Source: a virus. Taken from it: 64,000 nt of DNA. Under the pieces are notes generated by a model, which saw only the letters and a list, made by a program, of their open reading frames with translations, was not told where the DNA came from and searched no databases. Below are positions 1 through 64,000 of the stretch, one piece after another (the stretch's first letter is position 1; every line of letters begins with the position of its first letter). The stretch is taken from the IMG/VR virus record IMGVR_UViG_3300017987_000071, positions 19,733 to 83,732 of that record. One strand, 5' to 3'. A program made the position numbers and the translations under genes.

Positions 1-308
1 TTGTTTCCACCAACTCGAACTTCAGTAACAATATGCGATGTGCGATTGATGTTAGAAATTCCCTTATCAGGATGCTCCATCTCTCCCCACACCCGCATCT
101 CATTCAACCGCTTGCTAAATATGCTTTCTGCAAGCAGTTGCTCCTCAAAGCGTTCTTTAGGATATACCCGTTTGTTTTCGTTGGCTACACCATAACGCTG
201 AAAAGGGCCACATACCGACAAACGCTTATCGGTACCGAGAGGCGTATCTACGCTTTCGTTTAAAACCTCGATGGGTTTGAAAAGGAATGACTCTACCAGT
301 AATTTCAC
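1..308 (-). CDS. Prohead core protease, T4 gp21-like (N-terminal part, cut by window edge)
   Basis: Only the first 102 residues are visible. The GTG start at 308 has AGGA seven bases upstream, and the frame is open to the edge although it overlaps the end of the upstream gene by 83 bases. Family signatures seen in order: GPFQ (residues 34-37), NENKRVYP (43-50), GEMEHP (75-80) and SHIV (91-94). This is the N-terminal pattern of the T4 gp21-type prohead proteases (peptidase U9 group), where the histidine of the GE..HP motif is catalytic; the serine nucleophile would lie beyond the edge. The known role is cleavage of scaffold, capsid and internal head proteins during prohead maturation. It is the last gene visible after a run of small structural-looking genes, so scaffold and major capsid genes may follow to the left. 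The short length and overlapping start would hide it from simple gene callers. Confidence 0.85.
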   Translation of the reverse strand, partial: MKLLVESFLFKPIEVLNESVDTPLGTDKRLSVCGPFQRYGVANENKRVYPKERFEEQLLAESIFSKRLNEMRVWGEMEHPDKGISNINRTSHIVTEVRVGGN

Positions 309-579
309 TTGCTAATCCTGTTAGTTCGCGTGGCGGTTCCATATAGTACTTTCCGATCAACGGAAAATAATGCACACGGCGAAAGCTCCACAGATAATCC
401 AAAACCTTATCGTCATCGGCCTTCAAAAACCGCAAGACGTAAAGTCTCAATTGCTCTATGTTCTCAACCGGCACTCTATACGAATCCCCCCACTCTACAT
501 AATTTACGATAATCGAATCATCAACATCCCGCTCCAAATACAAGTGCTTTGGGTTGCGGTCTGTTGGCAGCTCCATCAT
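226..579 (-). CDS. Hypothetical protein, 117 aa, upstream of prohead protease
   Basis: A longer frame exists to 687, but it would overlap the upstream gene by about 100 bases; the ATG ATG pair at 579/576, right after that gene's stop, is the likelier start. The product is basic at its C-terminus (several K/R in the last 20 residues) and rich in aromatic residues (LWSFRRVHYFPLIGKYY). No family recognised. Its 3' end overlaps the prohead protease start. T4-like phages often have small head proteins just before gp21, so a head role is possible but unproven. Confidence 0.65.
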   Translation of the reverse strand: MMELPTDRNPKHLYLERDVDDSIIVNYVEWGDSYRVPVENIEQLRLYVLRFLKADDDKVLDYLWSFRRVHYFPLIGKYYMEPPRELTGLASEITGRVIPFQTHRGFKRKRRYASRYR

Positions 580-580
580 A

Positions 581-955
581 TCAATTTTCGCCAATGTTGA
601 TGGCGTTTGCAAAGTCGTCGTTGTCAAACACCTGAAATACACCCTGAGTCTTTCCAGAAGCGTAAAAACGGAAATGGGTACTGGCACCCTTCACATAGAA
701 AGCATACTGCTCTTCTACACGAACCTTAATGGTCTTACTTCCAGCGGCAACGTCAGTCCAAGGACCATCAGCACTCTCGGCCTCCTGTGCCTTAAAAACC
801 ATATCTTCAGCGTCGCTGTCTCGACCCACATTGGTCACTACACAATTGAAGCTACGCTTAGGGCCATCGCCCTGTAGATTCAAAGCATACGGACCTAAAA
901 CTACTCCTCCTGCTGTAGCGGAGGAGAATCTTTCTTCTGTTCTTGCTACTTGCAT
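581..955 (-). CDS. Predicted beta-rich small virion protein, 124 aa
   Basis: ATG at 955 with AAAGGA upstream. The sequence alternates short hydrophobic strands and glycine turns with no long helix, as in small beta-sandwich virion proteins. It resembles the neighbour at 1061-1390 in layout: an N-terminal lead, then V.N..(D/S)D...(A/V) strands, then a stretch ending in a hydrophobic ...(F/V)RFY.... strand. I infer that the two are structural paralogs, for example decoration or fibre-type proteins. No enzyme motif is present. Followed closely by 226-579 and the prohead protease, which fits a late structural role. Confidence 0.65.
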   Translation of the reverse strand: MQVARTEERFSSATAGGVVLGPYALNLQGDGPKRSFNCVVTNVGRDSDAEDMVFKAQEAESADGPWTDVAAGSKTIKVRVEEQYAFYVKGASTHFRFYASGKTQGVFQVFDNDDFANAINIGEN

Positions 956-1060
956 TATCAAGTCCTTTAAATAACGAGAAGAAGAAGCGAAGAGGTGGGA
1001 CTTACCTTAACGGCACAATCGCCTCTCCTTCCCAAATCGAACAAAGGAAGTGACTAAACG

Positions 1061-1390
1061 TCACGCCGATAAGTCGCGGAGAAGTTCCCCACGACTAGGT
1101 TGGGTTATATAAAATCTTACTCCGTCCGGTGCATCAGCACTAATACGCAATCGAACATACTTCCGACTGCTATTAACAAAAAGATGCTGCCATCCTTTAG
1201 CAACCACTGCTCCCGAAGTTACATTGGTGTACGCTGTCCCATTCGTACTGTGGTCAACATAAGCAGTAACATCAACGTCGCTGTTGTTGAAAACAAAAAC
1301 GGATGCCCCTACAGGATGAATTGGCTTTAATCCCTCTAAAACAACAGGAGTATCAACCAACCGAACTTCTTCCTCAATTTTGTTAATCAT
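1061..1390 (-). CDS. Predicted beta-rich small virion protein, 109 aa
   Basis: ATG at 1390 with GGAG five bases upstream. Strand-rich sequence with repeated Val/Thr/Asn segments (VFVFNNSDVDVTAYVDH, then KYVRLRIS, then GVRFYIT) that reads like a single beta-sandwich domain. Probably related to the 124-aa protein that follows at 581-955. No signal peptide or catalytic motif seen. A small GAAA-loop hairpin (CCGA/TCGG) lies just ahead of the ribosome site. The 105-base gap after it contains no convincing gene, only a weak 5-bp hairpin (GTGAC/GTCAC) without a T-run. Confidence 0.65.
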   Translation of the reverse strand: MINKIEEEVRLVDTPVVLEGLKPIHPVGASVFVFNNSDVDVTAYVDHSTNGTAYTNVTSGAVVAKGWQHLFVNSSRKYVRLRISADAPDGVRFYITQPSRGELLRDLSA

Positions 1391-1448
1391 ATCGACTCCG
1401 ATTTCTCGGATTGTGTATATCTTTTCGTGGGCAGATTTTTGCCCTATT

Positions 1449-1919
1449 TCAACCTAAAAATAAATTCACCGCTTCTACAGGGTTTACACCCGCAGCAACC
1501 TGCTTAAAGCATTCCTCTAATCGCTGCTCTGCGCTTTCAGTCAGCGTAGTATAACGAGAACTACCACACTTATTACAACTGTAGTGCATTGCTTTTGGAG
1601 CACTAAGTTGCTCATGCAAACAATCAACACACTGCACCACCCAACCAGCAACACTCTCCTCCTTCTTCTTCTCAGTTTCAGGTGGCGGAGTAGTTGGCTT
1701 CTCAGGGGGTGTGTCTACTTTCTCAGCTTCAGGTTCAGGTTCTGCCTCTGGAGGCTCCTCTTCAATTCGTCTAGCGGTAATCTCAAACTGAGTGCCACAT
1801 TTTGGGCACTTTATTGTGCAAGCTTCGTTTAAGCGCCCAGTGCCCCGCGACAAATTAATCGCTTCGTCTAGGCTACATTCCCTTGCACAATCGGGACATG
1901 TATAACTTTTTGCTAACAT
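1449..1919 (-). CDS. Double zinc-ribbon protein with C-terminal tag motif, 156 aa
   Basis: Three parts are visible: an N-terminal four-cysteine ribbon (CPDCARECS, then CPKCGTQF), a central acidic Pro/Glu-rich linker (about residues 55-90), and a second ribbon (CVDCLHEQ, then CNKCGSS). The last 20 residues, ECFKQVAAGVNPVEAVNLFL, match the G-x-(s/n)-P tag shared by many proteins in this window. ATG at 1919 with a good ribosome site. A near-consensus promoter (1945-1973) lies immediately upstream, so this may be the first gene of a short unit ending in the prohead protease. I infer a nucleic-acid- or protein-binding factor carried with the head; no family name can be given. Confidence 0.7.
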   Translation of the reverse strand: MLAKSYTCPDCARECSLDEAINLSRGTGRLNEACTIKCPKCGTQFEITARRIEEEPPEAEPEPEAEKVDTPPEKPTTPPPETEKKKEESVAGWVVQCVDCLHEQLSAPKAMHYSCNKCGSSRYTTLTESAEQRLEECFKQVAAGVNPVEAVNLFLG

Positions 1920-1944
1920 AGAATGTCCTTTCGCTCTAAACTCA

Positions 1945-1973
1945 ATTCTACAAACCTACGCCCCGTCCGTCAA
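1945..1973 (-). promoter_or_regulatory. Sigma-70-type promoter upstream of the zinc-ribbon/prohead gene unit
   Basis: Read on the minus strand: TTGACG (-35), 17-base spacer, TAGAAT (-10), each one mismatch from consensus. It sits in a 62-base gap between 1982-2644 and 1449-1919, with the -10 about 25 bases before the ATG at 1919. Likely drives the leftward genes including the prohead protease. Confidence 0.6.
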
Positions 1974-1981
1974 ATAAAAAA

Positions 1982-2644
1982 TTACTTCACAACGATATTT
2001 CCAAGCATTTCCACTTCGGCAGGCACAGGCTTTTTCGCGGGCACATTAGCTTCTGGTTCAGTAACATCAACGGGTTCAGCCAATCGCGTGGGGGCTTGTG
2101 GCACCTTAACATCAGGGATAACTTTTTCGCAAGCAACCACCACCCAAAAGCGGATGTTTTGGGGATCAACCGTAATTTCGCCAGGAGCACCACGCAAATC
2201 ATCAGGAGATGCTGCCAACTTTGTACCAGGCAAAAAGGTTTTGATTTGTTCAACAAGTTGCTCTACAGAATCCTTGTCAGCAGTTTCGTTGATAAAAATG
2301 AACAGCACATCGAGGTTGTCATCAACCTCAATCTCTTCCAAATAATCCAATAGGTCTAAAGCATTCAGCTTCAGCATCACGCCATTAACCAATTCATCAT
2401 AAGACAACCTCGGTTTACCCTGGGTCAAGTCCTCCAAAATGGTCGACAGTGATGCCCCCTGAATCAACTGCTTAACGCTTTCCTCTACACCATCAGTTTT
2501 AGCAGCCTCTAAGCCAGCGATAAGCTTCTTGCCTTTATCGGTCATAAAGAAGTACCGTAGCAACTGCCTAAACTTGGTTCGATTTTGTCGGGTACCAACA
2601 GTCTGCAACCGCTGCTGGCGGTAATTCGGTCTTGGGTCACCCAT
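1982..2644 (-). CDS. Hypothetical protein with internal tag-like motif, 220 aa
   Basis: ATG at 2644 with GGAG upstream. The basic N-terminus (about 40 residues, YRQQRLQTVGTRQNR) is followed by EESVKQLIQGASLSTILEDL, which fits the window-wide tag motif (h..hh.G.S...hh.dL) but here lies about 55 residues in. The middle is acidic and rich in Leu/Asp. The C-terminal quarter has many Pro/Val/Ala. No catalytic signature found. The tag suggests it belongs to the same packaged-protein set as the others; its own function is unknown. Confidence 0.65.
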   Translation of the reverse strand: MGDPRPNYRQQRLQTVGTRQNRTKFRQLLRYFFMTDKGKKLIAGLEAAKTDGVEESVKQLIQGASLSTILEDLTQGKPRLSYDELVNGVMLKLNALDLLDYLEEIEVDDNLDVLFIFINETADKDSVEQLVEQIKTFLPGTKLAASPDDLRGAPGEITVDPQNIRFWVVVACEKVIPDVKVPQAPTRLAEPVDVTEPEANVPAKKPVPAEVEMLGNIVVK

Positions 2645-2653
2645 AACAATCTC

Positions 2654-2962
2654 CTAATAACCTAATGTCAATGCCACCTCGCATATCTTCTGTGGCAAAA
2701 ATATCCAATAAATATCCTCTTTTAGCGTACACAACCAGCAAACGGGTATCTTCTTAGAGCGATCTGGCGTTATAAACACCCTCTCATTAGTGTCATATAG
2801 CCAATGGAGGTTTTGGTTTATGTAATCCAGCATCTGGGTATGCCACCCCTCAGCAGGCTCATCGCCAGCAATAACATCCCCCAAACAAACGTGTATTGGA
2901 CGAGTCATCGGCGCAAAAGGACCCGAAGCTAAAATGCTATAATCTCGCCACAGTACTACCAT
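2654..2962 (-). CDS. Hypothetical protein, 102 aa
   Basis: ATG at 2962 overlaps the end of the glycosyltransferase gene by a few bases; AGAGG lies nine bases before it. Tryptophan-rich (W at several positions, including WHTQM, LHWLYD and YWIFL) with a GDEP turn. No recognisable family. Gene order places it as the last member of the glycan-modification cluster at 3-6 kb. Confidence 0.6.
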   Translation of the reverse strand: MVVLWRDYSILASGPFAPMTRPIHVCLGDVIAGDEPAEGWHTQMLDYINQNLHWLYDTNERVFITPDRSKKIPVCWLCTLKEDIYWIFLPQKICEVALTLGY

Positions 2963-3789
2963 TCCTCAGATACCTCTATTTCGTTAAATGGGTCATACTC
3001 CTCCCAACCTTCATCTTTCTTAATCTGCCGATACAAACGATCAGACGTTGCTCGAATCTCTCGCCATTTTGGGTTTCGCTTGATGCCTGAATTAGGTGCT
3101 GGATGGGATATGCCACCAACCTGCTTCAACCAAGGCACCTTCGGCAAAAAATACCTCAAGCACAAATACGTCCGCCACCCTGCTTGGTTATTCCGCTGAG
3201 CAAAAAGGCTGTCAAACCTATAAAAGAAAAATCTCTCATCCCACGCGAAACCAAACATGTCTATGACATCAATTAGCGCTGCCGCTCGATGCATATTGCA
3301 ACAACTAGACACCATCGACACCAAACCATCAGGCATAGTAGGAACATTGCCTATATTCGCTTGTGGCCAAGCTACAATTCCTGCTTTTGGATAATGCTCC
3401 ATTACATGAATCATATCGCTTGCCCACCCATCATGCACAAGCACATCCTGGTCAAGAAAAGCAAAATACTTCAAATCAGAATACTTCTCTCTAAAATGAT
3501 CGAAAACCCGATTGCGAGATACGGAGCAGCCAACGTTGTACGGACTGTCGATAACCGTAAATCGCTGGTCGCCAAACTCCTGAACTGCCTTTACGTTAGT
3601 CCTATTATCCTCTGTATTGTCAAAAATGCAGCACTCAAAAGGCACAAAAGTACTGCGTTGGATATGCAACATACAGCGGATTAAATCATGCACGCCACCA
3701 TAAGCAAGAATGCCTATTGCCAAAACAGGCCCAGGATCAATCTCCTTTCGCCAGTTGATTGGTTGGTCAACTTTATCTAAAGACTTCAC
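2956..3789 (-). CDS. GT2-type glycosyltransferase
   Basis: 277 aa, GTG start at 3789 overlapping the upstream stop (GTGA). A GT-A fold is indicated by the N-terminal strand AIGILAYGGVHDLIRCM, the IDSPYNVGCSVSRN segment, and FLDQDVLVHDGW, which supplies the DxD-type metal/nucleotide-sugar site (about residues 114-120). Family 2 enzymes transfer a sugar from a nucleotide-sugar to an acceptor. Neighbours are a SAM methyltransferase, a radical SAM enzyme and a second glycosyltransferase-like protein, all with overlapping or nearly touching ends. That suggests one glycan- or small-molecule-building cluster. The acceptor cannot be told from sequence. Confidence 0.8.
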   Translation of the reverse strand: MKSLDKVDQPINWRKEIDPGPVLAIGILAYGGVHDLIRCMLHIQRSTFVPFECCIFDNTEDNRTNVKAVQEFGDQRFTVIDSPYNVGCSVSRNRVFDHFREKYSDLKYFAFLDQDVLVHDGWASDMIHVMEHYPKAGIVAWPQANIGNVPTMPDGLVSMVSSCCNMHRAAALIDVIDMFGFAWDERFFFYRFDSLFAQRNNQAGWRTYLCLRYFLPKVPWLKQVGGISHPAPNSGIKRNPKWREIRATSDRLYRQIKKDEGWEEYDPFNEIEVSEEW

Positions 3790-4445
3790 GCCTTCTCTCC
3801 CCTCAATATAAAATGCTCTTGCCCCGACAAGCGCACACCAGCACCCGTAAACTCTAATTCTGGGAACATATTCCTGTACTCTGTCTGACTGCGAAACGTC
3901 AAATATGGTAGAGAAGCAATCTTTTCTGTATTCTCTACCAAAACAAGCAAGCCTCCGGGGGCCAACATTCGATTAAGAAATGCTACAGTTCTCTTTAGCA
4001 TAGATGGTACAACGATATGCTGCAACACAGTACAGCAAAAAACGATATCAAAAGGACCCTCATTGAAAGTATTCAAGTCATCCAAAACCACAAAGCGACC
4101 TGTTGGATGCTGTTGCCTTGCTAAGCGTATTGCTTCAGGAGTACAATCCACACCCAAATACTGCAAACCAGTATATCTTTGAGACAAACCCCAAAAAACA
4201 GGAAACCAACGCCCAACCCCGCAACCAAAATCCAACAAGCGAGCACTTCGTTTATTCGCTGAAAGCCAAATACCCATAGCCCCCTCAACATTAGGTTGCA
4301 CCGCCAACGCCCACTCAAGTTCCACCTTCCGTTTTGCTTTGTCCGATTTAGTCGAGTTAACATGCAACACAGTATTGCAACCTTGCTTCTTATATCGCTC
4401 ATCCCAATACCGTTGATGTTCCTCTTCAGTCTGAAATTGCTTCAT
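3786..4445 (-). CDS. Class I SAM-dependent methyltransferase
   Basis: 219 aa. Motif I LLDFGCGVGRW gives the SAM-binding glycine loop (about residues 70-80). YLGVDCTPEAIRLA is motif II, with the acidic residue that holds the ribose. FDIVFCCTVLQHI is motif IV and LAPGGLLVLVE motif V. This matches the Methyltransf_11/23 type acting on small molecules or sugars. ATG at 4445. It overlaps the GT2 gene downstream by four bases and is six bases from the radical SAM gene, so the three are probably co-translated. Confidence 0.85.
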   Translation of the reverse strand: MKQFQTEEEHQRYWDERYKKQGCNTVLHVNSTKSDKAKRKVELEWALAVQPNVEGAMGIWLSANKRSARLLDFGCGVGRWFPVFWGLSQRYTGLQYLGVDCTPEAIRLARQQHPTGRFVVLDDLNTFNEGPFDIVFCCTVLQHIVVPSMLKRTVAFLNRMLAPGGLLVLVENTEKIASLPYLTFRSQTEYRNMFPELEFTGAGVRLSGQEHFILRGEKA

Positions 4446-4451
4446 GTCCCA

Positions 4452-5240
4452 CTACTCCATAAATTCAATAGAAGAGTCAATAATGCCATCACAAGCACAG
4501 CAACAACCGTACTCGTTACATTCAGTTCTAACTTCCCGTTGAACAAACTGCCAATCAGTTTCCCAGAATACTGGGTCAGGCGTCCGCCAACCCCTACGCA
4601 TATAAGTCACACAAGGGTACCTTGCCCCGTCTGGCCCATACAAGTATATCCTATTCTTGCAAATAACTCTACGCGGTACGCCACAAGTCTTATGCTTAGC
4701 AGAAGTCACCCACTGGTTTTCGGATATCACCAACTTCGTCCCCGAAATGCGATTAAAATGGCGCAGGTATGCTACCCGCGAAGGCGACCCATCCACCACA
4801 ATAAGCACAAAATAATCAACCATATTGGACTTTAGAATCATATCCACATGCGTCCGGTACACATCCAAACCACCAGGCGAATGCAAACTGCCTCGGATGC
4901 CCACCTCTCGCTTTAACTTTCGCAGTAGGGTATCAGGAGGAATCGTTAAGTTGGTATAAACAATCACGCCAATAGCAGATGGTATAGCATTAATCAAATC
5001 TGCTAAACCAGGATACATCAACGGTTCGCCCCCCGTTATATGTACCCCCGAAAATTGCCCTGATTGCAAGCGAACTAATCCCTTCACCCATAACTCCGGT
5101 TTAGCAGAAGGCAAGCTACCCCCACCAGAACCATTTGAGCAATATGAACATTGCATATTGCATTGAAGCGTTGGATATATGCGCAGGATTTTATCAGCAC
5201 TGCCCTTATTCAAATCTACTCTGCGTAATTTCAATTCCAT
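4452..5240 (-). CDS. Radical SAM enzyme
   Basis: 262 aa. C27, C31 and C34 form the CxxxCxxC motif (CNMQCSYC) that binds the catalytic [4Fe-4S] cluster, and HITGGEPLMYP is the GGE SAM-binding motif. The C-terminal part contains further cysteines (CGVPRRVIC, YPCVTY, then CNEYGCCCAC), as in radical SAM proteins with an auxiliary iron-sulfur or SPASM-like region. I chose the ATG at 5240 rather than the GTG four codons earlier because GAGGTGG is then at normal distance. Placed between a glycosyltransferase-like gene and a methyltransferase. The substrate is unknown; sugar or peptide modification are both possible. Confidence 0.85.
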   Translation of the reverse strand: MELKLRRVDLNKGSADKILRIYPTLQCNMQCSYCSNGSGGGSLPSAKPELWVKGLVRLQSGQFSGVHITGGEPLMYPGLADLINAIPSAIGVIVYTNLTIPPDTLLRKLKREVGIRGSLHSPGGLDVYRTHVDMILKSNMVDYFVLIVVDGSPSRVAYLRHFNRISGTKLVISENQWVTSAKHKTCGVPRRVICKNRIYLYGPDGARYPCVTYMRRGWRTPDPVFWETDWQFVQREVRTECNEYGCCCACDGIIDSSIEFME

Positions 5241-6082
5241 AAAAGCCCCCACCTCTCTCTTATTTTCTGGTGCACAACAGGGTACGTATCCGTCTCCTCT
5301 TGCTGTCTAATAAAACGTACATCCGTAGAAAAGGTTGAGCGAAAAGCAGTCTTAAATCCCTCTTCACCCTTTGAAACCTTCGCCCACTTCACCAAAAACT
5401 CAGTAGTACCCCAAGCAGACTCCAACCTCCGTAAAGGACGCTGATTGCATAATTCCCACATCGGCAATAGCAAACCCGACTGGCGATCAAGTTGGCGACC
5501 AAAATGCACAGGAAACCGTCGCTTGCGTAAATACAACCCACTTGCTTCCTGTATGCGCAATAACCAATCCTCTGCGAGAACTGCATTGCTAAACCGAACA
5601 TCGAACCAACCCAACTCACCCACCACCCGCATATCCATTGCAAACCCATACCACCAGCATAACCGCTGTCCGCATTTTGGCACAAGGGAGCACAACACAT
5701 ATCTGCGTTTAGCCTTCATTATATGCCAAACGCTACGTAAAAAAGGACCAGGGGCAACACGCACTTTATCCGATACAAAAACAACATAACGAGTACACAC
5801 ACGCAAAAGTGCTTCATTCATCAATTGCGAATCCGATACTCGTCGTCTATGCCATCCTATCTTTACCTTGGGATGCACACGCTTAGGCCACGTTTGCATG
5901 TCTTCGTCGAAATAATGCCCCCTGCGCAGTTGGTATTTAACCCCCCAAGAACCACCGGGCGCTGGGCCACTACCTGATATATAGATGGGTATCTTGGGGG
6001 GCACATGCGGATGCAATTTCTTCATAACACGCATGCTGCTATCCAAATCATGCCCAATGACGACTATCGTAAATCGTTGCAT
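5231..6082 (-). CDS. Glycosyltransferase-like protein (GT-A fold, probable)
   Basis: 283 aa. The N-terminus FTIVVIGHDLDSSMRVMKKL is a typical first strand of a GT-A domain. VVFVSDKVRVAPGPF occupies the place of the DxD region, and LGWFDVRFSNAVLAEDWLLRI resembles the GWFDE..F....ED..L segment of family 2 enzymes. Overlaps the radical SAM gene by ten bases. Likely a transferase in the 3-6 kb cluster, but the metal-binding motif is not classical, so the assignment is moderate. The ribosome site before ATG 6082 (GTGAG) is weak and lies just after a 46-bp duplication. Confidence 0.6.
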   Translation of the reverse strand: MQRFTIVVIGHDLDSSMRVMKKLHPHVPPKIPIYISGSGPAPGGSWGVKYQLRRGHYFDEDMQTWPKRVHPKVKIGWHRRRVSDSQLMNEALLRVCTRYVVFVSDKVRVAPGPFLRSVWHIMKAKRRYVLCSLVPKCGQRLCWWYGFAMDMRVVGELGWFDVRFSNAVLAEDWLLRIQEASGLYLRKRRFPVHFGRQLDRQSGLLLPMWELCNQRPLRRLESAWGTTEFLVKWAKVSKGEEGFKTAFRSTFSTDVRFIRQQEETDTYPVVHQKIRERWGLLWN

Positions 6083-6091
6083 CGTTTCTCA

Positions 6092-6183
6092 CTTTATAAA
6101 AGGGTCGTCCCTCCTAAACCATTTATCCTTAGAGGCCCTTTATAAAAGGGTCGTCCTTCCTAAACCATTTATCCTTAGAGGCC
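6092..6183. repeat. 46-bp tandem duplication at a gene end
   Basis: Two adjacent copies, 6092-6137 and 6138-6183, differ at one base. The right copy encodes the last 15 residues of the protein at 6129-6824; the left copy lies mainly in the gap before the next gene. Looks like a recent slippage or recombination duplication of the 3' end of that gene. Confidence 0.9.
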
Positions 6184-6824
6184 CATTGCTGCCAACCCTC
6201 AGCAACACCAAGCACCAAGTCCACTGCGCTAACTTTAGGTATTGCTAACCCTCTACGGGCCCAATCAGCAGCCATTTCATTAACCTCCTCTATTTTGGGT
6301 TGTATCCTCCTATTAAATTCAGTGAAGCCTCGCATATAACCAGTCAAAACACGATCCAATTGATTAAATGGACCCCCCTTAACCATCACATTCGGTTGTC
6401 TACGCTTCAACCCCAAAATCTCGCGCCGAACATCCTTATACTTTCGTTGCATACTAGCAAACACCTTTGACCAAGCATTCAACACTTCAATTGCATCATC
6501 TGACCAAGCGTATTTTACCTCATGCACCCAATCCAGCATCAGTTTGCCCAACGCTTTTATTCTACGCTCAACAAACCAAGTTGCACGCTCTTCGCGAGTC
6601 CCAACCCGCAACAGTTTACGAATGCCATTAAACAATTTACCCAAGTAATGAAAAATCTCTTGCACCTGAGCAGCCAGCATCCGCAATCCCCCGGACTGTA
6701 GAAAACTTGCCCAAAAATCAGGAGCAGTAAAGTTCTCACTTAGCACATCAGCAACTAGCGTTCTTGCTTCCTCAACAGGAGACCCGCCAGCAACTACACG
6801 ATCTACAGATTCTGCTATCTCCAT
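6129..6824 (-). CDS. Tagged basic helical protein, candidate internal head protein
   Basis: 231 aa, ATG at 6824 with AGGAG. The N-terminus MEIAESVDRVVAGGSPVEEA continues into RTLVADVL and matches the shared tag (h..hh.G.SP..hA..LV). The rest is predicted mostly helical and basic, with many K/R and W residues and no enzyme motif. Comparable N-terminally tagged basic proteins are at 11639, 20261 and 32748. By analogy with the small basic T4 internal proteins, I infer that it is packaged in the head. The gene end is duplicated downstream (6092-6183). Confidence 0.65.
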   Translation of the reverse strand: MEIAESVDRVVAGGSPVEEARTLVADVLSENFTAPDFWASFLQSGGLRMLAAQVQEIFHYLGKLFNGIRKLLRVGTREERATWFVERRIKALGKLMLDWVHEVKYAWSDDAIEVLNAWSKVFASMQRKYKDVRREILGLKRRQPNVMVKGGPFNQLDRVLTGYMRGFTEFNRRIQPKIEEVNEMAADWARRGLAIPKVSAVDLVLGVAEGWQQWASKDKWFRKDDPFIKGL

Positions 6825-6833
6825 AACAATCTC

Positions 6834-8114
6834 CTAGACATCTAACTCAAAACGACGTACACCACCCCATTCTTTGCCGGTTAACTCCTGCCCGACCTCT
6901 TCTCGTCCTAAGCCAATCGCTTCGGGGGGTTTGCCCTTACCACGACTCCATTGCCATTTTCTCCACCACCAAACAAGCTTGCCCCACAAACCTAAATCCT
7001 TTGGCTTACCAGCAATTGAAACGGTCGCCTGAGCAATACGCTTGATGGTAACATCATAAGTAGGAACATCCATGAAACCAACTTTGCTATCAAACGACAC
7101 CCACAAGCCAAAAAGCACATCGCGGGTCTTAACCGTAACGTACCCTTCAGCAGAGATGTAAGCAAAGCAATTCACAGCATCCAAACGCTTAAGCACCGCC
7201 TTTTCTAAGAATCCTCGCTCATACCGAATAAACTCAATCTCCTTGGCCAACTTATCTGGAGATATGTCCTTTTTTCTATATGGTCCTTTCAACACCATTA
7301 ATATGTTATATGCTAAATGAAAAGCCATAACATCATGCGAAGGACCATCTGTTCTAAAGAACGCTACAGCATCCCGCAGATTCTCTATAAGTCGCTTCTT
7401 CTGTAATAATGGCAGAGGCAAATTGTCTTCATCAGGAAGGGGATGCGGAACTTCATTCTTGCTAAGAGGTACATTAGGATCATATCCCGCAGCAGTTTTT
7501 AATTGATCATAGGAATACGGAGCAGCGACCGTCTTACCGGTTTTCTCGTCCTGCATCATTGGCTCTTGATAAAGCTCCCCAGTCACAAAGAATAACTTAA
7601 TAAACTCAACATTGATTTCTTGCACTAACTCGTTCAGATTCCTTTGCAACATTGTCTCGCGAGTTGCAAGTTCGGTCATCTTACGCTTGATGGTAACATT
7701 AATCTCTTCACTACGCTTCTGTGTTGCCTGATAATCATGCACCAACTTAAGCAATTCTGCTTCATCCTTAACGTCAAGATAAGGAGAAATGAGCATCACC
7801 CTACGCAAATCATCACGAGATAAACTAGCAGCACCAGGAGCATCACCAGCAGGATGCGCTCCGATCTTAGCGGTAGATACTTCCTTAACCGATAAAAGCA
7901 TCTGTATCCACACATTGATCTTGCGAGCATAATCAGGCACCGACCTCACCGAAGCCAAAGCCAGAGGACGATCTCTAGGAATGCTTTCATATAGCAAATT
8001 GCCCCCAAGCGCTCGCGGGAAAAAGGTTTGAGGAATCTCATCACAAACCAACACCACAGTCTCCTCAATCGGCTGCACCGCTGCATGTACTACTTCTACG
8101 TTATGGTTATGCAT
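6834..8114 (-). CDS. Hypothetical protein, 426 aa
   Basis: ATG at 8114, overlapping the previous gene by eight bases. A helical central region (about residues 125-180) includes charged coiled-coil-like stretches (KRSEEINVTIKRKMTELATRE). The later part has beta-like segments (GYVTVKTRDVLFGLWVSF). The C-terminus is basic with several Trp. No recognised domain. It forms a three-gene block with 8107 and 9270, all with overlapping or close ends and similar helical then beta layout, which suggests subunits of one assembly. Function unknown. Confidence 0.65.
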   Translation of the reverse strand: MHNHNVEVVHAAVQPIEETVVLVCDEIPQTFFPRALGGNLLYESIPRDRPLALASVRSVPDYARKINVWIQMLLSVKEVSTAKIGAHPAGDAPGAASLSRDDLRRVMLISPYLDVKDEAELLKLVHDYQATQKRSEEINVTIKRKMTELATRETMLQRNLNELVQEINVEFIKLFFVTGELYQEPMMQDEKTGKTVAAPYSYDQLKTAAGYDPNVPLSKNEVPHPLPDEDNLPLPLLQKKRLIENLRDAVAFFRTDGPSHDVMAFHLAYNILMVLKGPYRKKDISPDKLAKEIEFIRYERGFLEKAVLKRLDAVNCFAYISAEGYVTVKTRDVLFGLWVSFDSKVGFMDVPTYDVTIKRIAQATVSIAGKPKDLGLWGKLVWWWRKWQWSRGKGKPPEAIGLGREEVGQELTGKEWGGVRRFELDV

Positions 8115-9261
8115 AACTTGGCTCCTTAAATGCTAATTCCTTATCAGCGAGTGGAAAACTGAACTTAACAATCTTCAATTCATGATCAGTACTGCCTAAC
8201 GCTCTGCCAAACATAACACGATCTATAAAATGTGCTCTTACAGTCACACTCTTAGGGCGCCCAGGTTTCGGATGTAGCATCAACGTATAATCTCCACTGA
8301 ACTCATAAGTAGTATGCCCACTCTGCTCTACACGCGTAATCTTAACAAGCACACGTTGAGGGCGTAAATCTTTACCCAACAAATCACCACCATACTTCAT
8401 AGGAATACCAGCAGTAAACTCATCTACCAGACGCATCCACATATTCCCTGTGCGGTTTTCCTTCTCGTCGGGCACAGACACACCACCACTCAGTTCTGGG
8501 GAGCGAGATAAACCATCAGCACCACAAGGCAACTTATGCTCATCCACATTCACAGCAACTTGCCTCATAGTTAATGCTAAATCAAGTTGACGCCGAATTG
8601 CTTCAGGAGCATCGCTGTACTTTAAAACTCCCACCTCTACAGCACCACCTACCTTCTTAGTCAATCGAGCAACGATAGTGTGCACAACCTTATCGTTGCC
8701 GATTTTTTTTGCTCGCGCCCAAGCATCCAACTTATCCTTAAGCACATACAGTTTGCCAAACGCCTTCCGTATCTCAGCAATCTGCTTACGCAAACCATCC
8801 ACAAAGTTTCTTTTCTCATCAATGTAGTCCTTTAACTCCGCCGTAAGCAAAGGGGCTAAATCACCCTCACTTATCTTAAACAGAATATCATTCTCAAGAG
8901 TCGAAAAAACTCTATCCAGCGTTTTGCCAACCACCTTGCCTTGTGCTTCTGGTGTCATAATGGGGAATTTGCGTTTGCCCGAAGGAATTGGCTCCTTTTT
9001 AAACAAACCCTTTGCCATATTCCACCACCGTTTTACGGTAGATACAACAGGCTCAATAAACTCATCCAAGCGTTCGGGGTCAACACCCTCCTTAAGCAAC
9101 TCTTGCTTTATCCAGGCCTCATCGAGCACCTCAATAAGGTTCTTAGTCATCTCCTGCTGAACTGCATCCTCAGTGATGAATTTCGCTTTTAACTCAACCG
9201 GAGACGCCGACTGCTGCCCATGCAATATGTTCAGCATACAATTCTTTTCTTTACTGTCCAT
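8107..9261 (-). CDS. Hypothetical protein, 384 aa
   Basis: ATG at 9261 with GGAGG upstream. The N-terminal third is helical (a segment around residues 45-65, LLKEGVDPERLDEFIEPVV, is reminiscent of the window-wide tag but is internal). The middle has long charged helices (DYIDEKRNFVDGLRKQIAEI). The last third is beta-rich, with RVLVKITRVEQSG and YTLMLHPKPGRP. The layout is like the neighbouring 254-aa and 426-aa proteins. Could be a structural or assembly protein; no family recognised. Confidence 0.65.
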   Translation of the reverse strand: MDSKEKNCMLNILHGQQSASPVELKAKFITEDAVQQEMTKNLIEVLDEAWIKQELLKEGVDPERLDEFIEPVVSTVKRWWNMAKGLFKKEPIPSGKRKFPIMTPEAQGKVVGKTLDRVFSTLENDILFKISEGDLAPLLTAELKDYIDEKRNFVDGLRKQIAEIRKAFGKLYVLKDKLDAWARAKKIGNDKVVHTIVARLTKKVGGAVEVGVLKYSDAPEAIRRQLDLALTMRQVAVNVDEHKLPCGADGLSRSPELSGGVSVPDEKENRTGNMWMRLVDEFTAGIPMKYGGDLLGKDLRPQRVLVKITRVEQSGHTTYEFSGDYTLMLHPKPGRPKSVTVRAHFIDRVMFGRALGSTDHELKIVKFSFPLADKELAFKEPSYA

Positions 9262-9269
9262 AAACCCTC

Positions 9270-10034
9270 CTACAGTTTGCGCTTAAGCACTATACCATCG
9301 ACCTCGATAGGGCGAGCCAACAAGGCACTATAAAGACGCTTTTCACCCCCCACGCCATGAGCAGCATTCAGGGTTAACGTAACCAAAATATCTACTTCAT
9401 GCATTTCTGTGCGAGTAGATGCCTTCTTCGTCCTGCGATCTCGCAAGGTTAGTATACATGGCATAGCCAAACGAACTTGTATACCCGACTCAGGATCAAC
9501 AACATTCTTAGGTACAACTTGCGTAACCCGTAGATTAGATTGCATATTCATCTCTACAAAAGAAAAGTTGCGTTCTACAGCAAAAGCCAAAGCCTTGGAA
9601 ATGCCAATCTTTATAACCTCCTTGCCAAACTTCCGCTCACTCCGTTGTATCGACTTTAAAACATTTAAAGCCAACAGCAAAATGCTAGGCACAACATTAG
9701 GAAAACGATAACCCGGATCATCCATCTTTTTGCTGGACCTTATAGCTTTTGCTTCAGCATCCTCTAGGGCCCGTTTCAGATCAGCAACTTCTTGCGCTAT
9801 TGCTTTATATCGCCCCTCTGCTTTACGCACATCCTGGTTTAACCTTCTCACCGCAGCAAGATCACTTCGCCATCGAGTACGCAAAGCCTCCCATTCGCCA
9901 GACCCAGACTTATACTCTGCCTCTAACGACCTAAGAGCATCCGATACTGGAATGCTTTTTTCTGGTTCTCTTAATTCTGGTGGGATAAGCGCTTCCTCCA
10001 AGCAAGTTATCCACGCTTTTAGATTCTCAGCCAT
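9270..10034 (-). CDS. Coiled-coil hypothetical protein, 254 aa
   Basis: ATG at 10034 with GGAG. Residues about 50-105 form a clear heptad-type coiled coil (RLNQDVRKAEGRYKAIAQEV and following). The C-terminal part is beta-rich, with VDILVTLTLNAAH. Downstream are two large proteins of similar helix-then-beta design (8107, 6834). No catalytic motif. Possibly one component of a three-protein complex. Confidence 0.65.
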   Translation of the reverse strand: MAENLKAWITCLEEALIPPELREPEKSIPVSDALRSLEAEYKSGSGEWEALRTRWRSDLAAVRRLNQDVRKAEGRYKAIAQEVADLKRALEDAEAKAIRSSKKMDDPGYRFPNVVPSILLLALNVLKSIQRSERKFGKEVIKIGISKALAFAVERNFSFVEMNMQSNLRVTQVVPKNVVDPESGIQVRLAMPCILTLRDRRTKKASTRTEMHEVDILVTLTLNAAHGVGGEKRLYSALLARPIEVDGIVLKRKL

Positions 10035-10902
10035 CTATGTCTCCAAAGACCTCCAGCACATCAGCAACTGTAGGATCAACCAAAGCATGCCCATTAGAGC
10101 ACCAAGGCTTATTCTTTATGGGATTCGAGATCCCTTCTCGAAATATGCCTATTACAGTCTTACCATACGCTGCCGCTACATGCATCAAGCCACTGTCATT
10201 CCCGATATAATAATCTGATCCCATTATAACCGAAAGCACAGTACCAAGTCCAGTCCCACATAAACTTTTGCAACCACTACGCTTCTGAATATCCTCTCCA
10301 TCTGCCTTCTGATCCTTATGATCCCCCACCAAAACCGGTATAGCTCCTCGCTCCTTAAGTTCTTGTATCAGTTGCACATACTTAAAATTGCCCCAATGCT
10401 TCTGCCTCCACCAAGGGTGATCCTTAAGGTAACCAATGCCAATAGCCACCTGCACCTTATTTTTATCAGATGTGAAGCGTGTAGGTGGCTGCGACTCGCA
10501 ATATAACTGCATGTCCTCATCAGTTATTTCTCTACTAATCAAACCTTCACTTAACCGAAGACATGCCGTAACCTCATGCTCCGAAAACCGAAACGGATAC
10601 TTCTTATCCTGCTTGTCCTTATCAGTTGGTATAACCCGTTGGTGACGAAATTGTCCCTTTGGGGGACGAATTCGCCCCGGCGGATGGCAATAAAGAACAT
10701 AATCGTAAACCATATCAAACAACAGGGGGTTGTCTTTAAGCAAGCAACCCGCCTTCGTTAGCATGTTAATAATAAGCCACCCCGCCACCCGATTGGAGCT
10801 AACTATGATGTCTACGTGGTGTTCACGCGACAAGACCCTGATCAACGGGGTGGTTAAAATCAAATTACCTATTCCATATTCCTGTACTACAAGAATCTTC
10901 AT
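10027..10902 (-). CDS. GT9 family glycosyltransferase (heptosyltransferase-like)
   Basis: 291 aa. The N-terminus MKILVVQEYGIGNLILTTPL is the GT9/ADP-heptose LPS heptosyltransferase signature (..GiGD.ll..P), here with Asn in place of the usual Asp after G. The C-terminal domain has YIGNDSGLMHVAAAYGKTVIG, the GT9 motif (G.DSG..HiA....P.v.lfG). The ATG at 10902 was preferred over the longer frame because AGGAG precedes it. One of three GT9 domains in the window, along with a GmhA-like isomerase and an HldE-C-like nucleotidyltransferase. The family moves heptose onto LPS core in bacteria; the acceptor here is unknown. Confidence 0.8.
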   Translation of the reverse strand: MKILVVQEYGIGNLILTTPLIRVLSREHHVDIIVSSNRVAGWLIINMLTKAGCLLKDNPLLFDMVYDYVLYCHPPGRIRPPKGQFRHQRVIPTDKDKQDKKYPFRFSEHEVTACLRLSEGLISREITDEDMQLYCESQPPTRFTSDKNKVQVAIGIGYLKDHPWWRQKHWGNFKYVQLIQELKERGAIPVLVGDHKDQKADGEDIQKRSGCKSLCGTGLGTVLSVIMGSDYYIGNDSGLMHVAAAYGKTVIGIFREGISNPIKNKPWCSNGHALVDPTVADVLEVFGDIDG

Positions 10903-11125
10903 TAGGGGTCTCCTGCATAAATGACCTGCATACCCGTATATCTTGGGAGTTGCCACACGCTGGGCAAATTATTGTCCCCTGGATCGGAGAATCCGCTGAG
11001 CGAAAACCTCTGTATGGTACCTGCACAATAACATTAAGATGCAACCTTTGCCCGCACGCACAGATCACATCGCCAGTGGTCTTCTGCTTTCCAAGTCTAC
11101 TCATCCTAACTACCTGCATACTCAT
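10865..11125 (-). CDS. Small zinc-ribbon protein, 86 aa
   Basis: ATG at 11125 with AGGAGG six bases before. Two cysteine pairs (CACG, then CPACG about 35 residues on) form a treble-clef or ribbon-type zinc site. Overlaps the start of the GT9 gene by 38 bases. No specific family. Confidence 0.65.
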   Translation of the reverse strand: MSMQVVRMSRLGKQKTTGDVICACGQRLHLNVIVQVPYRGFRSADSPIQGTIICPACGNSQDIRVCRSFMQETPNEDSCSTGIWNR

Positions 11126-11641
11126 ACCAAACCTCCTGCAAGCGCAAGCGGACTGCCACCTTCCAGTATTAAGTCTATTGTGTCACTTACGCTAGACTCT
11201 AAGTAGCGTTTTGCGGTTGCTTTTGGCTGGACGCCCATCCGACTCCAGCGATCAAGGTCTGCTTTTCTCAAACCAACATCCTCATAAGCACCACCAATCT
11301 GATGCGCTGTATTCAACGCTACGTTAATTGCCAACAACTTAGCAGGAATACCTTGCTTAAGACTAACATTAAGACGATCCACCGCTTTAGCATACACCAA
11401 ATTGTATTTCAAACGCCTACGATACACACCTTGCATAACATCACTCGGTTGCTGGTATCGCTTAACAGAGGCAACAGCAGACCCACTATACGGAAACTTA
11501 ATCTGTGCTATTCGAGCATTTCGCTCAGTTTGCCCTATAAGCCGTTATCCTGCACCCAACCTTCATGCTCCAACTCATAACGTAATTTCGAGTACCAAGG
11601 CTCCAGTACATATATCGCTTCGATATCTCGTCTAAGCGTCA
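11122..11641 (-). pseudogene. Broken member of the C-terminally tagged paralog family (internal deletion and frameshift)
   Basis: The 5' end (ATG 11641) encodes 33 residues nearly identical to the starts of the paralogs at 12226 and 14485 (R-D-I-E-A-I-Y-V-L-E-P-W-Y). The frame then jumps at about 11543 and hits a stop at 11534. The remainder, in another frame (visible as an ORF 11122-11436), encodes the matching C-terminal half: KFPYSGSAV, LLAINVALNTAH, RWSRMGV, ATAKRYLES and the terminal tag. About 140 codons of the middle are missing compared with 12226-13137. Either a decaying duplicate or an assembly artefact; the in-phase preservation of the 3' half suggests recent loss. Expression of the C-terminal piece from ATG 11436 remains possible. 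Confidence 0.8.
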
Positions 11642-12229
11642 TGCTATAATTCTCCTACGCAACTTCCTCAAATCCTGCTGCAATGCAACCTTACGCTCTT
11701 TGATGAAGCGAGTATCATAAAGCATATCCCGAAAGTCGCTCTCCACCTTCCAGAACATTTCGCCTTGAGCATACCCCTTAGCATCCAACCGCTCACCGGT
11801 ACGCTTAAAGCGGCCATGTAAACTAACCAACGCCCCACGCAACTTCAATGCTGACTCTATTACCTTAACAACATCAGCAGGCCTCGGAGGGGTTTTAGGT
11901 TTGCCGTTGGTGTAACCCAACGCACGAACTTGCTTAATCAAATCCGCTAACCACTCTTGCAACTTCTCAAGCCTTTCGCCGTAAGCATCAGCAAGTTCCT
12001 CAAACTCAGGGTCCTCAACGATCTCTCGCCGTTTGCGAAGTGCTTGGAGTTTACGACCCCAATTAGGTCGTCTTCGACGCCTGGCAGCATGCCAAGCAGC
12101 AGCCCCAAAAGCAGGCAAGAACTCCTCTAGGTTGGTAGCATTCACTAAACTCTCTGCTACCCCCACAGCAGATTTGCTAACCAGCAGTCCGCTGACCGCT
12201 TCTGCTATATTGTGTTCTGTTAGTTTCAT
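11639..12229 (-). CDS. Tagged basic helical protein, candidate internal head protein
   Basis: 196 aa. The N-terminal 30 residues (IAEAVSGLLVSKSAVGVAES, then LVNA) resemble the tag, with SK in place of the usual G-x. An Arg-rich stretch follows (ARRRRRPNWGRK), then DPEFEELADAYGERLEKL, which aligns by eye with NPEYEKVADKFWGQV in the protein at 32748 and KEYERLAKKAGREA at 20261. The three look like one divergent family of small, basic, all-helical proteins. Overlaps the neighbouring paralog start by four bases. Inferred to be packaged with DNA. Confidence 0.65.
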   Translation of the reverse strand: MKLTEHNIAEAVSGLLVSKSAVGVAESLVNATNLEEFLPAFGAAAWHAARRRRRPNWGRKLQALRKRREIVEDPEFEELADAYGERLEKLQEWLADLIKQVRALGYTNGKPKTPPRPADVVKVIESALKLRGALVSLHGRFKRTGERLDAKGYAQGEMFWKVESDFRDMLYDTRFIKERKVALQQDLRKLRRRIIA

Positions 12230-13137
12230 ACCATAGTCTCCACAAGGCTACCCGCCATCCGCTGGGGGCTAACACCATCCAAAATTAAGTCTATTGCATC
12301 TAGCACACTAGATTCAAGGTAGCGTTTTGCTGTCGCTTTTGACTGGACGCCCATCCGACTCCAGCGATCCAAGTCTGCTTTGCTAAGTCCAATTACCCCC
12401 CCAACACTCCAATTCCGATGCGCCGTATTTAATGCTACGTTGATAGCAAGTATCCGCTCAGGAATCTTACTCCCACTTTTGGATGCTTTATTAAGATAAT
12501 CCGCCGCTTTAGCAAAAAGCAAACTAAACCCATAAAGCTCCCGCCCTTCAGCACCCCCATAAAACCCCTGTAACGCTTTCTCTTGCCGTCTTTGAACTTT
12601 TTGCACTGCGCTTCCAGTATAAGGGAACTTCATTTGCTTAGCGCGCTCGTCTCTCTCAGTCCTTAACAAGCGATCCATACCACTCAAAAAGCGTTGTACA
12701 TGTGGGCCTGTAACTGTCCACCCATTATAATGGGCCCCACCAAAACTCTGCACAGATTTCAAAAAATCTAGTATAGGAAGCGTCACAAAATACAAAAGGC
12801 GATTCTTATAACTACCATACTCACCCTTTTGTGGAAAACACGGGTACGATAACCTTATAGTATCTGGAGCAAGAACCTCCAAACCAGTCAAATACAAAAA
12901 ATCCCAGTCATCAACCTTAGGAGACCCCAAATCTGGCCAGCCACCACGCCAAACACCGCCTAGCACTGTCGGCCCTAACCATCGAATAACTCGCTGCGTC
13001 AACCGATCAAGCGACCGCTTCAACTGCTCCCAAAAAACGTTGTCTTGTACCCACCCTTCAGTTTCATACTCGTATCGCAACTTGCTATACCAAGGCTCCA
13101 GTACATATATTGCTTCGATATCCCGCTTTAAACTCAT
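12226..13137 (-). CDS. C-terminally tagged paralog family protein (member A)
   Basis: 303 aa, ATG at 13137. Conserved blocks shared with 14485, 19060, 35859 and the pseudogene: N-terminal RDIEAIYVLEPWYSKLRYE, then GWVQDNVFWEQL; a central KFPYTGSAV; ILAINVALNTAH; RWSRMGVQSKATAKRYLES; and the terminal tag IDLILDGVSPQRMAGSLV. Between these blocks the sequence is variable. DNA identity to neighbours is visible in the C-terminal part (about 12310-12370 against 11200-11260 and 14560-14620), so the copies at 11, 12 and 14 kb arose recently. No known domain recognised. I infer a virion-internal protein family. Confidence 0.75.
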   Translation of the reverse strand: MSLKRDIEAIYVLEPWYSKLRYEYETEGWVQDNVFWEQLKRSLDRLTQRVIRWLGPTVLGGVWRGGWPDLGSPKVDDWDFLYLTGLEVLAPDTIRLSYPCFPQKGEYGSYKNRLLYFVTLPILDFLKSVQSFGGAHYNGWTVTGPHVQRFLSGMDRLLRTERDERAKQMKFPYTGSAVQKVQRRQEKALQGFYGGAEGRELYGFSLLFAKAADYLNKASKSGSKIPERILAINVALNTAHRNWSVGGVIGLSKADLDRWSRMGVQSKATAKRYLESSVLDAIDLILDGVSPQRMAGSLVETMV

Positions 13138-13146
13138 AACGATACC

Positions 13147-13851
13147 CTACCAATTCCAAACATCATTTGCTTCCCCCGCATCCATTCGCCGAAGGTATTT
13201 TGCTACTTGCTCTGGCTCCTTATATGTTTCCCAGTCAATTGTAACTACTTGTGTGCCCATATCCTCAACCGCAGGCAGCACAACGCCCTCATATACCGAT
13301 TGCAAATCGGCTAAATACTCAAGTTTTACTCCGACCTCATATTTGTTTTCACGCTCCCGCAATCGCTTCAGGCAGGTCGCTGGGGACGCTTTGAGATAAA
13401 TACAAAGGGAGGGGCGAGTTCTGCATATTCCCTCCATGTAAAGACGTTGCATATCCATATATGTCTTGTAGTCATCATCTTGGATGTAACCGTCATCATG
13501 TAGCAACTCAACAAATGCCCGATCCCCAGGCAAAGAGCGATCATGCAAGGTATGAACACGCACAGATTTGTTGGGGTTATTTGCTACTTCATAACCCACA
13601 CCATCAAAATGCTGCCAAAAGCGATCAGCAAGCACACGAAACTGCAAACGAAACGCATGAAAAGACGGTTTAACTTCATTAAGCAAATCAGCATAAAACG
13701 GTGTAAGAAACGCTGGACGCACCGTCTCAGCATAAACCTTATTGGGTTTAGCAGTCGGAACAACCGTCTTAATCTTAGCATTCAGATACTCAGCAAACGG
13801 TTTGATAAATGTACTCTTACCAACACCAATGCAACCCTCTACATAAATCAT
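13147..13851 (-). CDS. Deoxynucleoside kinase (dNK family)
   Basis: 234 aa. Starts MIYVEGCIGVGKST, giving the P-loop at residues 5-14. HDRSLPGDRAF (near residue 100) corresponds to the DRS/ERS motif of deoxynucleoside kinases. CLKRLRERENKYE contains the LID-type arginines. The family phosphorylates deoxynucleosides with ATP for DNA synthesis. ATG at 13851 overlaps the thymidine kinase stop as TAATG, so the two salvage enzymes are translationally coupled. The longer in-frame start at 13914 would run inside the kinase gene and is unlikely. Confidence 0.85.
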   Translation of the reverse strand: MIYVEGCIGVGKSTFIKPFAEYLNAKIKTVVPTAKPNKVYAETVRPAFLTPFYADLLNEVKPSFHAFRLQFRVLADRFWQHFDGVGYEVANNPNKSVRVHTLHDRSLPGDRAFVELLHDDGYIQDDDYKTYMDMQRLYMEGICRTRPSLCIYLKASPATCLKRLRERENKYEVGVKLEYLADLQSVYEGVVLPAVEDMGTQVVTIDWETYKEPEQVAKYLRRMDAGEANDVWNW

Positions 13852-14471
13852 TATGCTTCCTTTCCCTCTAGTGAACCAACATAACCTTGTTTGTCCACTA
13901 CAGCATGATAGCAACTACGACACATAGGAGCATACTCTGCCCCTTTCTCGACCTCAGCAACCAACTCAGTGCCCCCAGACAACCTATACGAGTAACGAGC
14001 CACGGCACCGCACAACTCACATTCCCCTTGCCGTGCTTTAAGCACCTCATCAGCATACATCGCTAACCAGGGAAGATTCTCAGCAGGTTTGCCGTTGAAG
14101 GTCACATCAAAACCAGAGACAAACACACGCTTGCCATACTGCTCGCTAAGCGTTAGCACCCCCACTGCCCGCTGCTCATCTAAAAACTGCACCTCATCAA
14201 TAGCAAACACATCATAATCATCCCGCACCCAACGATCCAAGAAGTTGAAGGTTGGTGGGACCAGAAAAGCATGATTAGTTTCCAGCACCATACCATCCCA
14301 CGACCGCACCCCCTTCTCCAGCAATGTCTTCTCCTTTACGAATGTTGCTATCTGAAAATAGCCAACTCGCATCTTCCTCCTCAGCAACCCATTCAACCGA
14401 GCCACCAGCATATTAGTTTTTCCGCTTTTCATTGGCCCGCATATAACCGTCAACCACTTATCTTTGTTCAT
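13851..14471 (-). CDS. tdk: Thymidine kinase (type II, TK1-like)
   Basis: 206 aa. The P-loop GPMKSGKT lies at residues 12-19 and the Walker B-like FAIDEVQF near 89-96. The substrate-side lasso/zinc region has two CxxC pairs (CELC 151-154, CRSC 184-187). Length and order match bacterial and T4-type thymidine kinases, which make dTMP from thymidine and ATP. Either of two adjacent ATG codons could start; the second has better spacing from AAGGAG. Directly followed by a deoxynucleoside kinase. Confidence 0.93.
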   Translation of the reverse strand: MNKDKWLTVICGPMKSGKTNMLVARLNGLLRRKMRVGYFQIATFVKEKTLLEKGVRSWDGMVLETNHAFLVPPTFNFLDRWVRDDYDVFAIDEVQFLDEQRAVGVLTLSEQYGKRVFVSGFDVTFNGKPAENLPWLAMYADEVLKARQGECELCGAVARYSYRLSGGTELVAEVEKGAEYAPMCRSCYHAVVDKQGYVGSLEGKEA

Positions 14472-14484
14472 CATAACTCCTTTG

Positions 14485-15384
14485 CTACACCAGCAGACCG
14501 CACACCGCGGTCCGCAAACTTTGTCCTTCTAAAAGTTGGTCTATCGCCCCACGAACACTCAATGACTCTAAGTAGCGTTTTGCCGTTGCTTTTGACTGGA
14601 CGCCCATCTTGCTCCAACGGCCAAGAATATCCTTATCTATATTCCATAATAAATCTGCTACGGAAAGAGTTTCATCCGTATGTACTGTATTCAAAGCTAC
14701 ATTAACTGCTAAAATACGACTTGGGATACGATCTCGATAACTTGCTTTCAACCTATCCGCAGCAACAAGCAACCGTACACCCGCATCCAGCAAATACTTC
14801 GGCATCGAAATACCTTTATACCACCGAACCTGACTAGATGCACTAAACTTACAACGATCTTGCACACTTACTAAACCACGCCTAATTATAGCAGTAAATT
14901 CCGCTAAAAACTTCGCACCAAGATACCAAACCAACTTTCCGTCTCTACGTTGTATAACATCTGGCTTCAATCGCTTAAACAATGCCACAACAGGATACAA
15001 AAATAACGGTGACTGCAAACGTTCTACGCGATCCCAGTTATCAATAACCTTTCTATAAAAAAGCGACACGGGTTGCTCACCCCAACCATATACATCAGGA
15101 TCAAAAAATACCCGTTTACCCTTCCAAATCAAATCCAACCCACCCAATAAATTCAGTGTATAAGCATCTAAATCAAAATCCTCGACCAACGCACCTATAG
15201 CATACGTCGCTAAACTCTCCGCTAAGGGTGGAATAACCCTCTTCGTTAATCGCTCCAGCGAATGCTTTAATTGCTCCCAGAAAACATTATCCTGCACCCA
15301 ACCCTCATGCTTCAGTTCATAACGCAATTTCGAGTACCACGGCTCCAACACGTATATCGCTTCAATATCCCGTTTTAAGCTCAT
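14485..15384 (-). CDS. C-terminally tagged paralog family protein (member B)
   Basis: 299 aa, ATG at 15384 with AGGAG. N-terminal block nearly identical to member A (RDIEAIYVLEPWYSKLRYE, GWVQDNVFWEQL). The central KFSASSQVRWYKG replaces KFPYTGSAV. RILAVNVALNTVH and RWSKMGVQSKATAKRYLES follow. The end is AIDQLLEGQSLRTAVCGLLV, with the tag stopping exactly at LV. The middle is unlike member A, so the ends are under stronger constraint than the core. Function unknown; see member A. Confidence 0.75.
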   Translation of the reverse strand: MSLKRDIEAIYVLEPWYSKLRYELKHEGWVQDNVFWEQLKHSLERLTKRVIPPLAESLATYAIGALVEDFDLDAYTLNLLGGLDLIWKGKRVFFDPDVYGWGEQPVSLFYRKVIDNWDRVERLQSPLFLYPVVALFKRLKPDVIQRRDGKLVWYLGAKFLAEFTAIIRRGLVSVQDRCKFSASSQVRWYKGISMPKYLLDAGVRLLVAADRLKASYRDRIPSRILAVNVALNTVHTDETLSVADLLWNIDKDILGRWSKMGVQSKATAKRYLESLSVRGAIDQLLEGQSLRTAVCGLLV

Positions 15385-15533
15385 TTCTTACTCCTATAAA
15401 TCCAAGCGACCTTGCTACCCGCTGGCAGCCAGCGACTTACAACAGTAGGCTTTAGGATGTAGGCGCTAAGCCCCATTGCACCGTGTGAATTTCCACTAAA
15501 GAATGGAACACAACGAGTTACGCTGGTTTGCAT
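15381..15533 (-). CDS. Small hypothetical protein, 50 aa
   Basis: ATG at 15533 with GGGAGG nine bases upstream. It ends in an ATGA overlap with the next gene and overlaps the upstream TylF-like gene by 16 bases, which is the normal spacing style in this array. Product MQTSVTRCVPFF... through ...GSKVAWIYRSKK is basic at the C-terminus with no recognisable motif. An mRNA hairpin (CGCTGG/CCAGCG) sits inside it. It fills what would otherwise be a 130-base gap. Confidence 0.55.
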   Translation of the reverse strand: MQTSVTRCVPFFSGNSHGAMGLSAYILKPTVVSRWLPAGSKVAWIYRSKK

Positions 15534-16186
15534 AGTGGTGGTCCTCCCAATTGCTCCCGGTTATGCTGCTTGCCTTTAACCCAATAAAGCCGACTATGCC
15601 CAAAGCGCTCCACCAGAGGGCGCTCAGCAATCTGGTGGACGAAATCGTAGAAAGCCCGCCTTGCCCCCTCCCAATGCCCAAAATCATCTATAACGATTAT
15701 GCCCCCTTGATGAACTAAAGGGTAAAACGTAAAGAGGGTATTAAGCACACTCTCGTACCAATCGCAGTCCACATGAAGCAAAGCTACCCGCTTAGGCAAA
15801 ACGTCCTCAAATGAGTCCTTAAACCACCCTTCTCGAATGACTACACGCTCCACTGGGAACTCTGCAATAGCCAGCGCTTCCATAACTCTCTTTTTGCTGC
15901 CTATTGCTTTACCAGCATAAGCATATGCTTCAGGGGTATCTTGGAAGGTAGGCATCGGTAACCCTTGAAAGGAGTCGTAAAGCCAGAGTTGCCTATCGCT
16001 TTTTGCAACCGGCAAGGAAAGAACAGCAGCCGACCCGCCGTCTCTAACTCCACACTCTACGATGTCGCCTGGGATGTGCCTGGTAACAATATCCTCTGAT
16101 AAATCGTAAAGCGTAAACAATGCTTCCAACGAACTAACAGAGTAAGCATTAAGTTTTTCAACCTTCATGTTATTTATGTAATCCAT
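15518..16186 (-). CDS. TylF/MycF-type O-methyltransferase
   Basis: 222 aa. IVECGVRDGGSAAVLSLPVA is the SAM-binding loop. LWLYDSFQGLPMPTFQDTPE is the highly characteristic D-S-F-x-G-LP segment of macrocin O-methyltransferase (TylF) relatives. LLHVDCDWYESVLNTLFTFY and GGIIVIDDFGHWEGARRAFYDF complete the family pattern, including the metal-binding aspartates. These enzymes O-methylate sugars. Ends touch the sulfotransferase gene, supporting a shared glycan substrate. Confidence 0.9.
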   Translation of the reverse strand: MDYINNMKVEKLNAYSVSSLEALFTLYDLSEDIVTRHIPGDIVECGVRDGGSAAVLSLPVAKSDRQLWLYDSFQGLPMPTFQDTPEAYAYAGKAIGSKKRVMEALAIAEFPVERVVIREGWFKDSFEDVLPKRVALLHVDCDWYESVLNTLFTFYPLVHQGGIIVIDDFGHWEGARRAFYDFVHQIAERPLVERFGHSRLYWVKGKQHNREQLGGPPLCKPA

Positions 16187-16981
16187 CTACTGCTCCTGCA
16201 CCTGACACATTGCTTGACAACAAGAAGCACAAGGAATAATATCTGTATCAACAGTTACATAATACGTATCTAACCAATCGCTAAAAGCACAGCAGATATC
16301 ATTGGCTTGCTTCTTGGTAAGAGTCTTTAGGTAAGTCCCAACACCACCATCGGTAATATGCCCTGGAGTCAAAAGCGTAATGGGGTCATAAGTGCTGGCG
16401 GTTTTCGGTGGAGGTTTTAAAGCTTCCACCGCTTTGCTCACCGCAGTGGCTAAACAAAGACCAGTTATACACACACCTTTAACCTTAGCGCTACCCTCCA
16501 CTGCCAACTTGGATTTGGGGGTCCGCAACAATGATGTCAAAATCCTAACCTTAGCATTCCCCCTCACCGCCAACCCAAGATGTTGCATAACAGCACTGGT
16601 AGCCTCGATCTTATCCTTATGGATATCTTCGTAAGCAAGAGTCAGACTAGCAAACCTACGCCACTGATCATACCTTGCCACCGTAGTATTGAGAAAAGGA
16701 ATAATATCCTTATGCTTAATCTTTCCCACTCGTATAGCAGAAGCAGCAACATCCCGAAGGTCTCGCTTAGTCATAATAACCAAGCCTGCCTTCTTCCGCA
16801 AGTCCTCACGAAAAACATGCGTCTTCACCACATGCCAATCAGCTTCACCCTTAGCATCATACTTAGATTCAGTATCAGCATAAACCGAAAAGCCTGCCTT
16901 AAGCAACGCCAAGCGTACCGTGTTATAAAGCCAAGTGCTACCTGACCGATACATCCCAGCACAAACAACTAATCTACTCAT
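16187..16981 (-). CDS. Sulfotransferase family protein
   Basis: 264 aa. N-terminal GMYRSGSTWLYN (residues 9-20) is the 5'-phosphosulfate-binding loop of PAPS-dependent sulfotransferases, and VIMTKRDLRDVAASAIRVGK is the 3'-phosphate-binding motif (R...DV..S). The C-terminal 60 residues are an extension with a Cys cluster (CASCCQAMC). The family moves sulfate from PAPS to sugars or other hydroxyls. It overlaps the DNA methyltransferase gene by four bases and abuts the TylF gene. Confidence 0.85.
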   Translation of the reverse strand: MSRLVVCAGMYRSGSTWLYNTVRLALLKAGFSVYADTESKYDAKGEADWHVVKTHVFREDLRKKAGLVIMTKRDLRDVAASAIRVGKIKHKDIIPFLNTTVARYDQWRRFASLTLAYEDIHKDKIEATSAVMQHLGLAVRGNAKVRILTSLLRTPKSKLAVEGSAKVKGVCITGLCLATAVSKAVEALKPPPKTASTYDPITLLTPGHITDGGVGTYLKTLTKKQANDICCAFSDWLDTYYVTVDTDIIPCASCCQAMCQVQEQ

Positions 16982-18033
16982 AGGTTACTCCACAGCGTCG
17001 TGCATTTATCACGAATTCTTGCTATAGCCATTTTACAATATTCTGTGCTTAGTTCAATGCCTAAATATTTGCGAGCATACCTTCCACATACAACCCCCGT
17101 AGTTCCCGCACCGAAGAATGGGTCCAAAACTGTGTCCCCTTCTCTGCTCCCTGCAAGAATGCAAGGGGTAATAAGTTTTTCTGGAAACACAGCAAAATGA
17201 GCATCCTTAAACTTAGCCGTTGAGACTTGCCAAACGGACCTCTTATTTCTAGTTGGGTAGACCCCACCCTTGCGGATGCCGGATATCACAGCAGTTGGCT
17301 TTCGCTTACGCTTATTGCCTCTGTTGAGGTCGTTGGGATGCTTGGATGGCTCCGCAATAGCATCCTTGTCATAATAATACTTGCGAGACTTCGCCAGCAG
17401 AAAGATGTATTCGTGTGCTCTTGTTGGACGATCCTTAACCGATTCCGGCATAGCATTCTTGCTCCAGATGATATCTTGTCTAAGATACCACCCATCCGCC
17501 TGAAGAGCAAAAGCAACACGCCACGGAATGCCAACGAGGTCCTTTGGCTTCAAAATAGCATGAGGCCGATCAGATGGACGAATATCCCCATATTCCTTGA
17601 AAAAGGAATGGTGTTTTTTGTTCAATGTCTTCCTGTCAAAGTGTGTACTACTATAACGACAAGAACTTCGCCCCTTACCTCCGTAAAACGAGTCTCCAAG
17701 GTTAAGCCACAGCGTCCCATCGTCCCGCAACACTCGCTTAACCTCACTAAAGATTTCTGTTAGATGCTCGATATAAAGGTCCGGCGTTGGTTCCAAACCC
17801 AAACTGCCCAACCACGCCCCGCAAAAGCAGGTGGAGTCTTCTCGTCCCCACATATGCTCACAATCCGGCGACCCGCCCCAAACGAGGGGTGGCGTGCCGT
17901 AGTCTCTAAGCGACCAGTAGGGTGGAGAAGTTACACAACACTGCACCGAAGCATCCGGCAACCGCCGGAGCACCTCAAGCACATGCCCGTTGTAGATGTC
18001 ACCAAAATTGTCAGTATGATATGGGGTTAGCAT
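16978..18033 (-). CDS. DNA methyltransferase (beta-class, N4-cytosine or N6-adenine)
   Basis: 351 aa. Catalytic motif IV TSPPYW at residues 35-40, followed at the C-terminus by DPFFGAGTTG (motif I, near 304-313). This order marks the beta class, and the S-P-P-Y-W form is commonest in N4-cytosine enzymes. It also has LWLNLGDSFYGG, with a Cys/His-containing insertion after motif IV (CEHMWGREDSTCFCG) that could bind a metal. Likely protects phage DNA from host restriction. No cognate nuclease is next to it, so it is best read as an orphan modification enzyme. ATG at 18033 with GAGGA. Confidence 0.88.
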   Translation of the reverse strand: MLTPYHTDNFGDIYNGHVLEVLRRLPDASVQCCVTSPPYWSLRDYGTPPLVWGGSPDCEHMWGREDSTCFCGAWLGSLGLEPTPDLYIEHLTEIFSEVKRVLRDDGTLWLNLGDSFYGGKGRSSCRYSSTHFDRKTLNKKHHSFFKEYGDIRPSDRPHAILKPKDLVGIPWRVAFALQADGWYLRQDIIWSKNAMPESVKDRPTRAHEYIFLLAKSRKYYYDKDAIAEPSKHPNDLNRGNKRKRKPTAVISGIRKGGVYPTRNKRSVWQVSTAKFKDAHFAVFPEKLITPCILAGSREGDTVLDPFFGAGTTGVVCGRYARKYLGIELSTEYCKMAIARIRDKCTTLWSNL

Positions 18034-19040
18034 TGCTTATCCTCGTTTGCCTTATCTGCTTGTTGCCCCTGCGTTGGCTTACACACCTTAGCAACATCAA
18101 CAGCAGAGTTGCTGGTAGCATCTTGCTTATCCTGCAAATTCGCAAGGCCAACTCGATAAGCAGCACTAGCAGCATCAAAACCACTATACCACTCTCTGCG
18201 CAACGCATCCTCGGTATACGGATTAGTACCCCTGCTAATACCTTGATTAAATGAATTGAAACCACAAGTAAAAGCAACCGTTACTAAATCCGGCAGAAGA
18301 GATTGTCCCACAACCAAATCCGCAGGAGTTGACCGAGAAGCCACCATAGCATACCCAGCATCCCAGGCAACATGCTCAGGACAATCACAATCAGTAAAAG
18401 GATTATGTTCTACCTTAAGTCCTACCGCAAATGAATCCACACCTGCCTGGAACGCTTCTGGATGCCGCGCACCACAATCCATATCTGTCTTTGCAGTAAC
18501 ACTACCCAATGTATGCTTATAGCACCCTATTTTAACCCCTGCAACCAAAACACCACAATACTTCCGCAACAACTCAACCACTGCCTTAGCCCGTGGTTGC
18601 TTCTCCAACTTAGCCAAGTTGTACTCCCAAAAGTCTTCCAGATTCCCACCTTTCTGGATTGTCCTCGCCAACCAGTCGAAGAACATAGAGATAACACACT
18701 CCAACGGCATCTCCTGCTCCTTAGCATCCCAATACTCTGGGTGATGCGGATTATTGAGAACATGGTGCTGAATTGCATCCGACTTAAAATGCTTCTGGTA
18801 GTCCTCATCCGTCCCGCTTTTAGCTTTAGCCAATGACTCTTGGGAGTTAAGAAAAGCCTCATACTCCTCTGCTGAAAACTTGGAAGCGTCATGCTCAATT
18901 GCTTGCTTCATAAGCAACTGGCAAAACTCCCAGGTCAATTCCTGTACCAGCGACACATGCTTGAGTTGTGTCTGGTTGAACTTGATTACTCTCTCCATCA
19001 ACGCCCCCTGCTCAGCGTCCATCAAATCTTGTATATCCAT
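18027..19040 (-). CDS. DUF5662-like domain fused to two RMF/CrpP-like motifs
   Basis: 337 aa, ATG at 19040 with AAGGAGG. The N-terminal half has HVSLVQELTWEFCQLL, then HDASKFSAEEYEAF and HHVLNNPHHPEYW, the His-rich pattern I associate with DUF5662. The C-terminal half holds two copies of a G..(A/N)..G....NP(F/Y)......W..G(Y/F) motif (FQAGVDSFAVGLKVEHNPF...AWDAGY and FTCGFNSFNQGISRGTNPY...EWYSGF). This is the pattern of ribosome modulation factor and CrpP-like small proteins. The last 30 residues are a low-complexity tail. The fusion suggests a metal-dependent activity coupled to an RMF-like binding module; the actual function is unknown. Confidence 0.7.
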   Translation of the reverse strand: MDIQDLMDAEQGALMERVIKFNQTQLKHVSLVQELTWEFCQLLMKQAIEHDASKFSAEEYEAFLNSQESLAKAKSGTDEDYQKHFKSDAIQHHVLNNPHHPEYWDAKEQEMPLECVISMFFDWLARTIQKGGNLEDFWEYNLAKLEKQPRAKAVVELLRKYCGVLVAGVKIGCYKHTLGSVTAKTDMDCGARHPEAFQAGVDSFAVGLKVEHNPFTDCDCPEHVAWDAGYAMVASRSTPADLVVGQSLLPDLVTVAFTCGFNSFNQGISRGTNPYTEDALRREWYSGFDAASAAYRVGLANLQDKQDATSNSAVDVAKVCKPTQGQQADKANEDKQC

Positions 19041-19059
19041 AATCGTACCTCCTTTTGCT

Positions 19060-19995
19060 TTATACAATCTGGCATGCAACCACACTAGGCAGCACGCCCT
19101 CCACTATCATATCCACTGCCAGCCCTACGCTTTCTAAGAAGCGTTTTGCTGTCGCTTTAGGCAATACGCCCATGCTCGACAAGCGATTCAACAAACCATA
19201 AGACAACCCAATCTCATCTGCTACTGTAGTCTCCACAGCATAACCTCCATGCACAGTATTAACTGCCACATGAAAAGCTATTATACGCTGAGGGATGCTT
19301 TTGCCATACGCACGACTAAGCATATCTATAGCTTTAGCATAACGCAAATCACCAGCATTAACTTCCCCCGAACCTCGGCCTGTAGTATATTTCCTAATAG
19401 CTGCTTCAGCACTAAATGAGTAGGGGAACTGATGCAACTTGTTATTAGCAATCTCCGCTTTCTGCAAATAGCTTCTAAGCTCAGCATACAATCGCTTAGA
19501 AACATCCTTTGGCACATGATAAAAGCCATCGTCTCCCAACACCGCTGTATGCTTCATCTCCAAAAAGATGCGGCCTAACGGAATCCGCACGCCAAAAATA
19601 CCAAAATACCAATCATCATACAGAGCTTCTTCCCAAAATGCTGCACGACATACACGTTCATAATCCCAACCCTTAACCCCAAACACAAACTCGTCTCGAT
19701 CCCAATTGACCCCCCAATAATAAGTCTTAAGAAAAGCATGTACATTCACCCCCCAATGGTTGCGAGGCTCTACCCCATCGAGGTAAAAAGCATGGTAAGC
19801 CATATAGAGAGCCATCGTAGGAGCAATACGATCAAGCAACCTATCCAACGAGCGATTCAGTTGCTCCCAAAACACATTATCACTAACCCACCCCTCTCTT
19901 TCGTATTCGTACCGCAACCTGCTATAATGAGGTTCCAAAACATAAACTGCCTCCACATCCCGAGATATCTCTCTCCCACGCTTGCTTCGTTGCAT
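19060..19995 (-). CDS. C-terminally tagged paralog family protein (member C)
   Basis: 311 aa, ATG at 19995 with GGGGG six bases before. Blocks: SRDVEAVYVLEPHYSRLRYE, GWVSDNVFWEQLNRSLDRLL, the central QFPYSFSAEAAI, RIIAFHVAVNTVH, RLSSMGVLPKATAKRFLES, and the end AVDMIVEGVLPSVVACQIV. More diverged than members A and B but with the same layout and length. The protein again ends immediately after the tag's two hydrophobic residues. Confidence 0.75.
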   Translation of the reverse strand: MQRSKRGREISRDVEAVYVLEPHYSRLRYEYEREGWVSDNVFWEQLNRSLDRLLDRIAPTMALYMAYHAFYLDGVEPRNHWGVNVHAFLKTYYWGVNWDRDEFVFGVKGWDYERVCRAAFWEEALYDDWYFGIFGVRIPLGRIFLEMKHTAVLGDDGFYHVPKDVSKRLYAELRSYLQKAEIANNKLHQFPYSFSAEAAIRKYTTGRGSGEVNAGDLRYAKAIDMLSRAYGKSIPQRIIAFHVAVNTVHGGYAVETTVADEIGLSYGLLNRLSSMGVLPKATAKRFLESVGLAVDMIVEGVLPSVVACQIV

Positions 19996-19997
19996 AC

Positions 19998-20261
19998 TCA
20001 ACCCCCTATTATCATTGAGCAAGGCAACCGCCTAAACACGCGGATGACCTTGCATCTTGGGCAAACAAGAAATCCTACCTCTGGCGGGTTTGGATGTGCT
20101 ATTTGATAGCCTGCCACCAGCGTCTCATATTCTTCAATCTTCTGGCAGCAACTACAACGGTAGAGTGCTGGCACACGGGGCAGCATAACTATCCGTAAAG
20201 CATCACCCGGTTCACGATTACCGGTATCTTGTTCACGAAACCCGCCCCTTTGTTCACACAT
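19998..20261 (-). CDS. Small zinc-ribbon protein, 87 aa
   Basis: ATG at 20261 overlaps the upstream stop as TGATG. Cysteine pairs CSCC and CPRC, about 35 residues apart, form a probable zinc ribbon. The first 20 residues are polar. No family recognised. First of many short Cys-rich proteins between 20 and 26 kb. Confidence 0.65.
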   Translation of the reverse strand: MCEQRGGFREQDTGNREPGDALRIVMLPRVPALYRCSCCQKIEEYETLVAGYQIAHPNPPEVGFLVCPRCKVIRVFRRLPCSMIIGG

Positions 20262-20803
20262 CAAATGTCTCCAAACTTAACGTCCTTAAACCTCTTCTTA
20301 AGGGATTTCATAAGCACACCCAATGTTTCCCACTTAGCCTTAACATCCTCAAGATTGCTGCCTTCAATAGCACTCGGCAAATCTATATTAAGACTCTTAT
20401 ACTTATCCCAAAACGCTTGGTCGGCCCGCTCATAATCATCTTCCAACGCCAGCACCCCCTGCACCAAGCGAGTCTGGTATTCGGGGTCGCTTCTTCCACC
20501 CTTCTTAGCAAGTCCTTTAAGTTCCCTTAGAAAAATGTCTGCCTCACGCCCTGCTTTCTTGGCAAGGCGCTCATATTCTTTATGGCCTTTGACCCTGGGT
20601 CTCGTCGGCAGGCGACCAGCATCTCGAATCTTCTTGACTACCCATTCTGCAACCTTTCCAAGCGTCCACCCGCCCAGCGCAATTGCTCCTGCCCCCACCA
20701 AACCAATCTCATCGAGTTGCTTTTCGACGAGGCGTCCAGCGAGGTGCTTGGGGTTTTTGCCTTCCAGTACTTGATCCACACATGCACTAATTGCTTGATT
20801 CAT
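20261..20803 (-). CDS. Tagged basic helical protein, candidate internal head protein
   Basis: 180 aa, ATG at 20803 with AAAGGAG. N-terminus AISACVDQVLEGKNPKHLAG followed by RLVEK is a clear tag copy, ending in LVE, which also fits the (L/I/V)xE cleavage consensus of gp21-type proteases. Then a glycine/alanine-rich hydrophobic stretch (IGLVGAGAIALGGWTLG) and a basic helical domain with HKEYERLAKKAGREADIF. Similar to 32748 and 11639. Inferred packaged internal protein. Confidence 0.68.
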   Translation of the reverse strand: MNQAISACVDQVLEGKNPKHLAGRLVEKQLDEIGLVGAGAIALGGWTLGKVAEWVVKKIRDAGRLPTRPRVKGHKEYERLAKKAGREADIFLRELKGLAKKGGRSDPEYQTRLVQGVLALEDDYERADQAFWDKYKSLNIDLPSAIEGSNLEDVKAKWETLGVLMKSLKKRFKDVKFGDI

Positions 20804-20806
20804 CGC

Positions 20807-21481
20807 TTAGCTCCTTTTGCTAATCCTATGGATAATTGCTAACCCGTAACTATGCGGGTAATGCTTCACAACGTAATAGCCTGTAGAGGTTTGGAAACCT
20901 CTAACGAAAGCGGCCTTCTCGTCCAGCGTCCCAAGCGCTACCTCTAGGAGGTGTTTCTCGATGGCTTGGATCACGCCACGATCAGGTTTATTGGTATCAT
21001 GAAATATCATTATACCACCTTGCCTAACAAAAGGCAACCATGCAAGTATTTCTCTGCGGGTCATCTCTGGTTGGTGGCAGGTATCGAGCATCCAAACGTC
21101 GATATCTATGGGGTTGCGCTCATCGGAAGAGCGTGTAGCTCCCCAATACTCTTGGCACCATTGTGGGAAGCGCTTAGCAAACTGCACGCTATCTGCCTGT
21201 ACAAAGGTCCATTCTGAATAAGAGCACACAGAATCACAATTTACGTGATCAACGCTTAGCAAAGCGCTAGAGACGTACTGTGCTACTTGGGCAAGAGCGA
21301 ATGTACTTTCGCCGGAGCGGACACCGAGTTCTACGATGAGCGTAGGCTGAATTGTGATAGTTTCTTGGGCAATTGCTAGGAGATGATCGCTTATATCTGA
21401 CGGGTGTGTGTTGGCGTAATGCTGGACGGCAGCGAGGACGTTGGCTTTGTTCAGTAATACAGACTTTTTATTGTTCTTCAT
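20807..21481 (-). CDS. Class I SAM methyltransferase-like protein
   Basis: 224 aa. LIVELGVRSGESTFALAQVA is a SAM-binding loop of the Methyltransf_24/cephalosporin-hydroxylase-like group. ALLSVDHV carries the following acidic residue. DIDVWMLDTCH and GGIMIFHDTN supply the D....H pattern seen in this group. Substrate not deducible; small-molecule or sugar O-methylation is common. Four bases separate it from the tagged protein downstream. Confidence 0.75.
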   Translation of the reverse strand: MKNNKKSVLLNKANVLAAVQHYANTHPSDISDHLLAIAQETITIQPTLIVELGVRSGESTFALAQVAQYVSSALLSVDHVNCDSVCSYSEWTFVQADSVQFAKRFPQWCQEYWGATRSSDERNPIDIDVWMLDTCHQPEMTRREILAWLPFVRQGGIMIFHDTNKPDRGVIQAIEKHLLEVALGTLDEKAAFVRGFQTSTGYYVVKHYPHSYGLAIIHRISKRS

Positions 21482-21483
21482 TG

Positions 21484-21876
21484 CTAATCTTCCCAGCGCA
21501 AACCTGGGTTATCATCTCGCTTCCAGCGTTCCACGCAAGGGTCCTTAATCCCCTTGCTAACACGGTCAACATGTTGGTACATTTGCTTAACGTCTTCAGC
21601 AGGATACCACCCACCTTTTAAGCAGACCATCTTGGATTTATATTCTTTACCCAAAATGATGAGGAGTTTCCAGATACGTATGACTCTAGCGAAGACCTTA
21701 ACACCGGGTCGCTCACTGCATACCTCATAGGAGTGCTGACTAAAGAACGTAGAATGCTTTTCCTTAGCAAGTTTAAACGTAGGAGGCCACCACTTGCGTA
21801 TTTCTTTACCTTGCCATGTGCTACCACACAGCGGGCAATGATGTGTACCGTTATCGTTTACTGATATATGCTTCAT
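21484..21876 (-). CDS. Hypothetical protein with one CxxC pair, 130 aa
   Basis: ATG at 21876. CPLCG near the N-terminus is the only clear cysteine pair; the rest is basic and rich in Lys/Trp/Tyr (RKWWPPTFKLAKEKH). Overlaps the end of the upstream gene by 26 bases. Unknown family. Confidence 0.6.
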   Translation of the reverse strand: MKHISVNDNGTHHCPLCGSTWQGKEIRKWWPPTFKLAKEKHSTFFSQHSYEVCSERPGVKVFARVIRIWKLLIILGKEYKSKMVCLKGGWYPAEDVKQMYQHVDRVSKGIKDPCVERWKRDDNPGLRWED

Positions 21877-22165
21877 CTTTTTTACTCCTTTGTTCTAATT
21901 CCTTGCGCCAAGCAGAAAGTTGTGCTTTCAGGTTTTGCCTTCTGCCAGATACTGTAACCTCATCAGAGCGACGCACAGATAGAGTCCAAAAGATACGTTT
22001 ATTCTCCCAGTCACCGCGTAACCATCCGCACACCTCACAGCAACCGCTCTGCCCCCGGTCAAAACGTAGGGCGCTAACTAACGTTGCCACAGAAGTGGGG
22101 CAAGTATCACTAACGTATTCAAGTTTATGCTCCTCAAAGCATGTCTCACAAGCATATAGTCCCAT
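21851..22165 (-). CDS. Small zinc-ribbon protein, 104 aa
   Basis: ATG at 22165 with AAGGAG eight bases upstream; an in-frame extension to 22219 would run into the previous gene. CETC and CEVCG pairs indicate a zinc site. The C-terminal third is a basic helix (LKAQLSAWRKELEQRSKKDE). Unknown family; possible nucleic-acid binder. Confidence 0.65.
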   Translation of the reverse strand: MGLYACETCFEEHKLEYVSDTCPTSVATLVSALRFDRGQSGCCEVCGWLRGDWENKRIFWTLSVRRSDEVTVSGRRQNLKAQLSAWRKELEQRSKKDEAYISKR

Positions 22166-22184
22166 TAGGTTCTCCTTTTTATGC

Positions 22185-22388
22185 TTACGCCTCCGCTTTT
22201 GCAATCTTAAGCGTACCAACCAAGGGTTGTATACTCCGACGTGCTGCTTGCCTATTTTCTGCCTGCTGTGCTAAATCATTCAACACTTGCCTCTGCGTTC
22301 TGCTATAAGGAAACAACTTACAGTCATCGCAATCCTTATCAAAACATACGCAAAAAGAACCATAACGCTTTCCGTTATCAATCCCCAT
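22185..22388 (-). CDS. Small Cys-rich protein, 67 aa
   Basis: ATG at 22388. The CVCFDKDCDDC cluster lies near residue 13, and the remainder is a polar helix (QRQVLNDLAQQAENRQAARR). Resembles nearby small metal-binding ORFs. No family name. Confidence 0.55.
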   Translation of the reverse strand: MGIDNGKRYGSFCVCFDKDCDDCKLFPYSRTQRQVLNDLAQQAENRQAARRSIQPLVGTLKIAKAEA

Positions 22389-22390
22389 GT

Positions 22391-22621
22391 TTATACTCCT
22401 AAACCCAACCTTGCTAAATCGTATCTGGTTGCAAAACGCTTGGCTGCATCTAGCAATGTAGTGACACGCTTTGCGATTGGGAATGATTCACGAATAGTGA
22501 ATGCAAACTCCCAAGCGGGTTGCACTAGCATTGTGCCTGTTACTTTATTATCCTCAAAAACGATGCCCTCAAAACTAACATTAGTTACTGGTCTTATGTT
22601 AATATCACTTAGTGCCTTCAT
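22391..22621 (-). CDS. Hypothetical protein, 76 aa
   Basis: ATG at 22621 overlaps the upstream gene by 17 bases. Beta-like first half (VSFEGIVFEDNKVTGTMLV) and a helical second half (AKRVTTLLDAAKRFATRYDLARL). No recognised family. Confidence 0.55.
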   Translation of the reverse strand: MKALSDINIRPVTNVSFEGIVFEDNKVTGTMLVQPAWEFAFTIRESFPIAKRVTTLLDAAKRFATRYDLARLGLGV

Positions 22622-23255
22622 TTGCTACCTTCTGAAGTGCTTCATAGCTTTTGAGTATTGCTTCTGCTTCTTCCAAGGTAATGGGATGCGGAGGGTTATC
22701 ATCCTCCATAACCCAAATCTGCCCAGTGCATCCCCTATTCTTATACCAGGACATAACAACATAACCCTTTACCACATCCTCAGCAGCACTAGGAACCCTC
22801 AACACACCAAACGACCCAGCAGCCAAATCATCTCTGCATTTCCACCCATTACTATCAGATGCCACGTTTACCAAACCACGCAAGGCACTAGCAGTAGCAC
22901 AGTTCCAATTATCCCTAGTAAAGACACCATTAGAGAAAGCACACTTCGGGTCCGACCCTTCCCAATCCTTGCCTTGTTGCTTACAGCGTGGGCAACACTT
23001 AGGTTGTGGTTCTGCTACTTCCTTAAGCAACTTGCATACAACATAAGCATCCTCATGAGTATCTTTAAGACCTGTCACCTTAAAAAGCAAGGCATCATCA
23101 AGAGCCACAGCGAAAGAATGTTGGCAATGAGAACAACGAATCTTAACATCAAAACATATACCACGTTGAGACAGGGTTGAGAAAAACTCACCTGAAATTG
23201 GTATCGAAACGGTGGCAGGCGTACCACAAACCGAACAGCATATTTCTTTAATCAT
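22605..23255 (-). CDS. Cys-rich hypothetical protein with two zinc ribbons, 216 aa
   Basis: ATG at 23255 overlaps the preceding stop as ATGA. The first ribbon is CCSVCG plus CSHC (residues 6-45); the second centres on CCPRCKQQG with further Cys downstream. The C-terminal part has a Trp-rich segment (MSWYKNRGCTGQIWVMEDD) and ends in a helix. Two or more metal sites are likely. Function not recognisable. Confidence 0.62.
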   Translation of the reverse strand: MIKEICCSVCGTPATVSIPISGEFFSTLSQRGICFDVKIRCSHCQHSFAVALDDALLFKVTGLKDTHEDAYVVCKLLKEVAEPQPKCCPRCKQQGKDWEGSDPKCAFSNGVFTRDNWNCATASALRGLVNVASDSNGWKCRDDLAAGSFGVLRVPSAAEDVVKGYVVMSWYKNRGCTGQIWVMEDDNPPHPITLEEAEAILKSYEALQKVANEGTK

Positions 23256-23392
23256 TTGTTACTCCTCTTATCCGTCATCACAATCTCCTTCCTGCACTTA
23301 GAGCAAAAGAAACCGTAATGCACACTGCCATCTGCTTGCTCAGCACTCCACAATAATGGAGACATAAAATGGTTACAAACTGGGCATCTCAT
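23252..23392 (-). CDS. Small zinc-ribbon protein, 46 aa
   Basis: Short gene joined to both neighbours by ATGA overlaps (start 23392, stop 23252). MRCPVCNHFMSPLL and FFCSKCRKEI give two CxxC pairs separated by about 25 residues, a minimal zinc ribbon. The perfect coupling on both sides supports it as real despite its size. Confidence 0.65.
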   Translation of the reverse strand: MRCPVCNHFMSPLLWSAEQADGSVHYGFFCSKCRKEIVMTDKRSNK

Positions 23393-23589
23393 TGTTCTAC
23401 CCTAACGCCCAGCGACTCATCTACACTTATGGTAAATGGCTTCAAGCAACGTGGGCAATCTGGCTCAACAGTCGAATTGCTTTTAGCATTTAAAACTATA
23501 CTGCCAGGCAGCACCACATGCTTCTTGCAGTGTGGGCAGCGAAGTGTTATGCTTTCGTTTATCGGGTCGATACGGTTTACGTCAGTCAT
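23389..23589 (-). CDS. Small zinc-ribbon protein, 66 aa
   Basis: ATG at 23589 with AGGAGG six bases before (a GTG one codon earlier is also possible). CPHCKKH and CPRCLKPF pairs flank a hydrophobic strand-rich segment. Unknown family, part of the 20-26 kb Cys-rich cluster. Confidence 0.65.
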   Translation of the reverse strand: MTDVNRIDPINESITLRCPHCKKHVVLPGSIVLNAKSNSTVEPDCPRCLKPFTISVDESLGVRVEQ

Positions 23590-23860
23590 CACTGTCCTCC
23601 TCGCATACCTTCACACCATGCTTCTCAAGTTCTGCCTTCCAAGCGTCCTGCATTTCTTTAGAGCAGTGTGCCATAGCGTCTAGCCAAGTCGGATATCTCC
23701 CATATGTATTCTGAAATAACACACTGTAATACATAGACTGCTTATTATGTGGCATCCTTGGGTCATGCTTAGTAGCACAAACCTGGCAATGACCCTGGGG
23801 AGGAGAAAGCATGTACATACCTGCCCCCTCACTTTTAGTAGTAGTAGTATTTGAACTCAC
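23582..23860 (-). CDS. Small Cys-containing protein, 92 aa
   Basis: GTG at 23860 follows one base after the upstream stop and has AAAGGA at the right distance; the longer frame to 23917 would overlap the methyltransferase. CQVC pair plus a Trp/Tyr-rich centre (QNTYGRYPTWLDAMAHCSKE). An acidic tail (CEEDSDD) closes it. No family recognised. Confidence 0.6.
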   Translation of the reverse strand: MSSNTTTTKSEGAGMYMLSPPQGHCQVCATKHDPRMPHNKQSMYYSVLFQNTYGRYPTWLDAMAHCSKEMQDAWKAELEKHGVKVCEEDSDD

Positions 23861-23861
23861 C

Positions 23862-24440
23862 TCAAATTCCTTTACGCAAACGCTTAGGGGTAACAAACCC
23901 CAAGCAACCAACACCATGCCCCTTGCGATACAAGAGGCTAAACTTTGTTTTATGTTTCTGCTTCATAGCAAACTTTTCCCAAACCTCTGCCAGTTTGTGA
24001 CCAGGATGGTAAAGATCATCGAAAACGATCACGTCAGCAAACTCACTAACGTTCAGCAAATCTGTCATTGCTGGCACAGGATCATGATCCCCATCAACGG
24101 TAACCAAATCTATCCTTGTATTCGGATTCGCTCGACGCCATTGGGGTATAACTATTTTGCTATCTCCATCCAGATACGTAACTTCACCCTTAAAGTCTCT
24201 AAGTCTATCATCAACATGCTGATGATTCGTGGCACCACAACCACCATGCTTTCCGGTCCACGAATCACAAACATAAATCTGCTCCAACTTAGGAGCATTA
24301 TCTACAACAGCAAATAAACTTCGACCGGTTGCTACCCCAATCTCCATATAGGAGCGAATGTCAAACTTCTTGACGTAGTTTATCAAGAAGTTACTTAGGT
24401 AGTGGTCGGAGTACCGCTGGTTAACTACTCGTAGTTTCAT
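23862..24440 (-). CDS. Class I SAM methyltransferase (Methyltransf_24-like)
   Basis: 192 aa, ATG at 24440 with AAGGAG. SYMEIGVATGRSLFAVVDNA is the SAM loop. IYVCDSWTGKHG carries the following acidic residue. IDLVTVDGDHDPVPAMTDLL and ADVIVFDDLYHPGH give the D-x-D-H and DD.. segments typical of the family. The last part has KHKTKFSLLYRKGHGVGCLG. Similar in kind to the methyltransferase at 20807. Substrate unknown. Confidence 0.8.
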   Translation of the reverse strand: MKLRVVNQRYSDHYLSNFLINYVKKFDIRSYMEIGVATGRSLFAVVDNAPKLEQIYVCDSWTGKHGGCGATNHQHVDDRLRDFKGEVTYLDGDSKIVIPQWRRANPNTRIDLVTVDGDHDPVPAMTDLLNVSEFADVIVFDDLYHPGHKLAEVWEKFAMKQKHKTKFSLLYRKGHGVGCLGFVTPKRLRKGI

Positions 24441-24444
24441 CCTC

Positions 24445-24684
24445 TTACTCCTTATGCTTTCCATACCCATTAGGAAACCGCCAACGCATTTCTTCAAAGT
24501 CAGCGGCCAACCGCAAAACTTCATGCTTTGCGATATCACTAACCTCCCCCGAATCCCGGTCGCCACGATTATGCTGGACGACATAATCGTGGAACTCACG
24601 GGTATCAAACTCTGGATTCTTTTCAAGAAAACGAGAGTAATATCGCCCACCATAAAAGTTATAATAATCGTAAGGCATAACCAT
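24445..24684 (-). CDS. Hypothetical protein, 79 aa
   Basis: ATG at 24684 with GAGGTGG upstream. Tyr-rich N-terminus (YDYYNFYGGRYYSRFLEKNP) and a charged helical remainder with several Arg/Asp/Glu. No family recognised. Four bases upstream of the methyltransferase start. Confidence 0.55.
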   Translation of the reverse strand: MVMPYDYYNFYGGRYYSRFLEKNPEFDTREFHDYVVQHNRGDRDSGEVSDIAKHEVLRLAADFEEMRWRFPNGYGKHKE

Positions 24685-24692
24685 AAACCACC

Positions 24693-25109
24693 TCAATTCA
24701 ACCGAAAATCACCAACAAGATTCATCACACCTTGCTTTATTTGATCGCGCTTCTGCGTAAGATCAAAGTAATACTTAGACGCTACAGGATCACCACAACA
24801 ACAACAACACATATAACAAACACAAATAACAACATCAATAGTCTCATGCAAAAACAACTGAATAATATCTGCAAGGCGTGCTGTCTGAACAGGTACACCC
24901 GCTTTACCCAAACTACCTATAGCATCAAAAATAATCACACCCGGCTCCCGCCCACCAAAGTATGAAAGCAACTCGGACTCCATCCCTATAACCGCAGTAT
25001 CATACTCCAACACGCCAATCTTGCCCTCCTCCATAACAGGCACAAACCCACTACCATTAACTGCCTGTACATAGCATGGGCAAGGTTCTCTCATTTTAAC
25101 ATTATCCAT
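24693..25109 (-). CDS. Hypothetical protein with poly-cysteine run, 138 aa
   Basis: ATG at 25109 with GGAG. Two beta-alpha-like hydrophobic segments (PGVIIFDAIG near residue 57 and VDVVICVCYMCCCCCGDP near 92-110) resemble a Rossmann-like core. Five consecutive cysteines in the second strand/turn are unusual. EPCPCY near the N-terminus adds two more. The fold and role are unknown; a metal or redox centre is conceivable. Confidence 0.55.
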   Translation of the reverse strand: MDNVKMREPCPCYVQAVNGSGFVPVMEEGKIGVLEYDTAVIGMESELLSYFGGREPGVIIFDAIGSLGKAGVPVQTARLADIIQLFLHETIDVVICVCYMCCCCCGDPVASKYYFDLTQKRDQIKQGVMNLVGDFRLN

Positions 25110-25353
25110 CTATCCACTCCCTTGGTATATCAAACATTTCCAGTGAAACATCCACATCACCTCTGCTTATCGCCCCCTGCAAATAGTAGTTCGTAAAGCA
25201 ACAATGAGCAAACTTTGGTTTAGTGGGGTCATAATCATCCACCATGCCCGTCGCTAAAGGAAACACCTTAGCACCTGTTTGCGTTTTCCTGTAGATATTT
25301 TGTCCCGTTATAGCATATATTGCCTGCCAATCGTTATGCTTCAAATAATACAC
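25102..25353 (-). CDS. Hypothetical protein, 83 aa
   Basis: I take the GTG at 25353, which has GAGGA eight bases before it; a GTG at 25368 in the same frame is an alternative. Strand-rich N-terminus (YYLKHNDWQAIYAITGQN) and CCFTNYYLQGAIS in the middle. Overlaps both neighbours by under 25 bases. No family recognised. Confidence 0.55.
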   Translation of the reverse strand: MYYLKHNDWQAIYAITGQNIYRKTQTGAKVFPLATGMVDDYDPTKPKFAHCCFTNYYLQGAISRGDVDVSLEMFDIPREWIDG

Positions 25354-25525
25354 GCTTAGCTTCCTCACTTAACTCAATCCCATTACCACAAAACGGGCAA
25401 AAGACAACCCGCTCAACAGTTGGTTGCTCAGGAGTAAAATCCCAGAAGGCAACGCCACCACCAAGCGTAGGCAATTCATCACTAAGCACGTCACGCTGGC
25501 AGCTATTACAATAACCTACTTTCAT
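25334..25525 (-). CDS. Small zinc-ribbon protein, 63 aa
   Basis: ATG at 25525 with GGAG. CNSC and CPFCG pairs about 35 residues apart with strand-like sequence between them form a classical zinc ribbon. Ends in a short charged helix. Unknown role. Confidence 0.65.
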   Translation of the reverse strand: MKVGYCNSCQRDVLSDELPTLGGGVAFWDFTPEQPTVERVVFCPFCGNGIELSEEAKRVLFEA

Positions 25526-25749
25526 CCATCAGTTCTCCTCCACGACCCACCTCGCTTATGCTCAGGCAGACTTGCCATAAACTTATATTCTGCTTTCTTA
25601 CAATTGTGAGGGTTGCCACTGCAATATTTTACCCAAGGCAAACCGCCACCCATATAAACATCCTTACCTGCTACCACCTCATAGAAGCTACACACCGAGC
25701 CACAATTCTGTGGCTTACTAGGATTATGTCTTGGCTTTCCCTTCCCCAT
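25522..25749 (-). CDS. Small Cys-containing protein, 75 aa
   Basis: ATG at 25749 with GGAGG. Basic N-terminus MGKGKPRHNPSKPQNCGSVC, then a glycine-rich segment with CSGNPHNC. Four cysteines could bind zinc. The earlier in-frame starts fall inside the upstream gene. No family recognised. Confidence 0.55.
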   Translation of the reverse strand: MGKGKPRHNPSKPQNCGSVCSFYEVVAGKDVYMGGGLPWVKYCSGNPHNCKKAEYKFMASLPEHKRGGSWRRTDG

Positions 25750-26056
25750 GCTCGTTGCCTCCACGCTTAACAGGATGTTTAGGGTCCCTATATATCCAAG
25801 CATCTGGCGATGTAGCCCCACCAGTTTCTTGTACGCCCATAGCAGCAACCAACTTCTTATCAGGTAACCCCTTTATGAAGTCCTGCCACGCTTCATCCAC
25901 ATCCACCGTATCCTTAATCTCGGATATCTCTTGCGGTTTGCCTTCGCGTTCTACCTCCTCATGGTAGTCCGCCAGCAACCGCAAAGCATCCGACAACCCA
26001 CCGTTAAAGTCATCAGGTAAAGCAAACGCTATAAACTCAGCATACAATATTTTCAT
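25724..26056 (-). CDS. Hypothetical protein, 110 aa
   Basis: ATG at 26056 with AAAGGAG nine bases before. Acidic helical first two thirds (SDALRLLADYHEEVEREGKP, VDVDEAWQDFIKGLPD), then a basic Gly/His/Pro tail. No recognised family. Confidence 0.55.
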   Translation of the reverse strand: MKILYAEFIAFALPDDFNGGLSDALRLLADYHEEVEREGKPQEISEIKDTVDVDEAWQDFIKGLPDKKLVAAMGVQETGGATSPDAWIYRDPKHPVKRGGNEHGEGKAKT

Positions 26057-26092
26057 CCAGTCATCTCCTTTGCAGTTGAACCTCTGCACTAC

Positions 26093-26320
26093 CTATTCTC
26101 CCCTAGCACTAAGTCCGTCGCAGCAACCTCTACACCATTCCTCACTCTCTTCAAATGCAATAGTTGCCCATAACGTAGCAGACACATTGTGAGGATTGTC
26201 TTTAAGAGAATCGCCACGCAACCCAGCAACGAAGCCAGCACAATAAGCACCAACATAAATCTCGTTATCAGGAAGTGTAAACTCATCGTACCCTTCCAAC
26301 TCAGCAATTGATAGCGTCAT
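26093..26320 (-). CDS. RMF/CrpP-like small protein, 75 aa
   Basis: ATG at 26320 with AGGAAG. Contains AGFVAGLRGDSLKDNPHN followed by EEWCRGCCDGL, the G..AG..G....NP......W..G pattern of ribosome modulation factor and CrpP-type proteins. Similar motifs occur in the neighbour 26301-26561 and twice in 18027-19040. RMF binds the ribosome and CrpP-like proteins have been linked to antibiotic modification; which, if either, applies here cannot be told. Confidence 0.6.
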   Translation of the reverse strand: MTLSIAELEGYDEFTLPDNEIYVGAYCAGFVAGLRGDSLKDNPHNVSATLWATIAFEESEEWCRGCCDGLSARGE

Positions 26321-26561
26321 CTTCAGGCTTCCTATTTAATCTCCACAACCTTATATGTTGCCCAGTCATGTTACCATAAAACCAATAACGGCAACACCTA
26401 GCGACAAGACTATCCAAATCGCAAGGATGGGGTGGGCCAAACGGATTATGACCACAACCAGCACCAAACATACCAGCAATAAAACCTCTGTTATACACAG
26501 TAGCAAAAAGAAACTCCTTTGGAGGATCATAACCCTCATATCTCATCAAACCATTACCCAT
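26301..26561 (-). CDS. RMF/CrpP-like small protein, 86 aa
   Basis: ATG at 26561 with GGGGG; longer in-frame starts overlap the phosphoesterase gene. YNRGFIAGMFGAGCGHNPF and CCRYWFYGNMTG reproduce the G..AG..G....NP(F/Y).....W..G pattern, with extra Cys/Pro residues inserted between the halves. Overlaps the related gene 26093-26320 by 20 bases, probably a tandem duplicate. Confidence 0.6.
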   Translation of the reverse strand: MGNGLMRYEGYDPPKEFLFATVYNRGFIAGMFGAGCGHNPFGPPHPCDLDSLVARCCRYWFYGNMTGQHIRLWRLNRKPEDDAINC

Positions 26562-26574
26562 TGAATCCCCCACC

Positions 26575-27147
26575 CTACTTATTAGGCAAGGGGCAAATAT
26601 GCTCCTTGTCCTGCGGGTCGCAATACACAAGGTTCTTAAGCATAACATGCTCACCTAAAAAAGGGTTATCTACCTTAGACACAGGCAAATAAAACTTCCC
26701 CCACCCTGACTGCACATATGCTAAAGTCATATGAGGAATGTACTCATCGTGTGTTGGTGGCACACAATCCAACTTGCCAGTAGCATACCCAAACATCGTA
26801 TGGCAATCCAAGGACTTTACGTCCACTTTAAGCACATCTGCTTCCTCGTTCTCGAATAGCGTAATATTCTGCAACTCACACCATAACGTGTTAACAGGAG
26901 CATTTGCTACTGCTTTACGCACCTCGTTAACCGGGGACTTAATCCCCCATTTAACTGTAATATGTGGTGGGGACTTATCCAACGCCTCCACTAACCGACT
27001 ACTAGGAATACGTTTGCCCCAACGTAATACATTATCAGCAATTGCTTTGGGCATCCGTGCTACCAAGCAACCCACCGATTTGTTCTTTCGCTCCTCAAGG
27101 AGCACCGAGCGCCAAAATGTATTTTGGCGTTTTGCAGACTCAATCAT
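26575..27147 (-). CDS. 2H phosphoesterase superfamily protein (possible Acb1-like anti-CBASS enzyme)
   Basis: 190 aa. Two H-x-T motifs, H62-I-T64 (PPHITVKWGI) and H139-M-T141 (YIPHMTLAYV), 77 residues apart, define the 2H fold used by cyclic phosphodiesterases and 2'-5' RNA ligase-like enzymes. T4 Acb1 is a phage 2H enzyme that degrades cyclic oligonucleotide signals of CBASS defence. This protein has the same two-motif design and lies in an accessory region rich in small unknown genes. A role in RNA end processing is the main alternative. ATG at 27147 follows AGGAGG closely. Confidence 0.75.
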   Translation of the reverse strand: MIESAKRQNTFWRSVLLEERKNKSVGCLVARMPKAIADNVLRWGKRIPSSRLVEALDKSPPHITVKWGIKSPVNEVRKAVANAPVNTLWCELQNITLFENEEADVLKVDVKSLDCHTMFGYATGKLDCVPPTHDEYIPHMTLAYVQSGWGKFYLPVSKVDNPFLGEHVMLKNLVYCDPQDKEHICPLPNK

Positions 27148-27769
27148 CAACCTCCTCCTGCTTTTGCTTATATTTAATGCAATGAAAATCGTTATCCACT
27201 AAAGCATTGTTCAATAAAAAACATGCTCCTACATGCGAGTTGCAAGGTTCCCAATGCTCACAATTGCCACAAGCTTCATAACCATCTATGCTCTTAGCTA
27301 AATGCAAAAGTGCATTACAATCAACAAGAAAGTAAGCACAGTAGAAATCAAGGGGAAGATCATGACAATCAAGTTGGGAGCAATAACCGTTAGGATGATA
27401 ATGAATGCAAATATTACAAGCCTCATCCAACAAACCAAGCCTACCTAGCAATTTAGCAGCACGCCCAAACTCACCTATAGTTGCTTCCTCCAACTCATTT
27501 TCCAATAACTCCTGTATATCCTCCTCTTGCTCTAAATCCTTATTGTATTTCAAATGCTGCCACAACATACACTTTTGCCAATGAACTTCATCAAATATCC
27601 TAAGAGACCGCTGTAACTCCCAACGCTCCCCACTCTTGGTTTTCACCTTATAGCGATGAGTCCAACCACAAGCTTGCACATCAACAACCTCACCATCCCA
27701 GGCACACAACGCTATACCCGGCCTGACAACAGATACACGCTGTCCTTTGCGAAACTCTTGCTTACACAT
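27140..27769 (-). CDS. Cys-rich hypothetical protein, 209 aa
   Basis: ATG at 27769, overlapping the previous stop by eight bases. The N-terminal third has a small beta-barrel-like stretch (GQRVSVVRPGIALCAWDGEV, KVKTKSGERW) resembling KOW/SH3-like folds. The C-terminal half carries about 13 cysteines in CNIC, CSQLDCHD, CGNCEHWEPC and similar groups, consistent with two or three metal sites. No specific family recognised. Confidence 0.6.
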   Translation of the reverse strand: MCKQEFRKGQRVSVVRPGIALCAWDGEVVDVQACGWTHRYKVKTKSGERWELQRSLRIFDEVHWQKCMLWQHLKYNKDLEQEEDIQELLENELEEATIGEFGRAAKLLGRLGLLDEACNICIHYHPNGYCSQLDCHDLPLDFYCAYFLVDCNALLHLAKSIDGYEACGNCEHWEPCNSHVGACFLLNNALVDNDFHCIKYKQKQEEVDD

Positions 27770-28133
27770 TTTGCTGTCTCCAATCAGGGCAAACCTTCTT
27801 ACCAACCCTATGCCACATATGCAATGTAAAAGGATGCCGAGGTGGGCGACCTTTAGCATAAGCCCACTGATCATAGTTCTTACATGCCTGCTCATACTCA
27901 GTCTGGGGAGGCAACACCAACAATACTTCCTGATTCTCACTGATAAAGTAACCCCTTACATCCTGTATATCTTGCAAACTTGGCAACGCAGAAGCACGAC
28001 TAACAGATAAATGCTGCCACAAACCATCACTATACTTCTCTTCTGATAAAATCACAGCAAGGCCATCCTCTTCTCGCGTATAGGCTTTTGCCCCAGGCAA
28101 AACCTCCAAAACTCTCTCAACCCACTTACTCAT
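27762..28133 (-). CDS. Hypothetical protein resembling DUF7694-type phage proteins, 123 aa
   Basis: ATG at 28133 with GGGGTGATT upstream. GLWQHLSVSRASALPSLQDI followed by VLLVLPPQTEYE and FTLHMWH matches, from memory, the W.H.S.SR....P.....i....lPP...Y.......H.W arrangement of a phage family now called DUF7694. Biochemical role unknown. The assignment needs a profile search. Confidence 0.6.
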   Translation of the reverse strand: MSKWVERVLEVLPGAKAYTREEDGLAVILSEEKYSDGLWQHLSVSRASALPSLQDIQDVRGYFISENQEVLLVLPPQTEYEQACKNYDQWAYAKGRPPRHPFTLHMWHRVGKKVCPDWRQQNV

Positions 28134-28218
28134 AATCACCCCCCAACAAAACACTAACGCAGACAGCAATGCTAACTGCACATAACCCAACCAAATAATT
28201 CACAGTGTCCCCTTTATT

Positions 28219-28590
28219 CTAGCACAGCAACGACAAAGCAAATAGCAATGCTAGATGCCACACGTTATCCACAACAATGACAAATGTAATATACGTTCCT
28301 GGAAAATGTTCCTGGAAATGCTTAAACTGGCCACGCCATTGCATCATCAACTGAGGCAACCTCAACCAGTCCTGAACGCTATGGGTAATCCAAAGAATCA
28401 ACACACACCACCAAGGCCACCGGCGACCTACAGCATAACCACAACCATAAATGCTTAGAGTAACCAATGCCCCATGAAACAGTGCGATAAGCAAACCCAA
28501 CCAGCGCCGGTTCTTCCATTGCTTATTATTCGCTTCCCAATCAGACTGCAAAATATAATCACCAATCAATAACCCAATCAAATAATCCAT
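28219..28590 (-). CDS. DUF3307-like integral membrane protein, 123 aa
   Basis: ATG at 28590 with AAAGGAG. MDYLIGLLIGDYILQSDWEA is the DUF3307 N-terminal signature (h..DflLQtd), followed by NNKQWKNRRW, ALFHGALVTLSIYG and HSVQDWLRL. Three to four membrane helices are predicted by eye. The family is widespread in phages and bacteria with no settled function. A strong hairpin lies just upstream in the mRNA leader (28611-28640). Confidence 0.75.
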   Translation of the reverse strand: MDYLIGLLIGDYILQSDWEANNKQWKNRRWLGLLIALFHGALVTLSIYGCGYAVGRRWPWWCVLILWITHSVQDWLRLPQLMMQWRGQFKHFQEHFPGTYITFVIVVDNVWHLALLFALSLLC

Positions 28591-28610
28591 ACTTATCTCC
28601 TTTGTCCAAC

Positions 28611-28640
28611 GGCAGCAGAGTGCCATGCTTCTCTGCTGCC
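28611..28640 (-). other. Perfect 10-bp mRNA hairpin before the DUF3307 gene
   Basis: On the minus strand GGCAGCAGAG and CTCTGCTGCC flank a 10-base loop, 11 bases before AAGGAG of the next gene. No T-run follows, so it is not a standard terminator. It may protect the 5' end or influence processing of the mRNA. Confidence 0.7.
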
Positions 28641-28666
28641 CCAAATATAAACTTACCTTCTAGCTT

Positions 28667-28695
28667 ATTCTATTATGCCAAAAAGATTATCTAAA
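28667..28695 (-). promoter_or_regulatory. Possible sigma-70-type promoter before the DUF3307 gene
   Basis: Minus strand TTTAGA, 17 bases, TAGAAT (4/6 and 5/6 matches). It lies at the end of the upstream gene and would place the hairpin at 28611-28640 in the 5' leader. The weak -35 keeps confidence low. Confidence 0.35.
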
Positions 28696-28923
28696 CCCCG
28701 TGGGGTAGTCCACACCTGCAAACAACCCACTGGCAAACCCTCCTAGCGTATACGATTTAACTGTTCTTTGCTGTTGCGAATTATAAGAAGGTAAGATACA
28801 CAAGTACCGAAGTTTGTGGATAGGATTACCGTTAGGCAAAATCTTCAAATACTGAATAACACAAACCATCACGGCTTTCGGATACTTGCCAAATAATCTA
28901 TAACCACAATCAAGTTCACTCAT
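28687..28923 (-). CDS. Hypothetical protein, 78 aa
   Basis: ATG at 28923 with GGTGGG. Mixed hydrophobic segments (AVMVCVIQYLKILPNG, LRYLCILPSY) and a Gly-rich end (LGGFASGLFAGVDYP). No recognised family. Follows the metacaspase gene by 56 bases. Confidence 0.5.
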   Translation of the reverse strand: MSELDCGYRLFGKYPKAVMVCVIQYLKILPNGNPIHKLRYLCILPSYNSQQQRTVKSYTLGGFASGLFAGVDYPTGFR

Positions 28924-28978
28924 AATCCCACCAAACTACTGTACACAACCTGGGAATTTCGCCATAAACGTACACTAG

Positions 28979-29788
28979 TTAGTGCCCAAAAGCACCCATA
29001 CGCTTAACACCAGTAAACTCAAGTTGAGGGTCTTGAGCATACCCATTGTACTTCACAGAATCCCTTACTCGCTTGAACAAAGTAGCACGCTCAACGTTTG
29101 GCGCTTTACGAATATGCTTACACATATAGTGGGTTAGCACCCCTTGGTACTTACCACCAATGAAAGCGTCATATGATACTTGCTTATCCCTACATCCCGC
29201 CCATAATATATGAGATTCCGACGTTCTAAACGCATGGCGAACAGTCTTTAGTTCTACATTCTCCCCCTCCCAACGGCAAGCAATATCCAGAGGTGGAGGA
29301 GCAAACTTTGCAATGGAAGCCTCTGGGTCCTTGAATAATGAAAAACTACGGATGCCGGTACCCGAATGGCAACAGTCTAACACGACTTCAAGCAATGCGC
29401 TTTCTGGAACGCGACTAAAGATATCCCGTAAAACATCATCTGTAATCATATGATGTTCCCAATCAACATCATACGGGCACAGTATCTCATCCAGCGAATC
29501 AGTGAGTTCATCTCCATCGCGATCCCGTACCTGTGACCCATGCCCTGAAAAATGGAACAGTATATAATCGCCGGACTTAGCACCGGACACCAACCAATGT
29601 AAGCGTTCAAGAATCCCCACGCCAGTTGCCCTAGAATCTGCTAAAACCCTAACATTCTTGTTATCAAACCCACCAACATGTGCTTGTAGCACTTGACGCA
29701 TATTTGCTACATCATTCAAGCATCCACGTAAATCTGGCACATAAGAATGCTTATAGTTATTTATACCAACCAGCAACGCTTTGTTCAT
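28979..29788 (-). CDS. Metacaspase/caspase-like cysteine protease (peptidase C14)
   Basis: 269 aa, ATG at 29788 with AAGGAG five bases before (two GTG codons just upstream are in frame). ALLVGINNYKHSYVPDLRGC is the first strand and loop of the caspase fold. FHFSGHGSQV gives the catalytic His83, and VVLDCCHSGTG the catalytic Cys140 in the D-x-C-H-S-G motif. DGDELTDSLDEILCPYD is the metacaspase acidic loop. No prodomain, so the protein is essentially a bare catalytic domain of the type that cleaves after Arg/Lys. Caspase-like proteases serve in bacterial defence (for example with gasdermins). In a phage it could counter host defence, block rival phages or process a phage protein. Confidence 0.92.
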   Translation of the reverse strand: MNKALLVGINNYKHSYVPDLRGCLNDVANMRQVLQAHVGGFDNKNVRVLADSRATGVGILERLHWLVSGAKSGDYILFHFSGHGSQVRDRDGDELTDSLDEILCPYDVDWEHHMITDDVLRDIFSRVPESALLEVVLDCCHSGTGIRSFSLFKDPEASIAKFAPPPLDIACRWEGENVELKTVRHAFRTSESHILWAGCRDKQVSYDAFIGGKYQGVLTHYMCKHIRKAPNVERATLFKRVRDSVKYNGYAQDPQLEFTGVKRMGAFGH

Positions 29789-30218
29789 CACCACTCCTTA
29801 TTCTACGCATACCTTTAACAAAGGGTAGCAAATCCAAAAAATATAAACCTAACTCACCAACAGCGTTACAACGGTACACAACCGCTATAACGACATCCCT
29901 ATCTTCCTCAAATGCTTGTTTGCTTAGCACTCTGCCTAAATCGGATAATCTCACTGACAACCCACACTCATATGCAAACCCGCCCTCTACAACAGACCAC
30001 AAAGCCACAAACGGAGTTCTACCCCGTAGAGACTTAATCGAAACATTGCCGCCAATAACTCTAAACGATTTGTATGTTGGCAATACAAAAGGCAACACAA
30101 CAAAATATCTACTGTCCTCAAACAAGAAACCAAATGTATAACCCACTCCTCGCATTGCCCGCTTTCGATAATCACTATGGGGGGTAAAATAATCGGTAGA
30201 CAGCAGCCATTTACCCAC
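29757..30218 (-). CDS. Hypothetical protein adjacent to metacaspase, 153 aa
   Basis: GTG start at 30218, overlapping the upstream small gene by eight bases; its 3' end overlaps the metacaspase start. Beta-rich sequence with aromatic strands (GVGYTFGFLFEDSRYFVVLP, TPFVALWSVVEGGFAYEC) and a helical end. No family recognised. The tight coupling with the protease makes it a candidate regulator, substrate or partner. Confidence 0.6.
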   Translation of the reverse strand: MGKWLLSTDYFTPHSDYRKRAMRGVGYTFGFLFEDSRYFVVLPFVLPTYKSFRVIGGNVSIKSLRGRTPFVALWSVVEGGFAYECGLSVRLSDLGRVLSKQAFEEDRDVVIAVVYRCNAVGELGLYFLDLLPFVKGMRRIRSGDEQSVAGWYK

Positions 30219-30387
30219 TTGTCACCCTCAGTTCACACTGATGTGCTGTGCAAGAAACCTGGCAAGCATTAGTGCAACCATCACTAATAAGGGCCCAGTG
30301 TTCTTCGATACTCACCTTACCCATCTTACCAGTTTGCTCCAACTTACGCACAGCATCACGCAACTTCCTTTGTTCTTCCTTGCTCAC
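30211..30387 (-). CDS. Small Cys-containing protein, 58 aa
   Basis: GTG at 30387 with GGGAG upstream, overlapping the sulfotransferase stop. A basic helical start (MSKEEQRKLRDAVRKLEQTG) is followed by DGCTNACQVSCTAHQCE, a four-cysteine cluster. It fills a gap between two well-supported genes with proper overlaps. Unknown function; third member of the metacaspase group by position. Confidence 0.55.
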   Translation of the reverse strand: MSKEEQRKLRDAVRKLEQTGKMGKVSIEEHWALISDGCTNACQVSCTAHQCELRVTSG

Positions 30388-30920
30388 GTTTTAATCTCCC
30401 TTGGGTCAATACACGGAAAGGGTTCATCAAGCAAATGCTTAACATCCTTACCTAAGAATAAACCAAGAGCGGACCACAAACTTGCATCCGCCCCCTCACA
30501 AATATTAAGTATAAGGACATCCTGTCCCCTACCAGCAAAATGCTGAATGATATCTCGTTCCAAAACCCGCCGTACTTTAGCAAATACAGCAGGATTATAA
30601 TCTGGTGGGGTACCATAAACCGCACAGCAGTACTCATAAGACCGACGGCCGAAAACTGGTGGTGCTACTTCCCATTGCTTCCTGCAACTCGCCATCCAAG
30701 TTACTTCATCCCTTACTGTATAAATGAATTTCGACCCAGGATACTTAGCATCTAGCATCTTATAGTTTGCCACTACAGACAAATCCGCCCCAGCATCCAT
30801 ATCACCATCGAAAACCCGTAAGTCTTTTGGGAAGTGGATAGCCTTGTACCCCAAACGACGCAAGGCAGCAACCAGCGAATGGGTTCCTGTGCGAGATAAA
30901 CCAATACCGAATATCTTCAT
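30384..30920 (-). CDS. Sulfotransferase-like P-loop protein
   Basis: 178 aa. MKIFGIGLSRTGTHSLVAAL contains the G-x-x-R-T-G-T-x-S-L phosphosulfate-binding loop of the sulfotransferase-like family. FIYTVRDEVTWMASCRKQW corresponds to the R-D...S segment. Shorter than typical enzymes (about 220-270 aa). Sits immediately after the GmhA-like isomerase in transcription order, which suggests a shared sugar product. Confidence 0.78.
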   Translation of the reverse strand: MKIFGIGLSRTGTHSLVAALRRLGYKAIHFPKDLRVFDGDMDAGADLSVVANYKMLDAKYPGSKFIYTVRDEVTWMASCRKQWEVAPPVFGRRSYEYCCAVYGTPPDYNPAVFAKVRRVLERDIIQHFAGRGQDVLILNICEGADASLWSALGLFLGKDVKHLLDEPFPCIDPREIKT

Positions 30921-30923
30921 CCC

Positions 30924-31508
30924 TTAACCCCAGTGAACCAGATAATCTTCCACCTGGCGACAAATACTATGTAGTACAAGCAGAGTTGCCTCCTGTATAC
31001 GAGGAGTTTCTGTGCTTGGAATCACTATTGAATGATCAATAAAGAATGTATCACCTAGCACCTTAGACTGCCCCACAATAATGCCTGTAGCAATATCGTT
31101 TCTATGTGCCCAAGCCAACGCAGAAGTAACATTAAGCGACTCACCTGAAGTCGTCAAACCCACAACTAAATCACCTTCACTTGCCTGCGCCTGCAACTGC
31201 CGGTCAAACAACTCATCCCAGTCAAAGTCATTGCCCAACGCTGTAAGCAGCCCCGTATTGCTATTCAAGCAAATCACAGGATAACCCTTTCGATACCGCA
31301 TAAACTTGCCCACAAGTTCAGTTTGAAAGTGCTCTGCTTGGGATGCTGAACCACCATTCCCAAAAATGTAAACCTTCCCCTTACGCTGAAAGGTTTTGCA
31401 AACAGCCATCGCCAAACTCTTAACAGAGGCAAGGAAACAACCACTGCCCATCTTTGCCAGCAGATCGCCAAAAGCAGTAAAGTCTGCGAAGATGCTAGTT
31501 TTCTTCAT
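30924..31508 (-). CDS. gmhA: Sedoheptulose-7-phosphate isomerase-like SIS protein (GmhA-like)
   Basis: 194 aa, ATG at 31508 with AAGGAG eight bases before. VYIFGNGGSASQAEHFQTEL carries the GNGGSA phosphosugar loop (50-55) and the H60 and E64 metal/catalytic positions of GmhA. LVVGLTTSGESLNV is the second SIS phosphate loop, and IQEATLLVLHSICRQVE the C-terminal helix. GmhA makes D-glycero-manno-heptose 7-phosphate, the first step to NDP-heptose. An HldE-C-like nucleotidyltransferase is encoded 0.8 kb upstream; kinase, phosphatase and epimerase steps are not seen in the window. Confidence 0.88.
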   Translation of the reverse strand: MKKTSIFADFTAFGDLLAKMGSGCFLASVKSLAMAVCKTFQRKGKVYIFGNGGSASQAEHFQTELVGKFMRYRKGYPVICLNSNTGLLTALGNDFDWDELFDRQLQAQASEGDLVVGLTTSGESLNVTSALAWAHRNDIATGIIVGQSKVLGDTFFIDHSIVIPSTETPRIQEATLLVLHSICRQVEDYLVHWG

Positions 31509-31791
31509 TAGCATTCTCCTTATCCCAAGCATTAAATGCCTTCTCGAATTCGCTTATGCCTTGCTCGTTGTTTAACCAAACATCAAACTCTCTATCGTGA
31601 TAGGTTTTTTGTGACTCCACTCCAACATCCACATCAATGAATAGCGGGGAAACATCATCTAACGTGTACGTAAATCCCGCCAACTTTCGTCTTCGCTTCC
31701 TCCACCACCTAGCAACAGCATTCACAAACAGCACAACCAAATAAGCAGCAATGCCACCCAGCACAAAACAAATAAACACCAAGTCCCACAT
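31495..31791 (-). CDS. Single-pass membrane protein, 98 aa
   Basis: ATG at 31791, one base overlap with the upstream stop. MWDLVFICFVLGGIAAYLVV is a membrane helix, followed by a basic patch (RWWRKRRRKL), so the C-terminal acidic domain is probably cytoplasmic. No family recognised. Overlaps the isomerase start by 14 bases. Confidence 0.6.
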   Translation of the reverse strand: MWDLVFICFVLGGIAAYLVVLFVNAVARWWRKRRRKLAGFTYTLDDVSPLFIDVDVGVESQKTYHDREFDVWLNNEQGISEFEKAFNAWDKENANEEN

Positions 31792-32096
31792 TACGAATTC
31801 TCCTTAAACCACCGTGCCACACGCTTCTCAGCACACTGACCAGCATCAGCATGTTCAGCAACAACTACTCGCCCATCGCTTAAAATAGACCAATACACAT
31901 CACTCTTACGAAGCACACAACGAAATTGCGACACAATGTCAACAATCTCTGGTCGACTCAACCTCTTCGTATCCAAGGACACACGACGCAAACATGACTT
32001 CCGCCAAGCATAAATAGCATCCTGTGCATCTAAGTACCGCACCCCAAGACCGCAGGATATAGCACCCACGTTAAAATCAAAAGCAGATAATTTCAT
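31791..32096 (-). CDS. Hypothetical protein, 101 aa
   Basis: ATG at 32096. Basic, mixed alpha/beta sequence (YLDAQDAIYAWRKSCLRRVS, VDIVSQFRCVLRKSDVYW). Ends RVARWFKENS. No recognised family. Short overlaps with both neighbours (1-4 bases). Confidence 0.55.
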   Translation of the reverse strand: MKLSAFDFNVGAISCGLGVRYLDAQDAIYAWRKSCLRRVSLDTKRLSRPEIVDIVSQFRCVLRKSDVYWSILSDGRVVVAEHADAGQCAEKRVARWFKENS

Positions 32097-32293
32097 AACG
32101 AGGACTCCTTCGTCTGTATAGGATCAGGTAGAAACAACGGCACGTAAACACTCTTCATGTTCCTAAATGCTTCAAGAGCGTTATGAACCTTAAACACATA
32201 ACATGTAGTACAAAACGTTATACCAGGCGAAGACTTACTATCCCACTCTGGATGTGTACAGGTCTTCTGGCGCTCCATAAACTCATCCGTCAT
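32093..32293 (-). CDS. Small Cys-containing protein, 66 aa
   Basis: ATG at 32293 with AAAGGGG. CTHPEWDSKSSPGITFCTTC gives a C-x(16)-C-x-x-C arrangement with a nearby His, a possible zinc site. Overlaps the nucleotidyltransferase stop. Unknown function. Confidence 0.55.
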   Translation of the reverse strand: MTDEFMERQKTCTHPEWDSKSSPGITFCTTCYVFKVHNALEAFRNMKSVYVPLFLPDPIQTKESSL

Positions 32294-32751
32294 AACCCCT
32301 TTATCCTTTCTATAAGTGCCGTAGTTGAATAACCCTCCTGCCTCTTATAAAGCAACACACGTCCGCCACACTTCTCAACAAGCGCAGCGCCTACCACTGA
32401 ACCATCCCACTCTGATCCCTTAATAAGCACATCAGGGCGAATCGCTTGAATCAACACCAGTGGAGTATCGTCTCTAAAAATGGTAACATAATCAACCATC
32501 GACAATGCATCCAGCACTACCGCACGATCCCTGGCAGACACAATAGGGCGCTTAGGTCCCTTCACTTCACTTACAGAAGCATCAGAATTGAGACCCACAA
32601 CCAATATATCCGCCTGAGTCTTACAATAAGTTAAGAAGCGAACATGCCCAGGATGCAAAAGATCAAAGCATCCATTAGTAAAACAAACAGTTTTCTTCAA
32701 ACAACGTGCAGCACTAAGATCATCTAACAAATCAGGCAACGACTTTATCAC
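32290..32751 (-). CDS. Cytidylyltransferase-family nucleotidyltransferase (HldE C-terminal/RfaE2-like)
   Basis: 153 aa. VCFTNGCFDLLHPGHVRFL includes the HxGH catalytic motif (33-36). LVVGLNSDASVSEVKGPKRP, RAVVLDALSMVDYV and FRDDTPLVLIQAIRPDVLIK match the stand-alone D-beta-D-heptose-1-phosphate adenylyltransferase form, ending in GYSTTALIERI (the S-T-T motif). The reaction joins heptose-1-phosphate to ATP or another NTP to give NDP-heptose. Together with the GmhA-like protein and GT9 enzymes it argues for phage-directed heptose use. Confidence 0.9.
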   Translation of the reverse strand: MIKSLPDLLDDLSAARCLKKTVCFTNGCFDLLHPGHVRFLTYCKTQADILVVGLNSDASVSEVKGPKRPIVSARDRAVVLDALSMVDYVTIFRDDTPLVLIQAIRPDVLIKGSEWDGSVVGAALVEKCGGRVLLYKRQEGYSTTALIERIKGL

Positions 32752-33305
32752 TTAGGGATTTCCTTTCCTGCCCGCCCCAGCGTTGTCTTTACACCCTTAA
32801 CAGTATCCCGCACAAACTCCATCTTTGCCCCCATGCGAGCATCATGAGGCAAATACTTCTTAAGACGCTTTACCCGCGTCTCAACCTCCTTATAAAGATA
32901 CTTTGCTGTATTCTTCAACGTATCCAACCTTGTCCGTACTCTAGCAATCTCTTGGTCATCATGAGGATCAAACCCACCCTCAACCGATGCGGTATACAGT
33001 ACCTCCGCATCCCTATAAATCTTCTTCACTTGTCCCCAGAACTTATCAGCAACCTTCTCATATTCTGGATTGCCTTCCACACCACTAACTGCCCGTGTGA
33101 AATCATCTGCTTTATCTTTCAAATAGTGGTAGGTCTTATAAAGCGTTGTTGCCAACTTCCGATGAATAGTACGTGGGATGTCTGCTATCTTGCGATATGC
33201 CTTAACAGGCAAATCAAGAATGCCCTCATCCACCACAATGCTCTCTGCCAATTCCGATGGCAAAACGCCCTCAAGTATCAAATCTACTGCCTTAGACGTG
33301 TCCAT
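32748..33305 (-). CDS. Tagged basic helical protein, candidate internal head protein
   Basis: 185 aa, ATG at 33305 with GGAGG. The first 30 residues, including KAVDLILEGVLPSELAESIV, are one of the clearest copies of the tag. The rest is all-helical and basic (RKIADIPRTIHRKLATTLYK; NPEYEKVADKFWGQVKKIY), related by eye to 20261 and 11639. Same inference of packaging with DNA. It sits between heptose genes, so tagged genes are mixed freely with metabolic ones. Confidence 0.68.
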   Translation of the reverse strand: MDTSKAVDLILEGVLPSELAESIVVDEGILDLPVKAYRKIADIPRTIHRKLATTLYKTYHYLKDKADDFTRAVSGVEGNPEYEKVADKFWGQVKKIYRDAEVLYTASVEGGFDPHDDQEIARVRTRLDTLKNTAKYLYKEVETRVKRLKKYLPHDARMGAKMEFVRDTVKGVKTTLGRAGKEIPK

Positions 33306-33313
33306 AAAGCCTC

Positions 33314-34018
33314 CTATAAGGAATGTACTTTCGTTTTTGCACCCCACTCAGGCGCGCAGCGAATCAACGGAGACTGCAACTTACCTGGCAGTGCATACCC
33401 TATCGCTGGCACCCTATGAGATAATGCCACATAAAACAATAACCCTTCTGGGCCAACAAAAGTGTCCGCTTCAGCAACAACCTTCATTGCTTCCAAAAGA
33501 GAGGTGCGTCCCACCAAATTTATCGTATTGCTAAAAACCCATGATCTGTAGCTCTCATCAGTCCCAACCAACACAGGAACAATCTTATAACCCACACGCA
33601 AGGATTCCTGTATAATCACCGTACACTGATGCAACACTCGTTGCTTCCCCAAAGCCTTAGCATTGCTGCCTCTAGTTCCACTGTTAACCTGCACCACACT
33701 GTAATGATCAGGAAAACCAAACTTAACTACATTAACTTTGCTAAAATCAACTTGAGGATAGGGTTCAAGGGGCCACGCCTCGCTATGGTCCTTATAGGTT
33801 ACATTGATTTCCTTCAACGGAAAGCGCTCAAACACTTCCCTTGTTACAAATTCCACCTTAGATACCTTGGGGTTTAACCCATAGATATCCTGTATAGCAC
33901 AGCGATCATGAAATTTCGCATAGTGCATAATACGCAAGGGAGAGTTTGCGTGATACAACTTGCACAGAGCAACCAAGTATGTATCTCCAAACCCCCCCTT
34001 AACTTTAAACTCCATCAT
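33314..34018 (-). CDS. GT9-like glycosyltransferase, shortened
   Basis: 234 aa, below the usual 300-350. KGGFGDTYLVALCKLY is the N-terminal G-x-G-D motif and EADTFVGPEGLLFYVALSHRVPAIG the C-terminal G-P-x-(S/G)-G-x-x-h-x-x-A motif with Glu replacing Asp/Ser. Part of the N-terminal domain seems to be missing. Adjacent to the sliding clamp (11-base overlap) and upstream of the tag protein and the heptose nucleotidyltransferase. Probably a heptosyltransferase relative; activity is uncertain. Confidence 0.7.
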   Translation of the reverse strand: MMEFKVKGGFGDTYLVALCKLYHANSPLRIMHYAKFHDRCAIQDIYGLNPKVSKVEFVTREVFERFPLKEINVTYKDHSEAWPLEPYPQVDFSKVNVVKFGFPDHYSVVQVNSGTRGSNAKALGKQRVLHQCTVIIQESLRVGYKIVPVLVGTDESYRSWVFSNTINLVGRTSLLEAMKVVAEADTFVGPEGLLFYVALSHRVPAIGYALPGKLQSPLIRCAPEWGAKTKVHSL

Positions 34019-35141
34019 CCGTCTTTATCGGCAATACGATATAACGAAAATCGCTGCCGATCTCCATTAAACTTGGACCATTAGCATCAGTGGTCCAACG
34101 CCAAACGAATTTATCTTCAGCAAATGCCAACGCTGGTAGTAGCAAATCAGGATCAAATTTAACAGGCAAGGGAACCATATCCCCCATTGCTGCCTGCATC
34201 TCATACTCCGCTTTTCCCCTAGAATTGGTACTGCTAAGTTGCAACTTTCCTGCTGGCGGGCTACTGAATGTAAACTCAGCAAATCTATCCATCGCTTTCC
34301 CCGACAATGCAGCAATCTGCTTCAGGGGAGATATAAGATCATTAGCATCAATCCTTGCTTCTGGCCCCCAAACCGAATTCAAAAGCTTCTCGTATGGAGG
34401 AAATTGAGAAGTCACTGTCCCAACCGCCAACGTAATATGCTCAGTGTTAAAAACAAAATGGTTGCCTACTACAGCAACCTCAACCGCTTCATCCTCCTCG
34501 ATGTTAGCAATCTTCACCAACTTTGCTACCTGCCTCAAACCTGACCGAGGAACGACCGCTTCCTGTTTCTTCTTTGGGGTTGGTGTTTGTTTGGTACAAA
34601 TCGCCAAGCGCTTACCGTCAGTAGCAATAAACGAAACAGAATTACTGCGTGCTTTGACATACACATTGTCTAAATCGTACTTACTTTCATCTGAAGTACC
34701 AGCAAAAATGCTCTTTTCAATAAGCTCCGACAGGTCCTCCCGCGAGATGCTAAAGCAACCCTTGGGTTGAAACTCTGGCAAATCAGGAAATACATCAGGA
34801 CTCTGGCCATAAACGACCACTCGCCCCCGTTTCCCAAAGCGAAATTGAGCATTTGTCTCTTGGGAAGTTATCTCAATCTCCTGGCCCTTCCTCGCATTAA
34901 CCACCAAATCATAAGTCAACGCTACAGGAAGCACAAGACTCCCACCACTTACTACATCCACGCCACTGCTCGGCGCGGTATACATAACAGACGTTTCCAG
35001 ATCACACGCCTGCACATAAAACGAATCCATATCAGCGGACAAATTGACTATATCCGCTGATATACCTTCTTTCTTAGGGGCAACCGCCCTAGCAAGGGTC
35101 AACCCTGCTAAAAGCGATTCCCGACTAATCGTAACTTTCAA
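34005..35141 (-). CDS. dnaN: DNA polymerase III beta subunit-like sliding clamp
   Basis: 378 aa, the normal length for bacterial beta clamps. TTG start at 35141 (GGGGGAG precedes), overlapping the upstream TGA. The three-domain pattern is visible: LLAGLTLARAVAPKK in domain I, FSISREDLSELIEKSIFAGT opening domain II with NSVSFIATDGKRLAI (the F-x-A-T-D-G-x-R-L-A signature), and domain III ending FRYIVLPIK (the Y-h-h-x-P-h tail). Clamps tether the replicative polymerase. T4-like phages usually encode a gp45 clamp of the PCNA type, so a bacterial-type clamp is notable here. Confidence 0.92.
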   Translation of the reverse strand: MKVTISRESLLAGLTLARAVAPKKEGISADIVNLSADMDSFYVQACDLETSVMYTAPSSGVDVVSGGSLVLPVALTYDLVVNARKGQEIEITSQETNAQFRFGKRGRVVVYGQSPDVFPDLPEFQPKGCFSISREDLSELIEKSIFAGTSDESKYDLDNVYVKARSNSVSFIATDGKRLAICTKQTPTPKKKQEAVVPRSGLRQVAKLVKIANIEEDEAVEVAVVGNHFVFNTEHITLAVGTVTSQFPPYEKLLNSVWGPEARIDANDLISPLKQIAALSGKAMDRFAEFTFSSPPAGKLQLSSTNSRGKAEYEMQAAMGDMVPLPVKFDPDLLLPALAFAEDKFVWRWTTDANGPSLMEIGSDFRYIVLPIKTDDGV

Positions 35142-35647
35142 GTCTGCTCCCCCTGTTTCTCAACCTGCGGTTGGCTTATCCAGATGTTACCACAAGCAAT
35201 ACAGTATTTTGGTTCTGGCAAACCAGGCATACCAACAGAAAGAAACATTGATCCTGGTGTCTTGCATTCTGCACAAAAAGGCCCATTAGCAACCTTCGCT
35301 TCAAAAGGTTCTGATTTAAGTCCAAAGACTACGAATTTCTTACAAGACCTACAAGCATAAACAGACAACAAAGTATCTGAACCACCACTATGCTGTTTTG
35401 AAATAAGCAGTGTCATATCATGATCCCAACAAAATGGACAATCGGGATCAACCGTCTTGCTTTTATCTCTCTGATAAAAACGCAAGGCCTCCGATTCGAG
35501 AATCGACAACCCATGCTCATTCACCCAAACAGCACGAAGCACATGTCCATCCACGCTAGGGCATTTAACAACATTGCGGACATACCCAAACCTAATAGCG
35601 AGTTGTTCTCGCTGTTGCTCCTCGTTTTTCTTGTCAACGAGTTCCAC
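35138..35647 (-). CDS. Zinc-ribbon protein with three CxxC pairs, 169 aa
   Basis: I prefer the GTG at 35647, placed seven bases after AAAGGAGGT; the ATG at 35668 (ATGA overlap with the upstream stop) is the alternative. CPFCWDHD, CRSCKKF, CAECKTP and CIACGNIW give two four-cysteine zinc sites in the C-terminal two thirds. Immediately upstream of the clamp, with stop/start overlap, so possibly linked to replication or transcription. Family unknown. Confidence 0.62.
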   Translation of the reverse strand: MELVDKKNEEQQREQLAIRFGYVRNVVKCPSVDGHVLRAVWVNEHGLSILESEALRFYQRDKSKTVDPDCPFCWDHDMTLLISKQHSGGSDTLLSVYACRSCKKFVVFGLKSEPFEAKVANGPFCAECKTPGSMFLSVGMPGLPEPKYCIACGNIWISQPQVEKQGEQT

Positions 35648-35664
35648 GATCATACCTCCTTTGA

Positions 35665-35856
35665 TCATCTTGCTCTACGATCCGTTAACCATAGATGACA
35701 AGCAAAAAGCACAAGTGCCGCACCAAAATAACCCAAAATAAGTTCAGCTCGTCGAGGGTTAGTGGTTTCCTCCAAAGCAGCAAACACACCAACAAGTGCT
35801 GCCACCAAACAAAAAAACCCAATTCGATGAGACAACAATCTCTCGTCATCAACCAT
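35665..35856 (-). CDS. Small membrane protein, 63 aa
   Basis: ATG at 35856 with GGTAGGATAG; a longer frame to 35928 would invade the upstream paralog gene. Two hydrophobic helices (GFFCLVAALVGVFAAL and LILGYFGAALVLFACHLW) joined by a charged loop, ending DRRAR. The two-helix plan is holin-like, but small membrane proteins of this size are common in phages and no other lysis gene is adjacent. Confidence 0.55.
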   Translation of the reverse strand: MVDDERLLSHRIGFFCLVAALVGVFAALEETTNPRRAELILGYFGAALVLFACHLWLTDRRAR

Positions 35857-35858
35857 AT

Positions 35859-36812
35859 CTATCCTACCAATAACACTACGGTACGAGATAAACTCATACC
35901 TTCCAACAAACAATTCACAGCATCCCACACCGAGATGCTTTCCAGATATCGTCTAGCGATCTCCTCTGCTGTATCTTTAACAGCAAGCAACCGCTTTAAG
36001 TATCCAGGTGTAATACCCGACAACGCTACACCACGATACCCAACCCCCATAATAGTCTCTAAAGCACCCTTTATTGCATAGAAACGATCATAAGGAGGTT
36101 TATTATATTCTTTATTCAAATCGTCCACCTTCGCAGCGAGAAGCGCATTCACGATGGTCAATTTACTCTTAGTGGACGCCAACGGATGATGGTACTTAAT
36201 ATCGTCAACCATCCTACTGGACCCACCATACGGGAACTCAAGTCTGCTACGAGCAAAAGCAAACTGCTCCTGAGTTAACTTCCATAAATACGGATAGAAC
36301 TTGCTACGAGCATACTTGGGGTTAAGCTTCCAACGCCCATCATCCTTAACAAACTCTAAAGCCTCAACGACCTTCCAAATGTCCAAGCGAGTAGACAACA
36401 CAGTACGAGTCTGAGGTAGATTTGCTTTAAGAATCGCACGCACATCATCAGCATCTCTAGCATCCTTGCTATCCAACGCTGACGCAAAACCTACATAAGC
36501 AGAAGCATCCGCATTGCGCACCCCTTTAGGAGCACGTAAACCAAAATATGGCAGCAAGAAAGTAATATGCTGCCACGGCTTCCACTGTGACGTAGCACTA
36601 TCCCATATAAGCTTCAGCATACCACGCCCCAAGATATCAGATACTCTCTTAGTCACTTTGTCAAATGATGTTTCAACACGCCTTAAAAACGACGCATCCC
36701 AAACCCAACCGCCACGCTCTTCGGAAGACTTTTGCTTCATGTACCAAGGATACAAGGCAAACAGAGCCTCTATATCCTTCCGAGGTAATACAATACGAGA
36801 TTCTAATAGCAT
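35859..36812 (-). CDS. C-terminally tagged paralog family protein (member D, divergent)
   Basis: 317 aa, ATG at 36812 with GGAGG. Recognisable blocks: RKDIEALFALYPWYMKQ, GGWVWDASFLRRVE, a central EFPYGGSSRMVDDI, RFYAIKGALETIM, LLAVKDTAEEIARRYLES, and the end WDAVNCLLEGMSLSRTVVLLVG. It is the most distant member, about 16 kb from member C. This shows that the family framework is older than the recent 11-15 kb duplications. Confidence 0.7.
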   Translation of the reverse strand: MLLESRIVLPRKDIEALFALYPWYMKQKSSEERGGWVWDASFLRRVETSFDKVTKRVSDILGRGMLKLIWDSATSQWKPWQHITFLLPYFGLRAPKGVRNADASAYVGFASALDSKDARDADDVRAILKANLPQTRTVLSTRLDIWKVVEALEFVKDDGRWKLNPKYARSKFYPYLWKLTQEQFAFARSRLEFPYGGSSRMVDDIKYHHPLASTKSKLTIVNALLAAKVDDLNKEYNKPPYDRFYAIKGALETIMGVGYRGVALSGITPGYLKRLLAVKDTAEEIARRYLESISVWDAVNCLLEGMSLSRTVVLLVG

Positions 36813-36823
36813 ACCCTATCCTC

Positions 36824-37483
36824 CTATAGCATATCTTGAATATGCTTCATTAACCACATCCAGAGTTTGCGGATAACCAACCACAATAGAATTACCGCTG
36901 TGTAACTAGCAAGCCACAAAGCCCCCATATGTGCTGTGACCAATATCCCCAAGATACCTAAAAGAGCAGGGACCGCCGTAGAAGAATCACCAAACATCAA
37001 CAATATCTTATTGATGATGCGTCGAGCTAAACCCTCACTGGATTTAGCCAATCCCATCTCCTGGTCCTCTATGTTCTGAAGGTAACCATCCACATCCTCG
37101 ACCTTCTTTTCGACTTCCTTCTGCACATGCTTGGGCGATTTCCTAAAAATACCTGTAACAGCATCCCAAATGCTACCTAGCATCCCGCGCTTCTTTACCT
37201 TCTCTGCTGTCCGCAAGATCGTTCTCTCCACTGCACGCTCAGCGGATGGCAACTCCTTACGAATTTTCTCTGGTTCAAGTTTGCTAGGGTCAAACTCTAT
37301 CCGAGTTCCCCGCAAGGTAAACTCACACAATGTTCCCTTTTCCAAACGCTCAATCGCCTGATCGACTAAACGATTAAAGCACCGCTCAAGCAAACGATCA
37401 AACGCAAAAGGATCAACTACTGCTTCAGCAACAGCATTAGGATTAACGCCTATGCTAACCGCAATCTCGTATATGTTATTCAT
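36824..37483 (-). CDS. Tagged membrane protein, 219 aa
   Basis: ATG at 37483 with GGAG. N-terminal EIAVSIGVNPNAVAEAVVDP fits the tag core (GVNP..h.E.VV). The middle is a charged helical region with RGMLGSIWDAVTGIFRKSPK. The last 70 residues form two membrane helices (ALLGILGILVTAHMGALWL and ASYTAVILLWLVI) and a basic end. Layout resembles the tagged membrane protein at 40287. If packaged, such proteins could act at the host membrane on DNA entry; this is inference. Confidence 0.62.
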   Translation of the reverse strand: MNNIYEIAVSIGVNPNAVAEAVVDPFAFDRLLERCFNRLVDQAIERLEKGTLCEFTLRGTRIEFDPSKLEPEKIRKELPSAERAVERTILRTAEKVKKRGMLGSIWDAVTGIFRKSPKHVQKEVEKKVEDVDGYLQNIEDQEMGLAKSSEGLARRIINKILLMFGDSSTAVPALLGILGILVTAHMGALWLASYTAVILLWLVIRKLWMWLMKHIQDML

Positions 37484-37509
37484 ACTTCTTACTCCACGTA
37501 CATCGAATA

Positions 37510-38346
37510 CTATCTTACCACGTATGCACAACGCTGTCCAGTAAAAAATCTAGGAAACCTAGAAATAATTTTATCCGTCCCAACCTCTCGCCGAACTGCT
37601 ATATGCTCACCCCCTAATTGCCCACGATATTCCTGCTTAAGCTTCCTTATTATATCCTTATGCGCTTGGGTTTGCTCCTTGCGATGCTTCCCTGTAATCT
37701 GACTTCGATGGCGTCTATACCAATAAAGCACATAATCTACGAAAGCCGTTTGGCACTTCGTAGTCGCCATCACCACAGCTAACTGCAAATCTACTGCGTA
37801 TGGTATACTCACATCTAATCCTGGGCTATCCAAATACTGATCACGGCGAAGCGCCCGTTGATGCTGTCCGCCCCACCACCTTGTAGTTGTAAACGCTTCA
37901 AGGAGAGACATATTCTGAGGGGTGCTTTTCGCCCACCCCTGCATAGTATGTCGCTCACCAAAAGTGCTACCATAAACGAACTTCGACCACAGAAAACCAA
38001 GTTTCCGTTTACGATACATATGATAGCAAATTATTTCCAACGCATAGGGGTATGAGAAATCGTCAGCGTCCACCACTGTCACTATTGGTGCTTGAGCAGC
38101 AAGGATACCCTGATGAGTCGCAGCAGCACACCCTCTATGCTCACCCTGAAGTATCCTTATACGATCACCATGCTCTACAACATCACACACCTCAGCAACC
38201 ATACGCACTGAAGCATCTGTAGACCCATCGTCCACCACTATCAACTCCCAATCAGCAAACGACTGGTTAATTATAGAATACACAGCAGTTTGTATATACC
38301 GTTCAGCGTTATATACAGGCATCACTACAGAAATAGCAGGCATCAT
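37510..38346 (-). CDS. GT2 family glycosyltransferase
   Basis: 278 aa. ISVVMPVYNAERYIQTAVYS and NQSFADWELIVVDDGSTDAS are the classical GT2 N-terminal motifs. IVTVVDADDFSYPYALE carries the DxD-type metal site, and HQRALRRDQYL lies near the acceptor region. One of the clearest glycosyltransferases in the window. Ribosome site before the ATG pair (38346/38343) is weak; the gene overlaps the upstream stop. Confidence 0.9.
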   Translation of the reverse strand: MMPAISVVMPVYNAERYIQTAVYSIINQSFADWELIVVDDGSTDASVRMVAEVCDVVEHGDRIRILQGEHRGCAAATHQGILAAQAPIVTVVDADDFSYPYALEIICYHMYRKRKLGFLWSKFVYGSTFGERHTMQGWAKSTPQNMSLLEAFTTTRWWGGQHQRALRRDQYLDSPGLDVSIPYAVDLQLAVVMATTKCQTAFVDYVLYWYRRHRSQITGKHRKEQTQAHKDIIRKLKQEYRGQLGGEHIAVRREVGTDKIISRFPRFFTGQRCAYVVR

Positions 38347-39068
38347 ATTGCTAACAACCTATCTGCTCCTACAACCGGAAAGCGATCCAAGGGTATCATA
38401 GTTTTACGTGGCAACGCTTTGCGAATCCGCTTACCAACAACCTTGCCCTTTTGCTGCATACGCCGATAGGCTTGAGTCTTAGTGACATCAATCTCCACTT
38501 CCTTATAAGGGTAATACACCGAAATGCGCATCCCAACCTTAGAATGTACCGACAAAAACTTAACCAAGGCAGCGGCAACCATCCGCACAAACCCTACCGT
38601 ATCATCACACAATTCAGTTGCCATCTTGGGGGTTAACGCAAACGACCGTCGAAGATGAGGAGTAATCACCCAACGATGATACAACCTTACCAACGAATCC
38701 CTAGCAGTATCCCACAAACGAAAGCGAGACGACAACAAGTCTCTGACTCCACCACTCCTAATATACACAACACAACGCACCCCCAAACTCTCTTCAAGAT
38801 GCGCAACTAAAGGATCAGCAACAGCCTTAAGAAACTGAGTACAAAGGCCAGCCAAGTACGGACCTCTACGACCAGGTGGCATAGTACTACCCCACTCCCT
38901 TACAATACCCACCAACTCATCAACATAATTGGGGGGTAACGCAGAAAGGGCGTCCTCTCCATCATCAATCATAACCTCTTTTGCATAAAAGAATCGACGA
39001 CGGCGGACGCCCTCTATACCTTCCTGTAACAACGAACCAAACACTGCAATATCTTCATGCATGGACAT
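38343..39068 (-). CDS. Hypothetical protein, 241 aa
   Basis: ATG at 39068 with three tandem copies of the GGAG-containing unit upstream. N-terminal FGSLLQEGIEGVRRRRF is distantly tag-like. The rest is mixed, with many Arg and a C-terminal basic segment (QQKGKVVGKRIRKALPRK). No family recognised. Lies between two glycosyltransferase genes. Confidence 0.6.
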   Translation of the reverse strand: MSMHEDIAVFGSLLQEGIEGVRRRRFFYAKEVMIDDGEDALSALPPNYVDELVGIVREWGSTMPPGRRGPYLAGLCTQFLKAVADPLVAHLEESLGVRCVVYIRSGGVRDLLSSRFRLWDTARDSLVRLYHRWVITPHLRRSFALTPKMATELCDDTVGFVRMVAAALVKFLSVHSKVGMRISVYYPYKEVEIDVTKTQAYRRMQQKGKVVGKRIRKALPRKTMIPLDRFPVVGADRLLAI

Positions 39069-39095
39069 CTTATTCTCCTTATTCTCCTTATTCTC
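39069..39095 (-). repeat. Three tandem 9-base Shine-Dalgarno units
   Basis: On the minus strand GGAGAATAA repeats three times without change, ending at the ATG at 39068. Only the last unit is at normal distance. Looks like slippage within a ribosome site; it may raise initiation. Confidence 0.8.
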
Positions 39096-39104
39096 CTAAA
39101 AAAC

Positions 39105-39944
39105 CTACACTGCATAACAATCTTTCTCCGTCAACGGGGGTCGTCCCCGCAACCGTCTAAAATAATTCCTACACTTAATTTCCTCAGCAAAACCCGGCAC
39201 ATCCCGATTAACCTTTGTAGGATGAAATACCCGCAGTCCCTTAGCAAGAAACCGCTGGTACCCCAACGAAGTCCGCCAAGCAAAATACCCCAAGTCTCTA
39301 CATGACTCTATGCCAAACCCAGCACAACGAACTAGCAATGCTAACCAGGGATCATCTGCAAGGTCTATCTTACCTCTAATATCTCTATAAGGATCATCAA
39401 GAAACTTATGCTCACGCAAACCCTGCACGCCTTGCTTTGTTAACCACATAAAGCAACCTAGCACACTTTCGCCAGGTGTATATGTATTTGGCACATCCAA
39501 TATCTTGGTGACTTCCTCACGACTTTTGTAATACCGACTACGCCAGTTTGCTGAGTCACCAACGTAGCCCCCAGCAAGTCCGATATCCGTATCAGCATAA
39601 CGTTCCAAAAGCAAAGTATCTATACCCCTTGCTATAAAATAAGTATCGTAGTCTATTGATACCAACGCATCATAAGTGTATTGCTTATCCACCCACTTTA
39701 TAGTATCTGCCAACAAACCATAAAGGCCGCTGCCCCAACCCCACTGCTGCTGAGAGCAAAAAACTTCCACCTGTGGAAAGCGTTCAAGGGTAGGCAAGCG
39801 AACTGCTGGATTATTGTCTATAGACAAAACGACCAACGGCATGCTTAAGCAGTATGTAAAAACTGTCTCAACGGTATCTAGCACTAGCATCGGCCACTGA
39901 TGACACCGCAAAACTACAACCAACGGAAAATGTTTACGTCCCAC
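39105..39944 (-). CDS. Glycosyltransferase-like protein (GT-A fold)
   Basis: 279 aa. LVVVLRCHQWPMLVLDTVET resembles the first GT-A strand. ALVSIDYDTYFIARG holds a D-Y-D sequence at the DxD site, and LADDPWLALLVRCAGFGIES resembles the later D-D-x-x-L segment. WGWGSGLYGLLADTI sits between. Best read as a glycosyltransferase of unassigned family. Start at 39944. Confidence 0.65.
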   Translation of the reverse strand: MGRKHFPLVVVLRCHQWPMLVLDTVETVFTYCLSMPLVVLSIDNNPAVRLPTLERFPQVEVFCSQQQWGWGSGLYGLLADTIKWVDKQYTYDALVSIDYDTYFIARGIDTLLLERYADTDIGLAGGYVGDSANWRSRYYKSREEVTKILDVPNTYTPGESVLGCFMWLTKQGVQGLREHKFLDDPYRDIRGKIDLADDPWLALLVRCAGFGIESCRDLGYFAWRTSLGYQRFLAKGLRVFHPTKVNRDVPGFAEEIKCRNYFRRLRGRPPLTEKDCYAV

Positions 39945-39958
39945 TATAACGTCTCCCG

Positions 39959-40213
39959 CTATTTATCTAACTTCGCCTCCAGTCGATCCAACCTACGTGT
40001 TAACTCATTCAAGGATGCAAGCATACACCCTAAAGGATCACTAACATCCTCAGACACAGAAGCATCCTTCGTTAATTTCTTCTTAGCCACTAGCAACGGG
40101 CAAATTATACTCCCATTAGTGCGTTTATCCAGCACATACTTCGCAAAACGAAAGGCAGCGGTCACCACTAAAGCAATCAAAGTAACAGTAGTTAACCCGA
40201 CCTGTTGCTCCAT
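39959..40213 (-). CDS. Small single-pass membrane protein, 84 aa
   Basis: ATG at 40213 with AAAGGAG. Short N-terminus, then GLTTVTLIALVVTAAFRFAKYVL as a membrane helix, a linker, and a C-terminal coiled coil (LASLNELTRRLDRLEAKLDK). Overlaps a 38-aa membrane peptide gene by 22 bases. Holin/antiholin or spanin-like roles are conceivable but not shown. Confidence 0.6.
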   Translation of the reverse strand: MEQQVGLTTVTLIALVVTAAFRFAKYVLDKRTNGSIICPLLVAKKKLTKDASVSEDVSDPLGCMLASLNELTRRLDRLEAKLDK

Positions 40214-40308
40214 ACTTTCTCCTTTATGTAACGATAAGTAGACTCCATCAAATCAACTAACGAATACACCGCCACAAACAAGGATGCTACAGCAAACACG
40301 GCTTCCAT
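40192..40308 (-). CDS. Small membrane peptide, 38 aa
   Basis: ATG at 40308 with GAGGAG. MEAVFAVASLFVAVYSLVDL is a membrane helix followed by a charged end (TYRYIKEKVWSNRSG). Overlaps the genes on both sides by 22 bases, as is normal in this array. With 39959-40213 it forms a pair of tiny membrane proteins. Confidence 0.58.
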   Translation of the reverse strand: MEAVFAVASLFVAVYSLVDLMESTYRYIKEKVWSNRSG

Positions 40309-41252
40309 AATGACTCCTCGTATAACCAGGTTCTCAATTCCTTATCAAAAACACCAGGTCCCTTAGCAAGCACCCCTATACCAGCATCATGCACCGCCTT
40401 AGCAATCACAATACCTAAAGAAATGCCAAACACCGCCTCCAAAGCTATACCAGTAGCACCCAATAGTGAAGCAATAAATTTCATCATAGCAGGAAACCAC
40501 ATGTATGGACTAATTGGTGTAAAAGGGGGGACCAACATCAACACACCAATTACCATTAACAGTGGACTCTTATGAAACCGTAAAAATAGAAGATTAACTA
40601 CCCGCTTAGCCAAGCCAACTATAAAACGCCAAAGCGCTCGCAATATCCCATAAATTGCAGAGCCAATCTTCCCAATAATTGACCCTTTCACCTTTACCTC
40701 TAATTCCTGCTCAAGACGCTTTTGCTCCTGCTCCAAAGTACGTAATGAATGCTTCACAGCAGCAAGCAACGCCCTAACAATTTCGTCTGGAGAAGCATCA
40801 TTCGGCAAATTCAAACCTTGCTTAAACTCATTAGTAAAGATGAATCTTTGCAAAAACTCAGCAGCGTCTTGCTTAGTACGCAAATCAGGAACACCCATAT
40901 CCTTCAAGGTCTTCTCCACAGCACGCTCGACCTCAACAGCAGCGCCCTCCAAAAGAAGCACTTCCTCAACGAGATTGTTCAACGAATATTCGCCATGCAC
41001 CACAGCATTAACTGCTTCTCGCAAACTCTTCTCGTAACTTGTTTCATATAAAAAATCTGCTTGCATAACCGATTCCTGTAACGAATACCCGTAAAACCTA
41101 CAGCGCTTAGTAAGTTCTGGCAAGGCAGAAGCATCATCAACTTCAACAAAATCCTTGCCTGTGATGGGGTCTGCCCGCAATCGCACAGGCAAACCAGCAA
41201 CTACCGAACTAAGCGAAGCCGTAGGCTCCACAGGTACAACCTGAAGAACCAT
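40287..41252 (-). CDS. Tagged membrane protein, 321 aa
   Basis: ATG at 41252, one base after the upstream stop. Around residues 80-105, SLREAVNAVVHGEYSLNNLV matches the tag pattern, followed by EEVLLLEG. A helical charged middle includes KHSLRTLEQEQKRLEQELEV. The C-terminal third has two or three membrane helices (PLLMVIGVLMLVPPFTPISP; MMKFIASLLGATGIALEAVF). Architecture like 36824. Function unknown. Confidence 0.62.
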   Translation of the reverse strand: MVLQVVPVEPTASLSSVVAGLPVRLRADPITGKDFVEVDDASALPELTKRCRFYGYSLQESVMQADFLYETSYEKSLREAVNAVVHGEYSLNNLVEEVLLLEGAAVEVERAVEKTLKDMGVPDLRTKQDAAEFLQRFIFTNEFKQGLNLPNDASPDEIVRALLAAVKHSLRTLEQEQKRLEQELEVKVKGSIIGKIGSAIYGILRALWRFIVGLAKRVVNLLFLRFHKSPLLMVIGVLMLVPPFTPISPYMWFPAMMKFIASLLGATGIALEAVFGISLGIVIAKAVHDAGIGVLAKGPGVFDKELRTWLYEESLWKPCLL

Positions 41253-41253
41253 C

Positions 41254-42465
41254 CTAGAACCTGCTAGTTTCAGCAATCAATTGGCGCACAGCAAGAGAAG
41301 GATTAACACCACGCATAACTTTTCTAACAGCACTTTCTACCGCTGTTTTCTTCATATCAGCACCCGCAGGCAACGGTTGCTCACCTTCTACCTCTCTACC
41401 AGCAGAAGTTGACGCAGGATCATCCTTATCAAGAGGATCAGTTGTCTGCTCAGGACCCGGCACTGCGGTAGTAGTTTTAGGGTCAACAGCTTGATTATCC
41501 CCACCACCCTTAGTAGTCAATTCGTCAGCAGTAGGCGCAATAGGTGTCTTAGCACCCTCGTCCTCACCAAGCCAATAACCATCCCAATCATTTAAAGATT
41601 CCATCTCTGGTTCATCCTCCTCATCCTCTTCGGGGGGCAACTCTGGTTCTGGTTCTTCATCAGGTTCCTTATCATCAACTGGGTCTTCCTCTTCCCAAAT
41701 TACAGAATTCAAATAGTCCACATAGGACTCCTTCTTACAATCCTCCCCCTTTACATCCTTCTTACTTGCCTTCTTTTTCTTCTCTTCCTCTGCCTTAGTT
41801 GCCTCTGACTTCACCTCAAAAAGCCCATTGTAAATTGAATGTGACTCCACAGCAGCAATGCCTGGAGTAGTTGACGTTGTAGTAACCACAGAAGGAGTAG
41901 TTATCATTGGCGCTGTAGGCTCCTCATCTGGAACAACAGGCGCATCAACTTCATCACCAACCTTGGAAAGGTCCCCAGGGTGAGTGCTAACTACATTCTG
42001 CTCTGATGTAGGCATTACTACACCGTCAACTACTCCATGCGTATGAGTATAACTCTGTGGACCTGTAGCTGGATCGGTAGTACCATCACCATCCATATCA
42101 AGGTCAACATAATGAGTATGTCCATCAGCAGGATCAGGAGAAGTCACATAACGAGTAGTCACAACGTCAGGCAAAGTCTCTTCAAGTAAATAAGGAGACC
42201 TTGCAAAAAAAGACTCTTTCTTTTGACTGCCATTTACAGCAGCAGCAGTAACAGGAGTAGCGCCAACTTCGGGTGGAGCAGCCCCCTCCTTTTGAACTTG
42301 GTCTGTTGTCAATAGTACGATCTGGTCGTTGAACGGACCACTGCTAACACATTTCACCTTTAACTGGGTAGCCTCAGCGCCCTCTTCTCCTACTTCCACA
42401 ACAGAACCTCTCAACTGCAAACCGTCCTTATTAGTCCACAGTACAGAATCACCAACGTTTATCAT
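41254..42465 (-). CDS. Acidic low-complexity protein with C-terminal tag, 403 aa
   Basis: ATG at 42465 with GGAG. An N-terminal SH3-like stretch (VGDSVLWTNKDGLQLRGSVV) is followed by a His/Asp segment, GHTHYVDLDMDGDGTTDP and later YTHTHGVVDG, likely metal binding. Then comes a long Glu/Asp/Pro-rich region (about residues 230-300). The end VESAVRKVMRGVNPSLAVRQ followed by LIAETSRF is a strong tag copy that includes IAE, a possible gp21-type cleavage site. Acidic composition recalls T4 scaffold gp22, but the length and order differ; a scaffold-like or packaged role is inference. Confidence 0.68.
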   Translation of the reverse strand: MINVGDSVLWTNKDGLQLRGSVVEVGEEGAEATQLKVKCVSSGPFNDQIVLLTTDQVQKEGAAPPEVGATPVTAAAVNGSQKKESFFARSPYLLEETLPDVVTTRYVTSPDPADGHTHYVDLDMDGDGTTDPATGPQSYTHTHGVVDGVVMPTSEQNVVSTHPGDLSKVGDEVDAPVVPDEEPTAPMITTPSVVTTTSTTPGIAAVESHSIYNGLFEVKSEATKAEEEKKKKASKKDVKGEDCKKESYVDYLNSVIWEEEDPVDDKEPDEEPEPELPPEEDEEDEPEMESLNDWDGYWLGEDEGAKTPIAPTADELTTKGGGDNQAVDPKTTTAVPGPEQTTDPLDKDDPASTSAGREVEGEQPLPAGADMKKTAVESAVRKVMRGVNPSLAVRQLIAETSRF

Positions 42466-42475
42466 TGATAGTCTC

Positions 42476-44521
42476 CTATCTTAAACCAAATCGTGATCTC
42501 AGATGATGCCTTGAAACGACAGGCGCTTGCTTCTTCAAAGTTGCAACCGCAGCCCGCACAGCATCAGGCGCCACCTTCTTAAACATCTTATTGATAAGCG
42601 CATCTCTACGCTTCTTTAAATAATCCTCAAACTCTCTACGCTGCTGGTCTAAAGCAGCAAAACCCAACTGAGCAGGGGGCACACCAAATTCATATTCCCC
42701 CATACTCTTATTTACCATAGCATCAGCCAACTTGCTTGAAACAAGTTCCAAAATAGATGGATACTTACCCATCGTTGTCACACGCGAAACAGTACCCCCG
42801 GAACTAAATGCTTGCTTAAGAAAACCAGCAGCACGCTTATCCTTAACGTTAATCATCTTAATGCGATTAGATGCTATATCCACACCTTGAACTCTCCCAC
42901 GAATCAATTCCCCTTGCATAAACTCTGTCATCTTAAACGGATAAAGCAAAAGATAGTAAACCAACGAATCTATATCCTTCCCTTTAGCTTCATCTGTCAA
43001 CAACCTTGCACCCTTAAGTACTCGAATCACAGAGCGAAACATATTGAATGTTGGATTATTAGCACGACCAACAATATTCTTTAAATCCCCACCCTTCATT
43101 CTCTTAATTATCTTATCAACCTTATTCTTGTCCACTGCTTGTGCTAATCCCAACTGCCCACGAAGAACAATAGACCTATTAAACGCATTACCTTTAGTCT
43201 GAACATGATACAATTTAGCATCCGCTGCGGAGGGGTCCCCAGATAAATACCAGTCTATTGCACTAGGATAAATAGTTGGTCGCAATCTAGGTTGGTCAGA
43301 ATAGGCTAACTCTGCTTTAATCTCCCCTAAAAGCTTCTCCTCCCCAGACCAATCCTGCTCCACGACCTCCACAAATAAAAAATGCCCAACCGCTTCATCC
43401 ACTTCCTGTTTCAACAAAGGATGTGTAGCCAAATGACCTGATATCTTCTTCTTCAACACATAAGCAACCTGATCCTTATTCTTTAGCAGAATTGCATTAC
43501 CCCGCACAGCAGCATCTCGCCTATCCTTTACAACTTCAGCAGAATGCTTACTAAAGTCAGCACCAGCAACATCACGCAACCTATCCTCAACCTCACGATA
43601 TTGTGGACTACCAGGGGTTGTCCGCCGCATAAAATCCTTCAACTCCCCAATTTTTTGTTTACGCTCCTTTGCTTGACGCTTAGCTACCTTTGACACTTGC
43701 TTCTTACCACCTGAAGTCGTTGGGTCAATCTCAGCAGAGCGTAATAACTGTACATCACTATCATGACTCAAGTTAACCTTAGTGCATAATACATCGGACT
43801 GATAACCATAAGTGTTCACCAAATGAACTCTTAAGTCATCTACCGTTTTCAGTGTCTCACCTTTTCCAAAAATCGTATGAATCACGATATCATCCATTTG
43901 ACTAAATACTGTTTTAAAAGATGGAGAGCCACACAGATCGCCAAAGCCAATCTGCCAAGGGTCTTTTGGCAACTTCTGTTTAAGCAAAGTTACCAACATA
44001 CGAGCTTCATCGTCTTCCTGATCTGGCAAATCAACTAACCTACTACGAGCAAGTCTAATCTGCTCTTCCAATTGAGAGTTTAAACTCTCAATTACCAGCA
44101 GAGTCTCCTCCCCATTCTTAAACAACTCATGATAAAAACTCCGCAGATTTGCTAACTTTCCCCTATCATACTCTTTGACAAAAAACCCACCAACACCGAG
44201 CAAACGACGAGCTTTCCCGCCTATAACATCCCCTTTATCTTGGTTATCAAAAACATCCTTAGCCAAACCAATATCAAACATCTCCTTCACAGACTCATGG
44301 TCGCCAATAGCAAAAAAGAATTGCTCAGACTGTATATAAATAGCAACGATTGGAATCTGTATAGTATCAGACGGCAAATTACGACGAGCAAAATCCCCAA
44401 AGCCATACTTAGAGCCAGTAAAGTCATCCAGTTGCATCTTATACTGAAAAACAGCCACAACGCCCTCAGCGCCATAACTAACTTCAACCTCTTCCGTCAA
44501 TCTCTGCATCATCATCATCAT
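42476..44521 (-). CDS. Large hypothetical protein, 681 aa, starting with five ATG codons
   Basis: Starts ATG x5 then CAG (44521 is the first, overlapping the upstream stop as ATGA, with GGGGAG just before). Mostly helical with alternating charged segments; KVAKRQAKERKQKIGELKDF and many Lys-rich stretches lie in the middle. The first 100 residues are strand-like (YGAEGVVAVFQYKMQLDDFT). The C-terminus is basic with a helix (FEDYLKKRRDALINKMFKKV). No enzyme motif recognised. Size and position near structural genes suggest a virion or internal protein. Confidence 0.68.
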   Translation of the reverse strand: MMMMMQRLTEEVEVSYGAEGVVAVFQYKMQLDDFTGSKYGFGDFARRNLPSDTIQIPIVAIYIQSEQFFFAIGDHESVKEMFDIGLAKDVFDNQDKGDVIGGKARRLLGVGGFFVKEYDRGKLANLRSFYHELFKNGEETLLVIESLNSQLEEQIRLARSRLVDLPDQEDDEARMLVTLLKQKLPKDPWQIGFGDLCGSPSFKTVFSQMDDIVIHTIFGKGETLKTVDDLRVHLVNTYGYQSDVLCTKVNLSHDSDVQLLRSAEIDPTTSGGKKQVSKVAKRQAKERKQKIGELKDFMRRTTPGSPQYREVEDRLRDVAGADFSKHSAEVVKDRRDAAVRGNAILLKNKDQVAYVLKKKISGHLATHPLLKQEVDEAVGHFLFVEVVEQDWSGEEKLLGEIKAELAYSDQPRLRPTIYPSAIDWYLSGDPSAADAKLYHVQTKGNAFNRSIVLRGQLGLAQAVDKNKVDKIIKRMKGGDLKNIVGRANNPTFNMFRSVIRVLKGARLLTDEAKGKDIDSLVYYLLLYPFKMTEFMQGELIRGRVQGVDIASNRIKMINVKDKRAAGFLKQAFSSGGTVSRVTTMGKYPSILELVSSKLADAMVNKSMGEYEFGVPPAQLGFAALDQQRREFEDYLKKRRDALINKMFKKVAPDAVRAAVATLKKQAPVVSRHHLRSRFGLR

Positions 44522-45216
44522 CGCACTCCCCACAAACTCCCGTCTAAGAAGTGCACAAGCAACCCGTTGAACATACTGAGCACCAAGCGGGAAGACATCT
44601 CCGTACTATCTGCTAAAAGCTCAACTGTTTGCTTTATCAAAAGTCCCACCTTCTCAGCAAACTGAGCATCCGACACACTAATTCGCAATACCAAATCACG
44701 AGCAGCGTCTGCTACCTTATCACCAGCCCCCTGGAGCGACCACTCCCACAGCCAACCAGCAATCTCTGGTTTGGCTGCCAAGGAAGGGTCAAACACAGAA
44801 GCAAACCTACGCTTTAACTCTTCCAAATCCTCCTTGGATACCGATTGGCGCTTAAAACTCTCAAGCACACCAACCAACACCCACTTTAGCAAAACAACAA
44901 CACCCTTATAAGTGTTTTCAGCACCCAACGGAGCCAATGCTTTAAGTACAGCATGGGCCAAATCCGTAGATGCTATGGTAGGCTTCACCTCCACGGCTTC
45001 ACGCACCCCACGATTAGAACTTCGAGTCAAACTTCGTTGAACTTTAGCACGCATGCTTTTAGCCCCAATCGACTTGCGTATTCGTCCCTTCAATTGCGGT
45101 TTAACAGGACGTTGCTTTGTACGCTTCTCCCGCTCCTTCTCCCTCTTCTTTTTGATCTCCGAGTACTGCGGGAGACGAACACCCGGGGAACTAATTGCTT
45201 TCAAGGGTTTTGGCAT
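44518..45216 (-). CDS. Basic-N-terminus hypothetical protein, 232 aa
   Basis: ATG at 45216 overlaps the fibre-gene stop (TGATG) with AGGAG upstream. The first 75 residues are strongly basic (KKKREKEREKRTKQRPVKPQ; GRIRKSIGAKSMRAKVQRSL), suggesting DNA or RNA contact. The remaining 150 residues are helical and neutral (HAVLKALAPLGAENTYKGVV; VGLLIKQTVELLADSTEMSS). No family recognised. Could be an internal or DNA-binding head protein. Confidence 0.62.
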   Translation of the reverse strand: MPKPLKAISSPGVRLPQYSEIKKKREKEREKRTKQRPVKPQLKGRIRKSIGAKSMRAKVQRSLTRSSNRGVREAVEVKPTIASTDLAHAVLKALAPLGAENTYKGVVVLLKWVLVGVLESFKRQSVSKEDLEELKRRFASVFDPSLAAKPEIAGWLWEWSLQGAGDKVADAARDLVLRISVSDAQFAEKVGLLIKQTVELLADSTEMSSRLVLSMFNGLLVHFLDGSLWGVR

Positions 45217-46211
45217 CAATATGCTCCTAAATCTGCCAGCGACATAGAACCACCAGCATCTAGTAAATTCGCTGCAATATCTACCTCAAAATCGGACTCG
45301 TGTATCTCAAGTCTATAAATAACCCCTTGAGGCGTAAGATACTTCTGTGGTATAACGTCAAAATGAAAATACCCGTCGTCGTTAGTAAGCACCACTGCTT
45401 TCCTTCCCGTAATGATTATACCACCTGTTGTATAAGCCTCATCGGGATATTCCACCCACAACCTAACCTGAATGCCAGCACGAGGCTCAACGCCTAAAGC
45501 GTCTGACACATAACCATAAACTCTTGTTGTACCTGGGGGCACTGGCATATCTCCACCTCCTGGCGTACCGTAAAGTTCCACTCTCATAGCGGTATAACTC
45601 ACCGCCACCGAGTAGGGATTTGTATAGACATCTGTACTCCCTACACGATTAAGATACACCTTATATGTTCCTGGTGCAAGATTAAAAATGGCTTCACCCA
45701 AAATATTTGTAGTTTGGTAGGCAACCAACGCATCCAGCGAATTACGTACAACCACTGTAACATTAGGCACAACAATGCCACCTGTAGTCTTTACGACTAT
45801 AGTAACCTGAGTTATGCCATCGCCCGTCAGCAAGGTTGCTATTGTCTCAGCCAACCGTCCATTGAGTACACCAATCTGATTCACATAACGTCCTTTCGGG
45901 GATACACTCAACGCTTCCGCAGCAAGCAAATAATCACCATTGGGGAATTTATCAAGATCAAGAGGAACGGTATCACCACTTAGCACAATACCATAATACC
46001 CATCAAGATTTGCAGCATCTAGTTTGCTAAGCGATATGCGAGGAGAGTTTGCAGAAGCATAAGCTTTAAATGTATCATCACCACTACCACCGTACCTACT
46101 GCTAAAATCAAAGTAGGTACCATCAAGCAACGCCAACACAGCAAAATCCACCGAGGTAGTCAATGGACTTCCTAACGGATTAAATACAGGCACGCTTATA
46201 GGTAATAGCAT
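45216..46211 (-). CDS. Fibre/adhesin-like protein with two Ig-like (carboxypeptidase-regulatory-like) domains
   Basis: 331 aa, ATG at 46211. The N-terminal third is strand-rich. Then GITQVTIVVKTTGGIVVPNV (with TTNILGEAIFNLAPGTYKVY) forms one prealbumin-like domain, and RVYGYVSDALGVEPRAGIQV (with NDDGYFHFDVIPQ) forms a second. Such domains are frequent in phage tail fibres and surface-exposed virion proteins. Ends in AANLLDAGGSMSLADLGAY. Part of the 45-50 kb fibre cluster. Confidence 0.72.
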   Translation of the reverse strand: MLLPISVPVFNPLGSPLTTSVDFAVLALLDGTYFDFSSRYGGSGDDTFKAYASANSPRISLSKLDAANLDGYYGIVLSGDTVPLDLDKFPNGDYLLAAEALSVSPKGRYVNQIGVLNGRLAETIATLLTGDGITQVTIVVKTTGGIVVPNVTVVVRNSLDALVAYQTTNILGEAIFNLAPGTYKVYLNRVGSTDVYTNPYSVAVSYTAMRVELYGTPGGGDMPVPPGTTRVYGYVSDALGVEPRAGIQVRLWVEYPDEAYTTGGIIITGRKAVVLTNDDGYFHFDVIPQKYLTPQGVIYRLEIHESDFEVDIAANLLDAGGSMSLADLGAY

Positions 46212-46215
46212 AATC

Positions 46216-46917
46216 TCATCCTGCTAAACTAAACTCAAACCCACAAACCCCAGCACTAGCAACACCACCACTAACAACCTTATACTCAACCTTCCCATCT
46301 GTCACATGTGCTATCGCATACTCCTTATGCCCACAATAATGCACAGGGATAATCTCCCCATCATCCTCAGACTCATACGGACGAAAATAAACCGGAGCAG
46401 TCCCCATATTACACAAGCAATAACAACCATATTTAGCATCACTTGGTATCCTATGAGACACATCAATAGAAGTCCAATTCAGCACAGTACCATTACCAAG
46501 AACTTGGTTATGTGTTGCCATATCACACCGATACTTAAGAGTCCTAGCATCCATCTTCCCCGTCACAGCAAAATCTAGTATCTGCTGGGAATTCACGGTC
46601 CTAAAATAACCTATAAAACGCTTCTTAGTATATCCTTCCGGCAATGTAGGAGAGTCTTTACTCACAGATAACAACCCACCCATATGCTCAGTAGTAGGAT
46701 TTACAATAACAAAAACATTCATGAAGCAATTACTACCCAACCCACCAGTATCCATACCATTCACCCCCACAGTTGTGGGGTCAATAAGCAAATCTACCTG
46801 AGAGTTAATCGTTACAGGTTCTTCGCCGTTATCATCAGCACAGTACCCTAAAAGCACTCGGATTTTACCATCCACATACTCGTACTCATACCCCCGAAAC
46901 TCATATGGAATAACCAC
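46216..46917 (-). CDS. Predicted virion fibre-associated protein, 233 aa
   Basis: ATG at 46917, sharing one base with the upstream stop. Beta-rich sequence with glycine and aromatic residues (FRGYEYEYVDGKIRVLLGYC; YGCYCLCNMGTAPVYFRPYE). No catalytic motif. Its place between fibre genes supports a baseplate or fibre role. Confidence 0.6.
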   Translation of the reverse strand: MVIPYEFRGYEYEYVDGKIRVLLGYCADDNGEEPVTINSQVDLLIDPTTVGVNGMDTGGLGSNCFMNVFVIVNPTTEHMGGLLSVSKDSPTLPEGYTKKRFIGYFRTVNSQQILDFAVTGKMDARTLKYRCDMATHNQVLGNGTVLNWTSIDVSHRIPSDAKYGCYCLCNMGTAPVYFRPYESEDDGEIIPVHYCGHKEYAIAHVTDGKVEYKVVSGGVASAGVCGFEFSLAG

Positions 46918-47156
46918 TAAGCATCCTCCTGAATCAGTTTAAGAAGACCACCCTGGAAGTCAACCTCCCACGGCTTATTGCCTAACTTCACTCCAAGTTC
47001 GCTCTCGAAGTCTTTAACCCACAAGGCACGAAGCAAATTCGCCTCCTGCTTTGCAGCATGATAATTATCCTCTGCCAACCGTTGGCGCAAAACAATATTC
47101 TCCATCTGAAGCAATAATTTAGGAGATAACTTAAACTCATTACGTTCATCACTCAT
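46917..47156 (-). CDS. Hypothetical protein, 79 aa
   Basis: ATG at 47156. Helical (LSPKLLLQMENIVLRQRLAE; NYHAAKQEANLLRALWVKDF), followed by a short strand segment and QGGLLKLIQEDA. Sits between two fibre-type genes with 1-4 base overlaps; a fibre-assembly helper is possible. Confidence 0.55.
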   Translation of the reverse strand: MSDERNEFKLSPKLLLQMENIVLRQRLAEDNYHAAKQEANLLRALWVKDFESELGVKLGNKPWEVDFQGGLLKLIQEDA

Positions 47157-48442
47157 GACTGACTCCCAACTACAACACCATCAGTATCCGACGTTGGTGC
47201 ACTACTTTTAATACGCAAGTCACCGGTAGAATCAACCCAAATATGATAACTACCCAAGGTCAAACAAGCGTCATCAGTTACAGCATCAACACGCTTTACA
47301 GAAAACTTAGAAGAGCCTTCATGCTGTACACGAAAACTCTCCTTTCCGTCAACCTGATTGCTATCTGTATCAACATCAACCGTACCCCCACGAACATTAA
47401 TATCAATATCCGTCGTAGTATACGCATTCTCAATATCACCCAAATAAATATCTGCCACCGCACCACCCGGCTCTCCCAATTGAAAGCCATTAGAAGGCGT
47501 TATCTTAGCCGGACTTCCACTACCCAAAATATTAATAGACCCAACCTTCACATCGTCAAAATACCCATAGCGCCAACGTATACTTGAAGTTCCTAAATCA
47601 TAAGCAGAATCAAGCAAGGGATGCGTATGCTGAAAATATGAAATACCTTCATGGCGAACACTACCAACAACACGCAACATCTCAGAACCAGAAAATACAA
47701 CAGCACCCAATACCAAATTTCCCGTATTCTGCCACAAACCTAAATCAACCCTAAAGGCAGCATCAGTGCCATAAGCATAAGCACCAATGCGAGTACCACC
47801 TGAGCCATCTGACTTAAAGTAACCCCCGTAGTGGTTTTTGCTCGCAGTATTTGCTTCAGAGTGTCCATACACACCGTATGACTCTCTACAAATAACAAAG
47901 CTTGGCACATGCCCACATACACCATGCAAAAAAGAACCTTGGCAAGCACCCCTTGATCCCAATGTACCATACACCCCATAAACATATGAATACATAGATG
48001 AATCATAGTTTGCATCATTCGTGTATGCTGTAAAGTATCCTGAATACAGTTTAATACCGCCTCCAGCGCTAGTATTATTTGTATTATTGATAAGCGAATA
48101 TATACCATACGCCGAGGAATAGTTATTAAAAAAACCGGAACTATTGTTCGTAACATCCAAATTGATCCCACGGCAAGAGCGAGGCATAACCATCGAATTA
48201 TTCGCTAATGAGACATCAATACCGCGAGGTTGCCCAAACGAGCTATATGTATGTGATATCGACATAGCATACGCTACAGTAGACGCACCCACACAAGTCA
48301 CACGACCAACAACACGCAAGGTATCCTGTGTACCTATAGTAGTCGCCCCAACAACAGCATAATCCGCTGTCAGCACCTCACCATTTTGCAACTCATCGTA
48401 AGAGCCATCACTTGCGATAACTAACGGTCTAAAATATGCCAT
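47153..48442 (-). CDS. Tail-fibre-like protein, 429 aa
   Basis: ATG at 48442. Long repetitive beta-rich sequence with many Gly/Ser/Tyr/Asn residues and no hydrophobic helices (YGIYSLINNTNNTSAGGGIK; SYGVYGHSEANTASKNHYGG). The C-terminal part has DLGTSSIRWRYGYFDDVKVG, a segment common in phage and bacterial fibre proteins just before an intramolecular chaperone or tip, and ends without an obvious chaperone. Likely binds the host surface. Confidence 0.78.
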   Translation of the reverse strand: MAYFRPLVIASDGSYDELQNGEVLTADYAVVGATTIGTQDTLRVVGRVTCVGASTVAYAMSISHTYSSFGQPRGIDVSLANNSMVMPRSCRGINLDVTNNSSGFFNNYSSAYGIYSLINNTNNTSAGGGIKLYSGYFTAYTNDANYDSSMYSYVYGVYGTLGSRGACQGSFLHGVCGHVPSFVICRESYGVYGHSEANTASKNHYGGYFKSDGSGGTRIGAYAYGTDAAFRVDLGLWQNTGNLVLGAVVFSGSEMLRVVGSVRHEGISYFQHTHPLLDSAYDLGTSSIRWRYGYFDDVKVGSINILGSGSPAKITPSNGFQLGEPGGAVADIYLGDIENAYTTTDIDINVRGGTVDVDTDSNQVDGKESFRVQHEGSSKFSVKRVDAVTDDACLTLGSYHIWVDSTGDLRIKSSAPTSDTDGVVVGSQS

Positions 48443-48444
48443 GC

Positions 48445-48984
48445 CTAAGCCCTTCTAACCGCGCGATTAATAAACAATACAATATCCGTAGAACTCTTAC
48501 CTATACCTACCAACTGCAAAAACGTTCCAAAACCCAAAGGAGGTAATGCTTGAATAGCCCCAGCGACCGTCGATGATATAAAATAACGAGAACCCGCTGT
48601 AAGGCCCGACTGATTACCATCTTCACCAGCAAGCAAAATCTTACCTGTATTCCCGGATGTAATTGCTTCCATCGCCACACCAATAGCAGGCATTGTAGTC
48701 CAACTATTGGCTCTTGCCTTACGCACTGTATTGGACGCAGAAACATACACCCAGTCACCAGCAGTTAAAGTCTCACCCGCCGTAAAAACAGCAACCACAG
48801 GCGAATTATTCACTACAAGTGTAGGGATCTCCGCCAAGCAAGCTTCAACATTAGTACCCACATAATTGCCCGCAGTATCTCTAACTCCAGTCTGATCAGC
48901 ACCCGATGGTGTACCCGTAGACGCTAACTCATTAGCATCTACGATTTCTATATCCACAAGTTGGTCTGCTCTAATCTTTCCCAT
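48445..48984 (-). CDS. Virion protein, 179 aa, fibre cluster
   Basis: ATG at 48984. N-terminus MGKIRADQLVDIEIVDANEL, then VFTAGETLTAGDWVYVSASN and SGNTGKILLAGEDGNQSGLT. This is the small beta-barrel sequence style of capsid-decoration or fibre proteins (DUF2190-like in feel). Starts with the same MGK(I/V)R leader as the next gene upstream. Probably structural. Confidence 0.65.
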   Translation of the reverse strand: MGKIRADQLVDIEIVDANELASTGTPSGADQTGVRDTAGNYVGTNVEACLAEIPTLVVNNSPVVAVFTAGETLTAGDWVYVSASNTVRKARANSWTTMPAIGVAMEAITSGNTGKILLAGEDGNQSGLTAGSRYFISSTVAGAIQALPPLGFGTFLQLVGIGKSSTDIVLFINRAVRRA

Positions 48985-49406
48985 TAGGCCTTCTCGTAAT
49001 GAACCACCAATAAATCAGGATTACCTGGAGCATCTCTTGGGGCATCACCAAGCGTAATAACTGTTTCGCCTGAAACCATATAAAACTCATCATCATCATC
49101 ATTATCGGTTGCAGCAGGCACCAAATTCAACGCTACACCGTTCAATAAAGGCTGCACATTGGTCTGATAAGGTGCTGTAGCAAGTGTAAAAAGCGTATTA
49201 GTACTATTAATTGTTCCCGTAGGCGTCTCATGCCAAACCTCGGTACGCTGAGCAGCAATCTCACGGGAATTAGTCCCATCATGATTATGTCCATCAGTAC
49301 CAGTATCAAACAGAATTTTAGTCTCCTGAATAGAAGCATCTGTTGCAACCTGAGCGTCATACAAAGACCCATCTAACGCCTGAGTATTTAATCTTACTTT
49401 ACCCAT
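48984..49406 (-). CDS. Virion protein with 'GHNHDG' and 'N.TN..FTLA' modules, 140 aa
   Basis: ATG at 49406, one-base overlap with the next. MGKVRLNTQALDGSLYDAQV, then TGTDGHNHDGTNSREIAAQR, a His-rich motif frequent in phage fibre/neck proteins. TGTINSTNTLFTLATAPYQT starts a module also present in the next protein upstream (GIVNGVNKVFITASPFANIV). Likely attached to fibre or baseplate. Confidence 0.68.
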   Translation of the reverse strand: MGKVRLNTQALDGSLYDAQVATDASIQETKILFDTGTDGHNHDGTNSREIAAQRTEVWHETPTGTINSTNTLFTLATAPYQTNVQPLLNGVALNLVPAATDNDDDDEFYMVSGETVITLGDAPRDAPGNPDLLVVHYEKA

Positions 49407-49418
49407 TAAAAAAGCCTC

Positions 49419-49703
49419 CTAAGCAATATCGTAATCTCCAGACACCACATCAGGCGCAATCTCTGAACGAGGTGCCTCAACCAACGTAACCTCGGAAGCC
49501 CCACTCACCGAGAACTCATTATTCTCTAACCGAACACCATTCAAATAGAGCACTATATTTGCAAAAGGACTAGCGGTAATAAACACCTTATTAACGCCAT
49601 TAACAATCCCTTGCAACTTCTCATTATAAACTCTTAAAGAAGACGGACCGCCACCACCTCCGCCACCTGGAGCAACAGGTCGCAACAAGCCACGATCTCC
49701 CAT
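49419..49703 (-). CDS. Small virion protein with Gly-rich N-terminus, 94 aa
   Basis: ATG at 49703. GGGGGGGPSSLRVYNEKLQG, then GIVNGVNKVFITASPFANIV and LYLNGVRLENNEF, a module I recognise from many phage virion proteins (INGVNxxFxTxxPF....VYLNG.RL). Ends DVVSGDYDIA. Probably a structural protein of fibre, baseplate or head decoration. Confidence 0.68.
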   Translation of the reverse strand: MGDRGLLRPVAPGGGGGGGPSSLRVYNEKLQGIVNGVNKVFITASPFANIVLYLNGVRLENNEFSVSGASEVTLVEAPRSEIAPDVVSGDYDIA

Positions 49704-49708
49704 CTATA

Positions 49709-51805
49709 TTATCCCTTCTTGTAACTATACCGTTCTTCGGTATCCTTTCGACAAAGCAAACACGAAAAGTCATTCGAGTGCTTGAGTTTAACATACTCGA
49801 TAACCACCAGGCCACAATCCTTTGCCAGCTGTTTCATCCCTGCCTCACCCACTATACACAAATGCTCACCAGCAAACAGTGTATTCAAATGTCCCCACTT
49901 CCCAGGGGACCGCAAATCGCAAGCATCTGCATCAGGACTTACAACAGATATTGCCCCCACCGGAGACAATCCATCCAGCATACGCTTCAGCACCTTCTTT
50001 GGGTCAGCAAAATGCTCCAGAGTCTGATGGCAAATAATCAGATCATATTTCTTCTCGCCAAAATCATATTGTTCAAAATCTGCAACCGCAACTTCCTGTT
50101 TCAAATTCCAATGATGTTTTGCTTCCCTAATAGCATCCTTGCTAACATCTATGCCAGTTACATCCCACCCAAGACGCTTCATCTCAGCTAACACAGTCCC
50201 AATATTGCAACCTATCTCAAAAACATTCCCATTATACCAAAAATAGGGTGCAAAACGCTGACTAAGGCTACGTGCAGAACGCTTACAAGCTTCCACATAT
50301 GCCTCATTTTTATAGATATTGAGATACTTTGTCCGACGACCATACAAGCGATGTTGTTCCTTCATATTCGGTGTTGGATCACAAACTATAGTCCCACACT
50401 TCTCACAACGATAGTAACCAAAACGCCCTTTACGACACAAAAACGAATTAAGAGAACAATAGCAAACAGGACATGTAGAAATCGAATTCTGTGCATCTGG
50501 TTTAACAAAACTAGACCGAAGAGGCAAATCACAACCCCTCTCATAAGTCTCCTGTAGAATAGCAACACTAGCACTAAACACTTGACCCGCAGTAATTTCC
50601 TCCATACACAAAGGATCATCCGTACCACGCACCCGTTTACTATTAGGACACCCAGTATGATGCAAAAAACAAGGAGCGCAATAATAATCCCTCTGGAGCC
50701 AATATGCCTTCGGATATGTTCCTAAACGAAGAGATGCATCAAAACTAGCAAAAATTCCCAAACAGGGGGTATCCACTGAAGCAGCTATATGCAAAAGACC
50801 ACTATCAGGTCCTATAACCAACTCTGCTTGTTTGCACAAACAAGCAATCTCCAAAAGGCCCAACCTGTTTATAAAATATTTTATATTGTCCGGCTCAGCA
50901 ATGTTTACATACTGTGCTGTACTCTTAGTGCGTCGGCGACTGATTTTCTTCTTAGTAAAGCGTATTGGGGCATTGCAAAAAGCACACGCAGACTCAAACG
51001 GATCTTTCGGCAACTTACCCAACATAATCACAGTATCCCACTTGCGGCACGCCTCACACTGAAACCACCGCCGCTTCCGAACATCATCATTCAACCCTAC
51101 TAAGCAAATATACTTGTCTGGATACTTCCGAGTCAACAGCATTGCCAACTCGCGAGTATACCTCAGAGGCCAATTCCGTACAGCAGTAGACGTATCTGTC
51201 TGAATAACAATTAAAGCATCTTCCGAAGCAATACCCCAATCCGCTTCCAATCGCTTTCTAAACATATCTTCTACAACGACAGGGATATGTAAATCAGGAA
51301 CCTTATCCTCAATTGGCACGCCTAACCATTCTTCATAAAGTTCATATGTGTTAACAATCTCCGACAAGGCATTGCCAGCAATAATACCAGAGAAATCATA
51401 GGAAGCATCAAACTGATCAACATAATGACCTAATTGATGCTTTGAGCAATTCATAAAATGATCAATATACGGATTATGCTTAAGAAGCTCAAACCGATGA
51501 ATATCAGTTGCCAAATGCAACTCCACCTTTGGATGCTTCTCCTTATATGCTTTTATTGCAGCAGTTGCCATAAGCACATCACCTATACCGCCCCAACGAA
51601 TACATAAAATCCGCTCTGGATCACCAGTATCTAATTCCTTAAACCAATCTGGACTAACATCCTTATAACCTAACCCAGTAAAGAAGCGATACCAATATTG
51701 CTCAGTTACTAAAGCAACCCCACCAGCAAACTTATGCCCAAAAAGGTCACCGGTAACATTTTCTCCAACCAACGGTGGAGCTTTAACAAGCCAAACTCGT
51801 CCCAC
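49709..51805 (-). CDS. Fusion: GT9 glycosyltransferase - zinc ribbon - SAM methyltransferase
   Basis: 698 aa, GTG start at 51805 with GGAGGTGAC. Residues 60-420 are a GT9 domain: ILCIRWGGIGDVLMATAAIK and VIGPDSGLLHIAASVDTPCL, with an internal four-Cys insertion (CEACRKWDTV, CAFC). Residues about 440-480 are a zinc ribbon (CPVCYCS; YYRCEKCGTIVCDPTPN). The C-terminal 220 residues are a class I methyltransferase (VFEIGCNIGTVLAEMKRLGW; DLIICHQTLEHFADPKKVLK). The combination suggests one enzyme that adds a sugar and then methylates it. Placed directly after the fibre cluster, so a virion substrate is possible. Confidence 0.88.
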   Translation of the reverse strand: MGRVWLVKAPPLVGENVTGDLFGHKFAGGVALVTEQYWYRFFTGLGYKDVSPDWFKELDTGDPERILCIRWGGIGDVLMATAAIKAYKEKHPKVELHLATDIHRFELLKHNPYIDHFMNCSKHQLGHYVDQFDASYDFSGIIAGNALSEIVNTYELYEEWLGVPIEDKVPDLHIPVVVEDMFRKRLEADWGIASEDALIVIQTDTSTAVRNWPLRYTRELAMLLTRKYPDKYICLVGLNDDVRKRRWFQCEACRKWDTVIMLGKLPKDPFESACAFCNAPIRFTKKKISRRRTKSTAQYVNIAEPDNIKYFINRLGLLEIACLCKQAELVIGPDSGLLHIAASVDTPCLGIFASFDASLRLGTYPKAYWLQRDYYCAPCFLHHTGCPNSKRVRGTDDPLCMEEITAGQVFSASVAILQETYERGCDLPLRSSFVKPDAQNSISTCPVCYCSLNSFLCRKGRFGYYRCEKCGTIVCDPTPNMKEQHRLYGRRTKYLNIYKNEAYVEACKRSARSLSQRFAPYFWYNGNVFEIGCNIGTVLAEMKRLGWDVTGIDVSKDAIREAKHHWNLKQEVAVADFEQYDFGEKKYDLIICHQTLEHFADPKKVLKRMLDGLSPVGAISVVSPDADACDLRSPGKWGHLNTLFAGEHLCIVGEAGMKQLAKDCGLVVIEYVKLKHSNDFSCLLCRKDTEERYSYKKG

Positions 51806-51819
51806 TAAGTCACCTCCTG

Positions 51820-52068
51820 TTACTTCTTTGGATGCTTCTTATAATACTCTCTCAACTCTTGTTGCCATTTACCTGGCTTCAAACGGCCTTGCTTAGCCAT
51901 ATTAACAGCAGCAGCAACTGCTCGCTGATGCCCATTCTTGTACTTCTTACCCCACTTCTCAACATTCATGAAGTAAGCAATCTTTGCACTAACCAAAGGG
52001 TTCTTGCGATAATCCTTAGCCTGCTCTATCAACAAGCGAGCGATATACAACCGCTCTGACTCTGGCAG
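51820..52068 (-). CDS. Small basic protein or readthrough extension, 76-82 aa
   Basis: From TTG 52050 the product is 76 aa (YIARLLIEQAKDYRKNP..., NGHQRAVAAAVNMAKQGRLK). The frame is open back to the TGA of the 717-aa protein (52069-52071) and in the same phase, so it could be either a separate gene with a poor start or a C-terminal extension reached by TGA readthrough (TGA followed by C). Coordinates given cover the open region. Basic, helical, no family recognised. Confidence 0.5.
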   Translation of the reverse strand: MPESERLYIARLLIEQAKDYRKNPLVSAKIAYFMNVEKWGKKYKNGHQRAVAAAVNMAKQGRLKPGKWQQELREYYKKHPKK

Positions 52069-54222
52069 TCAAGTTAAACAATCTTCTTTAGATTCCATAT
52101 GATACTTCGCCTTCAACTCCTCCAACTTAGCATCATATATCTTATTCAATTGTGCAATAGCCTGACGACGCTTCTGATCTATCCGAGCACGAGCGATAAC
52201 ATCAGCACCATACTTCTCTTCAGCAGCACGCGCAGCAGAGTTAACAGCCAATACAGACTGAAAATAATCTCGCTCAACGCCAGCCAACGTCCCACGATAT
52301 TGTCTTTCTAAGGAATTTACTTCCCTAGTATCTCGCTCAGCAGATCGACCAATCTGCGTAATCCAGTCCTTTACAACCTTAAACTTATCCGCCAACGAAG
52401 CCAAAAAACCAGTACGCTCACACAAATCTCTTATTGCCTCCACCACAATATGCTTTGGCACAGCACCCAACGACTCCTTAGTTATAGCAATACTAGGATA
52501 AGCAGCATGCACCTTTCGCTGAATAATCTTAACCAATTGCTCTAACGATCCCGTAAACCATTTAGGAGCATTATCATACTGCTTAACGCGAGCCAATGCA
52601 TTCCTTGCTTGCCCTATAGTATTTAGTTTAAAATGTCCTCGTTGATCCTTAACCTGTGGATGAGTATACGGAAGAGCATATTCGCCAACCCGTCTCTCGG
52701 CACTCTTTTTCAATGTCCTACCCGTTTTAGGATTTTTCAATTCTTGTTCAACCAAACGACTTGCCAATACCCTAACTGAACCCAGTCCTAACTTAACTGC
52801 CTCAGACACAGAAGCCTTCACTGTAGCAGGTTTCTTCTCATCGTCTTCATCATCAAACTCCCATTCCCACGGCACATCCCTACTAGCAACATTAGCTGTG
52901 GTAGTTGTTTCAAACAACAGCATATCTCGCATAAAAGACTCAAGCAAATCAGTACGCCCACCGATCTTCGACAAAATTGCTCTAGCCCGCGCAGCGCCAA
53001 ACGCACGACGCAACCACCAGGGATAAATCGTCAGCACCTGGTTCTTCGTAAGATCAAAAGACTTCCCCAACTGCCTCCACGCAGCCAAATACTGCCTATT
53101 GTCTATATCAAACTCATCAAGAAATGTGATAAACGTAGCACCATCAGCACTAAAGCGTACACCAGGTCCTAAAGTCTCACCCTTCTTGCCACCATAACGT
53201 ATATCCAAAACAGGACCAAACGTTACATGCTTATACCGAGTCCAATAAACACCCGGTAAGGATAAGATTCTCTTTAACTCCTTCATTCCCAAATCAACAA
53301 ACTGAGGAGCAACCTGCGTAACTCGCTGTCGCTTAACTCCAATATCTGGCAATCGCTCATGATGTTTAGCCCACGCATAACCCACCGAAGCAATCCCACC
53401 AAACTTTGGACTTGGGTGTGGCTTCAAAGCAGAATAAAGCAAGATGCGTTTAGACACAGGTATAGAAGTATAATTGCCCACAATATTGTATGATGGAGCA
53501 ATAACTGTACTCAAATAATCATAATACGGTGTCAAAGAAGCATCAATAACATCCATATACTTCTTCTCTACCTTCTTACCCTGGGCAACAAACTCAGGAG
53601 AACCCTGCTTAGGTTTACCTGCCTTAAGAGCACGAAGAGCATCCTCCGCTTCTCCAACCCACGAGTAGTCACTAGGAAGCAATTTATTCCAGGTAGACTT
53701 CCATCTACCCTTAGCATTTCTTACCGCTCGCGCCACTGACTGCCATGTTTTCAAAGCAGCACGATAAAACAAATCTGCTGCCATACCGGGAAAATATTTC
53801 TTTTGCCCCATCCGAACAGCATTCCAAAACCGCTTGCCTAGATTGACCTGCCAACGCTGGGTAGCAGAGTCAAAAACGATATAGTCTATCCCCATCAAAG
53901 AGTAATAAACCTTAATCTCCTCAGCACGCTCCTTTGCAGCCAACAACTTTTGCTCAGCATCCGCTATAAACAACAAAACCCGGTCCCGGAACTTAATGTC
54001 CTGGGGTCGGGGATTGGGTAGTCTATCAATCTGAAACACGATAGTCTTATTTTGCTTAATATCTGCCTTCAGATTGCTTATTTCTTCTTGTACTTGATCC
54101 CACTCAGGGCGACCATCTAACTGCACTTTGAGTCCACGAACTATCGAGCGATGCCACTTGCGGGCCTGTTGATAATAAGCATCATCGCTCGCTGTCCATT
54201 CTCTCTCAAGTAATAATTCCAT
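52069..54222 (-). CDS. Large basic virion/internal protein with internal tag motif, 717 aa
   Basis: ATG at 54222 with GGGGTGGAG; a possible promoter lies upstream. Long helical charged regions occur at both ends. The middle has strand-like parts (VTFGPVLDIRYGGKKGETLG). Near residue 465, VSEAVKLGLGSVRVLASRLV followed by EQELKN matches the tag, including LVE. It is preceded by an acidic stretch, DDEDDEKKPA, as if it were a domain boundary. If the motif is a processing site, the protein would be split into about 480- and 240-residue parts. No enzyme signature recognised. The stop is followed by an in-frame open region. Confidence 0.7.
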   Translation of the reverse strand: MELLLEREWTASDDAYYQQARKWHRSIVRGLKVQLDGRPEWDQVQEEISNLKADIKQNKTIVFQIDRLPNPRPQDIKFRDRVLLFIADAEQKLLAAKERAEEIKVYYSLMGIDYIVFDSATQRWQVNLGKRFWNAVRMGQKKYFPGMAADLFYRAALKTWQSVARAVRNAKGRWKSTWNKLLPSDYSWVGEAEDALRALKAGKPKQGSPEFVAQGKKVEKKYMDVIDASLTPYYDYLSTVIAPSYNIVGNYTSIPVSKRILLYSALKPHPSPKFGGIASVGYAWAKHHERLPDIGVKRQRVTQVAPQFVDLGMKELKRILSLPGVYWTRYKHVTFGPVLDIRYGGKKGETLGPGVRFSADGATFITFLDEFDIDNRQYLAAWRQLGKSFDLTKNQVLTIYPWWLRRAFGAARARAILSKIGGRTDLLESFMRDMLLFETTTTANVASRDVPWEWEFDDEDDEKKPATVKASVSEAVKLGLGSVRVLASRLVEQELKNPKTGRTLKKSAERRVGEYALPYTHPQVKDQRGHFKLNTIGQARNALARVKQYDNAPKWFTGSLEQLVKIIQRKVHAAYPSIAITKESLGAVPKHIVVEAIRDLCERTGFLASLADKFKVVKDWITQIGRSAERDTREVNSLERQYRGTLAGVERDYFQSVLAVNSAARAAEEKYGADVIARARIDQKRRQAIAQLNKIYDAKLEELKAKYHMESKEDCLT

Positions 54223-54253
54223 ACTCCACCCCTTAACTCATTGTCTATCTTGT

Positions 54254-54283
54254 ATTTTAACAAAGTTTAGGAGAAAAAGACAA
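54254..54283 (-). promoter_or_regulatory. Possible sigma-70-type promoter before the 717-aa gene
   Basis: Minus strand TTGTCT, 18 bases, TAAAAT, in the 92-base gap between 54314-54508 and 52069-54222. The -10 differs at one position, the -35 at two. The -10 ends about 30 bases before the ATG. Confidence 0.45.
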
Positions 54284-54313
54284 CGAAAAAAGGGAGGTGG
54301 AGCGAAATTCTTT

Positions 54314-54508
54314 TCAAGAGTCATCTAAAAGCCACCGCAACTGCTCTGGTACAGAAGACCGAACAACACCCTTATCCTCAAGGTATTCCTCGATCTCCTT
54401 AAGCCTTTGGCGAAGTTTCGACAATTCGTTTTGGTGGTACTGACAAGCAGAAATAATATTAGCACGAATGGTAAGCAAATCATTAACTGCTAAATTAAAC
54501 TGCCTCAT
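54314..54508 (-). CDS. Small coiled-coil protein, 64 aa
   Basis: ATG at 54508 overlaps the upstream stop as ATGA. Helical throughout, with a heptad stretch (QYHQNELSKLRQRLKEIEEY). No family recognised. Last of the small genes after the holin-like region. Confidence 0.6.
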   Translation of the reverse strand: MRQFNLAVNDLLTIRANIISACQYHQNELSKLRQRLKEIEEYLEDKGVVRSSVPEQLRWLLDDS

Positions 54509-54690
54509 ACCACCCCACGAGCCTTATCTTTCTGGTAATGGCACTTCTTATATTTCTTACCCGAACCACACCAGCAGAGCTTATTGCGAAGCGTTTTTGG
54601 AAAAAGGCGCCGGTCTGGTGTACGTGGCACACCAGTCAACGGAGCAGGTTTATAATGTGCCATAGATTGTCGTGGCTTCTTTATCTTCAC
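54505..54690 (-). CDS. SEC-C motif zinc-binding protein, 61 aa
   Basis: GTG at 54690 overlaps the upstream stop as GTGA. LRNKLCWCGSGKKYKKCHYQ is the SEC-C motif (C-x-C-x(8)-C-H), the zinc finger found at the end of SecA and in many small proteins. N-terminus is basic (MKIKKPRQSMAHYKPAP). Probably binds protein or nucleic acid; exact role unknown. Confidence 0.75.
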   Translation of the reverse strand: MKIKKPRQSMAHYKPAPLTGVPRTPDRRLFPKTLRNKLCWCGSGKKYKKCHYQKDKARGVV

Positions 54691-55007
54691 GCTATAGCCA
54701 CCTGCATCAGCACCCTAAACACAATCCGTAAAATACGGACTATGCCATCTAAAGTTGAATCGCTTAAATCTATCTTCTTCATCTTGAGAAGATTCTTAAG
54801 GTCAAGAAGCGTAGTATCATAAGCATCACGATACTCTGCTTCCTTCTCTTTATTACCAGCAGTCTTCATCTGTGCAACCCGATAACGCAATTCAGATTGA
54901 TCCTTAGCAATTTCTTCAAACACATGGCGATACCGAGCAAAAGTATCCTCACCAGCCTCTCGACGAATAACATTAAGAGCTACAGCAACCCAATCATTCT
55001 TGTCCAC
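54687..55007 (-). CDS. Hypothetical protein, 106 aa
   Basis: GTG at 55007 shares a base with the upstream stop; AAAGGTGG precedes. All-helical and charged (FARYRHVFEEIAKDQSELRY; EAEYRDAYDTTLLDLKNLLK). Ends in a hydrophobic stretch (GIVRILRIVFRVLMQVAIA), perhaps an amphipathic or membrane-binding helix. Next to the candidate lipoprotein and holin, so a lysis role is possible. Confidence 0.58.
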   Translation of the reverse strand: MDKNDWVAVALNVIRREAGEDTFARYRHVFEEIAKDQSELRYRVAQMKTAGNKEKEAEYRDAYDTTLLDLKNLLKMKKIDLSDSTLDGIVRILRIVFRVLMQVAIA

Positions 55008-55372
55008 TACTTACCACCTTTCTCTTTTGCTTTAGCTTCTTCTGCCTCAATCGCCTCCAATTGCTTACGCAACCGAAGACCCCAGTTATCAATCCAACGT
55101 ATATATACCTTCTTAGTAAGGTCATCCCACTTAGGGTCTGCCTGAATCCTACGTTTATAATCTGGTGCCATCTTATTGTAGTTTTCCAATTCCAGTTGCA
55201 CCAAATCCTTATTTGGGTTGCTTTGACAACCTGTTGTCATAATCGCTAAAAGAATGATGAAGGCAGCAACCGGCACCAACACCATCATTTTTTGAAACTT
55301 ATTCATCTCTGCCCATTGCCTCCATATGCGTTTAGCCAACCGAACCTTTTGTTCTATATTAGCTTCAGCCAT
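55007..55372 (-). CDS. Membrane/lipoprotein-like protein, 121 aa
   Basis: ATG at 55372 with AGGAG. After a 30-residue basic N-terminus comes a membrane segment, MVLVPVAAFIILLAIMTTGC, whose end (M-T-T-G-C) resembles a lipobox, then a helical charged domain of about 65 residues. A long N-terminal lead before a lipobox is unusual, so it may be a simple membrane anchor. Immediately after the holin-like gene, hence a possible spanin or lysis accessory. Confidence 0.6.
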   Translation of the reverse strand: MAEANIEQKVRLAKRIWRQWAEMNKFQKMMVLVPVAAFIILLAIMTTGCQSNPNKDLVQLELENYNKMAPDYKRRIQADPKWDDLTKKVYIRWIDNWGLRLRKQLEAIEAEEAKAKEKGGK

Positions 55373-55375
55373 AAT

Positions 55376-55876
55376 CTACTCCTCAAGTTTTAATGCATCC
55401 AACCCACTGGCAACTTCGCCACCACCAGCAGTACCTGTTGTCTCTGGGGGGTCTGGTTTCTCAGTCCTAACGGTTTCAGGCAACTTATCTGGTTTTGCTT
55501 CAGGGGCATCATTTAACTTATCCATCAATCCTTGTATCTTACTACGAAACACAGAAGATTCTATTAGCATATTAAACAGTGGGAAGAACTTCTCTATACC
55601 AAGACGCTTAAATGTATCCTCTCCCATCTCCTTTGCCATAGCCTGAATGCGTTCATATGTAAGATTAGTTTCCCCCTGCTTTTTGCGAAAACCAACCTTT
55701 TGCTCTACTGCCATAAAGATGGTATCCACAACATCCTTCAAAAACCCCCATTGCTTCTGGGTAACCTCTATACCCTTTGCCTCATCCTTCTCTTTCAACC
55801 ACTTATTGTATGCCCAAGTAAACAAAGCCATGCACAAGGCAATAACAACAGGATGCAAAAGTTCAACAAAATTCAT
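55376..55876 (-). CDS. Candidate LLH-type holin, 166 aa
   Basis: ATG at 55876 with GAGGAG. An N-terminal membrane helix (VVIALCMALFTWAYNKWL) is followed by a long helical region with VVDTIFMAVEQKVGFRKKQG, TYERIQAMAKEMGEDTFKRL and FNMLIESSVFRS. This is the arrangement of the LLH holin superfamily (one N-terminal helix, then ..A...VE..V......K...A...). The last 35 residues are Pro/Glu/Thr-rich. A general membrane-anchored helical protein is the alternative. Confidence 0.55.
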   Translation of the reverse strand: MNFVELLHPVVIALCMALFTWAYNKWLKEKDEAKGIEVTQKQWGFLKDVVDTIFMAVEQKVGFRKKQGETNLTYERIQAMAKEMGEDTFKRLGIEKFFPLFNMLIESSVFRSKIQGLMDKLNDAPEAKPDKLPETVRTEKPDPPETTGTAGGGEVASGLDALKLEE

Positions 55877-55878
55877 AA

Positions 55879-56637
55879 CTATCTCCTCTGACGCTGGATG
55901 CGTCGTAACTGTCTCAAATGATACTCTTTAGAACGCTGCCTACGTTGCACACGTTCAAACTCTGCCTCACCAACCTCACGAATATCAAGTTGGCAACGGC
56001 ATCGCGTCAAACATAAAGTATCCCCACTTCTAGGGGATGTAGGCAAACTAGCCTTCGAGTAGGGGCTATTCCTACGCAAATACTGGCATGACGCACAAAC
56101 CCGCCCATCATGCTCAGCAACCCAATTAATAACCACTGTTGGTGGAGCACCAATAACCCTTGCAGAAGTCATCAATCCATATAGTGTATCAATATACATA
56201 TCAACACGCTTCTCTACTGGCATCTTAAGTTTGCCAGCAACCACGTCCTTAATAAATTTGTTTACATACTTCATCTCATCCCTGATTGCAGACTTCAACC
56301 AGCGACGTTCTTCATCAGTAACTTCTCGTTGGCTTGTACCTCCAGTCCAAAAACCTACATCAAATAGTTCCGTCATAGCATCCCGAATAGCACTCCGCAG
56401 CCGAAACTCCAACTGGCTTTTACGTATTCGTCCCTGCTGAAATTTCTTAATGCTATCCAGCATCTCAATGCGCACTCGATCACGCATATAATCGAAAAAC
56501 GCAACCGCTTTTCGTCCTCTCGCAGTTCGCAAACGATTCAGTTTAAGTCTACCTCTACTACTTCTAACAGAAGAAAGTTGCGAAAGTTCACGACTACTTA
56601 ACCGGCCACGACGCAAATGTGCTAATGACTTACCCAT
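55879..56637 (-). CDS. Minor head protein, Mu F/SPP1 gp7 type
   Basis: 252 aa. The C-terminal part reads NWVAEHDGRVCASCQYLRRN and continues to CLTRCRCQLDI, the head-morphogenesis motif (W....d.rvC..C.........P......C.C.) with metal-binding cysteines. The N-terminal half is basic and helical (LAHLRRGRLSSRELSQLSSV). These proteins sit at the portal vertex and aid head assembly or DNA ejection. Its place four genes after the portal fits. Confidence 0.8.
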   Translation of the reverse strand: MGKSLAHLRRGRLSSRELSQLSSVRSSRGRLKLNRLRTARGRKAVAFFDYMRDRVRIEMLDSIKKFQQGRIRKSQLEFRLRSAIRDAMTELFDVGFWTGGTSQREVTDEERRWLKSAIRDEMKYVNKFIKDVVAGKLKMPVEKRVDMYIDTLYGLMTSARVIGAPPTVVINWVAEHDGRVCASCQYLRRNSPYSKASLPTSPRSGDTLCLTRCRCQLDIREVGEAEFERVQRRQRSKEYHLRQLRRIQRQRR

Positions 56638-56641
56638 GCAA

Positions 56642-56833
56642 TTACCCTAAAAGCAACCTGCCTTTATCTGTACTTTCCTGTAGAGGGAGTCGACGCTCCT
56701 TGCCACACTCAACACACTGAAACACTCGACAACCATCAGATGAACTCACATACACCCAATTATGCTCACACTGCTGACTACGAACTGCTTCACGCTTTGG
56801 GTCATCCTCTAACAACAATCTACTTTTCACCAT
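56642..56833 (-). CDS. Small zinc-ribbon protein, 63 aa
   Basis: ATG at 56833, overlapping the HU-like gene by 14 bases. CEHNWVYVSSSDGCRVFQCV, then ECGK, forms a C/H-C zinc knuckle of the type seen in many short phage proteins. No finer assignment. Confidence 0.62.
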   Translation of the reverse strand: MVKSRLLLEDDPKREAVRSQQCEHNWVYVSSSDGCRVFQCVECGKERRLPLQESTDKGRLLLG

Positions 56834-57158
56834 CTGTAACCCTCACAAACTGGTCTCTAAAAGGAGAGTTTGTAAACATCGAAGTTCCCACACCCTTATA
56901 AAGATGAAGCCAAATACGAACTCGCCCATTATCCACATGCGATTTATTAGCATGGAAATGGGATGACTTCCAGCAACCCGGTGGGTAATAAGTCGCCTTA
57001 ATCCGCCCAAACTTTGGGAAAACAACATCTAACCCTAGTAAAATAGCACGTTCCACCGAGCGGCTAAATGCAGTAATAACCTTCTCAGCGGTCTTATCGC
57101 TAATACCCCCCTCTTCCATCAGCACCTTAGTAAAATAAAGACCAACATCATCACTCAT
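56820..57158 (-). CDS. HU/IHF-fold protein (copy 2), 112 aa
   Basis: ATG at 57158 with AGGGGG six bases before. EEGGISDKTAEKVITAFSRS, then AILLGLDVVFPKFGRIKATY, matches the HU/IHF body (helix pair, then h..G..V.....G.......) and the expected arm region follows (YYPPGCWKSSHFHANKSHV). The arm lacks the usual R-N-P tip. Adjacent to a second copy, so the pair may work as a heterodimer that bends or coats phage DNA. Confidence 0.7.
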   Translation of the reverse strand: MSDDVGLYFTKVLMEEGGISDKTAEKVITAFSRSVERAILLGLDVVFPKFGRIKATYYPPGCWKSSHFHANKSHVDNGRVRIWLHLYKGVGTSMFTNSPFRDQFVRVTDGEK

Positions 57159-57168
57159 TTGCATCCCC

Positions 57169-57504
57169 CTATTCCTTACGATACACATGTCTTAAAGGAG
57201 AACGACGAAATAACTTAGTGCCCAATTTCTCCTCCAACCTAAAACAAACACGAATCCGCCCAGCGTCTAAATACTCCCCTTTAGTCTTGGTATTTGTAAA
57301 ATGTATACGACGCTTCTTCCCTGGTGGGATAAACCTTCCAGTAATACACCCCAAGCGCCCCACTGGTACAGTTATACCCTGCTCCAACGCTCTGCGAATA
57401 CTCACACCCACTAATTTATGCATACGCTCAGCATACCCCCGACTACAACCCAACTCCTGCATAAAAATACGTATGTAAGCATCTCTCTCTCGTTTTGGCT
57501 CCAC
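57169..57504 (-). CDS. HU/IHF-fold protein (copy 1), 111 aa
   Basis: GTG at 57504 with GAGAGG. FMQELGCSRGYAERMHKLVG, then IRRALEQGITVPVGRLGCIT and GRFIPPGKKRRIHFTN, follows the HU/IHF layout, with a basic tail ending SPLRHVYRKE. Eleven bases separate it from the second HU-like gene. Likely binds DNA; capsid association is suggested by its position just after the portal gene. Confidence 0.7.
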   Translation of the reverse strand: MEPKRERDAYIRIFMQELGCSRGYAERMHKLVGVSIRRALEQGITVPVGRLGCITGRFIPPGKKRRIHFTNTKTKGEYLDAGRIRVCFRLEEKLGTKLFRRSPLRHVYRKE

Positions 57505-57505
57505 T

Positions 57506-59164
57506 TCAAGCCTCTCTTTCTAATGCCTCGTTAATTGCAGCCGATTTAGCAGTCTCCATCAGCACATCCAACTCCTTCATAAACTTCTGAGCATACCCAA
57601 TGTTAAACTCAGAAGAAACAAGGGACACACCATCTTCCAGCAACTGCTTTATCCTAAACTTATATAAACGAGCAGCCACCAAGGGGTCATCAACAATAAT
57701 CTTATCAACAACCTGGCGCTCCGATTCAGAAAAACCAGCAACGTCCTTCTCTACTGCCTCTTCCGTCTCATCAAACACCTCTGCAAGAACGCTAGGAGGA
57801 ATACGAGCAAAATTAAGCAACACATACTTAAACCACGGTCGTTCCTTCAACCGTGCTCGCTCGCCCAATGAGAACAACCTATCAGTAATGTCTACCCTAA
57901 TGTTGTACAATTCCTGCCGATGAAATTCATCCAGGAAACTAACTGGCGACATCAGCAACGAAAACTCATTTTCAGGTTGAAAGGGGTCCAAACCACGCAA
58001 CGCAAGATGCACAAAGCAAATCGTCATAAGACCTGTCAATGCATCCTCCTGCACCGACTTCACAACCCTTGCATAGCGAATGTCTTGTGCTGCTAAGGAT
58101 GTATTGAGGTTCAAACCAGCACCCTGATCCAATAAACCATAATAACCAGGGGGAATATTCTCCACAGAAAGAAAGCGAGTCAACCAATATCGAATATCCT
58201 CCATATCCGCCATCTTCCCACCACCACTCAACCTTTCAATCCTACTATTTTTGTTGGCAGTAACAGGCCAAAAAGCATCATCAGAAGTATTCCGAGGATC
58301 ATATTCCACATCATATCGTAGCATCGACGGGTCCACCATCCGTCGGCGTTTCATCTGGTTCCGCCAACGCATCACCGTTTGCATCTGTTGCACAGGAGAT
58401 TGTGTACCACAATCCACATAGTAAATATCTCTATCTGGAGCCATACGAATACGGTATAACAACGCAGCTTGTTCTGCCATCCGCAACTCTTCCCAGCGCC
58501 GACGGCCAGACTCAAGCAGTGAAGTCCCATATAGCGCTCCTCTGCCTTTAGAACTTACACGAAAATGAATATAATCCCACGGCAGAGATAACTCCTTACC
58601 ATCCCCTTTCTTCTTAACCTCGCCATCAGACTCCCCCATACCAACATTAAAACCACGCAAACGCCCCCAATCATCTTCTATACGATTCATCAAATCGGGG
58701 ATCACATGTTTCCAACCAACCACCCCCTTACGGGGTTCAACAAGCAATTGCTCAAAGCAATCTCCAAACTTGATCATCTCCCGCACCACCTTCTTAAACT
58801 CAGACCGAAGACCAAGAGGAGCAACGAAAAGACGATCAAGGATGTCCGTAACATCCTTATTAGCAGAATCAACCCAAACAATCTTCTTAGTTTGAAGGTC
58901 TAGTTGGCAGATATCATCGCGGTAGGTATCAAGAATAGATGCAGGGAGGTCCCCCTCTTCCTCATCCATTTCGCGGTACTCTCCATACTTACCCAAACGA
59001 TCCCGCTTGACCTCAAGTTGCTTTTCCATCCAAGCAACATATGAGAGCACCTCTTTGCTTTCCGCCCCAGGACTAACCAGCGCGGGGTCCTCCCTCGGCC
59101 TCGCTGCGGGCGAAATCGGCACATCGAGGTTAAAAACCTTCCTAACTTTGCGCCAAAAACTCAT
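57506..59164 (-). CDS. Portal protein (T4 gp20-like)
   Basis: 552 aa, close to T4 gp20 in length. Matching blocks: ILDTYRDDICQLDLQTKKIV, FKKVVREMIKFGDCFEQLLV, PWDYIHFRVSSKGRGALYGT, RMAPDRDIYYVDCG (T4 has R.PERRVFYIDVG), FWPVTANKNSRIERLSGGGK and MADMEDIRYWLTRFLSVENI (T4 gives ..ED..YF...L...L.IP). The portal is the ring through which DNA enters and leaves the head. It follows the terminase by one intervening gene, but here HU-like genes, not the head genes of T4, come next. Confidence 0.9.
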   Translation of the reverse strand: MSFWRKVRKVFNLDVPISPAARPREDPALVSPGAESKEVLSYVAWMEKQLEVKRDRLGKYGEYREMDEEEGDLPASILDTYRDDICQLDLQTKKIVWVDSANKDVTDILDRLFVAPLGLRSEFKKVVREMIKFGDCFEQLLVEPRKGVVGWKHVIPDLMNRIEDDWGRLRGFNVGMGESDGEVKKKGDGKELSLPWDYIHFRVSSKGRGALYGTSLLESGRRRWEELRMAEQAALLYRIRMAPDRDIYYVDCGTQSPVQQMQTVMRWRNQMKRRRMVDPSMLRYDVEYDPRNTSDDAFWPVTANKNSRIERLSGGGKMADMEDIRYWLTRFLSVENIPPGYYGLLDQGAGLNLNTSLAAQDIRYARVVKSVQEDALTGLMTICFVHLALRGLDPFQPENEFSLLMSPVSFLDEFHRQELYNIRVDITDRLFSLGERARLKERPWFKYVLLNFARIPPSVLAEVFDETEEAVEKDVAGFSESERQVVDKIIVDDPLVAARLYKFRIKQLLEDGVSLVSSEFNIGYAQKFMKELDVLMETAKSAAINEALEREA

Positions 59165-59165
59165 C

Positions 59166-59936
59166 TCAATCCTTTCTCAAAATGCGGGTGCGAGCTGCCC
59201 ACAAGCGAGCACCAACCAACGGACACTTAATTATAGCAACATTCTGCAACCCAGGTTTATCCCTATAAACCTTCATAGGGAATTCAACAACATTCCATTG
59301 TGGTGCCTCCATATAGTGTTGAAGGATACCTCTAGCATCCTCCCTGCTAGAATTCACACAAATGATTGTAGCATCTTCCTGAAATCGAGAAGTCAACACC
59401 TCCAACGCATGCTGAGCAATTCTTCCATAACCACCCAAAATCAACAAATCCACTTTCTGGTCCTGCATACACAGTCTCCTATGTATCATATCAGCAGAAC
59501 CAAAAAAGTCAACCTTGTCTTTCACCCCAATCGGAGAAAGACCATCGGCAAGATGCTGAAAACTGTACTGCTTCTTAGCACTAGCCAATAAATCGACCGA
59601 CCCCTTCCCAAAACCCTGCACCTGCACCACCGTCTTTGGGCGCAAAGTCTGTAGCATTAGGTCAATAAAATGAACAAAGTGCGGTGTGAAAGTAGACACA
59701 TAATATGGTGTCTTTATTTCCTCAAGCACCATCTGCTGGAGTTCGCGATCAGCACCAGGATACTTCTCCAACTCTAACTCCTTCGCCTTATCCGAATCAA
59801 TACTAACAGTATTCAACACCATAGTCGGAAAGGCATCTTTCTTTTCCTCTACTATAACCTCACCGGTTAACTCTGCAACCTCCTTCTTAGGTTTACTACT
59901 TTGCTTCTTGCTCCTCGCACTTTTCTTCTTACTCAT
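59166..59936 (-). CDS. Degenerate methyltransferase-like protein between terminase and portal
   Basis: 256 aa, ATG at 59936 overlapping the terminase stop (ATGA). The first 30 residues are Lys/Ser-rich and basic. TVVQVQGFGKGSVDLLASAK resembles a class I SAM-binding loop but lacks the usual acidic and G-x-G pattern. LLILGGYGRIAQHALEVLTS and ATIICVNSSREDARGILQHY resemble motifs IV-V. Probably a Rossmann fold that has lost or changed its activity. Position suggests a packaging-related or modifying role, but no evidence goes further. Confidence 0.55.
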   Translation of the reverse strand: MSKKKSARSKKQSSKPKKEVAELTGEVIVEEKKDAFPTMVLNTVSIDSDKAKELELEKYPGADRELQQMVLEEIKTPYYVSTFTPHFVHFIDLMLQTLRPKTVVQVQGFGKGSVDLLASAKKQYSFQHLADGLSPIGVKDKVDFFGSADMIHRRLCMQDQKVDLLILGGYGRIAQHALEVLTSRFQEDATIICVNSSREDARGILQHYMEAPQWNVVEFPMKVYRDKPGLQNVAIIKCPLVGARLWAARTRILRKD

Positions 59937-61954
59937 ACTACGTAATCTCCCATAAGCATTTTCTTCCAACGGTCTTCAGCCTGCTCCTGCATAGACTGAT
60001 CTACCATAAAACTCGATACCGCCTGTGGCGATGTCTCACCACCAAGGTCCACTAACTGAATCGAATTGTATATAGACCCAGCAACAGCATCCGCAACATC
60101 CTTCAACTCATCCTCCAATCTAAATACCCTACCATCAGCATCCTCCTGCAACGCCACAGCCTCATCCACTAACGGTTTATATCTATATGTTCTAAATCGT
60201 CCAGTCAGCAAAGTGCTCCTAAATGCCTGATATGGCAAACAAGGTTTCCGATCACAAGACAAGTTCTTCGCCTGCCATCCTGCCTTCTGCAAAATCTGGA
60301 TGCTGTGCTCCGACTGGTAACCATCATAAGTTATCAACCCAATATTATAACCCAAGTTGCGAAGAAAAGCATAGAAGGCTAAAATCTTATCGTAATCTAT
60401 TCTGCTAGGAGACGCTGGCGGAGCAATCCGCAAAGCAAAATCTAAGGTAACAATTGGCAACCGAGTCTCCTCAAGCGCCAGTGCCCCCGAAGACCGCTGC
60501 ATTACAGTCTTATAACCACTAACATGGCTCATCGCCATGCCAGTAGCACATTTATTTTTAGATAAGTCCGTATGGATAGCCCTCACAGCATACGGGTTCA
60601 ACTTAGGTTCCCACATTGATTCCCGCTGCCTGCAAGTACGCTCGCGATTAAAATAAAACGACAAGGGAGTTGCATCCCCCGTAGACAATGAAACAATAGA
60701 CTTATTAAACGGATGGACCAAAATATCACTCTCAGCATCGGTAAGCAACTCAGCACCCGGCAACCAAGAAAACTCACCAGCGCAACTAACCCCTGCAATA
60801 TCTCGCAGACTACGTATCAAGTTCTCTTCAAAAAACTGCTTAAATGCTCCTGGCACCTTAATTATTCGTCGGCCCACCGGTTCCTCATCCGGCTCCAACA
60901 TCCGAGGGTCATGGTACTTATCCCCGGCATCAACATAGAAGTAAGACTTCCACGCTTTACGCTTCACTTCCCAAATAGCATACTCGCTGATAAAGACACC
61001 AGGTTTCCCCTTACGCTTAGCGGAATGCTCAGCAAGAAATGAAGTTTCAGCTCGGGCCGAACTCACCAAACACATCAGAATTGGAATAAAACCATCTGTG
61101 TTAATGAAACGAGAAGCACCACGAATCAAACCTGCCGAGTACAACTCATACGCTTTACCCTTGTTGTCCTCGTAGCGTGCTCTTTCGTAATCTGCCATCC
61201 GCTTTCGCTCTTTATCATAAAAGTTAAGTTCATCGAGCAAAAAACCCTGCAAATTATCCCCAAGAGCACTAAGCACAGAAGACCCCCCGGTCCTAACACT
61301 TACATTACTAGGGAAATCCAATCCCATTTTGAGACGGGGGTTGCGTGGGAAGCACCGTTTAAAGTAGTCTGTGTTATCTACCATTGTCTGCATTCGCTTA
61401 TAGTTGTCATCTGCTTTATAAGCATAAATCGAATACAGACCATAAAAAATTGGTGAACGAGGAAGCAAACCCGCCCAAACAGCAGGGTCTCGCAAGCATG
61501 ACAGGTGATAAATCCGGTAGAGCAGAGCACACAACGCAAAAGTCGTCTTACCCCACCCAATCGCCCCTTTCAATATGACTTCATATATCCTATGCTTAAC
61601 CTCGCTAACATAACACAGGTCCCTAAGAGCAACCTCTCCCATACCTCTAGTCATCCAACCAAGGTAATTCCCTTGCGTAAAAAAGACCTCTGGGGACACA
61701 GGTTCCCTAGCATAGTCTACTTTGCGCATATCGTTATACGTCTTCGACGTACCAGAGGATACCAACTCACCAAGTACCTTTACAAGCCACAGTTGGAGTT
61801 CTGGGTCACACTCAGACAAAAACTCAGATACCTCACACAGCATATCATACCCAGATGGATCGGAAACCATATCCAACGCAGCATCCCGATCACCCTGGTC
61901 TATGATCTTCACTATGCGAGCAATCTGCTCCCTAACGTCCGTTGCCTCCAGCAT
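59933..61954 (-). CDS. terL: Large terminase subunit
   Basis: 673 aa from the ATG at 61954. Walker A GAIGWGKTT at residues 130-138; Walker B GFLLDELNF with D241-E242; coupling motif CLVSSARAETSF near 296-306. The C-terminal RNase H-like nuclease has VRAIHTDLSKN (D463), LITYDGYQS (D544) and LKDVADAVAG (D619, D622), the expected acidic residues. Packages phage DNA through the portal, driven by ATP. Longer starts at 61975 (TTG) are in frame but lack a good ribosome site. Gene order terminase, portal agrees with T4-like phages. Confidence 0.93.
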   Translation of the reverse strand: MLEATDVREQIARIVKIIDQGDRDAALDMVSDPSGYDMLCEVSEFLSECDPELQLWLVKVLGELVSSGTSKTYNDMRKVDYAREPVSPEVFFTQGNYLGWMTRGMGEVALRDLCYVSEVKHRIYEVILKGAIGWGKTTFALCALLYRIYHLSCLRDPAVWAGLLPRSPIFYGLYSIYAYKADDNYKRMQTMVDNTDYFKRCFPRNPRLKMGLDFPSNVSVRTGGSSVLSALGDNLQGFLLDELNFYDKERKRMADYERARYEDNKGKAYELYSAGLIRGASRFINTDGFIPILMCLVSSARAETSFLAEHSAKRKGKPGVFISEYAIWEVKRKAWKSYFYVDAGDKYHDPRMLEPDEEPVGRRIIKVPGAFKQFFEENLIRSLRDIAGVSCAGEFSWLPGAELLTDAESDILVHPFNKSIVSLSTGDATPLSFYFNRERTCRQRESMWEPKLNPYAVRAIHTDLSKNKCATGMAMSHVSGYKTVMQRSSGALALEETRLPIVTLDFALRIAPPASPSRIDYDKILAFYAFLRNLGYNIGLITYDGYQSEHSIQILQKAGWQAKNLSCDRKPCLPYQAFRSTLLTGRFRTYRYKPLVDEAVALQEDADGRVFRLEDELKDVADAVAGSIYNSIQLVDLGGETSPQAVSSFMVDQSMQEQAEDRWKKMLMGDYVV

Positions 61955-62828
61955 CCTTACTCTTCCTTGCTTCAACTACAGCAGTAAGCACTTCCTCGTT
62001 AGCATCACATTCAACCTGACGCCCCCCGCTTTCACGCATCTTTTGCACAAGACTTAATAATTTGTTGAGTTTGGCAGCAGCATGCTCCCGCGACTCACTG
62101 CTCTTCAAAAAACCTGGTTGTGGCACAGGTTCAGGGGGTTTATCCTGCGAGTCAACATAAACACGTTGGCTCTGGTCTATAATATACGTTGACGGGTCAT
62201 CTTTCACACCCGCAAAAATCTTCTCCAAAAACTTAAGAGAACGCTCCTGCTGAGTAGAAATAAGTTGCAAAACTGCCACCAACTCTGGTGTCTTTGCCCC
62301 CTTAATTCGCTCCTCAGAAAACAATTCCGCCTCCACAGCCCCCACTGCCTGCCCCATACGAACAAGACGCTCTATCGTATTCAGTGTTAAAGCAGCCTGA
62401 ACAGCCTCTATCTTTGCACTATCCTGACTCAACACCGAAACAACAACATCCCGCACAGTTTCTTGAGCAGCCTTTCCATTGACTAAATTATCTTCAAGCC
62501 AATGAAGAAGTTTAATCGACTTAGACTTCCGCCGATAATCAATGATTCTTCCCAACGAAGTAGCTCTACTACTCGGAGGGGGAGGCTTAGTCTGTGGAAG
62601 GGAGGAAGGTTTCTTACTTGTCTTCCGTTTCTTTTTGGCTTTAGACTTAGGTTTAGGCAGCATCTTAACCTGATTCTCTTGAAACCCAATATCCTCCTTT
62701 GGTTCTACCTGCCCCACACCCTTCACTTCTGGAAACCTCTTGCGATACTCCGTTATATTGATCCCATGTGCACCCCGCACATGCCTACGCGTCAATGACT
62801 CACCACAAATCTGACATATCTCAATCAT
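61932..62828 (-). CDS. Zinc-finger protein upstream of terminase, possible small terminase subunit
   Basis: 298 aa, ATG at 62828 (62840 also in frame). MIEICQICGESLTRRHVRGA, then HGINITEYRKRFPEV, is a C2H2/MucR-like finger. A basic linker follows (PKPKSKAKKKRKTSKKPSS), then a helical domain with WLEDNLVNGKAAQETVRDVV, which weakly resembles the window tag, and a long helix. Its place just before the large terminase and its DNA-binding finger make a small-terminase role attractive, but the usual small-terminase sequence pattern is not clear. Confidence 0.6.
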   Translation of the reverse strand: MIEICQICGESLTRRHVRGAHGINITEYRKRFPEVKGVGQVEPKEDIGFQENQVKMLPKPKSKAKKKRKTSKKPSSLPQTKPPPPSSRATSLGRIIDYRRKSKSIKLLHWLEDNLVNGKAAQETVRDVVVSVLSQDSAKIEAVQAALTLNTIERLVRMGQAVGAVEAELFSEERIKGAKTPELVAVLQLISTQQERSLKFLEKIFAGVKDDPSTYIIDQSQRVYVDSQDKPPEPVPQPGFLKSSESREHAAAKLNKLLSLVQKMRESGGRQVECDANEEVLTAVVEARKSKDAGGNGR

Positions 62829-63294
62829 CAAAAAGATCATCCCCACTCTTTGCTTCTTCGCTAGGAGTTATAAGAGAAGAATTAGTATCCACAGGCACAA
62901 CATGCTTAATCGTAGCCTTAAAGAATCCTGTACCATACATGTTGTCGATGCAACCCTCCAAATACGCCATAATCTCTTCTGGTTTCATTGCATCCCCGCC
63001 GGGTATTAAAGCAAAATCCCAAGAATCTGCCTGCCCACCTTCAACCTGCGCTACATAATGAACTGCAAACATCTTCGTCTTTCGATTGTCACCCTTTGCA
63101 GGTAGAGGAACACAAAAGTGACTTTTAGCAAGTACACCAGCCAAACGAGTCAGCAGATTTCTATATCTCTCGTACCACCCCGGTTGTCGATTACGCTGTA
63201 GCTCCTGCATCGACTTAAAAAGTGTCCTAGCCTCAGCATTAGCTAAAACAAGATTAACAAGTTCTTCCAGATTCCCAAAAACAACTCTCGGCAT
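62821..63294 (-). CDS. Hypothetical protein with acidic tail, 157 aa
   Basis: ATG at 63294 with AGGAAGGAAG; first gene after the leftward promoter. N-terminal helical region (LEELVNLVLANAEARTLFKS), then strands (KMFAVHYVAQVEGGQADSWD; FKATIKHVVPVD), and an acidic end (SGDDLFDD). Acidic tails are typical of single-stranded DNA-binding proteins that recruit partners, but no OB-fold signature could be confirmed. Role open. Confidence 0.62.
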   Translation of the reverse strand: MPRVVFGNLEELVNLVLANAEARTLFKSMQELQRNRQPGWYERYRNLLTRLAGVLAKSHFCVPLPAKGDNRKTKMFAVHYVAQVEGGQADSWDFALIPGGDAMKPEEIMAYLEGCIDNMYGTGFFKATIKHVVPVDTNSSLITPSEEAKSGDDLFDD

Positions 63295-63384
63295 AACGCT
63301 TCCTTCCTAAGCAAAAATTCGCTGGTCGCTAAGCATTTCGCCCAGCAAACCAGCAATATTTAATATGAATGTAGTTATATATCT

Positions 63385-63413
63385 ACTATAACCCCCAAGT
63401 GATTACGTGTCAA
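63385..63413 (-). promoter_or_regulatory. Sigma-70-type promoter for the leftward gene array
   Basis: Minus strand TTGACA, 17 bases, TATAGT. The -35 is perfect and the -10 has one mismatch. It lies about 90 bases upstream of the first leftward gene (ATG 63294) and back-to-back with the rightward promoter. It could start the transcript for packaging, portal and following genes. Confidence 0.78.
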
Positions 63414-63443
63414 GCATTCTTTCGTACTGCGAAAATATTTTTC

Positions 63444-63472
63444 TTGACAAGCGCTAAACAAATAACTATAAT
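63444..63472 (+). promoter_or_regulatory. Consensus sigma-70-type promoter for the tRNA-like region
   Basis: TTGACA, 17 bases, TATAAT: a perfect match to the bacterial consensus at both elements and spacing. It is followed by a structured leader and the tRNA-like genes. Its strength suits stable RNA genes. The stretch from 63295 to 63608 holds only these promoters and the leader, no protein gene. Confidence 0.85.
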
Positions 63473-63497
63473 TATACTTTTCATTATTGACGGATTT

Positions 63498-63602
63498 TGC
63501 GTGCAGCAAAAGAAAGCATCGCAACGCACCAGATGGCTCAACTGGGAAACAACCGAGACTCTTTAAAGAGCGGTAAGTTGAGTCGGTCCAGGGCTGATGC
63601 TT
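63498..63602 (+). ncRNA. Structured leader RNA, possible pseudoknot, unknown class
   Basis: Pairings seen: TGCGT (63498) with ACGCA (63524); AAGCATC (63514) with GATGCTT (63596), which would cross the first stem; CTCAACT (63537) with AGTTGAG (63576); and inside it ACCG (63552) with CGGT (63571) over a CTCTTT/AAAGAG arm. It begins about 20 bases after the predicted transcription start. No match to riboswitch or tRNA classes that I know. It may be a separate small RNA or a processing/stability element for the tRNA-like transcript. Confidence 0.4.
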
Positions 63603-63608
63603 AAGTTT

Positions 63609-63764
63609 AGTGGAGTAGTTTAATGGCAAAACAGCAGTTGCAACCAAGCGCTATGCAGGATCAAAACCTGCCTAAGACGGGCAACCAACTTAGTCGTCTA
63701 AAGGTAAAGACCGCAAGGATGCTGATAACCGCCGACGCGGGTTCGACCCCCGCCTCTGCTACCA
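63609..63764 (+). tRNA. tRNA-like element with about 80-base insertion
   Basis: Acceptor strand AGTGGAG (63609-63615) pairs with CTCTGCT (63754-63760) using two G-U pairs. The D arm GTTT/AAAC with loop AATGGCA is perfect. The T arm GCGGG-TTCGACC-CCCGC and an encoded CCA (63762-63764) are canonical. Between D and T arms are 104 bases instead of about 23. A GCAGG/CCTGC hairpin with 7-base loop ATCAAAA (CAA at the anticodon position, as in tRNA-Leu) lies inside, but the sequence around it does not fit one class. Could be an intron-bearing tRNA, an unusual tRNA-like RNA or a decayed gene. Confidence 0.55.
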
Positions 63765-63879
63765 GAGTTTATAAAACTCCTTTCCTTCCATATGGGGGTA
63801 CTTAATAATCAATAGTAATTTGCTTCTTTGCCACTTTAATCACAAAAAGCAGCACATATAACTACTTGTACCCCAATTT

Positions 63880-63958
63880 GCTCCTCTAGCTCAATGGCAG
63901 AGCACCTCGAAGGACGCTTTGAGGATGGATGTGGGTTCGATTCCCACGGGGAACTCCA
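63880..63958 (+). tRNA. tRNA-like gene with atypical anticodon arm
   Basis: Acceptor GCTCCTC pairs with GGGGAAC (63948-63954) with one C-A mismatch and one G-U. D arm GCTC/GAGC with loop AATGGCA. T arm GTGGG-TTCGATT-CCCAC. CCA is encoded at 63956-63958. The central region is 27 bases rather than about 23, and the best stem is 8 bp (CCTCGAAG/CTTTGAGG) with a GACG loop, so no ordinary 7-base loop with U33 is seen. Isotype therefore not assigned. Confidence 0.65.
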
Positions 63959-63961
63959 TAT

Positions 63962-64000
63962 GCCACCGCAGCTCAATCCGGCAGAGCTTGGGAGCAAAAG
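63962..64000 (+). tRNA. tRNA-like gene, 5' part, cut by window edge
   Basis: GCCACCG (acceptor), CA, then GCTC-AATCCGGCA-GAGC (D arm) and the start of an anticodon arm (TTGGGAGC...). No T is found at the expected position 33 in the visible part, so it too may have an unusual central region. The 3' half is outside the window. Confidence 0.5.

Follow-up and report, generated by a model that had tools for sequence, protein, structure and literature searches.

The window analysed here is a 64,000-nucleotide stretch of DNA that runs from base 19733 to base 83732 of a virus record of 83,732 bases (the whole record is termed G000), and the remainder of the record was examined as well, all open reading frames (ORFs) being mechanical gene calls. 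Left of the window lie genes for a major capsid protein of the gp23 type and for a gp21-like protease, the latter extending into the window, and then tail and baseplate genes. The N-terminal part of the gp21-like prohead protease occupies window positions 1..308 (-), as determined by PHROG 207 (E=3e-13) and by alignment with T4 gp21, while the whole gene spans G000 18613-20040 and encodes a 475-aa protein whose long C-terminal extension is rich in LxE. The T4 gp21 signatures GE-[LM]-x-HP and VSSRG are retained in all three of the head proteases checked by alignment. The sequence-only reading had placed a gp21-like protease at the left edge of the window, and the profile match together with these signatures bears it out, pointing to membership of the gp21 family of prohead proteases. 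The enzyme contains 21 LxE triplets against 7.3 expected by shuffling, and in three phages the protease ranks near the top of its own genome's proteins in LxE enrichment (21 vs 7.3, 23 vs 7.8 and 23 vs 6.8 expected); such enrichment would fit a core domain fused to the protease and cut to pieces as the head matures.

The capsid protein of G000 is distant kin of the capsid proteins of Bacillus phage SP-15, Listeria phage LIS04 and T4-like phages. Scans with this protein retrieved relatives including G2 (L004, 49% identity, 27.8 kb), G3 (L007, 42%, 166 kb), G004 (L030, 49% identity, 172 kb) and G005 (L032, 38%, 141 kb), whereas the portal protein alone as query found no relatives; G1 (L003) is the same virus (99.98%) and contributes no added comparative information. 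At the cut position of T4 gp23 the alignment places an LxE in each capsid protein compared (SFLTE in T4, AILME in G000, GHLLE in G2 and AYLLE in G3), which is consistent with a T4-like head module whose gp23-type capsid protein is cut at this site during maturation. Elsewhere in the window lie a caspase-domain protein at 28979-29794 (-) (Peptidase_C14, E=6.5e-30), unusual for a phage and with no tag seen, two sulfotransferase-like proteins at 16187-16981 and 30384-30920 (-), the first of which falls below Pfam's cut-off, a CTP-transferase-like protein at 32290 and a radical SAM protein at 4452.

A short sequence tag recurs at twelve strong sites in the window, seven of them C-terminal, four N-terminal and one internal, and every one was detected by both position-specific profile and HMM. 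Among the C-terminal tags (a slash follows the E of the flanking site), that of ORF 1449-1919 (LEECFKQVAAGVNPVEAVNLFL; 1455..1520, -) is preceded by TLTE/S and that of the acidic ORF 41254-42465 (VESAVRKVMRGVNPSLAVRQLI; 41275..41340, -) by AVE/S, both being found by clustering also. YLE/S precedes the tags of the truncated paralogue 11122-11436 (VSDTIDLILEGGSPLALAGGLV; 11125..11190, -), of ORF 12226-13137 (VLDAIDLILDGVSPQRMAGSLV; 12241..12306, -) and of the paralogues 14485-15384 (VRGAIDQLLEGQSLRTAVCGLL; 14491..14556, -) and 35859-36812 (VWDAVNCLLEGMSLSRTVVLLV; 35865..35930, -), and FLE/S precedes that of the paralogue 19060-20022 (VGLAVDMIVEGVLPSVVACQIV; 19063..19128, -). N-terminal tags are carried by ORF 6129-6824 (IAESVDRVVAGGSPVEEARTLV; 6753..6818, -; then VLSE/N), ORF 11639-12229 (IAEAVSGLLVSKSAVGVAESLV; 12143..12208, -; then LEE/F), ORF 20261-20803 (ISACVDQVLEGKNPKHLAGRLV; 20726..20791, -; then QLDE/I) and ORF 32748-33347, in which the tag follows an internal Met15 (TSKAVDLILEGVLPSELAESIV; 33234..33299, -; then VDE/G). 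Clustering also recovered the tags of 6129, 20261 and 32748, and the tag of 20261 was additionally represented by a structure model. The internal tag, at residues 53-74 of the 220-residue product of ORF 1982-2644 (VEESVKQLIQGASLSTILEDLT; 2423..2488, -), was found by profile, HMM and clustering. The product of this ORF, encoded beside the protease, is a candidate head-core or scaffold protein; it has homologues in G2 and, by eye, in G004, and the G2 homologue has a tag-like stretch near the same place.

The earlier reading had counted at least 15 tagged proteins, of which 12 sites are strong. The remaining three are a tag in ORF 36824-37531 (IYEIAVSIGVNPNAVAEAVV; 37415..37474, -), which is N-terminal if the start is Met17 and gives a weak HMM match with LLE downstream, an internal tag in ORF 40287-41276 (LREAVNAVVHGEYSLNNLVEEVLL; 40953..41024, -) with a weak HMM match, and a length-shifted internal tag in ORF 52069-54222 (SVSEAVKLGLGSVRVLASRLVEQEL; 52738..52812, -) with a weak partial HMM match. 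None of these is significant alone, yet all are among the next HMM matches after the twelve. Weak versions of the tag also occur on two ORFs left of the window, G000 13117-14082 and 15452-15943. At L002 12345-14082 (-), two neighbouring ORFs have a homologous domain in common (E=1e-7), and the second ORF has in addition a weak tag followed by a new domain, an arrangement suggestive of two cargo domains joined by an internal tag.

The tagged proteins reduce to eight independent families rather than 15, because five of the C-terminal cases (11122, 12226, 14485, 19060 and 35859) form one paralogous family. The ORF at 11122, earlier described as a tagged pseudogene, is indeed a truncated paralogue that retains the tag, although it counts as a member of the 12226 family and not as an independent case. 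Over the first 51 residues ORFs 12226 and 14485 (12226-15384, -) are 88% identical; their central parts differ and their ends are alike once more, an arrangement that reads as a duplicated cargo gene with its centre replaced, 11122 being a truncated relative. The family had no match in PHROGs or in the phage records searched, and the fold predicted from 4 paralogues (pLDDT 63) matched no PDB entry at E < 0.001. No body homology was detectable among the eight families, and a search directed at the N-tagged proteins of the window likewise found none outside the tag, in agreement with the earlier statement that the remainders are unrelated between groups.

The position-specific profile was built from the eight independent tags and tested by leaving one out at a time. 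All eight were recovered at the place given by the earlier reading, at rank 1-5 among non-training proteins, and the N-terminal, C-terminal or internal positions given there for the twelve strong sites are upheld. The twelve proteins scored 17.5-45 on the profile, against a shuffled 99.9% quantile of 14.1 and a score of 10 for the next protein. With training members included, the HMM assigned i-Evalues of 1.7e-10 to 5e-7 to the same twelve sites and E = 5 to the next protein. Cruder motif discovery by EM, which was carried out first, ranked the tag top with only a small margin over shuffles and was therefore replaced by clustering seeded everywhere. Since the tags had been chosen by the reader, this unbiased search was seeded from every 18-mer of the proteome, with homologues collapsed and clusters grown under a strict threshold. 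The tag emerged as the largest cluster, with 8 families (one of which, the portal protein, is doubtful) compared to 4-5 in four shuffled proteomes. Shuffles ignore helicity, and the real proteomes of T4 and LIS04 (about 100 kb each) served as controls; neither gave a cluster above shuffle level.

An AlphaFold model computed from the alignment of the twelve tags is a helix-turn-helix in which GKNP forms the turn (mean pLDDT 88.7). The tag DNA has diverged between copies; conservation therefore lies at the protein level, and the idea that the tag had spread as a DNA repeat was rejected.

Hydrophobic-x-E sites lie beside the tags on the cargo side. They were found within 17 residues before all seven strong C-terminal tags and within 15 residues after all four strong N-terminal tags of the window, against a background per flank of 0.30-0.34; the pattern was spotted first and tested afterwards. 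The C-terminal flanks TLTE, YLE, FLE and AVE each have S directly after, and the N-terminal flanks are VLSE, QLDE, VDE and LEE. T4 gp21 cleaves after L/I-x-E (PMC9026906), and several of the window flanks are not strictly of the [LI]xE kind, as seen in YLE/FLE of the 12226 family and AVE of 41254. At the in-tag site, some window tags have lost the E (VAAG, VMRG, LIQG and VVAG). In G004, [LIVM]xE occurs at columns 8-11 in 22 of the 24 N-terminal tags, compared to 10.5% of random 8-mers from the same proteome, the E being part of the seed motif. On these patterns the tag appears to carry, or to be bounded by, a site of the prohead-protease type, with Y, F, V or A partly standing in for L/I in the window.

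The motif search that the earlier reading had called for across the record and its relatives was extended to the capsid-scan genomes, and tag clusters were found in the window phage, G004 and G005. G004 uses a short form, MxxFEQAVxxLxE (for example MDIFEQAVDRLLET), at 24 protein N-termini, the end used in T4, and 2 C-termini, compared to the mixed placement in the window. Clustering seeded everywhere grouped 20 unrelated G004 families (shuffles, at most 6) and, in G005, 10 families (shuffles, 5) sharing a third version, VERIVExLLxE; in G3 (42% capsid identity) it gave only zinc-ribbon clusters and no such tag cluster. A shared short sequence on proteins with unrelated remainders thus recurs in 8 families of the window and 20 of G004, as judged from the predicted proteins. 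The two versions also recognise each other: over the first 11 columns of the window profile and in fixed register, the window profile gave scores above 6.3 (the 99.9% quantile of the null) to 10 of 13 G004 seeds, and the G004 profile gave scores above 4.9 to 6 of 8 window tags, recognition in both directions being mostly beyond the 99.9% quantile. From this reciprocal recognition, the window tag reads as the G004 tag plus a second helix. Acidic proteins similar in character to that of ORF 41254 end in the long tag in G2 and G004 (VNDALHLVHRGADPSMLASRLL; LERAVKLIERGANPHKLAARVL), and the best BLASTP match between 41254 and the G2 protein is the tag; L033 contains IDALVEQVAQGADPKKVVESAV internally. 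Many of the tagged G004 genes fall in a region from about 100 to 131 kb that surrounds the capsid gene (115-117 kb).

The internal proteins of phage T4, IPI-III and Alt, are conserved only in a capsid-targeting sequence (CTS) of about ten residues (PMC3012670), which keeps them on the prohead core until it is removed by gp21 (PMC9026906, PMC3012670). As in T4, a short sequence is found here on unrelated cargo, with or beside an [L/I]-x-E site, together with a gp21-family protease and a gp23-type capsid protein that has LxE at the same cut position. The sequence itself, however, is unrelated to the T4 CTS by profile, and the window form is longer (helix-GxxP-helix) and often C-terminal or internal. 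IPI, IPII and IPIII of T4 scored below zero on the window profile and the T4 CTS (MKTYQEFIAE) was not recognised; the likeness to T4 is therefore one of architecture and cut site, not of homology. Similarity to the T4 CTS is no requirement among T4-like phages, though it would have proved descent. The breadth differs too, with at least 8 families in the window phage and about 20 in G004 against a handful of T4 internal proteins. T4 gp22 and gp67 were also considered as carriers of the tag and found no support, gp22 scoring 7.2, near the 95% null. In marine T4-like phages, the gp22-like scaffold genes upstream of the capsid gene (L063, L100, L077 and L044) often encode xKEAVDNLLEQ or xIKEAVDNLLEQ near residue 36. 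Stretches of these scaffold proteins resemble the tag core at p 0.003-0.04 each, a likeness that is only suggestive since the scaffold proteins are mutually homologous.

T4 Alt also loses a C-terminal propeptide, of 63 residues, at LTE-619 (PMC5694885), and in comparable fashion TLTE stands ahead of the C-terminal tag in window ORF 1449. What the Alt propeptide does in T4 is not established (PMC5694885), whereas in the window phage the same motif is used at both ends of proteins, which suggests targeting. A short terminal stretch is involved as it is with DarB of phage P1, in which no more than 30 N-terminal residues send the large protein, or a reporter, into the head; BLAST gave no N-terminal consensus among the P1 Dar proteins (PMC9024508), unlike the shared consensus of the window phage. 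SPN3US and phiKZ similarly have many inner head proteins with propeptides cut by the prohead protease (A-x-E, with serine preferred after the cut), but most of these propeptides exceed 100 residues, and no short tag common to the proteins is described (PMC5694885, PMC10052503). In the capsid-targeting literature covered, with subscription journals largely outside it, no comparable shared tag set is reported.

Three other explanations were weighed. That the motif is a chance or compositional resemblance of ordinary amphipathic helices at protein ends could draw on its simple, heptad-like core, on the small margin of the crude motif discovery and on the loss of helicity in shuffles. It is hardly credible given leave-one-out detection, clusters of 8 families against at most 5 in the window phage and 20 against at most 6 in G004, the behaviour of the T4 and LIS04 proteomes, and the recognition of each phage's tags by the other's profile. 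Slightly less remote, though still very improbable, is a degron read by a host or phage protease and setting protein levels: many tags do sit at the extreme C-terminus with hydrophobic last residues, but the same motif is also N-terminal and internal, and the LxE sites in or beside it fit the phage's own head protease.

A docking helix for some other partner (the replication factory, the membrane, a host protein or the tail), through which tagged proteins would meet in the cell without being packaged, would suit the location of the window's tagged genes, which sit among nucleotide-metabolism and DNA-handling genes and not solely beside head genes. The tags, however, end in or adjoin sites that fit the head protease, many tagged G004 genes surround the head genes, and the candidate core protein encoded by ORF 1982, next to the protease, is itself tagged; this account is considered unlikely. 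The tag is very probably a T4-type signal for capsid targeting and processing, which would dock proteins on the core, be cleaved by the gp21-like protease and leave the cargo retained in the head for ejection into the host. The protease, the LxE of the capsid protein, the flanking sites, the tags of relatives and the T4 precedents all support this reading, as had been proposed from the sequence alone, with packaging and removal of the tag as its expected consequences.

A short amphipathic helix (core AVDxLLE), here with a GxxP turn and a second helix, would dock cargo onto the prohead core during assembly, and the ORF 1982 protein, itself tagged and with homologues in G2 and G004, is a candidate docking partner. 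Within the prohead, the gp21-like protease would cut after hydrophobic-x-E sites beside or inside the tag. As the cut would free cargo from the core, the cargo would remain with the DNA in the head and could be ejected into the host. Because the tag would be a hairpin complete in itself, with its cut site lying towards the cargo, it could be placed at the N-terminus, at the C-terminus or between domains. The window phage, like at least two distantly related phages that have versions of their own, places the tag on twelve or more proteins that are otherwise unrelated, where it probably serves as an address label for the head. An evenly balanced proposition is a wider one, in which the tag is a portable, position-independent head-loading module, namely a detachable helical hairpin that copies a head-core motif and is borne by dozens of unrelated effectors, with internally tagged precursors releasing cargo on each side and each lineage having its own version of tag and cut site.

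By virtue of the tag, dozens of anonymous small phage genes become predicted head cargo, likely to be effectors of host takeover or anti-defence, and a rule based on the genome only would be available for listing injected proteins in T4-like phages without database homologues. Capsid targeting from the C-terminus or mid-protein, a question dating from the C-terminal propeptide loss of T4 Alt, becomes testable, and new loading tags may be offered for protein delivery by phage heads. Among the tagged G004 proteins, the product of 128014-128397 (L118 8014-8397, -) has a by-eye likeness to ADP-ribosyltransferases (YHAT...GVYASSS) for which database searches gave no support; that identity, if true, would parallel T4 Alt. 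The tagged protein encoded at G004 99827-100906 (L116/L117, -) has a twin-arginine-like stretch, RRKFLGMMGAGA, directly after its tag and a second tag at residue 220, and the tagged G004 protein at L119 9511-10092 (-) is a member of DUF5662 (E=2.6e-28).

Follow-up and report, generated by a model that had tools for sequence, protein, structure and literature searches.

Why a bacterial virus should carry a gene for a caspase-type protease, and whether two short genes overlapping it in series take part in its function, is the question raised by a locus in a 64,000-nucleotide stretch of viral DNA (hereafter the window, to which all coordinates given without a locus name refer). For metacaspases of cells and of giant viruses, functions in cell death and stress are under discussion. 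The source record is an 83,732-bp virus fragment which carries genes for a T4-type portal, a major head protein, a head maturation protease, a tail sheath, a tape measure and a baseplate wedge, and as judged by its gene content it is a large contractile-tailed phage (myovirus). No close relatives of this phage were found, a portal scan of viral contigs included.

Identity of the protease

The longest form of the open reading frame extends from a GTG codon over positions 28979-29794 of the minus strand and encodes 271 amino acids. Translation is, however, likely to start at the ATG at 29788, upstream of which the motif AAGGAG is located, yielding a product of 269 amino acids (28979..29788, minus strand) whose numbering matches the catalytic residues His83 and Cys140 as given in the earlier note. 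Pfam assigned the 271-residue form to Peptidase_C14 (PF00656, caspase domain) with an E-value of 6.5e-30, and the family profile aligned to type I metacaspases across both the p20 and the p10 region, reaching position 256 (E 6e-61), whereby p10 follows C-terminally to p20 and includes the conserved Asp207. An AlphaFold2 model built with 30 relatives (pLDDT 83.8, pTM 0.85) revealed metacaspases as its top matches among solved structures, with a Z-score of 26.8 to Arabidopsis metacaspase 4 (MC4), and the metacaspases of yeast, Candida and Trypanosoma were likewise found among the structural matches. As both Pfam and the model place the beginning of the caspase fold at residue 2, the earlier statement that a prodomain is absent holds, and the same is true for the claim of a phage-encoded metacaspase with an intact catalytic dyad, for which Pfam, the alignment, the model and the phage structural genes of the record agree. 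The codon usage of the metacaspase gene and of the three open reading frames upstream of it (153, 58 and 178 amino acids) corresponds to that of the genome itself, in the expected frame.

Since the protease is encoded by a T4-like myovirus, it may be thought of as a virion or capsid maturation enzyme, as had been considered in the earlier note. This function is filled by a separate gene, namely that of the phrog_207 head maturation protease (E 2e-29), which adjoins the gene of the major head protein, whereas the metacaspase gene is located in an accessory region approximately 28 kb off the portal gene and is missing from most phages which share the head module. A role in maturation is hence most improbable.

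Active site, calcium site and linker

An alignment of 50 phage with 77 cellular members showed no variation at His83, Cys140, Ser81 and Asp138, and at Cys23 and Asp26 nothing but a single gap. In the Trypanosoma brucei enzyme TbMCA2, the S1 pocket residues are Cys92, Asp95, Ser156 and Asp211 (PMC4357240), to which Cys23, Asp26, Ser81 and Asp138 correspond by motif spacing. Since these S1 residues are conserved, the phage enzyme is predicted to cut after Arg or Lys. At the Ca2+ site, Asp100, Asp117 and Asp118 are kept while the fourth position (Cys+7) is occupied by Arg147, thus the site falls short of the four-Asp criterion. Arg is found at the Cys+7 position of most relatives, too, and Asp is found there mainly in a membrane-anchored phage clade. 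Due to the replacement of the fourth Asp, activation of the enzyme may require little or no Ca2+, but three of the four Asp residues are retained. Despite this three-Asp site, the dyad, the S1 pocket and the p10 region identify the protein as a metacaspase (C14B), an assignment that we consider to be nearly certain.

The linker between p20 and p10 is variable except for the motif [KR]-[FY]-x-x-P-P around Lys161 (codon at 29303..29305, minus strand, counting from the ATG at 29788), with a basic residue being present in 124 of the 126 aligned relatives. The conservation of this motif makes Lys161 a likely candidate for the site of self-cleavage, the alternative being a structural role of the motif.

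The two overlapping genes

The metacaspase gene had been proposed to be coupled to two genes, the products of which would serve as its inhibitor, activator or substrate. The first of these encodes an orphan protein of 153 amino acids (29757..30218, minus strand) and overlaps the metacaspase start by 38 bp when counted from the GTG and by 32 bp from the ATG; the second (30211..30387, minus strand) encodes an orphan protein of 58 amino acids with four Cys residues (CTNACQVSCTAHQC) and overlaps the first by 8 bp. Both overlaps are thus real, the genes are co-directional and both possess a genuine coding signal, which is what speaks for a three-gene module, whereby membership of either gene in such a system is only putative. 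The overlapping run continues with a gene for a sulfotransferase-like protein of 178 amino acids (30384..30920, minus strand; PF17784, E 1.5e-18), which shares 4 bp with the 58-residue gene and is given here as context. Overlaps are, however, the norm in this genome: of the adjacent gene calls in the window, approximately 60% overlap and 82% are no more than 10 bp apart, and as a consequence an overlap holds little information on function.

Furthermore, neither neighbour was found to have a relative in the approximately 65 metacaspase-bearing viral contigs or at the 80 cellular loci, nor across 200 retrieved loci, nor in the complete records of 25 viruses that carry a metacaspase (a scan that ran without a positive control). 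Scans of viral contigs with either single protein gave no match, and in phage records nothing beyond one match at chance level was obtained. The single-sequence fold of the 153-residue protein was uninformative (pLDDT 36). The nearest phage relatives, L007 and L008, carry another gene upstream of the metacaspase, and hhalign gave a probability of 0.2% when comparing it with the 153-residue protein. The search for the three-gene arrangement in other phages hence ended without a find, whereby both neighbours are orphans and the collections contain no close relative of this phage. The proposed coupling is not supported, as no relative of either neighbour was found at the metacaspase loci searched and overlap is usual here; as far as the available genomes reach, this is the lack of conservation which the earlier note had named as refuting it. 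A module of three genes is therefore very unlikely; the two genes look like neighbours through tight packing rather than obligate partners, and the metacaspase very probably is a single-gene module.

L007 and L008 possess a common block of their own, consisting of a heptose kinase gene, a gene for 105 amino acids which is unrelated to the 153-residue gene, the metacaspase and a small gene. A heptose kinase gene is also located near the metacaspase of L023, and the window itself contains heptose-type sugar genes (30924-31532, 32290-32751, 10027-10956, 33314-34018 and 49709-51805) for an SIS isomerase, a heptose-phosphate adenylyltransferase and family 9 glycosyltransferases. A functional link between these genes and the protease was considered and rejected, as three of the four cases represent one metacaspase subclade and as large phages frequently carry sugar genes. 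Two further observations on the window concern a set of four paralogous open reading frames (12226-13137, 14485-15384, 19060-20022 and 35859-36812) with an N-terminus like (S/R)xDIEAIYVLEPWYSKLRYE and a gene for a sliding clamp of the DNA polymerase III beta type (34005-35141; PF02767, E 5e-14), here in a T4-like phage.

Metacaspases in other phages

Relatives of the metacaspase were identified in approximately 65 viral contigs (counted from contig names) by alignment-based scans, through which alone the family was reached, as a scan with the single protein gave no match. A portal match was obtained in 11 of the 29 records checked and a terminase-family match in 17, with the portal being the cleaner phage marker since the terminase family also matches bacterial control genomes. 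A weak match (E 8e-9) to phrog_18397, a family of unknown function, indicates that distant phage members are already present in databases. In the records of L009 and L011 (G003 and G004, respectively), in-frame stops occur within the terminase-family matches, three TAG codons in G004 and mixed ones in G003, which suggests stop recoding or an intron.

The genes next to the phage metacaspases are mixed and comprise glycosyltransferases, HNH endonucleases as well as recombination and structural genes, and no neighbour common to the phage metacaspases in general was found. As far as the sequences tell, phage metacaspases thus appear as a broad and recurrent set in many unrelated large phages, without a fixed partner gene. 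Two members, L034 (3621-5615) and L035 (3450-5594), are interrupted by inteins of 373 and 381 amino acids, which are 49% identical, contain an HNH domain and were recognised by the Pfam family Intein_splicing (E 1e-16 and 7e-21). Both are inserted at one and the same point, one residue past the catalytic His-Gly (SGHG|SQV). No description of inteins in metacaspases was found in the open-access literature.

An exception with respect to the neighbourhood is a clade of phage metacaspases with a C-terminal transmembrane helix (L127, L131-L135, L138, L141, L146, L147 and L020), in which genes for Hsp20 and ClpS follow the metacaspase and a ClpX gene is located upstream. This locus possibly represents a phage proteolysis island. 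In this clade, a small gene preceding the metacaspase had been taken for YkuD-like owing to its C-terminal SxGCIN motif, an assignment that Pfam and a PDB profile search did not back. For the phage described here, no Clp genes were found among the Pfam families listed for the record, which is a fragment.

Some variants of the family bear on a role as timed killing or lysis factor, according to which the protease would help to dismantle the host envelope or set off a late death pathway. Seven cellular relatives in the clade of the window copy (L047, L049, L050, L052, L064, L074 and L106) are fused to a C-terminal peptidoglycan-binding domain, the metacaspase of L038 (2584-3444) is followed at a distance of 2 bp by a gene encoding PG_binding_1 and an SLT transglycosylase, and 19 phage members possess a predicted transmembrane segment outside the protease domain and are thus predicted to be membrane-anchored. 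The metacaspase in question has neither a membrane anchor nor the wall-binding domain of those cellular members, however, and none of the genes beside it was recognised as a lysis gene, which renders this role unlikely. Apart from this, four of the seven cellular metacaspases with a peptidoglycan-binding domain sit downstream of a P-loop ATPase gene, and at L056 (4952-7384) a Gallionellaceae metacaspase is located 91 bp upstream of phage-type tail sheath and tube-like genes, perhaps a contractile injection system.

Origin and selection

Single-domain metacaspases from bacterial groups such as Desulfobacterota, Nitrosomonadales and Nitrospirota (L038-L072) are up to 54% identical to the phage copy, of equal length, share the linker motif and belong to one clade with it. 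In a tree of 127 sequences, the phage copy, L007 and L008 group with 24 cellular sequences (SH-aLRT 96). Changes between phages and cells amount to at least three when derived from supported branches and to nine by parsimony, whereby the tree was obtained by a quick method, contains several long branches and does not prove the direction of each transfer. The phage gene hence shares its lineage with bacterial metacaspases, from one of which it was probably captured. For phage pairs with measurable dS, dN/dS values of 0.12-0.24 were obtained, these pairs being other phage lineages and not that of the phage described here; for L007 and L008 the value is 0.18 at a dS of 1.5, which is near saturation. 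These ratios point to purifying selection on the metacaspase in the phage pairs tested.

The nesting of the phage copy among host metacaspases is also what would be expected if the enzyme served counter-defence by cleaving or competing with a host defence protein, for instance by a pre-emptive cut that would render a gasdermin-like effector harmless or by dominant poisoning of a host metacaspase pathway. The patchy distribution with its repeated acquisition resembles that of accessory arms-race genes, and the PADLOC model for caspases matches the protein in a generic manner (E 1.9e-19). The caspase-like proteases of bacterial gasdermin systems have the caspase fold in common with the phage enzyme, and an S1 pocket of the Arg/Lys type is expected for them, but at the phage locus neither a gasdermin-like partner nor an accessory sensor domain was found by Pfam and PADLOC, the genes flanking the metacaspase gave no gasdermin or PADLOC matches and no defence or anti-defence gene adjoins it. 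The closest cellular relatives reside in mixed neighbourhoods where PADLOC matches are scattered and directed to broad families, and a simple decoy is disfavoured by the intact catalytic residues. Counter-defence, which is a specific form of host-directed proteolysis, is thus regarded as doubtful when taken as the specific role. A function as superinfection barrier, likewise put forward in the earlier note, would be a conjecture.

Proposed role of the enzyme

Considering the captured-type phylogeny, the retained catalysis, the lack of a fixed partner, the accessory location and the Clp-linked cousins, the metacaspase is best explained as a host-directed auxiliary protease, a role to which we assign a probability of roughly one half. 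According to this model, a single gene of a large myovirus would provide an enzyme that matures by its own cut after Lys161 and subsequently performs limited, Arg/Lys-specific cleavage of selected host proteins in the infected cell, with host takeover as outcome, possibly including the cleavage of defence proteins. The metacaspases linked to Clp and Hsp20 in another phage clade give, by analogy, a hint towards such a role in proteolysis, albeit from a distant clade.

Comparison with known metacaspases

With type I metacaspases (C14B) such as yeast Yca1/Mca1, Candida glabrata MCA1 and Trypanosoma brucei MCA2, the phage enzyme shares fold, dyad and S1 pocket, whereas it lacks the N-terminal Pro-rich/zinc-finger prodomain of the canonical eukaryotic form, has Arg147 at the Ca2+ site in place of a fourth Asp and is encoded by a phage. 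Virus-encoded metacaspases also occur in medusavirus, Heterosigma akashiwo virus and other giant viruses and gave the best viral structural matches, but these are nucleocytoplasmic viruses of eukaryotes and not phages. For the giant-virus enzymes, a function in the regulation of host cell death was suggested (PMC6450098). Within the open-access literature, subscription papers and preprints lying outside this scope, no description of phage metacaspases was found; the phage set therefore is apparently, and provisionally, new to the literature, the enzyme family itself being known.

As a phage family with invariant catalytic residues, it offers a direct test of what bacterial viruses use a caspase-type protease for, and soluble, membrane-anchored and intein-interrupted forms are at hand as natural variants for comparison. 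Tentatively, and with more against than for it, large phages may be imagined to have recruited metacaspases of their hosts on repeated occasions, as a general protease for host takeover or counter-defence, which would be autoprocessing, Arg/Lys-specific and, in one membrane-anchored lineage, linked with ClpX, ClpS and Hsp20, so that its cuts could feed fragments to Clp degradation. If true, this would amount to a phage-controlled proteolysis pathway.
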